NCBI GenBank assembly: GCA_020080175.1
Contig: JAGHQL010000137.1
Location: forward strand, 1 to 64,000
Source of the DNA: Glutinoglossum americanum
Lineage: Eukaryota > Ascomycota > Geoglossomycetes > Geoglossales > Geoglossaceae
Direction: 5' to 3'
DNA length: 64,000 nt
Under the pieces are notes generated by a model. The model made no database searches and was not told the DNA's origin. It worked only from the letters and a program-made list of their open reading frames with translations. The number at the start of each line of letters is the position of its first letter. Position 1 is the first letter of the stretch. The position numbers and the translations under genes are program-made. Below are positions 1 through 64,000 of this stretch, piece by piece.

Positions 1-21
1 GGGGGGGGGGGGGGGGGGGGT

Positions 22-56
<35 letters not shown>

Positions 57-560
57 ATGGTTGTTGTTGCCGTGTGCTGGCTGCGTTACTACCTTCTGGA
101 TTTCGACTTGGCGGTTCGGGCCGAGGAGAGGGGACGGGGGGGGGTTCTTGTGGTGGTGCGGAAGGGTCCGCGCTGTGGGCGTGTAGGGCGTGCGGGAGGT
201 GCCGGTGGCGGAAGCGGCCGAAAGCAGGCAATGCGGAGGAGAGATCCGGGCCGGTGCCTGGCTGCGTGGATGGGCTAGGGCTAGTCTCGGGGACACGCTA
301 TGACCGCGGCTAGGCTCCGGTTTCCGGGGCACCGTGTAAGCGCGGATGGCGCGGTGCGTTCTCTGCGCCAGGGGGGGTTGCTCGACGACGAAGGGGCTAC
401 GACACCTCACGACGGGGTCTCGCTCACCAGGACGAGAGGGATACATCCCTTCACTCGGAGGTGGTCCTCTTGAGGTATACGTACATCTCGAAGGCGCGGA
501 CGGTGAGGAGGAAGTGGGGGGGGGGGGGGGGGTTTTATCATCCTGACGTGGGAAAAACCC
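1..560. repeat. G-rich low-complexity window start
   Basis: The first ~55 bases are almost pure G, and a second G run lies at about 517-532. The rest is GC-rich with no splice-consistent coding frame. The long G run may be real or an assembly-edge artefact. I see no gene here. Confidence 0.7.
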
Positions 561-920
561 CAGTGTGGACTGGGAAACGTCCATGACGGTCCATCCGTCT
601 ACTTGTCTACCTACCCACCTATCTCGTGGGTACCTCGTTCATACATACACATACATACATCACACATGCCTCACGACACAGCGAGTGTCCCGCAGCCAGG
701 ATACGAACACGGCGACCAGGGGAAAGGGGGAAAATCCCTTGAACCGTTCGAAAAAGTTTTTTTGTCACTCCTTTTGTCTCATTACGGGTGGGCCCTTAAT
801 ATTTACTCCCCCATCCCTATTCATCTACATAAAAGAGAATACTACTCGCCGCCATTTTTTCATTAAACTATAAAGTAAGAGAAAGAAAGAAAAGGTTACT
901 AACCACTTATCCAAGAAGAA
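561..920. other. Intergenic, no gene seen
   Basis: Contains a short run of 'cata' units at about 640-665 and T/A tracts. It lies just beyond the stop of the minus-strand permease and probably holds that gene's 3' UTR. No coding signal is supported. Confidence 0.5.
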
Positions 921-2768
921 TCAAAGTTGATACCTAAACTCCGTCCTCAAATCCCCCTCTCCCCCAAACCCCCCCATAATCATCCTCTCCCTCTTCCTCC
1001 TCTTATTCTCCCCCCAAACCCCCCAAAAATAAGCCGCGCAAGCCATGATGCTGACCCCGCAAAACCCCATGCAAACCCCATACCCGGGCCTATACTCCGG
1101 GGCATCCTTCACCAAAAAGGCATACGTCGAAATGAACCCGCCCACGTTACCAAACCCGATCTGCCATGCCGTTCCCACAGCCCTGCGGTGGTGGCCCCCG
1201 AGGTTCATGGAGAACCAGCAGATGATGACGGGCATGGCGCTCCAGCACCCCATGACTACGAGGAAGAGGGCGGCATATTGGAGACGTGGGTGGTGGTGCA
1301 CGGTTAGGAGGATGATGAAGCCTGTTATGGCGAGGAGGGTGGGGAGAAGGGTGAAGAGGTAGCGGTGGCTGAGGCGGTCTGAGAGGGCTGCGGTTAGCAT
1401 TGCGAAGGCGAAGGCGCAGGCCCATGGGGGGACGGAGTGGAGCTGGGTTTCGATGGGTGAGTAGCCGAATTGTTGGATGATTGTTGGGGCGAAGTATGCA
1501 TAGCCTGCGTTTTGCTGCGGGTGAGTAAAGAAAGGGGGACCTAGGTGGGTGGGTGGACTCACCATAAGCCGGAACGATCATGCCAAAATACATGAACCCC
1601 CCCGCAAAAACCTTCCAATCCCTAAACACATTCACCACATCCCTCGCCTTAATCGGCTTCTCGACCTCCGACTTCCCTTGATCGCTCCTCAACCTCGCGA
1701 CCACATACACCCTCTCCTCCTCAGTCAACCACTTCGACCTCTCGGGGAAATCTGGCAGCAAGAAGAAGAACGCTAACGCCACCACGCACGTCAGAACGCC
1801 TTCGAGGATGAATATCCACCGCCACCCTCGGAAGCCCCGCATGCCTTCCATCTTGCCGATTGCGCTAGCGAGGAGGCCCCCGAAAGCACCGGCGAGCGTG
1901 GTTGAGCTGAAGAAGAACGTGTAGCGTTTCTGGGCCTCAGTACGTTTGTACCACATGCTGATTAGGTAAAAGCCTGAGGAGGTTGACGAGTATTAGTAGG
2001 ACGTAGGGGGGAGAGTTTGTATGAACTTTTTTTTCGTCCATAGTGTTACTTACAGCCTGGAAACATGCCGGTTTCAAAGAATCCTAGGAAGAAGCGGGTT
2101 GCGAGGAGTCCGCTATAGCTGTGCACGAGGCCCTGGCAGACGGTGACCAGGCCGAACATGAACATGCATGCAGATACTATTTGACCTGATTAGCTGGGGG
2201 TAGTTTCGTTGCTCTACCTAGCATACATACACCAAACATGGGGCTTCAACTTCTTCAGGATGATGTTAGAAGGGATTTCGAAAACAACGTATGGAACGCT
2301 GTGATCTGAGGTTAGTTCTTTGCTCTATTTCCAACGCCGCTCTTCATTGATCGGAGGAGTTGGGAGGGCGCACAAGAAGATAGTCAGCGCAGTGTTGTAC
2401 TGTACTCCCGTGAGCTTCAGCTCCTTCCTCAATCCAAAGACGGCGGCGTTGGCAATGTTGACCCTGCCATAGGTGTGAGTGAGCTGGCCTAACTTGACTT
2501 GTGGTGGATATTCGTTCGTTCCGGCGGATAACTCACCGATCTAGAAACGCAAACACGTATAGGATACAGAGGTACGGCACGACGTGAAGGTCGATTCTGG
2601 CCATGAGCCTGCGCTCAGTGGTATTTTTTGGAACCTGAACCTCTTCATTCTTGTCAGCGTTGTCGAAGCTGGAGAGGGTGCTCCCGGGGACGTCATGGCG
2701 GTTTTCTGTCTCGACGTTAGGGTACTTTTTCAGTGCGAGTTTGGTCGCTGTCACTCACGTAGGGCCAT
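921..2768 (-). CDS. MFS permease, anion:cation symporter (Dal5/allantoate permease-like) family
   Basis: Plasma-membrane transporter of the major facilitator superfamily, probably importing a small organic anion such as a vitamin or allantoate-type nitrogen source; the substrate cannot be read from sequence. I resolve seven exons: 2768-2759, 2705-2537, 2463-2374, 2298-2231, 2176-2054, 1973-1563 and 1504-921. They sum to 1455 nt, i.e. 484 codons plus stop, close to the usual length. Family signatures are the pre-TM1 stretch ending 'YLCILYVFAFLDRVNIANA', 'FFETGMFPGCFYLISMWYKR' spanning an exon join, and 'GWRWIFILEG'. All introns have GT..AG ends. The first coding exon is only 10 nt; the next intron carries GTGAGT and CCTAAC, and the only ATG giving an open frame is at 2768. 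The C-terminus is basic and cytosolic. The gene looks intact. Confidence 0.9.
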
Positions 2769-3235
2769 AGAGAAGAAGGCTGTCCGGTGTAATCGCTATT
2801 GGCTGCTCTCCTTGTCTCCAAAATGCCTCAGGCCCGGACCTTGCACGAGAGGAATCCCATCTGGACGCTGCTCGATCACGCTCTTATAGTAAGTGCGTAT
2901 GCACCGTCGGGATCTTATCGCCTCGTCCTCGCCCGGGAGGAAGCGCGTGCTTGTGCTCGTACAGCACTCCATCAAGCCGGATGAAGAATCGGGCTATGGT
3001 ACGTACATACATAGTAGACAGGGGTCGCCCTGGCGGTGTTTACATGTGGATTGCCGAGCATTTGGATCATGCATTAGGGATACTACGTGATAGGTGTGGA
3101 ACGTCCATCGCTCTAATGTATCACCGCAATGTTGCACGGACTTTGAGGAAGAGGCTGGCACTCGCCGCGGGAGATTCCCGACGGGGATCTCCATTGCACG
3201 AGTGGCTGTGTCAAGGCTGCTTGCATGGGAATCGG

Positions 3236-3314
3236 CAATCATCTACAATCATCTGTAACATCCGCAATCATCTGCAATCATCTGCAATCATCTGCAATCA
3301 TGTGTAATCATCTG
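3236..3314. repeat. 11-bp tandem repeat
   Basis: About seven head-to-tail copies of a unit close to ATCATCTGCAA. The middle copies are exact and the outer ones carry single changes. It lies in the probable promoter region upstream of the F-box gene. Confidence 0.9.
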
Positions 3315-3517
3315 ACCTGCTCGTGGTGGACCATGGGCCATGGGGTTCGTGCGCGTAGGGCCTCTAGGTGGTTTTAGATTGAAGCTTTTAATATGGAGGG
3401 TTCCATGTACCCGCACTTACTCGCACTTAAGTACAATATATACCGTTTCTGGAAGGATCGAGGCATGCACCTTGGTGTGGTGGTGTGCAGCGCTCCCGCT
3501 AACCCCTATCGGGCAGG

Positions 3518-3570
3518 TTGGGATCAGATTGGGGATCGGATTGGGGATCGGATTGGGGTCGGATTGGGAT
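3518..3570. repeat. 12-bp tandem repeat
   Basis: Roughly four copies of a GGGGATCGGATT-like unit, about 200 bp upstream of the F-box protein start codon. Confidence 0.85.
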
Positions 3571-3768
3571 AGACGCAGGCTTGGCAACAAGTCCAACTTT
3601 AGATCGCCACCATCGTTGAGCCTTGCGGTTCGAACGTTTCCCGGCTTCATGACTTCTATCACGACTCCTTGTCTCTATTTTGACTTTTGCTGATCGGCCG
3701 TCTCTTCCTTCGCCTCTCCCTAGTGGAGACACCTACGCTTTGGGTGGTTTGTGTCGCTCATTCTCGCA

Positions 3769-6465
3769 ATGACAACCGAACAGCGGTTGCTACAAGAGTC
3801 GGCCGATGCGCGGGACCAAGATGCGAATATCGATACGCACGCTGCGGGCGAAGTTGGCGTGATAGCCTCAGAGAGTAGTGTGGTAGAGTCGCTCAAACGC
3901 AAAATATTGGATGAAACGCCAGGTCCTACGTCGAAAAAGCTCAAGACATATGATGAGAGCGGCATCATCCCTTCTATCCAATGGGCTGGCGTCTGCACGA
4001 ACGGTTTGGTTCCACCAACTAAGCGCAAATCTGACACAAGCCACCAAGCTCGTAGGAAGAAAGCCAAGGGTAACGATAGCGTCGGTACCAGCGTCGATGG
4101 CGATCAAGACACTACGGCCGGTCCTTCGAAATCGACCGCAAAGATACGGAAATCCAGCCAGCTTGGCAAACTTCGCGGTAAATACAATACCAAACCAAAA
4201 GACCCCTCGGCGGTGAATCCAAGTAAACCTAGGAGGGTGAGACAGAAAGCTGGAGCAAAGCTTCGAAGAAATCGTCAGGTTGCTACAGAGGTGCCACTTG
4301 ATGTCTGGCACTACATTCTTTCTTTCTGCCCTCCCAGGTTCCTGGGCAAGGCCAGACTCATCAGCAAGGATTTCCACCGCGCTCTCGAGTATGATTCGGC
4401 TTGGAAAGCGAACCGGCTCAATTACTATGGAGCCGACATGCCTGGCCCCTTGGCTAACATGAAGGAAGATGAGTACGTTAACCTGCTCGAGGGACGCGGA
4501 TGCATGGGCTGCGACAATAAAAAGACTAGGAAGTGCTACTGGATCTTCCAGAAGAGGTGGTGCCTGACGTGCTTGGAGAAGAATACCATCAAGGTAAGTT
4601 TATTTTTCCCCCGGAGGGTGTCTTATCCTCTCGCGCGACTGACAGAAACCGCTGAACAGGAATCTGCCGCAAAGATCATGCTTGCTTCCTACCCTGAGTT
4701 GCTCGACTGCATGCCTCATGGAATTGTCGATTCGTGGGGCAACTACGAAAGCGCAGGGTTCTACGAGCGGAAGTGGGCTAGGCGGGGCCATGGCAGACAG
4801 AGATTGTATCTTAATAGCCTCGTTCCAGAAACGCTGGTGGAACTCGAGAAGTTTGCGGAGGGGCAACCTTCGGAAGAGGAACTCGAGAGGTGGTATGAGG
4901 AGAAGAAAGATCAGACTGAAGAAGCCATGAAGGCAATCCAGAAGATCGAAGACTGGATGACAAACTACTCTCGAGAACGAATCCAAGACACCAGGCAATT
5001 CAAAGGGAAGCGGGCAGAGTACTACCAACTGCGTGCTGGGGAGCTGGACCCACCTGTCACCCCAGAACTGCTGGAACGAATGTCATGCTACAAACGTGCA
5101 ACGTCTATCTCTAAGCCGCCAACTGAACGTTCATGGAGGACTCTGCTACCGAAGATTCTCCAAGAGCTAGCGCAAGCCAAGGCTCAAGAAGAGAACGCAG
5201 AGGCCGAGAGAGAGCGGTGGGAAGCCTATCTTCTAAAAATGCGGAGGCGTTTGGATGGCGATACACCCGAGCAAAAGTTGGTGGATGAACTTACAGATGA
5301 GGTTATAGAAGAGCTCGTGGATCCCGCTTCATCTGTCGCTTTCGAGGATTTCGGAATACTTGCACTTCAAAGAATTCGGAGCAGGTATTATGCGATCAAT
5401 AGGGAACTCCGACCCGACGGAGAGGATGGGAAGTACCGCTTGCTGCTAGCGGACGCGAAATGGGCGTGGCACCAGAAGATCTGCCCTGCAATTTCAAATC
5501 TGAATAATTCCAGCAATTTGGCCAAACTCTTCAAGTGTCCAGGCTGTGTCGGTCCTCGCTCGAGGCTGAGAGGGTTTGAGCGTCACTTTTTGCATCTCCG
5601 TGAGGCCCACGCGAGCCACCATGAAGACTTCAAATCCCTCCGAAAAGTCGGCCTTCCTGAAATATGTACATTCCATTGGTGTGATGTCGAGTGGCCGATC
5701 AATTTGCCAATGCTTGCCGTGCACCAGGAAGCCACCGGCCATTGGGACCCAGATGACGTATCACCATACAATCAGGCTTCGTCATCCCTCCTTTCCTCCT
5801 GGGTTGACGACAGGATTGCCTCGACCGATGGTCCTCCATCTGAACAGGTCGTCAACAATATTGTCTACGCAGCGCGGATGTTTATCGACACCTCGCTAGA
5901 ATGGAAATATATAACTCTCATTGCCCTCTATTATGCTGTCATCAAGTACCAACAGGGAGCCGGTGCTGGCCAACAGCCACCTTTTTATAAGCTCGATGAT
6001 CTTGCCGTGGCGCTTGCTAAAGAAGGGCTGTATGAAGTCTTGAAGAATGTGCACTGCGGCATATGCTACGCGAACTCGAGAGCGAGCGTGAAGCGGGCAG
6101 AGAAGGTATACTCTGCCGCGGAACTAATATCCCACTTTGGCCTTCATCCCACAGACTCGTGGCTCGGTAGGTTGACCCCATTTCCGCCGGCAGATCAAGT
6201 CATGGCGGCTTTGGAAGAGATGGGCAAGGAATGGGCTCTGAAGGTCTTTAACGACCTGCTTCCCAAGAACCCTGGCGGGATGCTTCTGGACGATTTACCC
6301 CAGGATACGGATTGGGGCGAAAAAGTATTTTCGGTCGATGGGAGCTGTGGTATAGTCGAACCGTTTATCCAGGAGCTTGGCGAGCCGCTTGACGAAGGGC
6401 CCGACGAACGATCCGATACCGAGCTTGATAGCCAGCTCGACGATGATATAGATGAGAGCTTCTGA
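3769..6465 (+). CDS. F-box protein with zinc-binding Cys clusters
   Basis: Probable substrate receptor of an SCF ubiquitin ligase. The start is taken at ATG 3769. A basic, Lys-rich N-terminus (~160 residues) precedes an F-box around codons 175-220 ('VPLDVWHYILSFCPPRFLGK'). A Cys cluster follows directly ('CMGCDNKKTRKC...CLTC'), as in other fungal F-box proteins. The middle is charged and coiled-coil-like. Around codon 600 a second cluster reads 'CPGCVGPRSRL' with His residues and a later C..C..H pair. The tail is strongly acidic. A probable intron lies at 4594-4659 (GTAAGT, CTGAC, CTGAACAG). It is 66 nt with no stop, so it can be spliced out (876 residues) or retained (898) without changing frame. 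Target unknown. Confidence 0.85.
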   Translation: MTTEQRLLQESADARDQDANIDTHAAGEVGVIASESSVVESLKRKILDETPGPTSKKLKTYDESGIIPSIQWAGVCTNGLVPPTKRKSDTSHQARRKKAKGNDSVGTSVDGDQDTTAGPSKSTAKIRKSSQLGKLRGKYNTKPKDPSAVNPSKPRRVRQKAGAKLRRNRQVATEVPLDVWHYILSFCPPRFLGKARLISKDFHRALEYDSAWKANRLNYYGADMPGPLANMKEDEYVNLLEGRGCMGCDNKKTRKCYWIFQKRWCLTCLEKNTIKVSLFFPRRVSYPLARLTETAEQESAAKIMLASYPELLDCMPHGIVDSWGNYESAGFYERKWARRGHGRQRLYLNSLVPETLVELEKFAEGQPSEEELERWYEEKKDQTEEAMKAIQKIEDWMTNYSRERIQDTRQFKGKRAEYYQLRAGELDPPVTPELLERMSCYKRATSISKPPTERSWRTLLPKILQELAQAKAQEENAEAERERWEAYLLKMRRRLDGDTPEQKLVDELTDEVIEELVDPASSVAFEDFGILALQRIRSRYYAINRELRPDGEDGKYRLLLADAKWAWHQKICPAISNLNNSSNLAKLFKCPGCVGPRSRLRGFERHFLHLREAHASHHEDFKSLRKVGLPEICTFHWCDVEWPINLPMLAVHQEATGHWDPDDVSPYNQASSSLLSSWVDDRIASTDGPPSEQVVNNIVYAARMFIDTSLEWKYITLIALYYAVIKYQQGAGAGQQPPFYKLDDLAVALAKEGLYEVLKNVHCGICYANSRASVKRAEKVYSAAELISHFGLHPTDSWLGRLTPFPPADQVMAALEEMGKEWALKVFNDLLPKNPGGMLLDDLPQDTDWGEKVFSVDGSCGIVEPFIQELGEPLDEGPDERSDTELDSQLDDDIDESF

Positions 6466-7492
6466 CCAAACGTGCTTGGCCCTTATTATACGATACTTTT
6501 ACTACACGACGCGATGCGAGGAGTCAGGTTGTGTCTTGCTATCATGTGTCTCGAGTTCATCTTACGGTTTTACCAGTATGTGCTCGAAGAGTTGTCCGCA
6601 CTCACGAAACGGGTCGGTGGCTATGTAGCTTTTATGACCTCGTGGGGAAGGGGATTGTTTTTTTTTTCTTTTTCTTTTTCTTTCTCGATCTGTTGAAATC
6701 CACTACATTTAGCTATACGGGATGTGGGCGTATGGGGTTGCTGTTGTTATCATCGCTTGCTCTTTTATACCGCTCATCGCCGGGGCATATACAGGGTCAG
6801 CCGGTTAGTCTTCGGGGAAGGGCTACGATGGGGTGACTCGAGCTATTGTTTATTGTGGCGCTTGACGCTTTGTTTTTACGCGGCTTCATGATGTGGTGAA
6901 TACCTTTGCTATCTACACTTTTTCTTTTTTCTTTTTTTTCGCGGGTGGAGGGGGAAGGCGACTCACGGGAGTCCTTCTTGTACGTGTAGCATTTGCTTTC
7001 TTGCATCTGCTGGCTAGGTGTTTTGCTTAGTAGTGGTAGGGATGGATGGGGGTTTGAGGCGAGAGCGGAGAAGTCGGTCTTTCAGTCGATCGACTCTGCA
7101 GGTTTTTCCTACGAGCTTTGCTCCTTTAATCTAAGGGTTATGAGGTGATGCGATGGATGAATGGCTTCGGAGGCTCTGTTATTATTACGCTCTTTCTCTT
7201 CCATTTTTTTTTTTTTCCCGTCTCGATCAGATCAAGGATTCGTCCGCTCGTGATATATAGTTTAACTATAATGAGTTGAGTTTACCCACTAGTTTTCCTT
7301 TCCACGGCAAACAGAAATAGGCGTCTTAGTGTATCTACCTCGTGCCCAGGGGATTAATAGGTCCCGTATCTTATATCATACAGTGTAGAACGGGGATGAA
7401 ACGAGACGATCCCTGGATATAGAGTCTTCCCTCCCTCCTTCCCTCTCTCCTTTCGCGCCTCGCCCTCCTCACCTCCAAACCACCCACCACCC
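6466..7492. other. Intergenic with T-rich tracts, no gene
   Basis: Convergent interval between the F-box and bL34m genes, so both 3' UTRs should fall here. Contains pyrimidine tracts near 6656-6690, 6920-6940 and 7205-7220. No coding frame is supported. Confidence 0.5.
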
Positions 7493-7966
7493 CTAATGAC
7501 TCAAACACCCCCTCCCCTTCGCCCTCCTCCTCCGCAATATCGCCCGCCCGCCCCTCGTCCGCTTCCGCGCCAGGAACCCCCCCCTGCGCTTGCGGACAAG
7601 GTGGCTCGGGTCATAGGTGTCGCGAGGGCCGTGGCGGAGTTGGTGGGATAGGAGGGAGGGGTGGGTTGACGGGGGGGGCGCGAGGTCTGCGGTCGTTGAC
7701 GCTGCTGTTGCTGATGTTGTTGGGAGGAGGGGGCGGGCGGGGGGGTGAAGGGTTAGCGTGCTGAGGGATCGGCGGATTGGGGGTGTGCTGTGGGGGGTTT
7801 TTTTTTTGGTTAGTTGGGATGGATGGATGGATGGATGGGAGGGAGGGAGGGGGTGAGGGTACCGTGGAGTTCTTGAGCGCGAGAGGAGGATTCGTGGTCT
7901 CGCGAGTGCTGGGTTGGGTTTAGGTATGCTGCTGGCTGTGCCTAGGAGGCATCGTCGGCAGAGCAT
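7493..7966 (-). CDS. MRPL34: Mitochondrial large-subunit ribosomal protein bL34m
   Basis: The last ~40 residues match bacterial L34: an Arg-rich core 'RKRRGGFLARKR' followed by 'RRRRAKGRG' and a short C-terminus ending in SH. Upstream is a long Ser/Thr/Pro/Arg-rich, acid-poor leader beginning MLCRRCLLG, typical of a mitochondrial targeting presequence. The protein should be imported and built into the mitoribosome 54S subunit. Nucleotides 7862-7788 look like a 75-nt intron (donor GTACCC, CAACTAACC, acceptor CCCACAG). They are divisible by three and stop-free, so the open frame spans it. Splicing gives about 132 residues. The leader region overlaps a GGAT/GGGA simple repeat that lies inside this intron. 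Confidence 0.9.
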   Translation of the reverse strand: MLCRRCLLGTASSIPKPNPALARPRILLSRSRTPRYPHPLPPSHPSIHPSQLTKKKTPHSTPPIRRSLSTLTLHPPARPLLPTTSATAASTTADLAPPPSTHPSLLSHQLRHGPRDTYDPSHLVRKRRGGFLARKRTRGGRAILRRRRAKGRGCLSH

Positions 7967-8054
7967 GGTGGTCGGATTGGATTGGATTGCGGTGGATGTT
8001 GGTTTTGGTTGACGTGATGCGCGAGGTTCTCGTTGAGGATTCGCTCGGGAAAGT

Positions 8055-8175
8055 GAGAAAAAGGTAAAAATAAAAATAAAAATAAAAAATAAAAAAAAGT
8101 TTTTTTTATGCCAATTTGCCTCGGTTCAGAATTTACTACTTTAAACCACCAAACGGCAAATTAGCTGCCATATTC
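8055..8175. repeat. A-rich simple repeat and short inverted repeat
   Basis: An AAAAAT-like simple repeat at about 8062-8098 is followed by a small segment bounded by GCCAATTTGCC (~8110) and GGCAAATTAGC (~8155). These are inverted copies with one mismatch. Perhaps a tiny foldback element; no coding. Confidence 0.5.
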
Positions 8176-8379
8176 TATCAAGCTTTATTTTCTGCGGAAC
8201 TGTTTTCAACTCATGTCATATCTCCTTTCCCAGCCAACTGGTCCTCTTTCCTCTTTACTGATGACTGATCTGGCTGCTCGATTTTCGAAGAACGCCTCTG
8301 GAGTTTAGCATCAACGTCGTGTGGAAGCAGATTAGTTAGGAAGGGATATAGATGCCGCCAAAGCACGGTTAGGTTATAC

Positions 8380-8515
8380 ATTAAATATATATATCCTAAA
8401 TGGTATTCGTGATGAAAAGGCCTCCGAAGATGGCGAGTGTTGCTGCCGCTTTTTGAGGTGTTTCCACTATAACGTTCTACTATTTTAAAGTAACTCATAC
8501 CCCACGCCAATATCT
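8380..8515 (+). repeat. Interspersed repeat, copy 1 (partner at 26.5 kb)
   Basis: The stretch beginning TCCTAAATGGTATTCGTGAT and running through GTGTTTCCAC matches 26,500-26,620 in the same orientation. I estimate about 85% identity over ~100 bp by eye, fading beyond that. The partner lies immediately upstream of the DUF3435 relic, so this may be an end or promoter segment of that element. No coding function is claimed. Confidence 0.8.
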
Positions 8516-8728
8516 TTTAGATCTCCGAAGGGCTTTTGTCTAGCCTTGTCGGGGCGATGGACTTATACCCAACTCAATAACACAGTATCTGAAAGAAGCA
8601 ATCTGGAGATGAGGTCTTTTGGTGTCTGGGTTTCCATAGGGCTTGATTTCATGTGAGTGTATCAGAGCTGACATGCGTATCGCAATAGTGGGAAATACTT
8701 CAGATCATCCTGGAATGTAGATTTGGGG

Positions 8729-8970
8729 TCAAATTGGCCGTAATGAAAAATGTATAGAAGGTAACCTCTTAGCGATGAAATAATTTGTGACTATCGGTGA
8801 TACCGAATCTTCGGGCCTTGCTAAGATTTGCTCGAAGACGAAATATTCCTGGACTGAAAAGTGAGTCAATCTAATCTCTGCTATAGAACCATTACCTAAA
8901 CCGTCGTTTTCCATTGCTGGGAATACTTTTCGAAGAGACAGTGGCTAAGCTGCCCAATATTTTAGGTAAG
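8729..8970 (-). pseudogene. NLR (NACHT-type) winged-helix relic
   Basis: The minus strand encodes 'IRLTHFSVQEYFV', a close match to the 'VRLAHFSVKEYLVS' signature just after the NACHT/winged-helix region in fungal NACHT-ankyrin proteins. Upstream in a broken frame is 'ILGSLATVS', also expected there. No start, P-loop or repeat domain is nearby. I read it as a remnant of a once larger NLR gene. It is not a piece of the intact NLR at 16-21 kb. Confidence 0.65.
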
Positions 8971-9092
8971 TTGTTGTAGGGATCACGGAATCGCTCTCGA
9001 CGCACCATACTAACCATCCTTAAGAACACTAATATTCCAGTCGCTTATCTGCATTATCCAACACAAATCTATTGTAAAGCCCCCTCACCCAT

Positions 9093-9919
9093 TTAGCTCT
9101 CTCCTGGTACTTCATATGGAGGCATCACACCCTCGCGCATCCCGTCTTCCATCCTTCCGTTACCTTGACCGTGACTGGCGACCAGGATTTCCAAACCCAT
9201 TCTCCGTTTCCTTTCCAGAACATAGCCATATACTAACAAACCAAAAGCAATGACTCCAGTTGGAATACCAATACCCAAGCCGATTTTACCACCACGGGTG
9301 AGTCCAGTATGGTATGTGGAGCTGGATTCGGGTGTGTGGGATGGAGTAGAGGTAAAACTCCCGTGGGATAAAGGGGTGGAGGAGGGAGAGAGAGATGATG
9401 AAGGAGGAGTCGTTACAATCTGGTTATTGTTTATCCAAACGCCATGACCGTCATGACAGCAGGATATATTTTGAGCGCCACAGCAAATGCTCTGATCCGG
9501 ACAGAATGTGAGGGGGGCGTATATCTGGCTATACATGCCATCTACCTTACCAACATATAATTTAGTGATCTGGGCCAATATCTTTTGGGATTCCAGCAAC
9601 TCCAAATTCCCCACTCACCCATGCAAAGTCGCAAACACTCAGGCGCCTGCCAAGTCCGATCCGTACAAGCTACACGCCAAACATAATGACTACCAGCATC
9701 CGTGTTTTGGCACAACCCATCTGGACGGCAGACATCAATCAACTTATCATTATTAGTGTGGCAGCACATGCTATGGCGGCCCGCAATACAGGGCTGGAAT
9801 TCAATATCCGTTGTACTCCCATCCGGGAAGTAGCAGATTTGCTGAGCCTTGGATGTATAAGCGATAGCTGCAATGGTGAGTAACCATAAGATCCAATGTA
9901 TGAGAATCTGGAGAGCCAT
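9093..9919 (-). CDS. Single-pass Cys-rich membrane protein
   Basis: ATG at 9919 opens a hydrophobic signal peptide of about 25 residues ('ILIHWILWLLTIAAIAYTS'). A Cys-rich ectodomain follows: 'CYFPDGS', 'MCCHTNNDKLIDVC', 'DGLCQ', then after the intron 'CPDQSICCGAQNISCCHDG'. Next come a Ser/Thr/Pro stalk, one membrane segment ('GKIGLGIGIPTGVIAFGLLV') and a basic cytosolic tail. The intron is 9618-9542 (GTGAGT..GGTAG) and joins ATG-G to AT-GGC in frame, giving about 250 residues. The order signal peptide, Cys-rich head, Ser/Thr stalk, TM, short tail is common among Pezizomycotina surface or wall-sensor proteins. No enzymatic motif is visible; the function is unknown. Confidence 0.8.
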
Positions 9920-10860
9920 ATTAAGGATAGAGTTTTATAGATTGTGGTTATGGTGGCCGTGCGAATTAAGGAAGGCTGACTGCTGATCTAGTGAGGCAAC
10001 CGGCGGTTTGATCACGTGTCCCTATATAATAAACTTTTTTTTTAAAAAATATATATATATATATATGTATATACTAATCCGTGGTGAAACCACCTTCAAA
10101 AACAGAAGTTGCTGCTACTATATTCCCCATACAACTTTTTTCCATCCTGATGCTAGCACCAAACCGCCAACACTCCTCGAAAAAAAGAAAGAAAAAGTAA
10201 AAACCGGGTTATACACCCCCAAAAAAACCCCAGTTACGCATAATGTCCTGTGAGTAGCTACAACAAATATCCAATAAAAAATAGATAGATAAGATAAATT
10301 CAGATCATTGTGTAGTGTCCCTACCTATCGCCGCCGAGCCCGCGGAGCAACTACGGGCTTCCCGCGGCTCCAGAACCAGGCGCACCGGCCGTATTCATAT
10401 GTTTCCATAGTTGTTATCATTGGAAGTCCTGTGAAAAGACTGTCCAACCCATGTTCCCTCAACCTGTCTACTTTTCCAACACGTTTGGATCCTTTCTTGC
10501 TTCCCGAAGTATTCTGAAAACAGAATATCCGGTCTTCTTTATGCTACCTTCCACTATTTCAAAACACCACCCTCTCTGTAGCCTATTAACTTAAGGGTTC
10601 AATAGGTGGTAGTATAGCACAAATTTCCCTGCCATCGTATTGATAGAAAACGTTTCATCCGACAAAAGTTCCCAATTTTATCCTAGTGGACTTTTCAGGC
10701 GACTGGTGCTCGCACACCCCAAAATTGTTTAGACACATCTCCTCTAATCGACAGGTTGTACTCCGAGATTTTAAGTATCGGTAATACCTAGCTGCAGTCA
10801 AACAGGTGCTAACAATTCCAGCACGGTCTGAGTTCACTGAGGCAATATTATTATTATTAT
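9920..10860. other. AT-rich intergenic, no gene
   Basis: Holds A/T tracts and an (AT)n run near 10,045-10,066. Short open frames occur but none has splice support or recognisable composition. Confidence 0.5.
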
Positions 10861-11055
10861 TTATTCAACGTTATTGCAAATACCGTCTCCGCCGAAGTTG
10901 CCAAAAACACCCAACCACGCCCAGCCTCCCTTCCAGTTTCCCGCATCGGTGTGTTCTTCTGTCAAGGCGTTGGCGAGAACAACCCCCAATGGAAGAAGCT
11001 CTAACGTGAGCGAGGATCTGAGCCTGTCCATCACAGCTCGGGAAGTTGGTGGCAA
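10861..11055 (-). pseudogene. TET/JBP-like dioxygenase fragment
   Basis: About 45 residues match the core of the dioxygenases at 50.0 and 55.2 kb: 'LANALTEEHTDAGNWKGG' then 'WAWLGVFGNFGGDG'. The HxD iron-binding pair survives as H-T-D, but homology stops right after the GGD motif. The distal His and Arg are absent, as is everything upstream. A dead fragment, and the outermost of five family loci in the window. Confidence 0.75.
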
Positions 11056-12356
11056 AGGCGGCGTTCAGGGCGTGGTGGAAAGATCAAAAGGCACTGAAAA
11101 CGGGAGTGCATGAAAAAAAAAGGTGCTAGGGGCCGGCTCACGCCAAAAGAAGGCAAAAATTGCACCGTCTCCGAAATGGGAATGTTGGGTAATGATAATA
11201 TGCCGAGTGGGACACTTTGCCTCTCTATATCGTGGCCGTGAAAAGGGAGTTCTTTATTCTTTCAGACAGCTTGCAGATAGACCCTTCATCTTTATCCTCC
11301 CTGAATTTTCTTTTCTTCTCTTTTCTTCGGAGATCGGGGTGGTAGTTTAGCGGTAGTTGGTAGTTAGTAGAAAACAAGGCCCCGTGGTAGATAGGTTGAT
11401 AGGAAATCAGTCAAGTCGAAAGGAAAATCCACTGCCGGTCGATGACCTCCTGTGGAATTGTTGGAAACCTCGAAGATGTTTTGGAGGAGGGGATATTTCT
11501 TCCGGTCAGGAACACCCCTTTTTTTCCCCACGAGGACGGTCTGGTTGGTAGCATCACTCATTCGAAGAGCACGCCAGGAGAATTCCATTACAAAGGCGTT
11601 TTCCTTATAGTATAGTCTCGTCCCAACCCTGTCTACTCGTATGTATCCATTCAAATTGAAGCGCACTACATTGTAGATGTCCTTAATTCACCAGCTTAAA
11701 TGCGTCTCTACCCCGTCACCCCGCAATGGGCCTATTATAATAGACGGGAGCGGCGAGGAATTTTCGCCGAGGCCCAGTTATTGGCCGGACCAAAACTGTT
11801 CACGGGGCTGTCCTGCCAGGTGTGAAGTAACCCATTATTGCTACATGGGCTAATCAACTTTGTAATTAAAAATTGGCCAGAACCTCAATGATACTCGGGT
11901 TTTGGAAAAATTTCTAGAGCTTCAATACAGCAAAATGTGTATGACCTAGCACTCATATCGGATCTATCTATGGCGTTTTTAGGACACCGAGTAGTTACAA
12001 AAGCTATGAAGTGCTCTGTCCCAAAATATATAGCTATCATTTCTCTCTCTCTCCAATGAAGTCTACATACCATTGCGTATTTGTACCTGGACTTACCCGG
12101 GAACCAGAAGAGGGTCTAGAATTGTGCGACACATCTTCTTGCACCGCAAATTTCTAGCATGTTAGCCCACAGAATCCAGGTTTCGGTTCGTCTCAGCGCT
12201 CTTGTTGAACGACGACTGGCTCTATCAGCCAGATCTCCTCCCAGGTCTCAAAATTTCCTCTAAGGTGGAAATTGTCACTGTCGGTGATTTGAAGGCCTCT
12301 CTAAGAGCGGGTGCAGGTCCTAGGCAGCATTAGCATCGCTTTCTGGGAGGGCATGA
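11056..12356. other. Intergenic, no gene
   Basis: No coding frame with splice support. It contains the 3' flank of the SNF2-like gene (stop at 12,357). Confidence 0.45.
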
Positions 12357-15300
12357 TCACTTTACCAGCAATTCCTTGAGTTTCTGTTTTTCTAAGTCAT
12401 CACTATCTACATTCCAGCCTATCTGGGCGAGTTGTAGTTTTCGTGACTGGCGAGATTGAATATACTACGGAAATATAAGTTAGACGACCCCGGCATAGGT
12501 GGGAACCCTTAGAATACCTGCTCAACTGTGTTTATCATTATATACCGAACAACAGTCACCTGTTTCTCTTGCCCAAGACGGAGGGCGCGGCCAATAGCCT
12601 GACTCTCAACTGAGGGGTTCCACTGAGGCTCAACGATATGGATGCGACTTGCTGCCGTAAGATTCAAGCTGTGATTCATTTTAGATTATTAATGAACACA
12701 AGTCATTAAAAGCACTCACCCCACGGCGCCTGTGCCAAGGGTCATCAGTAGTAGCGGGACCTCGGGATCTCGTTGAAAACGGTCAAGCACTATTCTCCTC
12801 TCTGGCAATGACATCGAGCCGTCAACAAGGCCAAAAGGAATGCCGACTATGGTGAACAGAGATGCGATAGTTCGAATAGTCTGCTTCCAGCATGAGAAAA
12901 CAATGCTACCGAAAAATTTGTGTCAGCATTCATCGGAGTGGCTTCAATGGGTGGAGAAATCGCGCAGACCTTTTGTCTGTGAACCGGTGTTCCTCAACGT
13001 CTCTCACCAATGCTGCTAATTTGGTGCATTGTTCTTCGTGTTGGGGGATTGGAATGTCTTGGTGCTTGTCTCCACTACGAGGCGAGCTTCCGCTACCAGA
13101 TACCGAAGCTTGACAAAGCGGACACCACACCTTGCTTCTTTCTGTAGTCTGCAGCATGCATCCTAAACACAACAAATGTGAGCACTCAATGAAGGCACCA
13201 GAGCGGGTATCGTCAGCATCTCCTATGGATGTGATGTCACACGAGCAATAGGCACAGGTTGCCTGGTCGCTTTGCTGAAGCAGTGACAATGCCACGTCTG
13301 GGTCTTCGGACACCCCAGTTACTGTGACCTGTGGCCTCTGCGCTAGAAGGCCATGGTTACAAAGAAGACGAAGCCGTAGGAGGGCTTGAAGGATACCCTG
13401 ATAGGTTTCGGCAGTCGTATGGCCGCTCACTGCGTCGTCGATAGCCTGCCTATGTGCCTCTCCAATAGTGGCATATTCATCTTGCTCCGCAGAAGAAAGC
13501 TCCAAGAGATATTGGAATGATTGCGGTTCTGGAAGTTCAAGGAGCTCCCCCGTACGACGCAAGCATATGCATCTCAATAGCAAGCGCAGGTTTGACAAGC
13601 CGCTGATGCGACCAGACTCGATAGGATGGGTGATGTGGCCTCGAAAGGAAGATTTGTCTAAAAAGGGAACTCGGAGGAATCTAACGAGCGCTTCAAGGTC
13701 CTCCAATCGGTTTTGGATGGGGGTGCCAGTCAAACACCAGCGGTACCTAGCAGACAGAGCATCAATCGCACGAAATTGTTTGGTATGCTGGTGACGGATA
13801 GAGTGGGCTATAGGGGTTATTGGGAGTCAGCGGGTTATATCTTATGAAAAAGATGTAGGCTAACAACCTTCGTCGAGCACGACCCGATACCAATTGAATT
13901 TGTGTAGAGTGCTCGTTCCACGGCAGAATTCAGCAGTCGCAGTGGCATAGGTGGTTAAGACCACATCGGAATCGAGGATCCTTGAGAGATCGGTTTCCCG
14001 TCCCCGTCCATGGTACTTAATGACCTTCAATGAATCAGAAGCGACATGCCTGCGCAAGACTGATCAACGTTATTGCCTAAAAGGAATTGAGGTGTGCAGA
14101 ATCACTTGGAAATTTCCCCTATCCATCCGTCCAAAATAACTATCGTTGCTTGTAAGTGGGGTTTCGTTGAAGAGTTGATCATCATCTTATGTACTTACGT
14201 ACTGCAGGTACAATGATTAGTGTCGACCCAGAGCGCGGCTTTTGGTTGCAGTCCCCAAGCTCAACGAAAGCCCTCGCAGAACCGAGAGATGCTACCATAG
14301 CTGACAGAAGAGTTAATGATTTCCCCAAACCCATGTCGTCGGCAATAATTCCACCAACACTCTCGTCAGGTCGTACGGGCTTTCTACAGCCGGTGATGGT
14401 ATGCTGGTGACTATGAGCCGCCGGAAAAAAGTCAATATAGATGGGTTGAAAGGCGAGGAGACGCCACTGGATTTTAGACAACGTACAATATCCCGTGGGT
14501 GCTGTCCTGGTGAGTCTCCCATAAAGAGAAAGCGGCATGGATACCCTGCTCCTCTTTTTGGACAATAAAGTCGACTCCCTCCCTTTGGTGACTGTGCGCA
14601 ACCTGTTGTCAGCTGATTTGGAAGTAACGAGTGCTGTGCTATATTGAAAGAGCCAGTAACTACCTCAACAATATAGTCGTGATCCGCGGGTCTATGTCTG
14701 CTCTTTGAAGGTGTCCTCGTTGGTCAAGGCCGTCAAGTATTGAGCTAATGTTGGCAAAGGGGACGCTATTCTCTACGTCTGGGGCCAAAGATGGGATGGT
14801 AAGCCCAGAGGTAGGTGGTGATAGGTGAGGGAAGCTGATAAAGTGTGGATTTTCGTATTTGACATAGATGTCATGTAACCGGGGATGTTGTAGGTAAATC
14901 CCCGCTTTCGACAACACCTTCCCAACAGCCTGAGACTTGCTAACAGCTCCAAAGACATTAATTTCCACCGTCATACAGGCCGCCTTTCCAATTTTCTTAA
15001 AGGATAGGGTCTTTTTCTTCCATTCGTCAGGTGCCACAAGTACCTCATAGCGGATAGAATCCAAGTCGTTCAAAGTTCGCAAAGCATTGGAAGTCTTGGA
15101 GTGTGCAATAGCGATATCTTTTCCGCTACTGGATTGCAAGAAGCAATGCCTCCGGAAAACAAGCTGAAGATTGTAGAAGCCATTCGCAGGCTGTGCCGCT
15201 GTGATTTCTAGGTCCACTTCATCAAGATTACGGGAGTCATCAATAAATTGAGCTTTCACATCGCATATCTGCCACTATTTGAGTACGGAATAACTAGCAG

Positions 15301-16089
15301 AATTCTAACGGAGATATCGATGGGTATACCATTCCATAGCATATTTCATCAGAATGACTCGGTGCACTTGTGTCAGCGCAAGGTGAGCAGGCATAGGGCT
15401 CAAGTATGGCAGTTCTCTCGCTACTAGGTCCCAGTGAAGCTGCCAATGTTCCCGAGATGCGCTCGTTGAATCTAATGGCGGCGTAGCCTTGTGCTATTGC
15501 GGTTCTTTGGTCAGTCAAACCGGTCAATGCACGGCAGCGTGGATTAAACGTACGTGTATTAGCATTCTGTCCATAATGCACTCTAGAGCCATTATCCCAG
15601 CCCTGATAAAAGCTTGGGTGCACGACAGCACCAATAGTGGAGATATCGTAAAGCTGCGGTTCCAGCGGACAAGTAGGGTGGGAAGGATGGCTGGAGTTGG
15701 TGCCAAGCTCGTGTAGCTTCGGCATCGGACCAGGACCATCGGAGTGCTCGAAAGGCCAGCTCCTCTTCGGGACTCCCATCACAGTTTTCTATTGTCAACT
15801 GGTGGTTGATCTCACTCGCGTCGAAAAGAGCTAGGGGTAGAAAGCAGCGCAATATGAAGTCCTCAAAGGTGAGCGAGGATGGTTGCGGCACTTTGAATTG
15901 TAGATGGTCGCAAGGCAGTGTCCTAGGCTTTTTTCTGATAACGAGCGGGGTTGGCGGTAGGATAACCCTGACTACAATGTACCTGCAGGCTTCCAGCCTA
16001 GTCAATCCGAACTGTGAGCGATTCTATGTTTCTTTGAGCGTTGCACGGCGAAGGATCACGGGTTTCCTATACTCAGCTTTTTCACTCAT
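12357..16089 (-). CDS. SNF2-family ATPase with RING finger (RAD5/HLTF-like)
   Basis: A nuclear DNA-dependent ATPase that may also act as an E3 ubiquitin ligase, as in RAD5/HLTF fork-repair proteins. Multi-exon. In order: an N-terminal region; Walker A 'GGIIADDMGLGKSLT' (~14,320-14,365); DEGH-type box 'VVLDEG' (~13,865) continuing 'AHSIRHQHTKQFRA' after an intron; motif III 'LTGTPIQNRLEDL' (~13,720); a RING-like C/H cluster from 'CAYCSCDI' to 'CPLC' (~13,110-13,260), sitting between the two helicase lobes as in RAD5; then motif VI 'QAIGRALRLGQEKQV' (~12,570). It ends '...KELLVK' at 12,357. The start is unsettled. ATG 15,779 opens the exon leading into the SNF2 frame, but a coding-looking frame reaches ATG 16,089 and could be joined by splicing. 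No break was seen in the catalytic part. Confidence 0.85.
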
Positions 16090-16131
16090 CGATGCAAGTT
16101 GGAATCATCCTGCAGCTGTCGATCTCCCATA

Positions 16132-19100
16132 ATGTCCGCGTCGATTTCAACTTCCGACAGGAACTTCCGCCGGGTCCTAGAAGACTTCAAGGCAACGCTC
16201 AGCCAAGATGACAAGGACGATTTCAAGCTGTCCACACTTGACGACCTAAAGCTCGAAATACTCGCTATTCAAGAGGAACAAGCAACAGAGAGGAAAATGA
16301 AGAATTCCGCGCGTCTAAAATCCTTTCTCGAGGCGATGGAGCAGTATGATGAGGTTGTGAAGGTCTTTCTGAACACATCAGAGATCCTCGCGTTCGTCTG
16401 GGTGAGAAGAGTGGTTGTTTTACAATCAAAGTTTACGTCGCACTACTGACAGCACATGCTCAGGGCCCAGTGAAATTCCTGCTCCAAGTAAGAAGAAACG
16501 TGTTAGCTTATCCTTTTAGGAGGCAAGCGCATGACAAAAAGTCCTGTGCTCACAGAAGCCCGCAAAACACCACTAGTACTTCTAACATGGCTGATGTTTT
16601 TTCTGGCAGGTCGCTAATACATTCGCGGACGCGTTCGATGCACTGCTCGATGCGTACCAAGACATTGGCGAGAGCATTCCTTTGTTTGCCCAATATGAAA
16701 GCCTCTTCAAGAATAACCCCTATATGTACACCGTCCTCGAGCTGATTTACGTCGATATTTTGGAATTCCATCGAAAAGCCCTTGGTTACTTCAAGCAGCG
16801 TAGTAAGTTTTAGGCATATAGTCCTTTCTGCTGTCTACAGCATACTTGCAGTACGTATATATTGACTATAAACTTAGTGTGGAAGCAGCTATTCCATGCA
16901 ACATGGAAGACATTTCGGACAAAGTTTTCAGGCATCCTGGCTAATCTTCGACGCCATAAGACCTTAGTAGAAAGCCAGGCGAATCTCATCCAATTCACAG
17001 AGATCCAAAAAACTCGGGCAGCAGCAGAGGCGCAAGTTCGAAGTATGCGGAAAACCGAACTCAGGCAGATGCGAATGGAGGTACGCAGCTGGTTGTCGTC
17101 TGCAGACTCCGACATGGATCACGAGAGTGTTGCAAAAGTGCGAGTGGACTACCCTGATACTGGTCGCTGGCTCCTTAAACAGAGCCAAGTTAGAGCTTGG
17201 TGTGATCCAGACTCGTCATCGATCCAGTTACTCTGGCTCAATGGTATTCCTGGCGCCGGTATGCAGTTCGGACACACCCCAGATCAAGTCAGACGAAAGC
17301 TAATGAAATATGGATCCCGTAGGGAAAACAGTCCTAGCTTCACTTCTTATCGATGAATGCCGCAAGATTCCTACCATATGCGTCGCTTTCTTCTATTGCA
17401 AGTACGAGGACCCACAGCGAAATTCATTCGTAGCCATCGCGCGCAGCATCTTACTACAGTTGCTTCATCATAAGAAGACCCTCCTCTCGTACATATATGA
17501 GAAAGCTTTCACAGGCGGTGGGAGCTCTCTAGAATCTTTGGAACTTGCACAAGAGCTTCTCAAAGTAGCATTGATGGCCTTTGACAGGGTGTACTTGGTC
17601 ATTGACGGGCTTGACGAGTGCAGGAAAACTGAGAAGATGCTCATATCAACATGGTTTCAATCAATGGTTAATTCCGTCTCTGCTGACGATCCCCTTAATC
17701 TTCGATGCCTCTTCATAGGTCAAGTCGACAATGATACTAGCCACCTTCTCAATGCCATTCCTACCCTGCAGATCACGAGCGCGCACAACAGCGAGGATAT
17801 CGCGAATTATTGCAAGGTCTGGGCGGGGAAGATACGGGAGAAGTTCGAACTCTCCTCTGTCGATACAGAATCATTGGTTACAACTGTGTCAGCGAGGGCC
17901 GATGGTGAGGCATCCATCTAAGCCAGGCGGTGCCACTTCTTAACACGAGTAATAGGCATGTTTCTCTTTGCAAGGCTAGTCATGAGCAACTTCTTGAGTC
18001 AGAATTCGAGAGCCAAGTTGCGTAAAGAGATGGCTCCAGAGCATTTTCCACACGGATTAGAACAGGCGTAAGTGAGTCGCACAGCCTCAGTGATCTACCT
18101 GATGCACTGACAGCAAGCCTAAGCTATGCGCGAATCATTCACCGGGTTTTTACAGAAGCCCAACCTTCGGAGAGAGAAGATGCGGCTAAGCTCCTGGGCT
18201 GGTTAGTTTGTGCGAGACGCCCGCTCAAATGGCACGAGATTCAGGGCGCATGGTCATTCGACAGCGACACTCAGACCTTTGACTACGAAGAAAGGCGACT
18301 CAGAACGGACTCTAAAGAGCTTTGTGGATCCTTGGTCGAGATTCGCAATGGAGGAGTAATAGATCTTGTACACCTGACAGCAAAGTTGTACGTAGCTTAC
18401 GCTCCCGCATTTTGCATGATACTCTTCTGAGCTATAGCGCGCCTCAGTTATCTGCTCCAGCAAAAGCTTGTGTTACAGGATGCCGAAGAGTTTAACCTGA
18501 CCTGTCTGTGCTTGGGATACATGAATCTTCCATGCTTTGACATGGGAATTCCTGACACTGACATTAGGAGCGCATTTCTTCAGGGGCATTATGCCTTCAC
18601 AGATTACGCTATTGCATATTGGTCTGAGCACCTCGAGCGGTGTGTTCAGGGCGGCCAACTTGACAATCTGACCTCATTCGGAACGCTCGCGGGCATCCTT
18701 CGTGTCTTTCTTTCAACGCATCATACGGACACGGGAGGCCGACCTTCGACATCAAAAGCACCACAACAAATGTTCCAAAGATTTAGCATGGAAGATTTCT
18801 TCAGAAAACTAATTGATGCGGTCAATTATGCAAGCCAAATGAAGGTAAATAGTAAAGAGGTGCACCAGACGCATTCCCTAGATCTGGCTGATCAGATCGC
18901 CCGCATGCGATCAATTATGGAAAAGATGGCTGGGAGGTCAGACCCAAAGCAGAAGCACAGGCTTCATACCTTATATGGACCTAACCTTTTCAAATGCTCA
19001 AGGATGCCCTGCAAGTATTTCTACGAAGGCTTTCCCAGTAGTCAGGAGCGTGACCGGCACTTCGAAAAGCACCAACGAATGTATTTCTGTACTTACCCAG

Positions 19101-20782
19101 GATGTCACATTGCGCTCATAGGCTTTCAGTCGGGGAAAGATTTGGAGAAGCATGAAACTGAATATCACCAGAAAATAGAAGATGGTTCAACGTTCCCATG
19201 GCATCTACCGCCTGGATCTATCAACATCGGCCAGGAGGTTCGTCTTGGCAACTTGGCTGCTGTCGAGACCTGGATGGAGCAGTTTGAGGGCTATATTCCC
19301 TGCAATATCTTGGTGAAATTTGATACTCCGAGAGGCCCCTTGAACGTAGCGATCGAGTGCAGAAATGAGCAAATATACAACATACTGTTGAGTCGTGCAC
19401 CGGAGAGCTTCTTCTCATTGAAGTCTAATCAAGGGGACTACCACTCGCTCATGGCGAAGACTATTAAGTCACGCAATGAGGAGGCCGTCCGAGCACTCCT
19501 GAGCCTAGCGAAACATGTATCCACCGTTGCTATGTATAGTTTAGTCTCTAAAGCATTGAATTTGAAGCAGGACACCCTAGCCCTAACCCTCATGGAACAC
19601 CCAGATTCCGGGTTAAGACGGTTATCTAATGGACAGAAGTGGTCGCGTAGACGCTCTTCATCTTATTTGACGCTCGCTATTAGGCACGCACGCATAGCAG
19701 TCGTTCGGTCTCTGGTCCTAGACCATGGCATACAGCCAAACCACAAAGATTCAAATTCACGGACGGCCCTGACCGCTGCAGCAGAGTTCGGCCAAGAGGA
19801 GATTGTGGAATTCTTACTGGGAACCGGCAAGTGTACCATCAGAGCTATAAGCAGGGGCGGCGCAACCGCTGCGTCAATGGCTGCGCGACAAGGTCATGAA
19901 AGGATAATCAGACTGCTTTTCCCTCAAGAGCCTCTTCCAAAAGACATAGAACCGTTGCTGAAAAGTGCAGAATTGCGCAACGCGGTGATAGCTGGTGATG
20001 CGGAGCGAGTGGGGGTGCTTTTAAAGCAACAAGACATCAAGGCGGGCCTTGCTGATACAAGTGGCTATACGCCATTGCTGCTGGCCGTAGAAAGGGGCCA
20101 CGATTCAATCGTCAAGCAATTGTTAGGACGAGCGGACGTTCAAATCAACAGAGACAATTACACCTTCAGAAGAAATCCACTACATCTCGCGATATTCAAT
20201 GGTCACGAGGCTGTTGTGCGTCTGCTATTGTCGCGAAAAGAGGTAGGCGTTAAGGATCAATTGTACTTTCCTTCTATCCGCATGAGTACGGACGCGCTTG
20301 GGATTGCAACTCATCTTGGCAACGAAGCCATAATCAAACTGTTGAAAGAGCATGTCTCAGTAACAACGCCGCCACCTACTGTTCATGCTACAAAGCTTCC
20401 TTCCCCTATCTCTGAGCTAGCAAAATCTCCAGCTTTTTCGTCCCCCGGTTCCAATAGAGAGTTACAAGATTACCAGATGGAGCTCATGCTACTTGAGCAA
20501 CAGAACAAGAGGCGACTCTTGATGGCACGCCGAGAAATGGATGCGCTCCCTGCGGGGACAAGACAGGAGACTATCACCAACGATCGACAGTCACAGCCGA
20601 CTGCCAGTCCACTCTGGTCTCCAAGCCCAAGAGAGTTCGCTCCCTCATCAACGTGTTCCGAGCGAGACGTCTCTGCCGAGGCGGCCGAAGATGTAGGTCC
20701 CTATGTTTGTATGATGCAGGAAGGTACTGATACGATATTAGCCCGACTCCGCAATTGCAGCTGCCAGCCCAGATGCGATTGA
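16132..20782 (+). CDS. NLR-like protein: DUF7708-type, NACHT, C2H2 pair, ankyrin repeats
   Basis: A fungal STAND/NLR protein of the kind used in self/non-self recognition. The N-terminus (~16,200-17,000) includes 'GPVKFLLQVANTFADAFDAL' across an intron, matching the DUF7708 helical domain of fungal NACHT proteins. The NACHT P-loop 'LWLNGIPGAGKTVLAS' is split by an intron ending at about 17,322, with the join inside GAGK. Walker B is 'VYLVIDGLDEC' (~17,600). A winged-helix region follows. Two C2H2-like fingers lie at about 18,990-19,170 ('CKYFYEGFPSSQERDRHFEKH', 'CTYPGCHIALIG'). Ankyrin repeats occupy ~19,660-20,370 ('TALTAAAEFGQEEIVEFLL', 'NPLHLAIFNGHEAVVRLLL'). The C-terminus is Ser/Pro-rich. 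At least six introns. It looks intact. Its start faces the SNF2 gene head to head. Confidence 0.88.
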
Positions 20783-23367
20783 CTGGTCTGAATTAGCCTC
20801 ACTCTTTTCAGACTAAATGAAGAGTGGCTCTCTGTCCACTTTATCCGTGGGCAACGCATGTTGGATATTATGCTCTCGTCATGTACAGATAGCGGATCGT
20901 CGAATAAACAAATAGGGCTTAGGGGGTCGAACGAAATTGAACCGCTCAACTAGAACCAAATGTTACATATGCAGAATCAAGATGATTTCTGAGCTCCTCT
21001 TTGGCTACCGTCATGGTCAAAATCGTAGCAGCACTATATAACGTACCACTCCACCTCACAGCCGGCTAGTCCCCTACGACCACCTCAATCCATCTGCCCA
21101 TACCCAACATCCCCCAGAGCAGCCAGCCCCGAGGAACACTATCCTCAGCCACTGCGCTCTAGTCCTCAGCCAACCAAGCAATCCAATTCCAGCGTGATGT
21201 CGGCCGCAATAGCATATTTTGTACAGAACCGAGCAAGAGGTTGTGTGTGATAAAAAGGGCCCCTGTTTCAAGGCACACTTGCTGCTGCTCTTTCCATTTT
21301 GTTTACCCATTCATTCCTATTCCCTCCTGCAGATCGGTCAACACTGCGACGCGACTGGATTTCCCTGATTGGGGATTGTGTGTGTGTGGAGGAATCAGGG
21401 GGGAAACCGGCCCGGCTTGACTAAATCAAGACCTCGGACTCGACTGTCCTGCCTGTCTATCTAGCGGTCTATGTAGCAACCCAACCACGTACAGACAAAA
21501 AATAGACCACTAGATAGACGGCCAGAGAGTAAAAGAAAATACAAAAATAAAAATAAAAAACCCGGAGATCGTCCGCCACGGAGAACCATAGACTACCCAT
21601 CTGGTTGAGTTTTGGTTTTTTCCCTACTGCATCTCTGTGTAGGTAGGTGTGTATCTAAAACCGGAGTCGCGGAGCGAGCGGGTGAGAAGGCAAAGCCCTT
21701 TGTCCGTCGCAAAGCACGGGGAGGCACGTAACGAATAGCTTCATGGGGCTCCATTGCTATCTACGAGGGACAGAATCACCGCCACCACCACTACCACCAT
21801 CACCATCGTCAATGCATAAAAGATGAAAAAAAGAAAGAAAGAAGGGAACAGCAACACCTCGTCGTCGTCATCGTTTTCTGCAACACCACTGCCGAAGGAA
21901 GACACCGGTCTTATCTACAGACTCCAGGGGGCACGAGCGGAAGGGGACATAAGCACTAATACACACTCCGGCTTTTTTGGGGGGAAAGGATAGGAGAGGA
22001 AAGAGGTTACTTGAAAAAAGGGAAAAACATCCTTGAAGTCATTCATCTATCCGTCGTGACCATGCTAACTTTTCCAGCCATGAGCAAGAGGTAGGGCAAG
22101 GCAACACAACACAGATAAGGCAACTCTAAGGCTTGCTCCGCGCTCTCTCCTCCCCTTCCACAACTCCCCTCTTCCCCCCAATCATCACCCATCCACTCCT
22201 TGGTAAGAAAGAAAAAAGGGGGGGGAAAGATTCGCCCTTGGGGTTTTTAATCTTTCGTGTACGCTGTACAACCGAAAGGGGGGGGGTATCAAATCAAAAA
22301 AGAGAAAGCATCGGACTCCCGCGGAAGAGGGAGATTGGTGGTCGCATCTGCCGATGATCCTCGGTGATCGATGTGGGTGTCCAACCGCGAATGAAAACTC
22401 GAGCTGCTCCACGGTTCTGATCTACCATATCTACTCCGGCCATTGGGCGATGGCTCTTTTGAACTCATTGGGTGTTGTTGTTATGTATTGGGTATGATAA
22501 GATATACTTGCTACCTCTGTTGGTAGAACTTACACCCGCAAAGGTGTTAGCCCCACGGGAAGCATTCCTTTGAATTTCTTCGGGTTCTTTGACGTTACTT
22601 GGTCACCTGCGATGAGGTGCCAGGACCCCAAGGTATCGGTCCTATCGAGCTCTCCAGTAAGGTTATTCAATATAGCTAGCGGCAAGGCGGCTGCAGGACT
22701 TTCTTTTAGAGCGGTCTATACAGAGACCCTGGAGGTTTCGTGTATCTGGGAGAACAAGGAGAATCCAATCGTTATCCAACATGACTTTCCATCGGTAGGT
22801 AGGTCTCCGGGACCGTGACGCGCTATGCCCGCGGCTGAATATTCTTTAGTATTTCTAGTAATTACAAGGCTATGCGGTGGCTTGAAGGAATAGGATTCTT
22901 TGCCTTTCTCATGCATCCATAAGCAGAAATCAATGTGTACATTCACGAACAATCCCTTCCTCCCCAGCCGCGAGAAACTTCCGGATTAATCATCACACGC
23001 CATAGCGCAGTCTAACCGAGCCCCCTTACGTATCTATGCACACCCCAAAAACTACTACAAAGCGCTATGGAGACAATTCGGTAGTCGTGGGTGTACTAGA
23101 GACAGTCAGCCAGAAAGAGGCGTGCCCTGCCAAGAGAATGACTAATACACAAACAAGGTGGTGCTGCCCCGCCAGGATCGCCCGGCTAAAGCGGCGTCAC
23201 CTGGGTGAGTGCAGGGCGCATCTTCTACTGCCAAGGCTTTTTACCTAGCACTACAGTTAAAGAGATACCACAAAGCCCTAAGACGAAGCTTTCTTCGCTC
23301 TTCTCGTTCTAGGGTCCGCCGCCCCCTGGCGGGGTCCTTCTCACCGCACGACCAATCGTCTCTAGCA
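20783..23367. other. Long intergenic interval, no gene resolved
   Basis: About 2.6 kb with simple-sequence patches (CCACCA/TCACCA near 21,780-21,810; A-rich near 21,535-21,560; G runs near 22,215-22,290). Short open frames on both strands lack recognisable domains or consistent splicing. It should contain the NLR 3' UTR and the promoter of the downstream kinase-like gene. Confidence 0.45.
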
Positions 23368-24900
23368 ATGGACGCGATTTGCAAGACCTACGTGGATAAG
23401 CAGTGCTCAGCGTTCATTAATTCTATCGACAGGGAGGCTGTCTGTGGTCTAGCCTCGTCACTCAACCGGGGAACCCTTTGCCACATATTTGGGGAGCCAA
23501 AACGCGGGAGTTACAACGTGTGCTTTCCTGTGGAGTTTGACAGTGGGTCCAGCAATCCTGAGAGATGGATGGTGCGATTCCCAATACTGCCGTGCCTGGC
23601 CTTTCCAGAGGAGAAGCTCCGGGGTGAAATTGCGACAATGGAGTAAGAAATCCCTCTCCTGTATGATATATTGGGAACTAATCGGCTCACCAGATACCTT
23701 AAAAAGCGTACCACGATCCCAGTTCCTAAAGTACTCGGATATGAATTGAGAGGGGATAATCCGATGAGAAGGCCGTTTATAATTCTTGAATACATCGAGG
23801 GCAGTCCTCTATTTGGGATCAATCTAAGCACTCTAAGTGAAGAGGAGCAAACGGTGCTCTATAGTCAACTTGCTAGCATCTTTATACAGCTGCGGCAACA
23901 AGAGTTCGACCAGATTGGGTCCCTAACCTTCCCCCCGAATGAACTTGGGAAGTTTGCCCTAGCTAGACCGCTCTCTGTCGATGTTAACGCCCAAGAGGTG
24001 GGTGGTCTAAACGCTGGTGGCCTGATACCACCAGCAGAAGCATTTGCTTCGGCGACAGAATACGTATCTGCACTTACGGCACTTATATTTAATCGGTTTT
24101 ACAATAAACGGGACAGTGTCTTCGATGAGAAGGATGCACGTATGGAGTTGTATGGACTCCACCAGTTTCGTCAGTTATCGGAGGGTTGGATTAGATCGAA
24201 CTATAACAATGGACCTTTTGTTTTGAACCACTGCGATTTTTCTCCCTCTAACATCATCGTCAATGAAAGCCTGGAGATTGTTGCTGTGCTTGACTGGGAA
24301 TGGAGCCGCGTTGTTCCAATCCAGCTTTTCTTGCCGCCAAGCTGGCTTACTGGCTACGACATCAGCGGCCTCGAGGGCAAGGAGGTTTGCCTCAAGAAAA
24401 TGCTTTCCAGATTTAAGTCTGCAGTTAGACAGACGGAGCTTAAACAGAGTTCTGAGGCTGATAGGGCCCCTAGAGCACCGCTGTTGTCAGAACTATGGGA
24501 ACATATGACCGTTAAAGACTACTTTATAGGCCACGCTCTTTTGCGGACGCAATACGCAGGAGACATATGCTGGAGCCATCTACTTGAGGTGGAAAATGTT
24601 GATAAAAATGTGGATGAGTTTTATATGGAGAGGCCAGCCGAAGTCGTCACTGTTCAGCAAAAGCTTGAAGATCTACGGAAATTCAAGGAAGAAGCGGGAG
24701 CTCTAGGGGTTAAAATACCGGACGGAATTGATAAGGAACGAGCCCCGCCAGCTGACCTCATAGATGACATAAATGCCTCCCTTGCTCGGGCTGACTCACT
24801 AATTAAGGAAAAGCACCAGCCCAGAAATTCAAACCAGTCAAGTCTGTATCCAATCCATTCCTTGCTTTGGAGGTATGTTTCCATTGCACGCCAAGTTTAA
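23368..24900 (+). CDS. APH/choline-kinase-like phosphotransferase domain protein
   Basis: Kinase-like fold of the aminoglycoside phosphotransferase (APH) superfamily, widespread in ascomycetes with mostly unknown small-molecule substrates. Two exons: 23,368-23,642 and 23,694-24,900, with a 51-nt intron (GTAAGA..CTCACCAG) joining GA to A. The catalytic loop 'LNHCDFSPSNIIVN' (~24,225) supplies the H-x-D...N pattern, and the metal-binding 'AVLDWEWSR' follows at ~24,285. 'RPFIILEYIEGSPLFG' (~23,775) is the hinge region. The C-terminal ~100 residues are charged and helical. About 490 residues, typical for the family. No frame break is visible. Cytosolic, judged by the lack of a signal peptide or TM. 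Confidence 0.85.
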
Positions 24901-25279
24901 TAGCTTTGCTGAGGATATCTTAGGCGTATGGGGAGCTCTTATATTGGGCTGGCGGCCCGGGGCCTCATGCTATCTTTGTGTCTATTAGCTATCTATCACA
25001 GGGCTTGGGGATTCTCCAAACTCAAATACAGAGGTTGGAGATGAATGAGAACTTGTTGTGTCTTGAACAAACAAATACGGTATTTGGTCTCGCTACTGGC
25101 TGAGGAATTAGAAATAGCCCCAAATGGGTCGCCCGATGGTGGAGGTGCTTATCTGTTTTCGATTGCTTTGGAAGATTGGGTACATGAGAGAGCTTTCAAG
25201 ACTCCTACTAGAGCATCTATACAGTCAATTAGATTTACAAGCCTATGTTTCTGGCTATGTTGAACCCACACAAGTCAAA
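24901..25279. other. Intergenic, no gene
   Basis: Spacer between convergent genes. One open stretch at 25,045-25,263 lacks a clear start and recognisable domains. Confidence 0.45.
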
Positions 25280-25600
25280 TTACTTGGCCAATCCTAGGCC
25301 ACGCATCACTTCCTTCTCTTCCTCAAGACTTTGGATACGCATGTCTAGGGCCAGTAACTGAGCCTCATATTTTTCCGCCGTCTCCGCGAGGGCCTCCGTC
25401 CTTTCCTTGCCTCGTCTTCGACGTGCATCGCTTCCACTACTGCTGAGCTGCTCTAAACTGACTTTATCCTGCTCCTGGTACCATTCAACTAACCGCTGCC
25501 GAGCAGCTCTGAGCTCTGACAATGCCGTTTCTATCTCAACGATTCTGTCCATTCGAGCCTCGCCAATAGTTTTCATTTCAGGGGCTTTCCCGCTAGACAT
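25280..25600 (-). CDS. Small coiled-coil protein
   Basis: Single exon, ATG at 25,600, 106 residues. The sequence has a heptad-like pattern: 'MDRIVEIETALSELRAARQR' and later 'YEAQLLALDMRIQSLEEEKE', separated by a basic patch 'DARRRRGKERTEA'. This suggests a dimeric coiled coil with a possible nuclear-localisation or nucleic-acid-binding patch. No known family recognised. Another small coiled-coil gene with a basic tail lies at 52,700-53,336. The two share layout but no obvious sequence identity. Confidence 0.6.
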   Translation of the reverse strand: MSSGKAPEMKTIGEARMDRIVEIETALSELRAARQRLVEWYQEQDKVSLEQLSSSGSDARRRRGKERTEALAETAEKYEAQLLALDMRIQSLEEEKEVMRGLGLAK

Positions 25601-26138
25601 GGTGCTCTAGGGGTATGTCAGCCTAGAGAACAAGCCAATGGTCGCCCGCCTGCCCGCTAATGAACGCCCTTACCCGATTTTCTGGATGCTTGTACACCCG
25701 CAAGACGCACTGTCTGGCAGTAGGTGTGGCTTGGGTTTTGAAATCTGATTCAAAGCGAACATCCTACTAAGTACAGAGATAACGGCCAGAAAAGTAGTGG
25801 TAGTATAGGTTTAAGAGTGCAAGAACTGCAAAAATTTTCTGCGATTTTGGATCTAGGATAAACCCACTAGAGGGTTTGCTGCTAAACAGCCCATCTATTT
25901 ATATCCCCAATGGCAGCGCACATTGTGAGTGTTCTCAGATATTCATGTTCGGCGTAAACTCCGATATAAACCTCAGCCTTGCCTCACCTACCCCACTTGC
26001 CTTATTAGGATGGATATTCCGCAGCATACCCGCACCTATTTCCTTCCGGGCAGACTAGGAATGCCCACAATGGTAGGGTCGCCATGGGCATAAAGTCCGA
26101 CGTATAGACGATCTCTATTGAGAGCCATCGTTGGCTAC
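25601..26138. other. Intergenic, no gene
   Basis: Probable promoter of the small coiled-coil gene on the minus strand. No other coding frame is supported. Confidence 0.4.
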
Positions 26139-26250
26139 CGCGGAGTGGAAGTCTCGGCTGTATTGTAGGAGGGTTTTAGAGCTCTGAATAGACCCTCTCC
26201 GGCGGAGTGAAGGTTTTGACTGCATTGTGGGTCTTAGAGCTCTGAGTATC
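26139..26250. repeat. Two-copy ~60-bp tandem duplication
   Basis: The segment from GCGGAGTGGAAG to TTAGAGCTCTGAATA is followed directly by a diverged second copy from GGCGGAGTGAAGG to TTAGAGCTCTGAGTA. It lies upstream of the interspersed repeat at 26.5 kb. Confidence 0.7.
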
Positions 26251-26489
26251 GGTGGCTCGTGTACTCCAGAGCCTGGCTGCCGCCACATGTGGCTCAGTCT
26301 TTTCATTAACCATTTTCTCCCACCCCCCTAAAAGCCGCATTTTCACCGCAAAAAAGTGGTCGATCACGTCTTGTACCCAACTGTATCTTTTGAAAGTCGC
26401 TCGAGACAACCTGGAGGTTGGATGGCTTGGAAGGCTCCTTGGAAGGCGTCGGGGCTGCTTAAATAGGACTAGGCAAGTATGGCCTTAAA

Positions 26490-26620
26490 GATAGATTATA
26501 TATCTTAAATGGTATTCGTGATGAAAAGGCCTCCGAAAATGGAGGTCGTTGCTGCCGTTTTTTGAGGTGTTTCCACCGTGACATTCTGCTGCTATAAGTA
26601 AACCACAACCCACCCTAAGC
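26490..26620 (+). repeat. Interspersed repeat, copy 2 (partner at 8.4 kb)
   Basis: Same orientation and sequence as 8,390-8,510, starting ATGGTATTCGTGATGAAAAG and passing through GTGTTTCCACCGTGACATTC. It ends about 200 bp before the DUF3435 reading frame begins, so it could be the upstream flank of that element. Confidence 0.8.
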
Positions 26621-26820
26621 GCTGCCTCATCGCTCAACACCTCACGAGTGCAAAACTGAAGGGAGCCCAAATCAGCACCCCTCTGCATTCTAAAATATGT
26701 ATATATTCTGTCTTCCCATCCACTATGGGTACTGTTCAGATAAAACCAAGTCTTGTACCATCTTCTTGAAATTTTCAACTCAGTTGCGATCACATATTCT
26801 CATCTCAATATCGCTATTAT

Positions 26821-29153
26821 GAAAAAGGAACGACAAATCTATCGACGCCATAAGGGTGAGAGTCGTTCTGCCGAACACTATCTTGACAAGATCAACGGAC
26901 CACTTCTGGAGGCTAAATCTACAGTCTCTCCCCATACAAACAAACAGATGCAAGTGTATGCTCAAGCATGGGAAAAGTGAGTGATCACCACTATCGTGAT
27001 AACAGAAAAGAGTCTGGTCTAATATCAGCTATGTAGATTCTGTATTCACATCGGGAAAGATCTTTTTGATACTTTGGCGTCCTGTCAAGCTCAATTATTT
27101 CAGCAATATCTTCATTGGATATTAGATCGAGGTGGCATTCAAAGGATGAATAGTTTTATAACGAATTGGAACTACATTAGGATGCTGTATCGAAATAAGA
27201 ATGGCCAACGAGATATCGATCCAATTATGAGTAAACATATTACAAATGTACTCTTTTCCCCTCCCTTTAGGACATGAGTTCTGATGCTAAAGGATGATAA
27301 TATATCAAAAGTTCATTAAAGGATGAGTACGAGCTTTCTACGGAAGCAAGAACTAAATCTGATATGAGTGTTGAAGATCTAAGGTTTGCTTTGCGGCATC
27401 ATTGGGCCTATGACCAAGAGCTTTACAGTACGGAGCGGCAAAGAGTCCAGATGTCGCTCATGCTATTACTCTGTGCATATACAGGTTCACGTCCTGGAGC
27501 TATTATTGAAAGCAGCTGTGCCAGAGGAAGTAACTGAGCTTTACAGTATTGGGACATTGAACTCATGCTGATCCCTAATCCGCAATCGGGTAGTCGTGAC
27601 TTATGGGTCATGAAAGTTACACTAGTATTCAGAAAAGGAGACTGTGAAAGTGCCAATCCGTAAGTCCTTATGCTGGAGTCGGTGTTTACTATATTTGTTT
27701 TTTTCCTGACAGTATAGCTACAGGCAGACATTTACTATTCATGAAAACGATGATCTAGCCTTTTGTCCTGTACTCCAGTTTTTGGCTCTTGCTTTTGCCG
27801 ATAAAGCATTTGAGGCTTCCAACCTCCAATCGCCACAGGATCTCTGTCGGGTACGAATCGATCCTCCTCTCATGTATCAAATCTTTCACTGGAAAGAGTC
27901 TATATTAGACATCCCAGTCTTTCGTCAAGCCAAACGTGTTGTTGGAGGGATCGTGACATCACCAGATCGGGCTTGGCAGTACAATAGCTTTCAACCATCC
28001 TTGAGGATATTAGAAAAGGTAACCAGCTTCAAGCATCCTATTATAGTATATGGTATAAGGAGAGAGACAGGAAATATAATGAATGGTATGTTACCCCTCG
28101 AAAAATGTCCAGTTGTATAAATAAAACTAAGTTGTTTTGTAGCTATTTCAGAGCATGAACGCAAGCAAGTCATGGGACATAAGCAGTCAGACACCTTCGA
28201 TCGCAATTATTTATCGTAGCATGTGAGACGAGACGTTCAAGCTTTATATCGAAGGCAAAAGGAGCATCAAGTTGTTCGGGTCGCAGCGCAGATGAGCACT
28301 TACATGGATCCATGAGCACCTTATAAACTTACGAAAGAACAATGTGCCATGGTAAAAAAGCATTCCAAGATTATCGAACTGAGACAGATAAAGACCGCTT
28401 TCTCAAGAGAGCTCCGTCAGATGTACGGAAGTGTGCCTAAAGGCAAAGAAACAGAACTCTATAACCGATACCATCATTCGAAACTAGATCTCGATAGTGA
28501 GGAAAAATTTCAGGAGTCTATTATGGAGAGAGACCTCAGGGATTAATACTTTAAAACTGTTCACACAACTGCACTTGAGCGACAGCTTTCGGTAACATCT
28601 ACACCCTCTACGTCCTCTGTATTCTCTGCTTCTACTGCCTCTAGTCCATCCTATTTCGAGACCCCCACCAGAGTGGAACTTCTATTTCAAGAACGAACTA
28701 GAGTCGCTGATGCACTTTTCTTCTCCAAAAATATTACGGAGCAGGAATTACTCGAACGCCGAATCAGCATCATATCGGATCTTACGGCGCTCTGTTTCTT
28801 ACGAGAAACTCGAAGTCAAAGGAATTACATATTGCCAAAAGCAGATGACAAGGCTGACAAGGAGGCAGGCGAGGAGAAAATCGAGGAACTGATTGATCCA
28901 AACTTGTTTCCTCTAGTCTGTTCAAGCACTCAATGTCTCTTCTGCCTCGGCAATGAATGTCTGTCATATAGGGCTCGAACCTACTCATTTTCAAGAACTG
29001 ACACTTTTCGAAAGCATGTTCAAACAGCTCACCTGTGCTATCTTTAAGACCGATGATACCATTACCTGCCCCCATCCAGTCTGTGAGGTGAAGCTCGAAG
29101 GAATCATGCATTTTAAGAATCATGTAGCAACTGTGCATAACATTTTTCTATAA
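26821..29153 (+). pseudogene. Broken DUF3435-type tyrosine recombinase (Crypton/Starship-captain family)
   Basis: Full-length layout of a fungal DUF3435 protein, the tyrosine-recombinase family that includes Starship captains. An N-terminal helical domain opens 'MKKERQIYRRHKG'. The core signatures are 'LLCAYTGSRPGA' (~27,470), 'CPVLQFLALAFADKAFE' (~27,765) and 'QVMGHKQSDTF' (~28,165), the last followed by a Tyr where the catalytic residue is expected. 'APYKLTKEQ' comes next. The C-terminus has the zinc-finger tail typical of the family: 'CLFCLGN', 'FSRTDTFRKHVQTAHL', then 'CPHPVC...HFKNHVATVH'. Short introns are recognisable. Several in-frame stops (at least near 27,533, 28,217, 28,312 and 28,544) make it a pseudogene. 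Orientation points into the 29-64 kb accessory region. Confidence 0.8.
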
Positions 29154-29289
29154 CTTTTTATCTGCGTCACCTTTCCTATGAAGATTTGTTTTTCGGTAAA
29201 ACCCCCTGTTACCTAGTCATCTCTTTTATGTAATTCTCAAAGTTTGAATCTTAAGCGTATCTGAAAGAGTATATAGTTTCCCTTATGGG

Positions 29290-29640
29290 ATATTTCCCTT
29301 GCAGGATTCTTCCCCTGAGGGCACATGCTTCCCGGCGCTTATAGGACCCCTCAGAGAGTTTTTCCCCTATGGGATTCTTCCCCGGGGGACAGACGCTTCC
29401 CAGCGCTTATGGGAGCCCTCAGGGAGTTTTTCCCCTATGGGATTCTTCTCCTGAAGACAGACGCTTCCCGGTGCTTATGGAAGCCCCTCAGGGAATTTTT
29501 CCCCTATGGGATTCTTCCCCTGGGGGCACATGCTTCCCGGTGCTTATAGGAGCCCTCAGAGAGTTTTTCCCCTATGGGATTCTTCCCCTGGGGACAGACG
29601 CTTCCCGGCACTTATAGGAACCCTCTGTGCTTCTATGGTG
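29290..29640. repeat. 68-bp minisatellite, about five copies
   Basis: Units repeat every 68-69 bp, anchored on CCTATGGGATTCTTCCCC and CAGACGCTTCCCGG. They start near 29,371, 29,439, 29,508 and 29,576 with partial copies outside. The period is not a multiple of three, so every frame stays open by chance. Diverged units recur at 32,450-32,600. Confidence 0.9.
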
Positions 29641-29689
29641 TGTACGATGCGTGCTTTTGGTCAGGTGGCTAGAGATTGTATAAGCGGCT

Positions 29690-29735
29690 ACCCCTAGGGG
29701 AAGAATCCCATAGGGGAAATATTCCCTAAGGACAC
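29690..29735. repeat. Inverted copy of the 68-bp unit
   Basis: CCCCTAGGGGAAGAATCCCA and the bases after it are the reverse complement of the array's TGGGATTCTTCCCC segment. The tandem array is therefore followed by one inverted unit and could fold back. Confidence 0.8.
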
Positions 29736-29971
29736 TTCATGGACTCCATTATCAGCTACCCTCGAGGAGCCAGATATGGCCTCAAAGCAGAAGTTATATT
29801 TCTATATTTAGATCTGGTGGATAGATGGATGGATCTTTCTCATTTACCCTGACCTCTTCCTTGTTAGAATATGCGATATTTAGACCTAAGGAGCCAAAAT
29901 CAGTCCTTTATTTAAATAGTAACAGTCAAAAGTGACTCCTTCCTAATGGGATACCTAAGTATGAGGATGGC

Positions 29972-30091
29972 CAGAGAAGTGTATACCGAAGAAGTGTACA
30001 CTGAAGAAGCACATACCGGGGAAATACATATCTTAGAAAGTGTGTAACGGAGAAGTACACACCTGAGAAGTGTACACCAGAGAAGCACACA
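29972..30091. repeat. Short-period tandem array (~17 bp)
   Basis: Six or seven imperfect copies of a GAGAAGTGTACACCGAA-like unit. A different sequence family from its neighbours. Confidence 0.75.
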
Positions 30092-30229
30092 CGTTTCTTG
30101 AACTTTAAATAGCAGCACATTAATCAGAGCTAAACTATATTTGTAAAAATAGGCTACATCTTGCAGCCATCCCTCAAAAACAGTTAAGCGCTTGCTGGCC
30201 TATGTTATCATGTGTGCACGATTCTTAGG

Positions 30230-30640
30230 CCCGACCAAAAGCTCCCATCTTGCACATTAATGCTATGCACGATTCTTAGGCTCGACTGAGAGCGCGCATC
30301 ATGTATAGAGATTATCCTGCACATTGAGAATGCTGTACACGATCCCCCAACCCGACCAGAAGCGCGCATCGTGTACAGGGATTATCCCACACATCAATAA
30401 TGCTATGCACAATCACTATACTGACTGAAAGAGCGTGAATCCTACATATCAATAATGCTACACACGATTCCTAGGCTTGACCAAAGAGCATATATTGTGT
30501 GCAGAGATCTTCCTACACATCAAGGATGCTGTACACGATCCCCCAACCCGACCAGAAGCGCGCATCGTGTACAGAGATTAGCTCACCAATAATGCCATGC
30601 ACGATCACTATACCTGTCTCATCATGTACACGATTCATCA
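30230..30640. repeat. Complex tandem array with TGTACACGATC units
   Basis: Imperfect units of about 65-100 bp built around ATGCTATGCACGATTC and GACCAGAAGCGCGCATCGTG. One ~45-bp stretch (CTGTACACGATCCCCCAACC and following) is exact at 30,333 and 30,529, 196 bp apart. Confidence 0.85.
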
Positions 30641-30759
30641 TACATATGATCCTTACTTGCGCTCGAATAGCTTCATCATGCATACGACCTTTAATTGCAC
30701 CTAAATGGTAGTAAATTGCAAAACAGAATCTTGAATTTATTGCTATGGTAGAAACAATA

Positions 30760-31330
30760 CTGTAGCGGACAACAAGACTGGGGGAACAAGCGGCTGGAGC
30801 ACAGCGGGCAACAGGACTGGGAGTACAGATACTGAGTAATGGAGGGTGAGGGAGCAGTAGGGTGGCTGGAGAAAAGAAGTGGCCAGAGCAAGGTGAGGGC
30901 TGGAGAAGCTAGGCGGCCAGAGTTAGAATATGAGAGCCTGATTGGGGGCATGATAGCAGCTAGAGTGGCTAGAGCAGGACGGGGGCTAGAGAAGCTAGGT
31001 GGCTAGAGAAGCCAGGCGGCTAGAGCAAAAAAGTGGCTAGAGCAAGACAGGTGCCAGAGAAGCCCGGTGGCCAGAGAAGCCAAGCGGTTAGAGCAAAAAA
31101 GTGGCTAGAGCAAGACAGGGGCCAGAGAAGCTAGGTGGCTAGAGCAAAAAAGTGGCTAGAGCAGGACGGGGGCCAGATAATCTAGGTAGCTAGAGAAGCT
31201 AAGCGGCCAGAGAAACCAGGTGGCCAGAGCATGAGAGCCCGATTGGGAGCATGATGGCGGCTAGAGCAAAAGAGTGGCTAGAGCAGGATGGAGGCTAGAG
31301 GAAGTAGGCGGCTGGCCTATCAGGTTGGTA
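30760..31330. repeat. GGCTAGAGCA-type tandem array
   Basis: Many imperfect copies of short units such as GTGGCTAGAGCAAGACAGG and CCAGAGAAGCTAGGTGGC. The larger period is about 60 bp. Purine-rich on this strand. Confidence 0.85.
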
Positions 31331-31369
31331 GAGCTTACCTCATCCTCCTTATACTCCAGCTGCCTTCAC

Positions 31370-31600
31370 GCTCTAGCCACCATCGAGCAAGAGACGCTGA
31401 GAGTGGCTCCCTCGAAAAAGACTCCGCTCTATTGCTCCAGCCGCTTTCGTGCTCTAGCCACCATCGAGGAGCAGGAACCAGAAGTGGCTCCCCTAAAAAT
31501 GGCTCCTTCAAAAACGACTCCGCTCTGTTGCTCCAGCCACTGCCACCATCGCGGAGCCAGAAATGGCTCCCCCAAAAATAGCCTTCTCCAAAAATAAATA
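31370..31600. repeat. ~100-bp tandem duplication, partly inverse of the previous array
   Basis: Roughly two and a half copies of a unit containing GCTCTAGCCACCATCGAG and CTCCGCTCTATTGCTCCAG. GCTCTAGCCAC is the reverse complement of GTGGCTAGAGC, so this array is related to the preceding one in opposite orientation. Confidence 0.75.
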
Positions 31601-31904
31601 TGGTTAGGACATCACAAATGCGCGATCTTGGTCCTAAGAGCCTGGTAGCCGAAAGCGGAGGAGGGGGCCGATAATGGACGAGGAGCCGTTTTGGAGGAGG
31701 GGTCCGTTTTTGGAGGAGGGGCCGATACATAATGGAGGAGCCCAAAACCGAAAACCGAAAACCGCCAATCGCCAACCGCTAATGGCAAATTGTATTTCAT
31801 TTTTGGCTGCCCTACCAAGAGATCTATTAATAAGAACTAGCATATCAATGCAATCGACATCACTAACTAGAGCATACGATAATTGTATATCCTCAGAAGG
31901 ACAA

Positions 31905-32215
31905 AATGACAACAAAGTTAAAGAAAGCAACAAATGAAAAATTTCGCAAACGAAAAGACAACATTTTAAAGAAAGGGGACGAACTACGATTGCTTTGTGG
32001 AGCAGATCCTGCTGTATCGCAAGGGTAGATATTATACTTACAAGTCAACAGATCAACCTTCCTGGCCTCCGCCCTTGGAAAAGATCGTAAGAACCCTTGT
32101 TTCTATATTACTTGCCAAATGCTGAAAACATATGCAGGACCAAAGCTATCCTATACCAGTTAAAATGACTCCTGCGGAATTCGATCAGAGGTTGAAGTCA
32201 GAGCAGGAGAGGTGA
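31905..32215 (+). pseudogene. MADS/SRF-type DNA-binding domain relic
   Basis: 'KATNEKFRKRKDNILKKGD' followed by 'ELRLLCGAD' matches the MADS-box DNA-binding helix of a divergent fungal SRF-like family. After a frame change near 32,010 the next part reads 'YRKGRYYTYKSTDQPSWPPP', then a GTAAGA..GCAG intron and 'YPIPVKMTPAEFDQ'. The order is right for this family, but the frame is broken and no start codon fits the composition well. I read it as a decayed gene. Confidence 0.65.
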
Positions 32216-32449
32216 AATATCATAACACCTCAAGCCTTCCGTTAATTGCATCAACTGGTACTCAGCCATAGGAGGAAGTTATTAGTCATTGGGCAGGACG
32301 ACTCATGTAGAAAGTAAATTGCCCTGAAAGCAGAAAAGAAGGATAAGTGGTGATCTTTGGTGGGAGACTGGTATTTAGGACTATTGGAATAAACTGTATG
32401 TACCTGAGCAATGTAACTGATTTCTCTACGCCATTAAGAGTGTCCGTCC

Positions 32450-32600
32450 CCAGGGGAATCTTCTTTGAGTTTCCCTGATGGATACATCCTACACGTCACA
32501 GGAGCCTACAGTGGAAGGCAACTCCCCAGTGCTTGTAGGAGCCCCCAGGGAAAATTTCCTTACAGGGATTCTTCGCCTGGAGGCAGGAGCTCCCAGGTGA
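32450..32600. repeat. Diverged copy of the 68-bp minisatellite unit
   Basis: Shares the order CCCCAGTGCTTGTAGGAGCC, CAGGGA, then GGGATTCTTCGCCTGGAGG with the units at 29.3 kb, but with many changes. An isolated and older member of that family. Confidence 0.65.
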
Positions 32601-32636
32601 CATATCGACAATGTTGCGCACCATCTAGAAAGAAAG

Positions 32637-33240
32637 ACTAACGTCCCTCCTTGCGTGCCGAGACACCCTCCGTGCCGAGACAAATGAGGGGTACTTTGAC
32701 TTTAAGCAACTCGATTTCAGCGCACATGTTGGTATATACCACAATTCTATATAAGCCGTAACTATAGCTATTCTTAAATATCTAAGACCCTTCCTACTTA
32801 AAATTACATTCATATTGTTGCCTTCACGCTTAAGTTACAATGAACCTTCTTTTCGCGTAAAACACTATCAAGCTCTTACCACCCACAATACTTATAGAGG
32901 GGTCTTATCCGCTTACAATAGCTTGGTAAGTCATCATCAGCCTTGTGTCTGCTGTCGCGCGCATATTCATGCAGGGTCGCCACCCCGATAGGTACCTCCG
33001 ACTGGAGTGATCACCAATCCTGGCTAGTGCAAAACAGCTACATAATCATCACATTGTACTCTACTTACAGTGGCCACCAAGCAAGCTTGTAGCAGTCACA
33101 CCTGTGGCTGTGCGAAGTCTTGGCAAGCGGGCCGACCTAAGCCCCACAGCTTTGCGATCCAACTCACCTCCTCACCTCTTGTAGATTTGCCACCTCACAA
33201 GGGTGTGGCCGGTGCGGGTGGGCCACCCTCCTTGCTAGCG
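32637..33240 (+). repeat. ~0.6-kb repeat, copy A of an inverted pair
   Basis: Begins ACTAACGTCCCTCC and ends near GCTAGCG. The reverse complement lies at 48,924-49,553. The first half (to ~32,940) is clearly diverged from its partner. The part from about 33,010 to 33,200 looks identical by eye. No start, domain or splice pattern supports coding. Origin unknown; it could be a non-autonomous transposon or a conserved boundary sequence. Confidence 0.9.
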
Positions 33241-33479
33241 GTGGCAAGGGCAATCTGCAACAGGCCGAATATGTGTTTAGCATCACCTAGCCAATGTGTA
33301 TGCTACAGTTTGCCTAAGTATTTGCCTGGTTCCTTTTGAAGACTGCTAATCTGCCCTTATATCAAATACCCTCATATGAGCTCAACTAGGTCATGCCCCA
33401 AATGTACATACTGCGTCCAGAGTGGCGGCCGCTTGCAGTAGTCATTGCTTTCCCCACCCTTCACAGCTGCCTTGTATAT

Positions 33480-34430
33480 CTTTAGATGAGAAGTGAATTA
33501 ACTAATACATCTATACAGCCGAGACAAATACTTCTCTGGATTCTACGGTGCATTCGTCACAGTTGGCTTCCAAGGCAATCACATCCTCCAGCTCCACCTC
33601 AATCGTGTCTTCGGACCTGCTTTCGAGACACCTCCGCCTGTCGTATCTTTTTTACCATGCATTCTTCGCAAGCATCATCTCATCTACCTTGTTGCTTGCA
33701 AGCCATCTCCAGTGGACCTTGGGGTACTGCACTGCATATACCTGTTCGCCCGGCGCTATGAACCGTCTTTGATCATCTCCTATATGATCGCGAAAGCCAC
33801 TAAGCCCAGGGTCCCGTATGTTGGTGAACGGTATGACCACGCCGGGTGCTCTCAGCACTGTTGGTACTGGTATCACCAGGTTCCCGCTAGCAGCGCTTTG
33901 TTCTTCTATCCGTTCTATTATTCAGGAGTTGAATAATGTGTGATAGGCCATAACGACATATATATCTTCTCCTTCGTCGATGGTTTTTTCAATCCACTTC
34001 TGAGTTTCTTTAGATTATACGGCATCCCGAAGCCATTAACCTGCATCGTTAGATGGTACGTCTTGGCTTGGTCAGCTGTAATTAAGATTGACCCTTTAAG
34101 ACGCTTCGAAAACAAGGAGGAAAGGAAAGTGGTAAACTGTGACGTTACATTTCGATGCTTGACGGAACGGCAGATGTAATTTATACTCTGCTAGGAGGAG
34201 GTTGTTGCGAGCAGCGTCCTCAGGCAGCGACTTCGATGCCTGATGGGCGGTGACTCATCGCAAGCAGCTGTGACTCATAGTTAGCACAATATAGTTTACG
34301 GTGAGCGCACTCACCTTCTCGTAGATTGTACACTCAATAGACGTCTCTTCGCGCTCAGTATTCTCATGCCAACGTTCACCATAAAACTTCTCGTACCTCC
34401 GTTCAAGAGAGGTAGTGCTTACGCATTAAA
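33480..34430 (-). pseudogene. Decayed unknown gene on the minus strand
   Basis: Several stretches have coding-like composition on the minus strand. 'LERRYEKFYGERWHENTERE' runs to a GTGAGT donor near 34,316. 'LPEDAARNNLLLAEYKLHLP' lies near 34,200. 'LITADQAKTYHLTMQVNGFG' is at ~34,080-34,010 and 'FIAPGEQVYAVQYPKVHWRW' at ~33,760-33,690. Stops and frame changes separate them and I cannot derive a continuous spliced frame. No family recognised. It lies head to head with the TPR-CHAT gene, so the two may once have shared a promoter. Confidence 0.4.
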
Positions 34431-34645
34431 GGCATGACGTGGCGAGGCTTCGCACAGCCTGATCGGCTGTGCTCCGCCACACCCTTCCAACTGAACTTTA
34501 TTGCAAAACAAGCTCAGAACTCACCGTATGGTTAGGAAATGTTACAGCGCTCCTATCACAACTGTGCTTATAGAGATTTCAGAAGTACTCCTAAACAGCT
34601 TAATTAACTTATCTAGCGCATTTTTGCTTTCTACATTCGACAGCC

Positions 34646-37600
34646 ATGGATAACGGTACTGAATTCAACGTGTATCTACTAGAGAACTCTGAGCTTATTT
34701 TAAGCGTAGTAGCCGGCGAAGATAAAGACCTTCAAACAGAGCTATACATGCATTATGCTGTGTTAAAAATCAAGCTCTTCCAACGCTGGGGACGAACAGA
34801 AGATCTCGAAGAGGCGATTGAGAAAGGGAAGCATGCTGTGGCAGAGACCCAAGAAGAGAATGAGGCATATGCAGAGAGGCTGAACAACTTGGGGGTTATG
34901 CTCGAAAGTCGATATGAATGTACAGGGAAGGTTGAGGACCTCGAAGAGACCATTCAAATGGCACGGCAGGCAGTCGATGTCACGCCTGAAGATCATCCAT
35001 ATCTCGCAGCCTGGCTAAGCAACCTGGGAAACAAACTCGAAAGCCGATACGAACGCACAGGGAAAATGGAGGACCTTGAAGAGGCTATTCAAATGGCGCA
35101 GCAGGCAGTCGACATCACGCCTGAAGACCATCCAGATCTCGCAGCCTGGCTAAACAATCTGGGAAACAAACTCGGCTACCGATATGAACGCACAGGGAAT
35201 ATGGAGGACCTCAAAGAGGCTATTGGAATGGCACAGCAGGTAGTCGACGTCACTCCTGAAGACCATCCAGATCTCGCAGCCTGGCTAAACAACCTGGGAC
35301 ACAAACTCGAAAGCCGATATAAACGTATAGGGAAGATGGAGGACCTTGAAGAGGCCATTGGAATGATGCGGCAGGCAGTCGACATCACACCTGAAGACCA
35401 TCCAGATCTCGCAGCCTGGCTAAACAACCTAGGAAACAAACTCGAAAGCCGTTATGAACGCACAGGGAAGATGGAGGACCTCGAAGAGGCTATTCAAATG
35501 GCACGGCAGGCAGTCGACATCACGCCTGAAGGCCATCTAGATCTTGCAGGGAGGCTAAACAACCTGGGAGGCAGACTCAGTTGCCGATATAAATGCACAG
35601 GGAAGATGGAGGACCTTGAAGAGGCCATTCGAATGACGCGGCAGGCAGTTGACATCACGCCTGAAGGCCATCCAGATCTTGCTGGGAGGCTAAATAACCT
35701 GGGAAACGAACTCGAAAGTCATTATAAACGCACAGGGAGGGTAGAGGACCTTGAAGAGGCCATTCGAATGACGCGGCAGGCAGTCGACATCACGCCTGAA
35801 GGCCATCTAGATCTTGCAGGGAGGCTAAACAACCTGGGAGGCAGACTCAGTTGCCGATATAAATGCACAGGGAAGATGGAGGACCTTGAAGAGGCCATTC
35901 GAATGACGCGGCAGGCAGTTGACATCACGCCTGAAGGCCATCCAGATCTTGCTGGGAGGCTAAATAACCTGGGAAACGAACTCGAAAGTCATTATAAACG
36001 CACAGGGAGGGTAGAGGACCTTGAAGAGGCTATTCAAATGGCGCAGCAGGCAGTCGACATCACGCCTGAAGACCATCCAGATCTCATAGTCTGGCTAAAC
36101 AACCTAGGAAGCAAACTCAGTCACCGATATGAACGCACAGGGAAGATAGAGGACCTCGAAGAGGCTATTGGAATGGCACGGCAGGTAGTCAACGTCACGC
36201 CTGAAGACCATCCAGATCTCGCAGCCTGGTTAAACAACCTGGGAACCGAACTCGAAAGCCGATATAAACGTATAGGGAAGGTAGAGGACCTCGAAGAGGC
36301 TATTCAAATGGCGCGACAGGCAGTCGACATCACGCCTGAAGACCATCCAGATCTCGCAGCTTGGCTAAACAATCTGGGAAATAAACTTGGCTACCGATAT
36401 GAACGCACAGGGAACACGGAGGACCTCGAAGAGGCCATTGGAATGACGAGGCAGGCAGTCAATGTCACGCCTGAAGACCATCCTGATCTTGCAGCCTGGC
36501 TAAACAACCTGGGAAACGAACTAGGTCGCCAATATAAACGTACAGAGAAGATGGAAGACCTCGAAGAGGCTATTCAAATGGCGCGACAGGCAGTCGACAT
36601 CACGCCTGAAGACCATCCAGATCTCGCAGCTTGGCTAAACAATCTGGGAAATAAACTTGGCTACCGATATGAAGGCACAGGAAAGATGGAGGACCTTGAA
36701 GAGGCCATTGGAATAGCGCAGCAGGCAGTTGACATCACACCTGAAGACCATCCAGATCTCGCAGGGAGGCTAAACAACCTGGGAAACAAACTCGAAAGCC
36801 GATATGAACGCACAGGGAAGATGGAGGACCTTGAAGAGGCCATTCAAATGGCACGGCAGGCAGTCGACGTCACTCCTGAAGACCATCCAGATCTCGCAGG
36901 GAGGCTAAGCAATCTGGGAAGCGAACTCGGTTGCCGATATGAACGTACAGGGAAGATGGGAGACCTCGAAGAGGCCATTCGAGTAGTGCGGCAGGCAGTG
37001 GACGTCACGCCTGAAGACCATCCATATCTCGCAGCCTGGCTAAGAAACCTGGGAAACAAACTCGAAAGCCGATATAAACGCACAGGGAATATGGAGGACC
37101 TCGAAGAGGCCATTGGAATAGCGCAGCAGGCAGTCGACGTCACACCTGAAGACCATCCAGATCTTGCAGGGAGGCTGGACAATCTGGGAAACAAACTCGG
37201 CTACCGATATGAACGTACAGGGAAAATAGAGGACCTTGAAGAGGCTATTCGAATGGCACGGCAGGCAGTCGACATCACGCCTGAAGGCCATCTAGATCTT
37301 GCAGGGAGGCTAAACAACCTGGGAGGCAAACTCGGCTACCGATATAAACGGACAGGGAAGATGGAGGACCTTGAAGAGGCCATTGGAATGATGCGGCAGG
37401 CAGTTGACATCACGCCTGAAGACCATCCAGATCTCGCAGACTGGCTAAACAACCTGGGGACCGAACTGGAAAGCCGATATGAACGTACAGGGAAGATAGA
37501 GGACCTCGAAGAGGCCATTGGAATGATGTGGCAGGCAGTTGATGTCACTCCTGAAGACCATCCAAATCTCATAGTCTGGCTAAACAATCTAGGAAACAAA

Positions 37601-39721
37601 CTCGAAAGCCGATATGAACGCACGGGGAGGATGGAGGACCTTGAAGAGGCCATTGGAATGGTGCGGCAGGCAGTTGACATCACACCTGAAGACCATCCAG
37701 ATCTCGCAGCCTGGCTAAACAACCTGGGAAACAAACTCGAAAGCCGTTATGAACGCACAGGGAAGATGGAAGACCTCGAAGAGGCCATTCAAATGGCACA
37801 GCAGGCAGTCGATGTCACGCCTGAAGACCATCTAGATCTCGCAGGGAGGCTAAATAATCTGGGAATCAAACTTGAAAGCCAATATGAATGCACAGGAAAG
37901 ATAGAGGACCTCGAAAAGGCTATTCAAATGGCGCAGCAGGCAGTCGACATCACGCCTGAAGACCATGCAGATCTCACAACCTTTCTAAACAACCTGGGAA
38001 GCAAACTCAGTCACCAATATGAACACACAGGGAAGGTGGAGGACCTCGAAAATGCCATTCAGGTAACTCAGCAGGCCTGGAAATGCAAAAATGCCACTCC
38101 CTTTATTCGTATAATCGCTTCCACCTTCGCGCTCCAGCTGCTTCAAAGTCGAGGGGACTTTGAAAGTGCGTACAATCTCTCAGTGGAGACTATAAACCTG
38201 CTGCCTTACATTCACAATAGATCTCTAGACCGTCAGGACCAACAGTATGTTGTCTCACACTTTTCTGGATTAGCTACCACTGCCTGCTCTCTCGCTCTTC
38301 AAACTGGACAGGGACCCGAAGCTGCCTTAGATGTTTTAGAGCAGGGACGTGGAGTTATCCTTAGTCTTCTTATGGACGATCGAAGCGATACCTCCAAACT
38401 AAAAGCCGTCTATCCCGAGCTATGTACACAATACGAAAGTCTTCGTTCGGAAGTGAATAAGCCTGCTAAAAATATTACAAACAATCATACATGCAGGACC
38501 GCTTTAATGAGCCGAGGAGAATCAATCACAAAGCTTGAGATGTGTGTACGAGATATCCAGCAGCTTCCTGGGTTTGGACAATTTCACAAAAGCCTCACTA
38601 CCAAGCAGATGCAAAGCTGTTCTGCAGGAGGTAGCATCATCGTTGTAAATGTTACCAGCCTCAGGAGTGATGCCATAATTATTACTGCCGATGCGTTCAA
38701 GGTCCTCCCGCTTCCCGGTTTAAGTGCACGCCAAGCTAAGGACTGGATTAATCAGGACCTTACCGCGGCTTCGCTAAGTGGTCGTGGCCGCAAAAATAAA
38801 GCCTACCTTCAATTCTTATCGTGGCTGTGGTGCGGTTGTGTGAAGCCTGTGTTAGACGAGCTTCACTGCTATGAGCAGCATTCCGCAGAAGACCTACCAA
38901 GGGTTTGGTGGATCGGAACTGGTCTTACTAGTTCCTTCCCTTTCCATTCTGCTGGAGATATATCTGTTGGGCCAACGGAAAATGCATGTTACCGGGTCAT
39001 TTCGTCCTATACACCAACAATTAAAACCCTTCAATATGCCCAAAAGCGTGCCAGGACCACTACCTCATCTTGCTGCGACCCTTGGAGAGCAACTATTATA
39101 ACCATGCCCAAAACCCCTAATGCAAGTGATCTTCCAGAGACGAGGGCGGAGAGATCTGAGGTTATAGCGGCTATGGGACCTTCTGTTTCCATACAGACTC
39201 TAGAGTACCCAGATGTCGCAAGCGCTATGGTTCAGCTCCAGAAGTGCAATGTCGCCCACTTCGCCTGCCACGGAGTATCAGATCTAGTCGACCCTTCCAG
39301 GAGTGGCCTGATACTGCAGACGGCTAGGGCATCTACTCAAGAGCTAAGGCAGGACATACTAAGCGTTCACGAGGTATCTCAAGCCCACCTCTCGAGGGCG
39401 GAGATTGCATACCTCTCGGCCTGCTCGACCGCACAGAACCAGGCGATAGGGCTTTCAGACGAAGTGCTCCACGTTGTTAGTGGGTTCCAGGTCGCTGGAT
39501 TTAGGCATGTAGTCGGGTGTCTGTGGCCGTCTGACGACAAGGTATGTGTTGATGTTGCGAAGTCGTTCTACTTCGAGCTTGGCCGAGGTGGAGCTGCGAG
39601 GTACAACGACGATAGGGCTATTGCATTAGCATTACACAAGGCCATCGTGAAGATTCGGGAGAGCAATGAGTACCAGAAGCAGCCGCTGCTCTGGGCACAG
39701 TATGTGCACTTCGGGGCATGA
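34646..39721 (+). CDS. TPR-CHAT protein with 25 tandem 45-residue repeats
   Basis: One uninterrupted 1691-codon exon from ATG 34,646. After ~45 residues come 25 TPR-like repeats, each 45 residues (135 bp), built on 'MEDLEEAIQMARQAVDITPE', then 'DHPDLAAWLNNLG' and 'KLESRYERTGK'. A helical linker (~38,080-38,900) leads into a C-terminal CHAT domain, a caspase-fold cysteine protease. The catalytic dyad is visible: 'HFACHG' (His1542) and 'LSACSTA' (Cys1593), with 'HVVGCLWPSDDK' and 'LLWAQYVHFGA' completing the domain. CHAT proteases are triggered by partners through the repeats in bacterial TPR-CHAT systems; fungal ones are largely uncharacterised. Repeat copies are unusually alike, a sign of recent expansion or homogenisation, as in fungal NLR recognition domains. 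It appears functional. Confidence 0.92.
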   Translation: MDNGTEFNVYLLENSELILSVVAGEDKDLQTELYMHYAVLKIKLFQRWGRTEDLEEAIEKGKHAVAETQEENEAYAERLNNLGVMLESRYECTGKVEDLEETIQMARQAVDVTPEDHPYLAAWLSNLGNKLESRYERTGKMEDLEEAIQMAQQAVDITPEDHPDLAAWLNNLGNKLGYRYERTGNMEDLKEAIGMAQQVVDVTPEDHPDLAAWLNNLGHKLESRYKRIGKMEDLEEAIGMMRQAVDITPEDHPDLAAWLNNLGNKLESRYERTGKMEDLEEAIQMARQAVDITPEGHLDLAGRLNNLGGRLSCRYKCTGKMEDLEEAIRMTRQAVDITPEGHPDLAGRLNNLGNELESHYKRTGRVEDLEEAIRMTRQAVDITPEGHLDLAGRLNNLGGRLSCRYKCTGKMEDLEEAIRMTRQAVDITPEGHPDLAGRLNNLGNELESHYKRTGRVEDLEEAIQMAQQAVDITPEDHPDLIVWLNNLGSKLSHRYERTGKIEDLEEAIGMARQVVNVTPEDHPDLAAWLNNLGTELESRYKRIGKVEDLEEAIQMARQAVDITPEDHPDLAAWLNNLGNKLGYRYERTGNTEDLEEAIGMTRQAVNVTPEDHPDLAAWLNNLGNELGRQYKRTEKMEDLEEAIQMARQAVDITPEDHPDLAAWLNNLGNKLGYRYEGTGKMEDLEEAIGIAQQAVDITPEDHPDLAGRLNNLGNKLESRYERTGKMEDLEEAIQMARQAVDVTPEDHPDLAGRLSNLGSELGCRYERTGKMGDLEEAIRVVRQAVDVTPEDHPYLAAWLRNLGNKLESRYKRTGNMEDLEEAIGIAQQAVDVTPEDHPDLAGRLDNLGNKLGYRYERTGKIEDLEEAIRMARQAVDITPEGHLDLAGRLNNLGGKLGYRYKRTGKMEDLEEAIGMMRQAVDITPEDHPDLADWLNNLGTELESRYERTGKIEDLEEAIGMMWQAVDVTPEDHPNLIVWLNNLGNKLESRYERTGRMEDLEEAIGMVRQAVDITPEDHPDLAAWLNNLGNKLESRYERTGKMEDLEEAIQMAQQAVDVTPEDHLDLAGRLNNLGIKLESQYECTGKIEDLEKAIQMAQQAVDITPEDHADLTTFLNNLGSKLSHQYEHTGKVEDLENAIQVTQQAWKCKNATPFIRIIASTFALQLLQSRGDFESAYNLSVETINLLPYIHNRSLDRQDQQYVVSHFSGLATTACSLALQTGQGPEAALDVLEQGRGVILSLLMDDRSDTSKLKAVYPELCTQYESLRSEVNKPAKNITNNHTCRTALMSRGESITKLEMCVRDIQQLPGFGQFHKSLTTKQMQSCSAGGSIIVVNVTSLRSDAIIITADAFKVLPLPGLSARQAKDWINQDLTAASLSGRGRKNKAYLQFLSWLWCGCVKPVLDELHCYEQHSAEDLPRVWWIGTGLTSSFPFHSAGDISVGPTENACYRVISSYTPTIKTLQYAQKRARTTTSSCCDPWRATIITMPKTPNASDLPETRAERSEVIAAMGPSVSIQTLEYPDVASAMVQLQKCNVAHFACHGVSDLVDPSRSGLILQTARASTQELRQDILSVHEVSQAHLSRAEIAYLSACSTAQNQAIGLSDEVLHVVSGFQVAGFRHVVGCLWPSDDKVCVDVAKSFYFELGRGGAARYNDDRAIALALHKAIVKIRESNEYQKQPLLWAQYVHFGA

Positions 39722-40280
39722 TCTAGTAAAGAGGTTGTTGGCGTCAAGGGCAGGCACTTAGGCACTTGACTTATGGACAGGAGGAGCTGCAAAGTCATAT
39801 ACTGATACCTGAGTATTTAATCTAAGGCATAATGGTGGCCTTAGGAGAGACGAAGCCGTGAGGTACTTAGTTAGATTGTAACATGTACTTTGGCCCATGT
39901 GACGCTATCGTCCTACCTAGACTCACTTGGAGCGTGCTTTGCCACCGCTAGCAGAGAGGGCGGCCGACCCGCACTGGCCACACCCTTGTGTGAGGGGCGT
40001 TTATTATTTTTTTTTTTAGCGTGGATAAAGAAAGAGTTTGGGTGTTGTAGACACTAGGTAGGTAGCATATGACATGGGTAGTGCGGGGAACCAAAACGGG
40101 GACCCATGTCTAACCAGGCATGTGATATCTTGGAATTACAAAGATCACTTTTATGGATATTCATCCTGAACAAGGGAAGAGTTAGTATATTTTTTTTGTT
40201 GAATTGAACTGTTCTGAATGTGCTTTGGCTCACTGCGATAAAAGAGTAGAAATATGTAAGCTCGACCAAATCGAATGCTA
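39722..40280. other. Intergenic with a repeat-end fragment
   Basis: 3' flank of the TPR-CHAT gene. Apart from the short fragment listed at 39,940-39,994 and a T run near 40,008, nothing is recognised. Confidence 0.45.
39940..39994 (-). repeat. Isolated end of the 0.6-kb repeat
   Basis: The reverse complement of these ~55 bases matches the inner end of copy A (CCTCACAAGGGTGTGGCCGG ... GCTAGCGGTGGCAA) with few differences. The rest of the repeat is missing. Similar fragments lie at 42,681-42,730 and at the inner edge of copy B. Confidence 0.8.
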
Positions 40281-40660
40281 TTACTCTATGGTGTCTAAAA
40301 CCTTCCTTGCCTGCTGAAGAATAGACTTCATGCGAGAATAAAGCTGCCGATCCTCCCTAAGCCATCGCTTCCCCTCTGGGAAGATTACTTTTCGCAGCTC
40401 CTTTATGCAGAGAATCAACGGTGTGTAGTACGTGGTGAAGTTCTCACCTACTTCCTTGTTAAACTTGTCCTCCTCATCCACAAAGCCTTTCTTGGTTTTT
40501 GCGAGATTTTTGGTGCTCCCGAAATTCCATGCTTGAAACTTTGACACGCGACGTTGGCCACCTGAATTAGGATTATGTGGTCTAAAAGCAGCGTCCTAAT
40601 TACACAGTGTTTAAGATCGCCTCTAGGTACCCGTCTCACCTTCCTTCCTCAACTCATCAT
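40281..40660 (-). CDS. Hypothetical protein (3' part), unknown
   Basis: The last exon (40,561-40,281) encodes a basic, helical sequence ending 'RMKSILQQARKVLDTIE'. An earlier exon with 'HRDDDELRKEG' is joined through a good intron (GTGAGAC..CTAATTCAG, 40,639-40,562). No upstream Met can be reached before a stop, so the 5' end is either further spliced or lost. Composition and splice sites favour a real gene or recent relic. No domain recognised. Its upstream end overlaps an inverted repeat that separates it from the divergent dioxygenase gene. Confidence 0.45.
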
Positions 40661-40754
40661 CATCTCGGTGGCTATGTAGAGAGGTCTCCTGCTACGTCTT
40701 TGGCCAAACTGTGTGCGAGGTATCCCGCAGTTTGGCATGAGATAATGATGAGTT
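40651..40754. repeat. ~104-bp interrupted palindrome
   Basis: Outer arms AACTCATCATCATCTC (40,651-40,666) and GAGATAATGATGAGTT (40,739-40,754) pair with one mismatch. Inner arms TGGCCAAACTG (40,701) and CAGTTTGGCA (40,728) also pair. It could be a small foldback element or a dyad-symmetric operator between two divergent genes. Confidence 0.75.
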
Positions 40755-40845
40755 GGATGTGTTGCTGACAGCTAACTCTAGATAAAAGTTATAACGCTCT
40801 CCTTCGACCTGGTTGCTCGACCAATTCTGCCATCGCTACCCCACG

Positions 40846-41853
40846 ATGCCTACACCCACTGCGACGCGCATTACCGAACGCTCTGCTGCCTCCTACCTCC
40901 CTCTTGAGTGGCGAGAGATACGTCGCTTCTCTCCGAGGCTCTTGCCAAAGATTCTCAACAGTATTTCAAGTGTCTCGATGTCCTTTTCGCTGTCAGATCT
41001 CATCGACGACCCAACCCTTCTACCTACCTTCATAAATCACGACCTAGCGACTGCATACAGAGAGATGGGACAGGCCATAGATGAGAGCATGATAATAAAG
41101 GATAAAGAAGGGCTTGGGCTTGTAGTGTTTTTTAAGAAGGGACTGCAGTGGCCGTGGGGACATGCTCGGGAGGTCAACAGGGTTGTGTCCGATGCGGTAA
41201 CTACTCTTGTGTCTCGATACAGTCCTCCTCCTCCTTCCAGGACAGACCTTCGGCATAAGGAATTTAACAGGGATGTTGAGTCGGACTGCGGAGTTTATCA
41301 TTTTGCTTTGTGGGTGGCAACTGGACAGGGTAATGCCGCAAATCCTAAGCATCCAACCCCTCATCAAGCTACCCTCTCTCGCGATATCCTGTCGGCTGCC
41401 TATAAGACCGATGCTGTCCTTCAGTTTTATCGCTCTTTAGCACCTATTATTCAGACTATTGGCATCCTCTTCGAAGGTCTCGATCCTGCAGGTTACTCAC
41501 GATATCGGGCTAACTGGAATTACCTTGTCGGCATAACACCACTCAAACTGTTGGAGGTGTCACAACGCCAATGCTTCTTGGGGATGGCAGTTCTTCATGG
41601 TACGAAGGTTGGAATACATAAAGATAAGGGAGATGTTAAAGATGGTTGGGTGGCTATGATCTGTTGTGGGGAATTTGAAGGTGGTGACTTATGTATTCCG
41701 GGACTAGGCTTGAAGCTTCAGCACAGGCCTGAAGATGTTGTTTTCCTCCGTTCAAGCCTTCTTGAGCATTTTGTTTCCGACTTTGACGGAAGCAGAACTT
41801 CTCTTGTGTTCTTCTCACATGAGAATCTTATTGATACTGGAGGAGGGGTTTAG
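40846..41853 (+). CDS. TET/JBP-like 2-oxoglutarate Fe(II) dioxygenase, short form
   Basis: Single exon, ATG 40,846, 335 residues. The C-terminal third has the double-stranded beta-helix signature of the fungal TET/JBP-type family: 'GIHKDKGD' (His258, Asp260), 'GEFEGGDLCIPGLGL', then 'RSSLLEHFVSDFDGSR' with distal His308 and Arg317, nine residues apart. These would bind Fe(II) and 2-oxoglutarate. Such enzymes oxidise methyl groups on pyrimidines in DNA in characterised members; the substrate here is unproven. The ~250-residue N-terminal part is specific to this family and has no domain I recognise. It lacks the extra exons found in the long copies at 50.0 and 63.2 kb. It appears intact. Confidence 0.75.
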   Translation: MPTPTATRITERSAASYLPLEWREIRRFSPRLLPKILNSISSVSMSFSLSDLIDDPTLLPTFINHDLATAYREMGQAIDESMIIKDKEGLGLVVFFKKGLQWPWGHAREVNRVVSDAVTTLVSRYSPPPPSRTDLRHKEFNRDVESDCGVYHFALWVATGQGNAANPKHPTPHQATLSRDILSAAYKTDAVLQFYRSLAPIIQTIGILFEGLDPAGYSRYRANWNYLVGITPLKLLEVSQRQCFLGMAVLHGTKVGIHKDKGDVKDGWVAMICCGEFEGGDLCIPGLGLKLQHRPEDVVFLRSSLLEHFVSDFDGSRTSLVFFSHENLIDTGGGV

Positions 41854-42680
41854 ATGAACTCGTTACTTTACATTACTACAGCCGCTACTACCGATACTAG
41901 CATCACCGAAGCTAGCTGCATTATTGTTTAAGGCTATTCCTGCAGGATTCGGGCTGCTTGCAGCAATGCATCGGTTGAAGCTATTTATCCGGGCTCGTGG
42001 CCACACGCAGCAGCGTGTGCCTGCTATGACTAGTCTGTACGCCCAAGAGCAGTTGAAGGTCTTGCCTAATGCCTCAGGCTAGCCTTGACATCGATCAAAG
42101 CTATTTGGCAGAGTTATGGCGATCACCTCGATGATCAGCCAAAGAACTTTACATCGAACGCTCGCTATAGTGAGAATTTGAGGTAGAGTTCAAGAGATTA
42201 CCCCACAAATGCTGTATAAGAGATCGCCTGGATGACCAAGGTGTTGCTACAGGAGCAAATCTATTCAAAATCTCATAGCAATGTACCCAAGAGTCTGAAC
42301 AGCATCCATTGCCGCTGTTGTGGTGACTGGGCGACTGAGTACTAGAGGCAAAGTGACAAGATATCGACGGATATATCGATTACGGCGATGACGCTCGCTG
42401 TTCCCAAAAGGCCATCTATGATGCGCAGCAGAAAAGATGGATTTGGTGGTAGATCTGCAGTAGCTCACTCGCGAACCCGCAGAGCTGCGAGGCCGTTCCT
42501 AGGGAGTGTTACAGTCTATCTTCAGTTCAACGGAGGCTGAAAGACAGGCACGGCTGAACGCCGCAGCATCACGTCAGAGTGGGGTCTACATAAGGTTACA
42601 GAATTACGTATCACCGAGACTTGCTTGGCTTTCCTAGTGCCGTCAAAGGGCAACACCAGCCTCGAGCTCTATGCAGCTTA

Positions 42681-42730
42681 CCCGCGCCAGTAGGGAGGAT
42701 GGCCGACCCGTACCGGCCACAGCCTTGCAA
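42681..42730 (-). repeat. Second isolated end of the 0.6-kb repeat
   Basis: The reverse complement resembles GTGTGGCCGGTGCGGGTGGG and the CCCTCC that follows at the inner end of copy A, with several differences. Same orientation as the fragment at 39.95 kb and as copy B. Confidence 0.65.
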
Positions 42731-42891
42731 AGATGAGTATTTCTTTTACTTCCTTGGTTGAGCACGGCATTAGGCAATAGACGAGCAGTTCTTATAGTTG
42801 GCTTCTGAATTGGACGAAGAGTAGTGAAGCAGGATGTATTTAGCTAGCGCATAGTAACGACCCATAGTCTCATGGTGCATGGCCATAATAG

Positions 42892-42893
<2 letters not shown>

Positions 42894-42932
<39 letters not shown>
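42894..42932. repeat. (AC)n microsatellite
   Basis: An uninterrupted run of about 19 AC dinucleotides. Confidence 0.97.
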
Positions 42933-42934
<2 letters not shown>

Positions 42935-43123
42935 GATGAGAATCCAGAGCCCTTCCAGCATTCCCTTAGTACCCTTTCATGCATCCTCCCTCCTTCTCTT
43001 CCGCACAGGCTCTAGCGCTTCAGATGATGGCGTGGGTTGCTCCAACGCAAGGATATTCTCCATACCTAATGAAGAGCTCATCACGCTAACCGTCCGTGCC
43101 AGTCCTGCCTTGGCTAAGTTCTT

Positions 43124-43560
43124 TCAAAATGCCGGAAGCAGCTCCTTGATCCCTTGCAATCGGTCACCCAAGGCATAGTCCTGCAGATTCCGCAGTATTG
43201 TCCGAATCTCTTTGTTATCCCTTTCTTTGTCGAGCATCCCAGACTCAGCCTGCTCCATGTGATAACTGACGTTCCCATCCTCATCTTGCTCCTGCCAATG
43301 TACCCACAGAATAATCGATAGCATATCTGTTGTAGCGGAGAAATGGCACGTTTCGACAAGGCTTGGTGCTTTGGCTGGTCTTGCCGTGGTGTAGAATTGA
43401 TGAAGGTAGTTGACTATTGTAGATCCGTCGCGGGCTCCCTGTAGGATAGCTTGGTGATGCGTTTGCCCTTTCGCAGGGCTCTTCCATTGAGCTGTGAGGA
43501 AAGGGAAATAAAGTTCCGTCGTCAACGCGAATCTGCACAATTCTACAGGATAGCAAAGTT
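43124..43560 (-). CDS. DUF7924-type (possible PD-(D/E)XK-like) protein, partial
   Basis: The minus strand encodes 'ALTTELYFPFLTAQWKSPAK', then 'AILQGARDGSTIVNYLHQFY', 'TCHFSATTDM' and 'ILWVHWQEQDEDG'. This resembles the conserved core of DUF7924 proteins, which carry a nuclease-like E...ExK core. Here the ExK position reads Q-W-K, so catalysis is doubtful. The frame lacks an ATG. An upstream segment near 43,650 ('FPVFDLQWQNLTAELKAC') fits the same family but is separated by a stop or an unusual intron. The family assignment is from memory of the motif order and is tentative. Probably a degraded or partial gene. Confidence 0.45.
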
Positions 43561-44227
43561 GTTTATTGTGGACCAGGTGGTAGAGGACACGCTTTCAATT
43601 CGGCTGTGAGATTCTGCCATTGAAGATCGAAGACAGGAAATAGGATGCGTATTTCTGAAACGAAGGCTCTTCTCCTATTCGACTCCTCCGGCTATGGTGC
43701 CATGCCGTTACCATGCCAGCGCACTGGGATAACAACGTGAAACGCCATATGAAAGCAGATGCGTAGTGAGTATATATTATCGTATCTATTTTACTGGAGG
43801 TCTAACTTGTAGTCTAGTTTCATATGGAATTATAACCAAATTCCGTGTTACCTTTTGGGTCCTCCCGTTACTAGATCTTTCTTCGAGTGAATCCGAACAG
43901 TGCACACAAACTTATTTCTGTTCTCTCTTGAAGGAGTACCCTGATGCGAGAACGTTGACAAACTTCAGAAGAGAGCCGTGACTACAGAAAGGTCAGACAC
44001 CACGTAGGCTGGATCAGTAATTTTCTCTAAAAGAAGTCATTGTCATGCATGAGGGCGCCAAAAGAGTCAATAACGCAGTCATAAAGCAATCATTCTCTGG
44101 CTTATGCAGACAGGAGATCCTAAAAACTACCGCATCGTGAAGTACTACACCATCAATAAGTCTTATTAAGTCTTCTACAAGTCATTCGCTTGCGTGAATT
44201 GGGATTATCCATCGTTGTATCTGTACC
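43561..44227. other. Intergenic, possible upstream remnants
   Basis: May contain the lost 5' part of the DUF7924-like gene near 43,570-43,690. Otherwise no supported gene. Confidence 0.4.
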
Positions 44228-46436
44228 TCACTCAGCATTCCAGTCTTCGCAGGCCACCTCCACAGGCTCGCCGCCGCGGTTGATAGAGAAATTTTCTATA
44301 TCACCACTTCCACGTAATGGTGCGGTGACTGGCACCTGCCTCTATATTTTCTTGAGTGATTAGCAACCTTGTAACTAACACATAGAATATCTAACCCACC
44401 GGGCCAAATGAGGAGTCCGTATATCTCAACCCGCCCACAAACACAACCAAGCTTTCCACCATACCATCTGTCTGGCTTTCGGGGAATACCCTCCACAGAG
44501 CACCATTATCCCTCTGGCGCACTGCCCCCTTAAGTGTCAGAGAATTATTCACAAAGGCGCCAGCACCGAGGTACAGTGAGCAAGACCTCTGATTCCCGGA
44601 CCAGCTCGAAATGGCGCATCTTGGGGTCTCGAAGACTTTCGTAATGATCCACAATCCATGGTCTTTTGCATCCAGAAAGCGTTCTGTGATTGAAGAGTAA
44701 TTTTGCATGCACCAGTGGTGGAATGTCGCTTTCGGGTGCTCTATATACTTTCCAAGGATTCGAGGACCAGTGAGAAGAACTGCACTATAGTTTTTCTCAG
44801 AATCGAAGTCCAAGCTAAATGGGAACTCGGCATCTGTGTCGGGTATACTAGTCCCCGTTAGTCATTTGAATGTAGAAGATCGAGATTATAGAATTAGACT
44901 TCAGCTAAAAGTTTAGAAGAGAAGCCGGCGGCAGCAATGGCACTCAGCCGAATACTACTTTTTAAAGAACTGCCGATGAGAACAGCCCCCCTAGAAATAC
45001 TCAAAGAACAACACTACTCTTAAGGCAAAACATACGTAACTGGGGCATCCAAGCGAACACGCCTCCATTTCACCCCATCTGAGACCACTGGCTCCCACCT
45101 TCCCTGTGCCTTTTCCTGGACTTCTGGGGTCGACGTAAGCTTTGTGAGATCTTTATCACCATCTTTGATCTGAAGAATATTCGCAATCGAATTCCAATCG
45201 CCTTGGCTGTCGAAATAGCCGCACACTCCCGGCTTGATACGTGATGCATAGTCTGGAGTCCAAATAGCATAGAGATTGTAAAATTTCTTCATCGCTTGAG
45301 CGTACCTGTTGAAGTGAACCATAGTATCTTCCTCACCAGATTGATCTAACATTAGATCCCGCATTTCAGTTCAGTGGTTTATGTCAAAGTAGCAATGTTA
45401 AAGACGGAGGGTGGCATGTTTTTTGAGGCAAAAAGGGCAACTCACCGGATTCTCTGATCTGATTAACTAAAGGGATTGAAGCAAAATTGTTTGCTGATAG
45501 AACTTCTAGAAACTCCTTGGTATATGCGGCAGCTGTCGCCGCCGCATAGGGTTGCCACTTCTTGTTCTTATGAGAATCCGAATAGTCACAGACTCCACGA
45601 ATCACCAGACAAGGATGTGTCTGTATAACACCAGCACCCTCCATCTCAAAGCAAATAACTCCAAGCTGTTCGTGGAGTTGATTTCTTGTATATGCCGAGA
45701 TCTGTAGTTGGTTACTAGAGCCTATGTTGCCGTAATGAATTTTCGGACCATCTATCTCTCTAGCAGCCTCGATGCCTCGCTGGCTGCGCAGTTGTGATCG
45801 GCTTAGATCGCAGCAGTCCTCGCAATTTTCATTTTGACACTGTTCAGGATGAGAGCAATCATCTTGAAATAGTCTATCCCATGCGGCACCTTGATCTTCA
45901 AAGTTTTGTCGGTCGTTGTATATGTTCGACCGCATATTTTTTAAGATTACCGGGATCCTCGTTCCAGAGTTTGAATGCCTAGTCCGAAGAAAATTAACGG
46001 CAGTAAGGAGGTGAGGAGGTGGACTGTTTATATGTCCTCCGATTTGAAGTCCTTTGTCAGTCCATGCTCCAAAATCGTATCGAACGACCCCACCATAACT
46101 ACCTGTCGGATAGCTAACCACTACATCCCCAAGCACGATCTTAGATGGTGCCCCAGCAAAACCATATCTGGGGACTCCGCCTCCAATCCCCACAACTACA
46201 AAGCATTCAATGTTCCTAAACGCATTACGCATCCTAGCGGCAAGATCCGAGGCTGCATCTGTGCCCATTCTTGATTGTACAGCCATCACAACATAGTGCT
46301 GTCCTATTTTTCCTCCATAATAGATGTATTCGCCAATGTATAATTCTCCGTAATCTTCATCTAACACGGCTTTCGCAGCTGTCAGCTCCAATGGTAATGG
46401 AGCTATCCACGCCACAGAGTATCGAGTGACCTCCAT
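44228..46436 (-). CDS. Nucleoside-phosphorylase domain fused to a 'PGVCGYFD' C-terminal domain
   Basis: Four exons: 46,436-45,446, 45,345-45,036, 44,847-44,400 and 44,341-44,228. They total 1863 nt (620 residues plus stop), and all junctions keep frame with good splice sites. Residues 1-330 are a PNP/UDP phosphorylase-type domain: 'WIAPLPLELTAAKAVLDE', the phosphate-site region 'VVVGIGGGVPRYG', and the nucleoside-binding 'CFEMEGAG', then 'VIRGVCDYSDSHKN'. This subfamily is common as the N-terminal domain of fungal NLRs. Here no NACHT follows. The C-terminal half instead begins 'NLYAIWTPDYASRIKPGVCG', continues 'YFDSQGDWNSI', and ends in a beta-rich segment with 'LYLGAGAFVNNSL'. I cannot name that domain. 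The phosphorylase may cleave or sense nucleosides; the partner domain may bind ligand or lipid (inference). Confidence 0.85.
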
Positions 46437-46998
46437 TATGCTGAAGAAGTAAATGTAGGGAGGAACGATGTCAAGGCAGGTGGGCAAGGATAATTCGGTA
46501 TCTTAATGTGCGTCCTATCCTAAGGTCAGCGGATTGTTTGAGCAGGTGGGAGGGGAATACCGTTGCCATGCACCAATATCACTTCAGGTTCACAGGTATG
46601 TAAGAAGTATTGCTGACTATTGACAAGAAAAAGAGGTCTCTGCGTTGTACAGTACAAAGAAAACATGTTACATGAGGTAGGCTCCTTGTCATGTGATCAG
46701 TTTGCTGAAGCTGACTGCGTTGTTCTAAGAGGAACAGCAGAACTCGGTGCAACGTTCCACGATTATCAGCGAAATACAGCCAAAAATTCATAAATGTTAC
46801 ACCAAACACTAGCGCTTAGCTCTATGGCTTACTAAAATTTATTTTCTTTTATTAGCTGATTGGTATGCACAACCAAAGGCATTCTCAAGACGAATCACGT
46901 GGTGTGCGGAGACATTTGGTACCCCACTATGCACCACTATTTGGCAAAGCTAGAACCCAGAGTAGCAGTGGATATCTTTTGAACTCGGGCCGCTAGTC
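46437..46998. other. Intergenic, no gene
   Basis: Promoter side of the phosphorylase-fusion gene and 3' side of the CorA-like gene. No other signal. Confidence 0.45.
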
Positions 46999-48660
46999 TT
47001 AATGCCTCCTGACCAACCTTCTGTTCCAGAAAGTCCACAAACCGAGTGCAGCGGTAGATAGTGGCGCTGCAAGGACCCAATACACCCAGAATTTATTAGA
47101 CACAATGAAAGACCCCTTGCCATCACTCTTAGAGGGCTCGAAGTGGAAGAACGACATACTGAAAATTGACTGAAAAGACACAGGAGTCAAACTTAAGTCT
47201 TTACAAACGCATTAAATCAAGCAGGCTTACCGAGACAAAAGTAGCAGGCAAGAAAGTCATGGTAACTACCGCAATCGCCTTCATCGCCGTAGTCTCCTTC
47301 CTAGCTTCTTCTCCAATCTGTACTTGGATCTTGCTGTCCCGTTGCGCTGCGGTGTGGAAGGACTAGCGATTACTATATTAGTCTGCTTGTTCAATAATAG
47401 TTCGTAGTAGCAGTTTAAGGAGTCCGAGCCCGATGACCGAACTTACTAACGTAATCTCGTTTTGAATCCGTGCCTTATTGGATTCGGATCGTAATAACAG
47501 GGCATGGAGAAATCGCAGTTGGAATTGAAAGTGACTATGGACTTTGTTTCGCCGGCTGTGACACTGAAAATATTGAGTTGAGTCATCTTGATGTTGCTGT
47601 TGAAGAGCTTTGATAGATTCCAACGCTACGGACAGCGTTTCGCTGACATGTATTGCATGCCTTGCGATTTCGTGTAGGAGGGGATAATTGGGGTCTTGTG
47701 GCCTAGTCTGAGATGGTTAGTTCATCACCTGGCAGTGAAGTAATAATAGACTCACTTTCTCCACACCGCAGATATGGTTCCTCAGTGACCAGACTGAGTC
47801 ATTATAGAGGGAAAGTAGCTCGTATATAATGATTGAAAACATGGAATAGGGATCAGAAAGGTCAATATTGTCTACGCTAGACAAGGCTGACTGAAAGGAT
47901 ACCTTCATGTGTCTAGGAAGATCGAAGCACAGCAGTATTGTGGAATAAGGGGGCGTCCAATGGACAAAAAATCCCACCTCATACCACTCCCAGCCATGCT
48001 GGATCGAGTGTGGCCCATGTATTGGCGTGTTTGGATTCAGGCGGTTTTCTATCTCTGTGACTGAATAGTATCGTATAAAGTCACATTTAGGCCGTAGCTC
48101 GCTGTGCGTTTGCTTTACGACGAAGCGAGACCAATGATCTGCATAATCATTAGATAACTCTAAATAGAGTTTACATTAACGTCATGATCTGGACGAACTA
48201 TAACATTGATTCTCGCCAAGTATAGACTCGCAGCCAAAGAATCCATTTGATTCAAGATATACCCTGTTAAATAGGAATGGGGCCATTGAAAATCTCTCAA
48301 GAATACGAACTCGAAGTATTTGCGGAGCTTCTGCTATTGTTCTTGCAGAAGTGAAGCTGCATCATCTAGTTAAACTCATATTTCCTAGGTTAAGGATCAC
48401 TAACCTACATAACCTGTCCTTGTAGAGGATTATCACTCTACATGATAATTAGCGCTGCACTCTATAGCGTTTCTTAAAGATACTAACCTGCAGAATATCA
48501 TTCCAGCTCGTGTTTCTAGTCTGCCAGGCACCAGCAACTAGAATGTCTCCCATGTTAGTAGTTGCACAGACAAGAAGAGGTATTACTTGCCCATTTGAAG
48601 AGTTTCGACTTCGTCCATATGGAAATAAGCGATACAGGATTCCAAAGGATATTGGCATCA
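46999..48660 (-). CDS. CorA-like two-TM membrane protein
   Basis: The C-terminus is characteristic of fungal CorA-like proteins. A long helix ends 'IGEEARKETTAMKAIAVVTM', followed by 'TFLPATFVS', an intron (GTAAGC), 'SIFSMSFFHFEP', and a second membrane segment 'FWVYWVLAAPLSTAALGLW' with a basic tail. Upstream exons give helical, coiled-coil-like sequence ('ALESIKALQQQHQDDST'; 'VGFFVHWTPPYSTILLCF'). A first exon likely starts at ATG 48,658 ('MPISFGILYRLFPYG'). The CorA GMN pore motif is not seen, as is usual in these divergent fungal members, so ion transport is uncertain. Exon joins at about 48,320-48,450 were not fully resolved, and one in-frame stop there must be avoided by splicing. Otherwise it appears intact. 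Confidence 0.7.
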
Positions 48661-48923
48661 GAAATGTCGAAGTAGAATGTTGAATCGTGCTAATGAATTG
48701 GTAGACGGTTGCACAAAAAAAAAAAAGGCGGTTCTTGATTCAGCCTTGCGGTTTACAGCCTTAATGCTGCATGAGGCTATAACAGCCGGTATTTTAATAG
48801 ATAATTTCCCGCTGCGCAGGGTGAAGAATCTGGATCCTTTATGCTCGGTCTTGAGGTGGCTAATGCTAAAAGAATCACCTAAAGATTTGCCACGCCTTGG
48901 TCCCAAAAGGAAGCGGACAAACA
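48661..48923. other. Short intergenic interval, no gene
   Basis: Upstream of the CorA-like start. Contains an A run (~48,715-48,725). Nothing else supported. Confidence 0.4.
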
Positions 48924-49553
48924 CGCTAGCAGGGAGGGCAGCCGACCCGCTCTGGCCATAGGGTTGTGAGGTGGCAAATCTACAAGAGGTGAGGAGGTGA
49001 GTTGGATCGCAAAGCTGTGGGGCTTAGGTCGGCCCGCTTGCCAAGACTTCGCACAGCCACAGGTGTGACTGCTACAAGCTTGCTTGGTGGCCACTGTAAG
49101 TAGAGTACAATGTGATGATTATGTAGCTGTTTTGCACTAGCCAGGATTGGTGATCACTCTGGTTGGAGGTACCGATCTGGGTGGCGACCCTGCATGAATT
49201 TGCACATGACAGCAGACATGATACTGATAATAACTTTCTATCATCTAAGTAAGGTTCTAGGGCTTTGATAGGACCTTTTTATAAGTTTTAAGAGCTGTAA
49301 AACCTTAACAGTGGTGCTATTGGGAAGAAGTCTGCTAAGCTACGAAAAGAGACTCTGCGCGTGAGAGCAACAACACAAATGTAATTTTTAAATATAAGGG
49401 CTTCTAAATGTTTCAAAATAGCTATAGTATATAATGTATATAGAATTGCAGTAAATATTAATGTGTACACGGAGTCTGCGTTGCTTGAATTCAATGTACC
49501 CCTCATATATCTCGGCACGGAGGGTGTCTCGCCACACAGGGAGGGACGTTAGT
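48924..49553 (-). repeat. ~0.6-kb repeat, copy B of an inverted pair
   Basis: Reverse complement of copy A (32,637-33,240). The segment at about 48,964-49,157 looks identical to copy A by eye, while the outer half is only partly alignable. With copy A it brackets 32.6-49.6 kb. Outer flanks (AGAAAG before A, TCAGGT after B) show no shared target-site duplication. Confidence 0.9.
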
Positions 49554-50033
49554 TCAGGTGATAAGCGCCGAGAAGTTGTCGAAGGCGTGTGGGGTATGGA
49601 GCAGGGGCCGCCTAGCGCTTATCCCCCCACTTTTTCTTGAGATCAACTGGCCGTAGAACACTCGCCCACGCGAAATTAGACACCAAACCTCTATTTTTAT
49701 TATGCTTACGTACAGTAATAAACCTTCCGGAATGCACCGGACAGCGAGCCTCCTCTCCACTGAACATGAGATTATATACAATTCTGGAACAAAAGAAAAC
49801 CATTATCCGCTGCTCATTCCGCCTACACGCTCCAGTGCTCGGACAATGATATACATAGTGTACTGTTGAAGATCGCCATGTAAGCATTGCCCGAGCGCCT
49901 GAGCGATTACTATTCTCTCACGATCACAAGTTGTGAGGACCGCCGAAGAGCTGATATGGTCTAATTTGAGGGTTATCATGGTGATGCTTATCATTAGCGG
50001 GTCATCTCGATCCTGTAGTGTAGACCTACCTTA
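49554..50033. other. Intergenic, possible small relic
   Basis: A minus-strand stretch around 49,600-49,740 ('ITVRKHNKNRGLVSNFAWAS') has coding-like composition but no start, family or splice partner. Left uncalled. Confidence 0.35.
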
Positions 50034-51893
50034 TCACTCTTGAGCTGTATACCAATCCTCGGGTTTGACATGATCGTAGGCAACCATTCTTCGGATCTCT
50101 CGAGCACGCGTTCTGCGGCGGTTCCGTGTGCGTTGTCTCTGCTTGGCCCTTTCCGAGAGATTAAGTACACTCTCGTTCCTCGTCCCAGCTCGCGAACACT
50201 TAGCTTCCGTATCGACACCGGTAGCCGTTTGTTTCTTCGACGGTCGTTGGCGTAGACTCTCTTTAAAGAAGTGAACCACGAAGTATCGGTAACCCTTCCA
50301 AGGCGCAACAAAGTGTTTAAGAAGACTCCCACGTACATCCACAATGGAACCGGCCGGCATGGGTACTTGAATACCCAGTTGCGACAGGCAAAAATCACCG
50401 CCTGTGAACTTGCCAAATATACCAAGCCAGGCCCATCCCCCTTCCCAATCGCCAGAGTCTATGTGTTCCTCTGTCAAGGTATTAATGAGGATGGCACGGA
50501 GCGGAAATAACTCCTCATTGGCATTCTTGGTCGAATAGACCATTGCACCTGAACTTAGGAGGTCGAATTCTGTGCGATACGCATCCCGGGTGCGCTTATC
50601 GACGATCTGGAAGAGGAGGTCAATTGCCTTCATTAGCGGGCCCAAGGATTTCATCGTCTCCATTCGGTATCGCATTGCATATGCACCGTCCTGTGGGTTT
50701 GATCTTGTCCCGCCCTTCATAGTGTCCTTGGACCAAATGGGCCCCTTCTTCTTTCCTAGTTCAGGCCATGTTCCCCAATGTAGCACGCCGCAGCGGCCGT
50801 TCGGTGGTTGCAAGTGGGGGTTCTTCTCAACCCACCATCCGTGATGAATATGACGGCAGTCTTCGATGACCGGAGGGGGCTGTGATCGGGCATATTCTTG
50901 CAGATTGTATGTGGTATTCGCCATGTAGCGTTCGGCTTCTTCATGACCATAGGCCACCTCCAGACCATTTGGGAAGACCGCGAGGATGTTCCGACGAAGT
51001 TTGTCCTGTGCGATGTAGATAGTGTCTGGCGGTATCGGTTCGTAAAGTCTACTAACGGCCCAAAGGCGATCATGGAATGCTCTCTCACGTGTAATCCATT
51101 TATCGTAAGTGAGCTTTTTCGGTATGCCCTTTCCTTTCAGGCGGTTGGAGGGTTTTGGAGGCTTAGAGTCATTTCCGAGAAGGGAACTAAACGAAGTTCC
51201 AGTTATGATGTTGCCAGGACCCGAGCGATCCAGTGTGTGGGTATTGTTCATACCGCCCTCATGATCCTATAGTAGTTAATACTAATCCTGAAAGATAGCT
51301 CGAGTCACCAACTGTATCCTCAGTGTCCAATTCGTAATCCTCCGGATATTCCAGAGCATCAAAAAAAATGTCTTTCTGTCCTTTCTCGATGTATCATTCA
51401 TCATACATATCAGAGTAGATAACATAACGCGCTTTGTCGAAGTCATCGATGCGCAAGCCGCTCACCCGTGCGTTCGCGATGCCTTGTAGTATGTAAACCT
51501 CGCAGGGACTTTGGTGAAAGGTAGCTGGTTCATCTAGATTTAGCCACGGAAAGCAGTCAATGCGGAGAGGCAGCTCTAGGAGAGGTAGTTGCTTGTTGAT
51601 AGTGTCCCTGGCGGGTTGCCCGAGTGGGTTGATGCTTCGCCACCTAGAGTGGGCCCAGTTCACATTAGCAAGGCCACATGCAATGATGAAATATACAGTA
51701 CTTACCATGAAGCTGGGGACTGAAACGCCTCTCGCAGACCATATGCGAATGACCCAATAGCGCTTGCCGCACTTGCAACTACAGGACCCATATGTCCAAG
51801 CAATTGCGGTGGATTACCGAGGCCCTGGACGACCTGTTCCTCAGCCCGCGGAGCATTTGGATCTCGTGCTGCTGCACGGCCAGCCCTAACCAT
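50034..51893 (-). CDS. TET/JBP-like 2-oxoglutarate Fe(II) dioxygenase, long form (copy 1)
   Basis: Three exons, 51,893-51,706, 51,643-51,313 and 51,266-50,034, total 1752 nt (583 residues plus stop). The first two exons encode a family-specific N-terminal region ('MVRAGRAAARDPNAPRAEEQ', 'LREAFQSPASWWRSINPLG', 'RIDDFDKARYVIYSDMYDE'). Exon 3 carries 'PIPPDTIYIAQDKLR', a conserved 'CRHIHHGWW' and the catalytic core: 'LTEEHIDSGDW' (HxD), 'GKFTGGDFCLSQLGIQVPMP', 'SLLKHFVAPWKGYR' (distal His, Arg nine residues later). A basic, Arg-rich tail follows, as expected for a DNA-binding or nuclear protein. The second intron uses a GTTGGT donor, also used in the paralogue at 63.2 kb. Homology to that paralogue extends upstream of this ATG, so a further 5' exon (to ~52,130) is possible. 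It appears intact. Confidence 0.78.
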
Positions 51894-52699
51894 CACGAAT
51901 TCTGTGTACTGATGGAATGAGGATGAACAAAATTCGTATCACGACGGAGGACCGAACGATACCATGAACTCAACTCGGGTATCTTTCTGATGGCCAATCC
52001 AAGATCTCCGCGCCTACGCCCGTGAGACCGAAGGACTGATGGCCACGCAATGTGCCTGTGTCTGGCTGTCAGATCAACGTCTGCTTTGTTTATGTGCTCG
52101 CCGTAATTCCAAACGTGATATATGAGAGAAGGGGTTGAGAAAGATAGGTTTGCAAGGTGGAATGAGTGTAATAAACCCCTGAGGTGACCTAATTTGGAAT
52201 AGACGAATGAAAAATTTCTACCCCCTGTCAAACTCTGACTCAGTGTACCTATTAGGTATATATTTTCAAAAATAGGAGGATGCGAGTGATTCCCCAAATG
52301 AGCTCCCACCTATTTTTAGCTGATGCATGTAAGGGTGGTGTTAAGGTCTTTAAGGAGACGATGAGGTATGTGGAAGAGGAGGTTAGGAAGATGTAATTTG
52401 TAGGGGTTAGGTTATTGAATGGGTAAGGCGACTGGTCCAGGAGATCCCCTGATGCATTTCTTCAGTGTGTGCTTCGATGCACATGTATTTGGCATACATT
52501 TCTTCAGTATGCATTTCTTTGATATGCACTTCGCCGGCGTGACAGGTGGCTTGGCCGGGGCGACTGGTTCAGGAAATATTTTGAAGACATACCAAAACAC
52601 CAAACTAGCATGATGAGCCGGCAAAAGAATGAAGGATTTTCGATTTAATAAATTGCAGTAAAGGAAAACTGTACATCAGAATTCAAGTAGTCTCATGCC
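51894..52699. other. Upstream region with conserved segment and small repeats
   Basis: About 51,930-52,140 is conserved (inverted) with 62,955-63,160 upstream of the second long dioxygenase, perhaps a 5' exon or promoter. Around 52,440-52,540 there are short imperfect repeats of GCATTTCTTCAGTRTG type. Confidence 0.55.
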
Positions 52700-53336
52700 T
52701 TACTCGCCTGCAGCCCTCTTTCTTTTGCCTTGGACATCTTTGTCTGACTTGGTTTTAAAGACTTGCATTTTTCTTGCTCGTAATCCTTCGATCTCCATCT
52801 CCAGCTGCGTAATTTTTATTTTCTGCTGCTCCAAAAGATCTGAAGATGCAGTGAGCAAATAGGCAGGACAAAGTAATTGAAGGAATCACTTACCTTGAAC
52901 TGGTTGTAACATCAACAAGTACAGCTTCAGCTCATCTTCGCTTAAAAGCTTCCCCGACCTTTTTCCAGAGGCCTTTGCTTCGAGACTTGATACCACATCT
53001 GGCTAAATTAGTAAGAAATCAGACACGGGATTGGTGGAGCCGTATATCCAAGCAAGCTTTCTCGAGAGTCACTTGTCGATGTAGGAGCCTGAGACTTGTG
53101 AGGCTCCTGGAGGTCGATGTTAGACGACTTCATGCATAAAATGGTATTGATATCCACTGGTTGGAGTGCGTACCGAGCCCTCGATTGGGATATCATCCTG
53201 TGTCATGTCGATGCACTCGACCGGTTCGATTGAAGTCCTCCTACTCTGGAACAAATTAGCCGCTATATTTAATATGCTATATATGCGCAAGTAAACTCAC
53301 GCTGAATGGGTCCGTAGGAGACTCTGATCCTGTCAT
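52700..53336 (-). CDS. Small coiled-coil protein with basic tail
   Basis: A multi-exon frame from ATG 53,336 ('MTGSESPTDPFS') through 'SRRTSIEPVECIDMTQDDIP', 'EPHKSQAPTST', 'KLLSEDELKLYLLMLQPVQ' and finally 'LLEQQKIKITQLEMEIEGLR' with a Lys/Arg-rich tail ('VQGKRKRAAGE'). Introns have GTGAGT, GTACGC, GTGACT and GTAAGT donors and clear TCTAAC or TACTAA branch points. The joined frame stays open for about 125 residues. The C-terminal helix has a leucine-zipper-like pattern followed by nuclear-localisation-like basics. No family recognised. Perhaps a small regulator. Confidence 0.6.
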
Positions 53337-53789
53337 ATTTGGTCGAGAAGCTTAAGAAGTCATGTTTTCCGCTATTCTTAGTAACTAAGGTCGAAATCTC
53401 TTGCTGCGCTATACATGTCGGTCCGTGAGGAGCGGAAAGAGCAACCTTTTATGTTCTTTGTTACACATCCCTTGGACCTTTCACCTGTAGCCGCCGCACC
53501 TCATCGGCGTGCTTGCCGTCAGGTGGGTATCTTATCACATCGATTGCATTAGCTGACGCGTCCCATATGACTACTGTTTTAGCTCCCTACGCTACTACTC
53601 CGCCTCGGTACTAGGATATCTTAACTGGAGGAAGGCAAGATGGCCAGTTGATGGTATCTGTTGACCCCTAATTTGAGACCTTAGCTTTGCATCATGATTG
53701 AAGGCCACCAACGCTAGACTCTATCATCAGGAGGGCTGTATTGAGAGAGCGTGTTGGTGCAGCTGACTTGATCATGCATCATCTCCCTT
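53337..53789. other. Intergenic, no gene
   Basis: Promoter side of the small coiled-coil gene. Nothing else supported. Confidence 0.4.
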
Positions 53790-55110
53790 TCGAGGATTCT
53801 TAGACCAACTGTTAAACTGCTGCCTGTAGGGATAAGGCATTTTGATAGGCATGGAAGGTGTCATGCGTGAAGCGAAACCGAAATGCCGTCACGCTGAGGC
53901 CCGCCACAGCTCTAGTTGGGTCTAGATCCCCCTGAGTCCCTCTAACGTGATCCCCAGCACGTACAGAGCTGAATTAAAGGCAGATCCTCCATCACTTCAG
54001 CATACATTACCAATTGCGTCTTGTCAAACCGCCCTGATGCTGTCGGGGATGCTCTCTGCATCCTAACGCAAGACTCTGTCCCTGTAACCCCCGAATAGCA
54101 ATGCATGCTGTGTCACACGGCAGAGAAAAGCATAAAACAATCGGATGGCACTGCCTCCTTCTCTTTGACCACTCATACACCATTGTAGCCTGCAGAGGGA
54201 AGGTGGTTAAGGAGTACTTCCTGGCACAGTTCCAGTGTATGCCATCCATTGCGCCTTGCCGGGTTGCCTTGGTATCGCTATGATGCATCCCGTATCAGGG
54301 GCCAGGAGATCCAGCAGCTGACGTATTGTCCTTGTACAACAGAGACAGTACTTAGGCGAGGCTCTTCTGTCCCCATAATGAGCTCATCTGGTATGGAGGA
54401 TATGTAGTGTAGGAATGGAACATTCCTTTCTCCATCATCCGGAAGGGGGGAGGCGTAGGAGACTCATAGACCAACCGTTATACTGCTGCCTGTATTGTAT
54501 AGGACAAGGCATTTTGACAGGCATATGAGAAGTGTCGTACGTGAAGTGAAACCGAAATGCTGTCACACTGAGGCCTATCATAGCTCCGGTTGGGTGGAGA
54601 TCCTCCTGAGTCTTACCAACATGATCCCGGGCAAGTATAGAACTGAATCAAAAGCAGATCCTCCACTCCAGCGTACGTCACCAATTGCACCTTGTCAAAC
54701 TGCCTTAACGCTAGACTCATCTGCCCCTGTCACCCCTGAATGGCAGAGCACACTTGCCATACGGTAGAGAAAAGCGTAGAATAATTAGATGGCACTGCCT
54801 TCCACGCTTTGGCCACCGATGCATCTTTGTCAAGGCCCACACGGGGAAGGTGGTTAAGGGGTACTCCCCCGCACAGCTCCAGCGTACATCACCCATTGCG
54901 CCTTGCCGGATTGCCTTGGCATCGACATGATACTTCCCGCGTTAGGGGTTAGAGAATCCAGCAGCTGACGTATTGTCTTCATACAACTGAGACAGCACTT
55001 ATGCGAGACTCATCTGTCCCATGACACTTGGCGGCAAAGCATGCTGGCTTGTCATAGGGAAGGGGGGAGGCGCAAGAGAATCGGATAACGCCATCCCCTC
55101 ACACTTGATC
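53790..55110. repeat. Diverged tandem duplication, period ~650-670 bp
   Basis: Landmarks recur in order. AAGGCATTTTGATAGGCAT is at 53,834 and again (AAGGCATTTTGACAGGCAT) at 54,506. GCAGCTGACGTATTGTC is at 54,313 and 54,961. Copies are roughly 75-80% alike by eye. A partial third unit ends near 55,110. A minus-strand stretch ('TKATRQGAMDGIHWNCARK') looks vaguely protein-coding but is broken, so the unit may derive from an old transposon or gene family. Confidence 0.75.
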
Positions 55111-55203
55111 AGTTATCTATTTTTGCAGGCGGCTGTCCCGAGGTGCAAGACTGTAGATCTGGACTAGGCAGCATTTGTGCCGCCTGGTTCTTCGCCCCCT
55201 AAG

Positions 55204-55958
55204 TCAAGCCAGCGTCGGTATTAGTCTTGGAGGAGGTTCAGCTCGCGTTTCCTTCCTTCCCCCCATTTGCAATGTCACAGGGCCCTCCACCCATTCCCAC
55301 ATAATGCCAAATTGAGCCCCAAAAGGAGTGAACAACAGAGTAACGCCGTCTGCCGCTCCATTTAGCGATGAAGTGTTCCAGATCTCTCCTACGCATGCCC
55401 ATAATGGATCCTGCCGGCATGGGCACTGGATACCAAGCTGCGGTATACACAAGTCTCCGTCGTTGAAATCTCCCAAGACGCCAATCCACGCCCACCCGTT
55501 CTCCCAGTCATTGCAGTCTATATGTGCCTCAGTAAGCACGTTGATGAGCACGGCGCGAAGCGTAAAGAGCTCATCTTCCGTAGTTGAAACTTGGGGTGCT
55601 GGTTGTAATTTCTCCCATGCCATGTGGTATTGTTCCCGTATAGGGTTGTCAATAACACGGAAGAGCAGATCCACGCCCCGAGTCATAACACCAAGCGACC
55701 GCATGAGTTGCTGGCGTAGCCTGACAGCATATGCCCCATCCAAGACTCCGGAACATGTCCCACCGGCACGGTAATCCTTAGACCATATAGGACCCCATTC
55801 GGTTTGGCCTTGCTCAAACCAGGTGCCCCAGTGATATACTCCACAGTGTCCCTTCGGCGGCCGAAAATGCTTATTGCTATCCTGTTTAAGCCACCATTCA
55901 TGGTGGGCGTGGCGACAATCCAAAACGGTTGGCGGCGACTGGGATTCAGTATATTCTT
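55204..55958 (-). pseudogene. TET/JBP-like dioxygenase, truncated and frameshifted copy
   Basis: Homologous to exon 3 of the 50.0-kb gene from 'QEYTESQSPPT' onward: 'LDCRHAHHEWW', 'GAYAVRLRQQLMRSLGVM', 'LTEAHIDCNDWENGWAW' (HxD present) and 'GDFNDGDLCIPQLGIQ'. Near 55,430 the frame shifts, and the remaining core ('PVPMPAGSIMGMRRRDLEHF', then 'RRRYSVVHSF') continues in another frame. The iron- and 2OG-binding residues are thus split over two frames. The 5' part, including both upstream exons, is missing: homology stops exactly at the hairpin at 55,959. A dead copy truncated at that hairpin. Confidence 0.8.
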
Positions 55959-56056
55959 GGGAGATTTACTAGAATACCACGACTTTTCGCAAAAATTACT
56001 CACATAGTTACACAAGTAATTTTCGCGAAAAGTCGTGGTATTCTAGTAAATCTCCC
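55959..56056. mobile_element. 98-bp hairpin (foldback/MITE-like) element
   Basis: Two 42-nt arms (55,959-56,000 and 56,015-56,056), starting GGGAGATTTACTAGAATACC and ending with its complement, pair with a single mismatch around a 14-nt loop. Both flanks carry TT next to the arms. The element lies between the truncated dioxygenase copy and the stop codon of the next minus-strand frame, so it marks an insertion or rearrangement junction. Near-perfect arms imply a young element or maintained function. Confidence 0.85.
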
Positions 56057-56677
56057 TTATAATAATCTCCCTGTTCTAGACCTACCTATCTTCCGTTGAG
56101 ATCTTTTTCTACCAAACTTTCCAAGTTCTTCTGCGAGAGGCAATTCGGCCCAGATCTGTTGAGAAATTCGATCCAGATCTTCGCTCTTGCCGACCTCCCT
56201 AACTTCTCGTATCTCAATGCAAAATGTTTTCGAGAATGAAATGTTTAGTTCGATTCGTCGTGAGGAACATCGCCCCTTGGAAGTATTCGAGTTGGCGTAG
56301 AAATACAGACACCAGTTATGGCTTGATGGCAGTGAATGGTTGTCCGTATTCCGCAAATGAGGGAGCTTTAGAGCATTGCACACCCCTTGGTAATTATCCG
56401 AATTTAGGAATTGACATAGCATCCACGACGGATCAAACAGGTCCTCTTTTGAATTGAAACAAGGAACCTCTACTTCCTTCAGCTTTTCCACTGTATTTTG
56501 TGCAATAATTGAAAGACGGTCAACACCTAACGACTGGATGATATGAGACTTGTAGTTCAGTTCTATTAATGTTAGACGGTAAGGACAAAACCGACACACC
56601 AAATACGGCTCACTTGCAAAAGCACGATACATAAGAAACGCCGTCTCTCCCCAATCATCCCATAGACCGTTGACAAT
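56057..56677 (-). CDS. Hypothetical protein, unknown
   Basis: An open frame of about 267 codons runs from just downstream of a TAG at ~56,864 to the TAA at 56,057. The first ATG in it is at 56,677 ('MIVNGLWDDWGETAFLMYRA'). Earlier codons may belong to an upstream exon. The sequence is mixed helical with 'LVCRFCPYRLTLIEL' and a Lys/Arg-rich end. No family recognised. The stop codon touches the hairpin element, so the original 3' end may have been altered by its insertion. Confidence 0.45.
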   Translation of the reverse strand: MVNGLWDDWGETAFLMYRAFASEPYLVCRFCPYRLTLIELNYKSHIIQSLGVDRLSIIAQNTVEKLKEVEVPCFNSKEDLFDPSWMLCQFLNSDNYQGVCNALKLPHLRNTDNHSLPSSHNWCLYFYANSNTSKGRCSSRRIELNISFSKTFCIEIREVREVGKSEDLDRISQQIWAELPLAEELGKFGRKRSQRKIGRSRTGRLL

Positions 56678-56917
56678 CATATTCACAATTCGAGCCGCAG
56701 ACTCTTGGCGCGCGATCTGAAGGCGGTCTTCAGGAGAGTCACCACTGAGTGTTTCCGCAGGTAAGGCCGGAAGTGATGGGCTTGCTATAGTCACACAGCT
56801 AGCAAGAGACCTTGTGTACCAAGACCCCGTTCGCTGTGTTTGAGCTTGGTTTGTCAGCAACCTCTACCACTTTGTTGACACGATTGTACATACCTCTGAA
56901 ATGAAAGAGACGATGTC

Positions 56918-59770
56918 TTAGTATTTAGGCCCCTCTCTGCCTAGCAGCGCTCCCCCCGGTATCGGCCCGCGTTCCCGAATGAGTCTTGCCAAAATCTCGG
57001 GGCGTGCCGCTCTCGTTGCCCGGTTTTCTTCATGTGAGGATAACATGTTGCACCGTTTGGTTACCTCTTCCACACTCGCATTTGGGCTGATATGATCAAA
57101 GACAGAATTAAAAATCCAAGTAATCGAAGCCTAAAAAAGCTGTCAGTTCCACATCGCCCCCTGCCGGGAGACTATGATCTCACCAATTTAGGCTTTTTCA
57201 CAATGTCTATGTTCCTGTCCTTCTGACCCCATAGCAATATTCGGCCGAGAGAGGTAATAATGGCCAGATCTTTGACCTGCAACAGGTAGGTGCGGTTTCG
57301 TGGGGCGGTGCTTGGGCTACGGCATGTTGTAAAGTTCAGATCCAAAATATTCTCGTTGGTGGCTAGGTTGTACTTTTCGCCTGGTTCGATCCACTGACCG
57401 ATAAGCTCAGGGTAGTCCAAACCCGAAGGCCGGAAAAGCAAGCCGGTGACCTGGCCATGTTCCCGATATTCTGCTCCTGCTGACGCAACAGATGCTTGGA
57501 CACTATCATAGTGCTTGTTCAACGTAATCTGAGACCCAAACTCGCCATGAATACCAACCCGAACAGTATAACCCCCCCCCGGAATTGGTGAAAGAAGTGT
57601 CCTCTAGAGTGGGGTCAAGCGAACTGGGTCCGCAGAATATACCCGTGTCGGTGAAGAATCCAAGGCATGCCAAGCTCTTGTTTGGGCCCTACGCCTGGCT
57701 ATTAAAATCTGTATTATTCCGTAATGTGATGGTGCGGCATGCATACCGCAAAACAGCCACAGAAGCCCACGATATTCCCACGATGTGTCGCAGTATACTT
57801 GAGACTAACCCCTTCCAGATTCGGCTCTGGAAACCCTGGGGACTTCCTAGGAAAGATACAGGTCCTTTGTAGATTAGTTGTCAACTATATGGTTAGTAGT
57901 ATTGTATATCTGTTTAAAGCGTAGGAGAGTATATTACCTTCAGCTTGTTCACGACCGACCCAACTTGGCAGGTTTCCACAATGGTTATAGATTCTCCAAT
58001 CCCGTTCAGAAAGAAACTCAAGGTTACTCCCTTACACGTTCCCCATATTTTGCTTTCACCATTGGCATAATCAAAGCGCATGCCTGTTATCCCAACGGAA
58101 GGGCCTTTTGTAAAGATTGTGATAATTAGTAACCTGGGCTTCCCAAACATGATATGTGATACAGGAGCGAAATGTTGCTGGTACGATTGAAGTGTAGCCA
58201 TGTCACTGTCAGTAATAAAGGGGATCGCTGAAGGTAGCCCCTTGCTCCAACAAAGACTCATGAAGTCCAAGCTATGCTCGATGGCAAATGACGCAGAAAT
58301 GCTCACAATTCTCATACCCTGTAGCATGGTTATCGATTATTAATTGCAAGGGATTCGGTCCAGGGGGAAACTTACGTCGAGACCTACCATGAGACCGCGC
58401 AGATGCCGTAACGGGATCTGGGTGAAAACGTAGTCACCGGTCATCGGTAACCCCGCACCTTGGCGTAGAGGTCTGGCTTCCAGCGTTATAGCTTCAAACC
58501 CCTCACTGCTAAATAGCATCTGCATTGAGAGATCGGTCTGCGACTTGCCATTACAGCCCATCCACGAATCTTTCCTATCATCCACATAGCCAAGACAAAT
58601 GGGATTGCCATTGTCAAACACAAATCGCACTCCCGATATGAATCTTCGGTCTCCAATCGCAATGGAAGTAACTTCCAAGTCACATAGTTGGAACATTAGG
58701 CTAGAATCGAAAGACACTGCCCTATGTGTGAGCTCTCGACACCCTGGCCCCGAGAACTTCATAGGAGGAACACATGTGACTCTGCGCGACCTCTCCAGAG
58801 AGGTCTAGCGTTGGAGAGCCAAGTGCTATCCGGCTCTTGACCATTGAGACGAGTTCAACCAAGTACCCGGCAAGATGCCAAATTCTTTTCCGGTTCATAA
58901 GGTTTTTATGCTTTGGGCCGCTCTTGCACTGCTCCCTTATGAAAACGTACCAATTTTCCCACTTGCAGGTCTCCGGACGGCAGAGAGACCTCGCAAAGCC
59001 CAGCTCATTTCGCGGCCAGAACCTAGATTTCCAGAATTCCATTGGAAGCTTCGTCAGGGTTATCTTCCTGGACGACAATCGCAGATTTAAGATATCGGCC
59101 GATGACAAATGGAGTAGAATCTCAGATGTGAGCTCATACGGAAGGATCCAAAATGGGTCGTGGGCCTGGAGGGCCCTTGTTCCGAAATCTAGAGCCTTCG
59201 GGGCAGAGTCGATTGCCGATTGCTTTCTAGCTTCGTTCTCATTCCAGAGGTCTTCAGAGGAAAGTCGAGGATCGGCCATTAGGGGGGAGCCCATATCCGT
59301 ATTAAGCCATCGATAGCCTTGAAAAGGACCAGCCCCACCATATTCATGACCCCAGCTGAGCGCACCATTGTTATACCACATACTGTTTAGAACAGTGAAT
59401 AAATCGTTGAAATCCCCTTCCATGGATATTCTCCCAGAATAATCATTGTACAGCTCCCAACAGATGGCGTGGAACGGAAAACAGGAATCTTCTTCATCTT
59501 GTTGGCTACTCTTGAATTCAAAATGCTGTTGTATGCCTTCAATTGGGAAATTGAAGGGATAAGCACAACTATCCACGAACCTGACTTCTGTCAGAACAAT
59601 ACATCGATCGATTTTGGAAACTAAGAGCATCGTTAGTTAGATGCATGTTTGAAATGCTTGAGCTTTCACTTACTTGCACGAACAGCTTTACACCAGAGAG
59701 GAAAGTCTTTGCTGTTTAATGGAGCAAGAATAACCCCACAAATGGAGCAATAGAAATGGCGAGGACCCAT
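56918..59770 (-). CDS. F-box protein with long C-terminal region (DUF7600-like)
   Basis: Start ATG 59,770: 'MGPRHFYCSICGVILAPLN' with a Cys pair, then a 53-nt intron (59,673-59,621) and 'ISKIDRCIVLTEVRFVDS'. The F-box lies around 59,130-59,020: 'DPFWILPYELTSEILLHLS' then 'SADILNLRLSSR' and 'LPMEFWKSRFW'. Downstream exons give beta-rich sequence: 'IAIGDRRFISGVRFVFDNG', 'GITGMRFDYANGESKIWG', 'GGGYTVRVGIHGEFGSQI', and 'IITSLGRILLWGQKD'. This resembles the F-box plus DUF7600 architecture of ascomycetes. The last exon ends 'GALLGREGPKY' at 56,918. SCF-type ubiquitin ligase receptor by inference. At least five introns; the joins near 58,740 and 57,600-57,900 are not fully resolved. No certain break seen. 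Confidence 0.75.
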
Positions 59771-60466
59771 CAGCTTATCACTCTAGTGTATTGCTGTTAT
59801 GCACTATGTAAAATCTGGGAAGGGAGGTAAAGTGTGCTACCGGATTAATGAGAACGGTGATAGAAGAAACGAACAGTTGCAAAGGGCCCTGTGATCGCTA
59901 ATAAGTAGTTGACTCGTTCAAACTTACTACTAGAGGAACTAGTTGAAACCCCAACTCGCAGTATTACCCAGCCACCTAACCCCAAGAACGGTTATCGCCG
60001 CCGAACCTACCTAATTCGCCGTCTATAAATTCCGCTTCCAATTACCCAAGTGAGATATCATTACGACCGCTCGCTCGTAGCGTCCCAGCCCGTAATCGTG
60101 GGCTATGGGGATCGTTGAGGTTGGGATGTCGTCGTCGCCGTTCTCGCGCTATGGCGAGATCGGTGTGCCGGCTGGCAGCCGGAGACGATCTTGGAAGGTG
60201 GTGCCGGCTAGTTGAGCCGCATTTCGAGCCGCACCGTAGGGCTGCCCTTATTTCTATTATTAAGACTGGCTTCTAAGTTGGCTTAAATTTTCTCTATGTG
60301 CATGCAACATCCGGAGTGCCGACACTCCAGACATGCCAGCCATAAACCCTGTTGAATGGTAACGGTGAGGCGGTACCAAGCGCCACAATGCTATCAGGCA
60401 TTACGAAGCCTCAGCTGGCATCACCGCGGCCTCAGCTGGCGATGGGCCGGAGGCCCACCATGGCCA
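59771..60466. other. Intergenic, no gene
   Basis: Promoter side of the F-box gene, then a GC-rich stretch at about 60,060-60,250 and short palindromes such as GGGCCGGAGGCCC near 60,442. No coding. Confidence 0.45.
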
Positions 60467-60841
60467 TTACAGGCATTTAAGCCGGTCGGAACTCCGTGTA
60501 ATTAATTCTATGATACACTCGGAAGCAATACTACTATTCTGCCCATCATTCTCCTCCGCTGTGTGCTCAGAAACCAACATATATTTATCGACATTAATAT
60601 CTAGGTGAGCAAAACCAGTACTTTCACCCTCAACCTGATACTTGACGTAGTAGGATAGTGCATCAATCATTGCAATCGCATTTTCCATTTTCTGGGAGCA
60701 GCTTCCAGAAGGAGCAAACACCGGCCTGTTTCCAGGCAGTCGGATGAGAACATCGAGTTCGGAGAGTCGAACTCGACTGCTTGGGAGGTTTGCAATACAA
60801 TGAGGACCGCGGATAGTGTAAATAGAGTAAATAGAATGCAA
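60467..60841 (-). CDS. Hypothetical fragment, unknown
   Basis: A minus-strand open frame without ATG, with 'RLSELDVLIRLPGNRPVF' and 'KMENAIAMIDALSYYVKYQ'. Composition is coding-like but there is no start, family or splice partner. A possible terminal exon or relic. Confidence 0.3.
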   Translation of the reverse strand: MHSIYSIYTIRGPHCIANLPSSRVRLSELDVLIRLPGNRPVFAPSGSCSQKMENAIAMIDALSYYVKYQVEGESTGFAHLDINVDKYMLVSEHTAEENDGQNSSIASECIIELITRSSDRLKCL

Positions 60842-61524
60842 AACTATTTACATATTCTCTACAGCATCCTTTTGCAATTGATCTTCAAGTAAATCTGCAT
60901 CATTCTGGCTGTATGTATACCTCTTGAATGTGACTGCTGCTTTCTTTTGAATACTCTATACCTTCTGAGCTACTTTTACTCTTGTTTATACTCTTGTCAT
61001 TACCTTCTGCTAATGCTCAGAAGCCTCTCTATCAGTAAGTACTTACTTTCTAGTACTTTTTTTCTGTTTTCTTATTTGTAAGCTCAAATTAAAAAGTAAA
61101 AAAGAGAGAAGCTTAGAAGAAATTTTCTTATCTATTGCTTTCAAAGTATGAATCTTAACTAGTATCTGATTATTATTATTTACTATTTACTTTATAAAAT
61201 GTTTTAACTACTTTAGAAGTAACTATGATTGATGTTTAAGTAAATATTAAATTAACTCTATTATAATATCTTTACTCTTATTATGAAAATTACTTACCCA
61301 ATACTCTTAAAGGTCTATAACTATATTATAATACCCTATAACCTATCTACTATTAAAAACAGAACTTCTAAAGAGCCATCAGCATAAGTAGACCAAGGAT
61401 ATTGGTAGGGGAAAACCTTTTAAAACAGATTTTTCACAAGATAGAATAATGACTCTGGCTGAAAAGGATAAGTTTGGCAACAAAAAGAAAGTGTGGTCTT
61501 ACAAAGATGCAGATGACTTTATGG
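60811..61524. other. CpG-free AT-rich block
   Basis: No CG dinucleotide occurs over about 710 bases, and A+T is very high, most extreme at 61,060-61,380. This is the footprint expected from long-term cytosine methylation and deamination, or RIP-like mutation. It includes the first part of the interrupted gene at 61.4-62.4 kb. Confidence 0.8.
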
Positions 61525-62386
61525 ACGTCTTGTGGTTTGCTATAGCACCCCTTCTGTAAGGAACCCACGCCGCCGGACGCGGGTGGGCGATGGCAGTGTG
61601 ACGACGTCGGACCGCTAGAAGGCCAACGTACGCTCCGGCCGATATCTTGACGTCCCGTCTACGGCTACAGTGGGTCGGCGGCAGTACGTTGGCTGTCCGA
61701 CAGCTATGCGCTACGTGTGCGGACCGGTAGCAGGAGGAATAGTCTTGATTGTGGAACCAGCTAGTAAGCTGGTCGATGAACTGATCGCTGCCCTCCTACT
61801 GAGCGCAGCGAGAAGACCTAATAGACCGGGAGCCCACTGGGGCTTACCCGGTGCTCGCGGTCACCTGACCGCCACCCCGCCGGAAGTCCGGCGGAGTACC
61901 GCTGTTACACCTTCACACAACAACAGAGGGTAAGGGACGTAAGGATCCTGAGACACTTGCTTGTGTGCTATTTATTGATGAGGTAGACCTACTCTCAAGA
62001 TCAGATCTTAATAATATTATCGGAAAGAAGAGCACAGAGGTTCGTATTGGAAAATACTGTAAAGAGATGGACCTCACACCACCATGGGAAGTCCAGTCGG
62101 ATATAATCCGCGTACCACGGGGAGGAAATATTAATAGGGGTGAAAGCAAGTTGACTGAAAGGCTGGTCGCTCTGGAAAACAAGATTTCGGGATTCGACAC
62201 TTCGAAGCCTGGAGAAACCTCATTGCGAGACATACTTGCTAAGTTGGAAAACAGAATGGCTTCTGTGGAGCAAAAGTTGTCAAAGGTTGACGAGATTGAG
62301 AAAGCATCCATAGGGCTAGCAACCCTAGTGGATGTTCTCTGTGAGAAAGTTGGGTTGGTTCAAACTTCTGCTGCTGGCAAGAAGTA
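61393..62386 (+). pseudogene. Unknown gene interrupted by a solo LTR
   Basis: Left part: 'GKPFKTDFSQDRIMTLAEKD' through 'DADDFMDVLWFAIAPL'. The LTR at 61,555-61,909 is inserted there. Right part, in the same frame: 'GRKDPETLACVLFIDEVDLL' and on to a coiled-coil end ('LAKLENRMASVEQKLSKVDE') with a stop at 62,386. Coding composition is good on both sides, and frame continuity suggests the insertion broke a gene that was open at the time. No family recognised. The 5' end upstream of ~61,390 was not found. Confidence 0.55.
61555..61909. mobile_element. Solo LTR, probably Ty3/Gypsy- or Copia-type
   Basis: A 355-bp non-coding element with TG...CA termini (TGTAAGG ... TGTTACA) and a 5-bp target-site duplication CCTTC on both sides (61,550-61,554 and 61,910-61,914). 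It is GC-rich, unlike its AT-rich, CpG-poor host site. No internal retroelement genes are present, so it is a fossil left by recombination between the two LTRs. An intact duplication and retained CpGs suggest a fairly young insertion. Family level is uncertain. Confidence 0.8.
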
Positions 62387-62480
62387 GAATTTTTCTTTTT
62401 TAGCAGTACTCCCTATGCTTGAGTGGAACGTTTTTGTTTTTGATTTACTACTTATTCCGCGTTGTCGGCTAGTTCCGATA

Positions 62481-62670
62481 ACGTATTCCACAAACGAGCG
62501 GCCCACACAAGCGAGCGGCCCACTTTGTATCATCACACCAAAATTTATATGCAAAGATACCTCTTCCGTATAAGGAAAGTCGTAGCAGAAGTATCTTTAC
62601 ATACAAATTTTGGTGTGGTGGTACAGAGTGGGCCGCTCGCTTGTGTGGGCCGCTCGTTTGTGGAATACGT
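62481..62670. mobile_element. 190-bp MITE with ~80-bp terminal inverted repeats and TA flanks
   Basis: Left arm ACGTATTCCACAAACGAGCG ... and right arm ... CGCTCGTTTGTGGAATACGT are near-perfect complements over ~80 bp. Each arm holds a doubled GCGAGCGGCCCAC-like subrepeat. TA dinucleotides flank both ends (62,479-62,480 and 62,671-62,672), fitting a Tc1/mariner-type target duplication. Non-autonomous; no coding capacity. Confidence 0.88.
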
Positions 62671-63162
62671 TATTGCAATAATTGTTTTGTAGTTGCTCTT
62701 GAGGTTCGTGAGGCGAGGCAGGCCTTAAGCGTAGCCTCGTGCCTGCGCGCAACCACAGTTTCATAAAATAAACATTATCATGTGCTCGTTTTACACTATG
62801 GAGTGACCGGCTGTATGCAAGACATGCAATCATCCAACCACCATTGTTCAATTCTTTGTGAGGTCTGACGGCAAGGACGCTAAGGTACTGCTATCAGAGG
62901 CACTCTGTGACAAGTATCCTCCGATTACTGTCATTCTTTCGCCCTAGCGCTAAGGGACCAGGGTTCCTTACTCCTATACATCGCGTTCGGAAACACGGCG
63001 AGCACAAATGAAACAGACGTTGATCTGGCAGCCAGGCACGGGCACATTGCGCGGCCATCTGTCCTTCGGTCTCACGGGCATAGGCGCGGAGATCCTGGAT
63101 TGGTTTGACAGAGATACCCGAGTTGAATTTGTGGGCTTCGTTTGGTGCTCCTTCGTGATAGG
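62671..63162. other. Intergenic leading into a duplicated dioxygenase locus
   Basis: From about 62,955 onward the sequence aligns (inverted) with 52,140-51,930 upstream of the 50-kb dioxygenase. It may contain a shared 5' exon or promoter. Confidence 0.5.
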
Positions 63163-64000
63163 ATGGTTAAGGCTGGCCGTGCAGCGGCGCGAGATCCAAG
63201 GGCTCCACGGGCTGACTACCAGGCTGTCCAGGGCCTCGATGATCCACCACAATTACTTGGGCATCTGGGCTCTGCAGTGACGAGAACGGTTGGGTCATTC
63301 ACATATGGCCTACGAGAAGCGTTTCGATCCCCGGCCTCATGGTAAGTGCCTCTTATTATTGTATATGGCATTGCTGATGTGAACCGGGCCCCCTAGGTGG
63401 CGAAGCATCAATCCGCTTGGGCAACCTGAGAGGGACACTGTCAGCAAGCGACTGCCCATTTTAGAGCTACCGCTTCGCATCGACCGCTTTCCGTGGCTCG
63501 ATCTGGATGATCCGACTACCTTCCACCAGAGCCCTAGCCAGGTCTACATACTACAGAGCATTGCAGATGCAAGAGAAAGTGGCCTGCGTATCGACGACTT
63601 TGACAAGGCGCGTTATACTATCTACTCTGATACGTATGACGAACGATACATCAAGAAAGGACGAAAGGATATCTTCTTTGATGCTCAGGAATATCTGGAG
63701 GGTTATGGGTGGGAAGATACAGTTGGTAACCTCGAATCATATTTCATGATCAGCACTAACCACTATAGGTTTATGAGGATAGTTTGAATGACGCCCATGC
63801 AACAGATGGCTCGAGTCTCGGCAACATCGTGATCACACCTGAGTCCCCCGCTCAGAAATGCCTCAACCGGTCAAAAAGAAATGATATACCGAAAAAGCTT
63901 ACCTATGACGAATGGATTGCGCGTGAGAGGGCGTTCCATGACAGCCTTTGGGCCGTAAGCAGATTTTACGAACCGATACCGCCGGACACCATCTTCATAG
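63163..64000 (+). CDS. TET/JBP-like dioxygenase, long form (copy 2), 5' part, runs off window
   Basis: Inverted paralogue of the 50.0-51.9 kb gene with the same exon plan: exon 1 63,163-63,341, exon 2 63,397-63,721, exon 3 from 63,769 to beyond the window. Junction phases match (TCA-TG/G-TGG; ACA/GTT), and so does the unusual GTTGGT donor of intron 2. Protein parallels: 'MVKAGRAAARDPRAPRADYQ', 'WRSINPLGQPERDTVSKRLP', 'RIDDFDKARYTIYSDTYDE', 'KKLTYDEWIARERAFHD', 'YEPIPPDTIFI'. The frame is open to the window end. The catalytic core is outside, so activity cannot be judged. Confidence 0.75.

What the first reader, a model, noticed from the sequence alone, without database searches (positions are those of the whole stretch)
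10861..64000. Five loci of one TET/JBP-like dioxygenase family within 53 kb
Copies at 10.9 (-), 40.8 (+), 50.0 (-), 55.2 (-) and 63.2 kb (+) span two intact genes, one cut by the window end, one truncated and frameshifted, and one fragment. Wherever the core is seen it keeps HxD, GGD/DGD and a distal His with Arg nine residues later. Known: fungal TET/JBP genes underwent lineage-specific expansions linked to KDZ transposons (Iyer and colleagues 2014). Inference: this is an ascomycete expansion, possibly mobile, acting on 5-methylcytosine.
Basis: partly seen in the sequence, partly recalled or inferred. Interest (0 to 1): 0.8.

Follow-up and report, generated by a model that had tools for sequence, protein, structure and literature searches.

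The report
Clustered fungal TET-like DNA-modifying enzymes
A stretch of fungal DNA carries five related copies, some of them decayed, of a gene for a TET/JBP-type oxygenase, the enzyme kind that oxidises methylated DNA bases; the family is known, but this version lacks the marks of two of the three types described in fungal transposons.

Summary
The five loci are real and form one family (6 of 10 locus pairs linked by tblastn, best hits 1.4e-9 to 4e-63; best of 20 shuffled windows 0.012). The family is TET/JBP-like: the 40.8-kb protein hits Pfam Tet_JBP at 1.9e-8 (34.1 bits, cut-off 34.9), a profile finds CcTet in the PDB at 5e-6, and two phage Tet_JBP proteins match. Both structure predictions failed, so the fold is unconfirmed. 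The 50.0- and 63.2-kb copies share a three-exon gene with a conserved N-terminal module; the 50.0-kb copy has an in-frame stop there. All four copies that show the iron site have HxD; the type reported from ascomycete transposons has HxE. They carry Asp/Asn where conventional TETs hold the 5mC amino group, and lack CcTet's two special residues. No transposase lies beside the copies among 78 ORFs scanned, but a piece of a DUF3435 recombinase (Starship-captain family) lies at 27.7 kb, 13 kb from the nearest copy; mobility is possible, not shown. Best reading: locally duplicated TET/JBP genes, probably 5mC oxidases, a variant of a known kind, probably in an ascomycete.

The parts
40846..41853 (+). 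TET/JBP-like gene 1 (c41): single open frame, 335 aa from the ATG; compact protein without the N-terminal module of c50/c63
   Evidence: Pfam Tet_JBP 1.9e-8, 34.1 bits; HKD...GGD...H(9)R
51706..51893 (-). c50 exon 1 (start of N-terminal module)
   Evidence: aligns with c63 exon 1
51313..51643 (-). c50 exon 2; in-frame stop near 51.39 kb where the 63.2-kb paralogue is open
   Evidence: 103 codons compared with c63, pN/pS 0.15
50034..51266 (-). c50 exon 3: TET/JBP-like core and basic C-terminal tail (410-codon open frame, P0002)
   Evidence: Tet_JBP 2.1e-3, 17.8 bits, below cut-off; profile A1 to CcTet 5e-6
55310..55959 (-). c55: 5'-truncated, frameshifted copy of the core (52% identical to c50 over 183 positions)
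55959..56056 (.). 98-bp palindrome (42-nt arms, 98% complementary, 14-nt loop) at the truncation point of c55
10876..11001 (-). 42-codon fragment of the core with HTD and GGD
   Evidence: 62% identity to P0002, E 2.6e-13
63163..63341 (+). c63 exon 1
63397..63721 (+). c63 exon 2 (N-terminal module, open)
   Evidence: no Pfam match for the ORF over it, no PDB match for 63383-63721 at E up to 1
63769..64000 (+). c63 exon 3, cut by the window end before the catalytic core
   Evidence: 76 codons aligned with c50 exon 3, pN/pS 0.42
62966..63162 (+). upstream (promoter/5' leader) stretch still homologous to the DNA upstream of c50

Best explanation
A small, locally duplicated family of Fe(II)/2-oxoglutarate DNA-base oxygenases of the TET/JBP superfamily in a filamentous fungus, probably an ascomycete. 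The His-x-Asp...His triad binds Fe(II), the Arg nine residues after the distal His binds 2-oxoglutarate, and an Asp (Asn in one fragment) three residues after the HxD Asp sits where conventional TETs hold the N4 amino group of 5-methylcytosine; the enzyme would therefore oxidise 5mC (to 5hmC and further), perhaps in silenced or repeated DNA. The family has spread by old DNA-level duplication (introns and upstream DNA copied at least once) and decays by truncation, frameshift and stop codons. Shown: family relationship, exon structure by comparison, residues, decay, constraint on the shared exon 2. Inferred: the fold, activity, 5mC as substrate, role against silencing, host group.
For: Tet_JBP hit of P0001 at 1.9e-8 over profile 30-164 of 164, with no other oxygenase family at E up to 1 for P0001-P0003. 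Profile of three window sequences against the PDB: CcTet 5.1e-6, Naegleria Tet-like 0.21; P0001 alone finds CcTet at 2.5e-4, its only two hits at E up to 10. tblastn to phage proteins (9e-6, 1e-3) that score 103 and 94 bits for Tet_JBP; profile comparison with one of them 94% probability, E 1.2e-7. CcTet alignment puts HxD on His326/Asp328, the distal His on His376 and the Arg on Arg385 (roles from passages of PMC11040006). The position of CcTet Gly331 (hTET2 Asn1387, NgTet1 Asp234, CMD1 Asp350) is Asp in 3 and Asn in 1 of the 4 copies that show it. Exon 2 of c50/c63: pN/pS 0.15 over 103 codons, one stop pair dropped.
Against: P0001 is 0.8 bits under the Tet_JBP cut-off, P0002 far under it (17.8 bits), P0003 has no hit. 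Both AlphaFold models are unusable (pLDDT 33.9 and 30.8). The CcTet position-337 residue is Ala/Val, where CcTet needs Asp for 5mC and other TETs have Thr/Ser. Constraint is weaker elsewhere: exon 3 c50/c63 0.42 over 76 codons, core c50/c55 0.33 over 177 codons and c50/c41 0.66 over 262 codons, the last two with synonymous sites saturated. The distant c41 (27-29% identity to the other cores) carries most of the Pfam evidence. Activity and expression untested.
Confidence: 0.66

Rival explanations
1. The copies are, or were, cargo of mobile elements: small DNA transposons as in Kojima 2025 (Helitron1 or IS3EU in Pezizomycetes, KDZ and others in Basidiomycota), or a larger element such as a decayed Starship; the enzyme would protect the element from methylation-based silencing.
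For: Five copies on both strands within 53 kb, at least two of them decayed; fungal TET/JBP genes are often transposon-borne (PMC12730594); a DUF3435 recombinase piece at 27710-28117 (E 1.8e-27, profile 96-210 of 418), the domain of Starship captains, on the same strand and upstream of the 40.8-kb copy; NLR-like genes near; a MITE-like element near c63; a 19-nt, 84% inverted pair around c55.
Against: No transposase family listed for the ORFs next to the copies; DUF3435 genes are more often found solo and this one looks broken by stops and frame changes (by eye); the c55 pair occurs in 4 of 100 controls of one of four regions tested, and no pair brackets c41, c50 or the 10.9-kb fragment; HxE hallmark of the ascomycete transposon type absent; copies are diverged, 27% to about 79% aa identity, and blastn shows no shared flank except for c50/c63.
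Confidence: 0.29
2. TET/JBP-fold enzymes with a different substrate (thymine, hypermodification of 5mC as in CMD1, or RNA).
For: The Asp at the Gly331 position is also present in CMD1 (Asp350); Kojima states that other activities cannot be excluded for diverged types; position 337 is Ala/Val.
Against: No glycosyltransferase family listed for the 78 ORFs scanned; the Asp/Asn anchor recognises the cytosine amino group in three characterised enzymes.
Confidence: 0.2
3. A dying, non-functional gene family: relics of a former expansion.
For: c55, the 10.9-kb fragment and c50 exon 2 are damaged.
Against: c41 open over 335 codons with all catalytic residues; strong constraint between c50 and c63 in exon 2; c63 open as far as seen.
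Confidence: 0.15
4. A different 2OG-Fe(II) oxygenase clade (prolyl hydroxylase, AlkB or other) that only resembles TET/JBP at HxD and distal His/Arg.
For: Sub-threshold Pfam scores; fold not confirmed.
Against: The oxygenases found are Tet_JBP, CcTet/NgTet and phage Tet_JBP proteins, by three searches.
Confidence: 0.06

Closest known systems
CcTet of Coprinopsis cinerea (close to the AG type; PDB 7vpn, 7w5p, 8jkk)
   Same: Best solved relative; HxD, distal His, Arg nine later, all in register; Thr at the CcTet Thr323 position in c50
   Different: Gly331 is Asp/Asn and Asp337 is Ala/Val here, so CcTet's dual 5mC/6mA pocket is not predicted (residue roles from passages of PMC11040006)
PE-type TET/JBP dioxygenases of Pezizomycetes and Agaricales transposons (Kojima 2025, PMC12730594)
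   Same: Fungal, multi-copy; the only TET/JBP type that this paper reports from ascomycete transposons
   Different: PE hallmark HxE is not met: HxD in 4 of 4 copies that show it; no Helitron or IS3EU gene found near
Phage Tet_JBP proteins (Pelagibacter phage HTVC112P gp18, Nonlabens phage P12024L gp26)
   Same: H-x-D-x-G-D shared with c41 and c50; H, D and the second D invariant in alignment A5
   Different: Phage context (P12024L gp26 lies two genes from a DNA methyltransferase); 20-21% identity to c41; gp26 also hits 2OG-FeII_Oxy_6 at 2.9e-4, which the window proteins do not at E up to 1
TET/JBP expansions of Coprinopsis and Laccaria (Iyer 2014: not held, known from recall and from its citation in PMC8889193; C. 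cinerea numbers in PMC12730594)
   Same: Lineage-specific multi-copy TET/JBP families
   Different: Those are tied to Kyakuja/KDZ-type transposases; none found here

Membership tests
Tet_JBP (PF12851), TET/JBP superfamily | Score above the curated Pfam cut-off (34.9 bits) | tested here: not met
   P0001 34.1 bits (E 1.9e-8), P0002 17.8 bits, P0003 no hit. Read as a relative within the wider superfamily, not as a member of the Pfam model as curated.
TET/JBP superfamily | Fe(II)-binding HxD...H and 2OG-binding Arg in register with a solved TET | tested here: met
   His326/Asp328/His376/Arg385 of CcTet; 2 of 5 loci show all four residues in one frame, a third across a frameshift
TET/JBP superfamily | Sequence-profile link to characterised TET enzymes and to no other 2OG clade | tested here: met
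TET/JBP superfamily | Double-stranded beta-helix fold | tested here: inconclusive
   AlphaFold models pLDDT 33.9 and 30.8; no fold search made on them
Conventional TET (hTET2, NgTet1) | Asn/Asp at the N4-binding position (Asn1387/Asp234) | tested here: met
   Asp in 3, Asn in 1 of 4 copies (position)
Conventional TET (hTET2, NgTet1) | Thr/Ser at the position of CcTet Asp337 | tested here: not met
   Ala in 3, Val in 1 of 4 copies (position)
Conventional TET | Oxidation of 5mC | not testable with these tools
   needs an enzyme assay
CcTet / AG type (Kojima) | Gly/Ser at 331 and Asp at 337 | tested here: not met
   Asp/Asn and Ala/Val
PE type (Kojima) | HxE instead of HxD | tested here: not met
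   HxD in 4 of 4 visible copies
PU type (Kojima) | conserved residues of its Figure 7 | not tested
   figure not held; only its legend was read
Transposon-borne TET/JBP | transposase in the same element, terminal repeats and target-site duplications | tested here: inconclusive
   no transposase beside the copies; a DUF3435 piece 13 kb from c41; one bracketing inverted pair at c55, in 4 of 100 controls; intron-split or decayed transposases and element ends beyond the window would be missed
Ascomycete origin | orthology of the window's genes to an ascomycete genome | not testable with these tools
   no genome held; DUF3435, NACHT, ankyrin, TPR-CHAT, DUF7924, DUF7600 and mitochondrial bL34 fit Pezizomycotina

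The most novel reading that the evidence does not exclude
A separate class of fungal TET/JBP enzymes (HxD with an Asp N4 anchor, plus a private N-terminal module in part of the family), distinct from the AG and PE transposon-borne types (and perhaps from PU, which was not tested), giving an ascomycete a conventional 5mC-oxidation system of its own, host-encoded or carried by a Starship-like element.
Probability: 0.25. Interest if true: 0.62.

Novelty: new variant of a known kind. Interest (0 to 1): 0.42.

Why it matters
If these genes are active, some ascomycetes would have a conventional TET pathway for removing or rewriting cytosine methylation, in a phylum where the literature seen here reports only HxE-type, transposon-borne TET/JBP genes. 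It would make 5hmC in such a fungus directly testable. If they are element relics, they add an HxD lineage to the list of TET-carrying elements, possibly one linked to Starships.

Tried and rejected
Structure route: two AlphaFold jobs with alignments of 3 and 4 window sequences gave unusable models, so no fold search was run. Relatives: viral contigs with profile A1 and with P0001 and genome contigs with A1 gave none; phages with P0002 gave none, with P0001 three records of two phages. Own genome not held. RIP: of 32 windows of 2 kb, one (60001-62000: 1.14 and 1.02) meets both customary RIP thresholds (thresholds recalled), the rest do not meet both. Transitions: they make up 62-100% of differences in 9 of 10 repeat pairs (c50/c63 144 of 190, TPR array 112 of 161, 53.8/54.5-kb repeat 77 of 98), but 21 of 48 in c50/c55 (another alignment of c50/c63 gave 166 of 210); since unrelated repeats show it too, it is not special to these genes. 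The CpG share of transitions exceeds background in some pairs (50 of 144 against 24%; 29 of 112 against 17%; 22 of 77 against 15%) and not in others (4 of 21 against 20%; 9 of 56 against 15%), at most weakly compatible with CpG methylation. A first exon-3 comparison used a wrong frame (25 codons, ratio 1.0) and was replaced. NCBIfam gave nothing of use for the two dioxygenases; Rfam and tRNA scans nothing. An in-frame reading of exon 2 through intron 2 was rejected because the two copies differ by one base in length there and each ends in CTATAG after a branch-point-like stretch; the intron-2 donor (GTTGGT) is unusual and unproven.

Papers: PMC12730594 abstract, sections 4, 18, 23, 26, 34 and passages; PMC11040006, PMC13297926, PMC8889193 and PMC12134995 passages only; Iyer 2013 and 2014 not held. 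The statement that an HxD type is unreported in ascomycetes rests on searches in an open-licence library and on those parts of PMC12730594; subscription papers, figures and supplements were not seen.

Full report
Observation. The window holds five loci of one protein family. tblastn of the window's own proteins against the window links 40.8 kb (+), 50.0 kb (-), 55.2 kb (-), 10.9 kb (-) and 63.2 kb (+): 6 of 10 locus pairs, best hits from 1.4e-9 to 4e-63, while 20 block-shuffled windows gave a best value of 0.012. The pairs without a link are those in which one partner lacks the shared part, and 10.9-40.8. The catalytic stretch is visible at 4 of 5 loci: HKD, HID, HID and HTD, each followed by GGD or DGD. 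The distal His with Arg nine residues later is in frame at 40.8 and 50.0 kb and in a shifted frame at 55.2 kb.

Anatomy. The 40.8-kb gene is a single open frame of 335 codons from its ATG. The 50.0- and 63.2-kb copies are an inverted pair, 73% identical over 1.1 kb of DNA. Their alignment suggests a three-exon gene: exon 1 starts with MV[RK]AGRAAARDP, intron 1 is GTAAGT...CTAG, exon 2 encodes a conserved module, and a second short intron (46 and 47 nt) leads to the dioxygenase exon. In exon 2, 103 codons compared give pN/pS 0.15, with one codon pair dropped because one copy has a stop; the aligned start of exon 3 gives 0.42 over 76 codons; the cores of c50 and c55 give 0.33 over 177 codons and those of c50 and c41 0.66 over 262, both with saturated synonymous sites. 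The stop lies in exon 2 of the 50.0-kb copy, where the 63.2-kb copy is open. The 50.0-kb gene is therefore damaged or starts downstream at an internal ATG. The 55.2-kb copy has lost everything before residue 123 of the 50.0-kb exon-3 frame (P0002); its homology starts at 55959, the first base of a 98-bp palindrome, and its C-terminal part is in another frame. The N-terminal module gave no match in Pfam or, for the 113-aa c63 exon-2 piece, in the PDB.

Family. P0001 hits Tet_JBP (PF12851) at 1.9e-8, 34.1 bits, 0.8 bits under the curated cut-off; P0002 hits it at 2.1e-3, 17.8 bits; P0003 does not; no other oxygenase family appears at E up to 1 for the three. A profile of three window sequences (A1) finds the mushroom enzyme CcTet at 5.1e-6 and the Naegleria Tet-like enzyme at 0.21 among PDB chains; P0001 alone finds CcTet at 2.5e-4. 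tblastn against 50,697 phage records finds three records of two phages with P0001 and none with P0002; the two phage proteins score 103 and 94 bits for Tet_JBP, one matches the window profile at 1.2e-7, and both share HxDxGD with c41 and c50. P0001 also matches a PHROG of unknown function at 5.4e-6. Structure prediction failed twice, most likely for want of related sequences (pLDDT 33.9 and 30.8), so the fold is untested.

Active site and likely chemistry. Against CcTet the window motifs fall on His326, Asp328, His376 and Arg385, which hold the metal and 2-oxoglutarate. Passages of PMC11040006 say that hTET2 Asn1387, NgTet1 Asp234 and CMD1 Asp350 bond the N4 atom of 5mC and exclude 6mA, while CcTet has Gly331 there and uses Asp337 instead. 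The window family has Asp (3 copies) or Asn (1 copy) at the first position and Ala (3) or Val (1) at the second (with the register). This favours a conventional 5mC pocket over CcTet's dual one. It is inference: the register rests on a weak 90-residue alignment, and position 337 lacks the Thr/Ser of other TETs.

Comparison with the known fungal types. Kojima 2025 (PMC12730594; abstract and sections 4, 18, 23, 26, 34 read) divides transposon-borne fungal TET/JBP into PU, AG and PE types and reports Helitron1 and IS3EU elements with TET/JBP genes in Pezizales; HxE is the hallmark of PE. The window family fails that hallmark in 4 of 4 visible copies and fails both AG residues. PU residues are in a figure that is not held. 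So the family is TET/JBP-like but not of the type described for ascomycete transposons.

Mobility. No transposase or Helitron helicase is listed beside the dioxygenase copies. One ORF, 27710-28117 (+), matches DUF3435 (PF11917) at 1.8e-27 over profile 96-210 of 418. This is the domain of the captain recombinases of Starship elements of Pezizomycotina, but such genes are more often found solo (PMC12134995 passages). Around it, other pieces that look like the same protein lie in other frames with stops between them (by eye), so it seems broken. Whether the dioxygenase copies at 40.8 kb and beyond were ever its cargo cannot be told here. Inverted repeats: a 19-nt pair (55145-55163, 56172-56190; 84%) brackets c55, as in 4 of 100 Markov controls; no pair of 16 nt or more brackets c41, c50 or the 10.9-kb fragment; the 63.2-kb copy is cut and could not be judged. 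The c50/c63 duplication carries introns and about 0.2 kb of upstream DNA, so it was made at DNA level; its 3' end is outside the window. A 190-bp MITE-like element with TA on both sides lies 0.5 kb upstream of c63 but does not contain the gene.

Host. No genome is held. DUF3435 and the neighbouring genes (MFS, F-box, bL34m, SNF2, NACHT, ankyrin, APH-like kinase, TPR-CHAT, DUF7924, PNP_UDP, DUF7600) fit a filamentous ascomycete; that is judgement, not a test. One of 32 windows meets RIP thresholds, and the transition bias is shared by unrelated repeats.

Verdict. A real, partly decayed cluster of TET/JBP-like genes; a sequence variant of a known kind. Superfamily membership is likely, 5mC oxidation plausible, a KDZ link unsupported, mobility open.

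Noticed in passing
27710-28117 (+), remains about 26.8-29.2 kb: Piece of a DUF3435 tyrosine recombinase (Starship-captain family; E 1.8e-27), apparently broken by stops and frame changes.
   Followed up: partly
33005-33200 (+) and 48964-49159 (-): A 196-bp block is identical in two copies of a 0.6-kb repeat that is otherwise clearly diverged (about 80% overall). Recent gene conversion, a nested young insertion or constraint could explain it.
   Followed up: partly
62481-62670: 190-bp MITE-like foldback with TIR ACGTATTCCACAAACGAGCGGCC and TA on both sides; resembles fungal Tc1/Fot1-type MITEs (resemblance recalled).
   Followed up: partly
51.94-51.89 kb (-): Relative to the 63.2-kb copy, the 50.0-kb copy has an insertion of about 42 nt just before its start codon, bounded by the repeat CGTGAT and with inverted ends: a possible transposon footprint.
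   Followed up: no
34604-39721 (+): 1705-codon TPR-CHAT ORF with about 23 tandem 135-bp repeats, perhaps an NLR-like or protease-type immune gene.
   Followed up: no
16814-20782 (+): NACHT (NPHP3_N) ORFs followed by an ankyrin-repeat ORF, probably one NLR gene.
   Followed up: no
53795-54373 and 54461-55020: Tandem 0.6-kb repeat just downstream of the 55.2-kb copy, 82% identical, 77 of 98 differences being transitions.
   Followed up: partly
29304-29625 and 30964-31313: Minisatellite arrays (68- and 17-bp units).
   Followed up: no
1-55: Window opens with a poly-G run of about 55 bases.
   Followed up: no
L001:2066-2974: Pelagibacter phage HTVC112P gp18 is annotated as DnaJ/SNF2 but scores 103 bits for Tet_JBP: likely misannotated.
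   Followed up: yes
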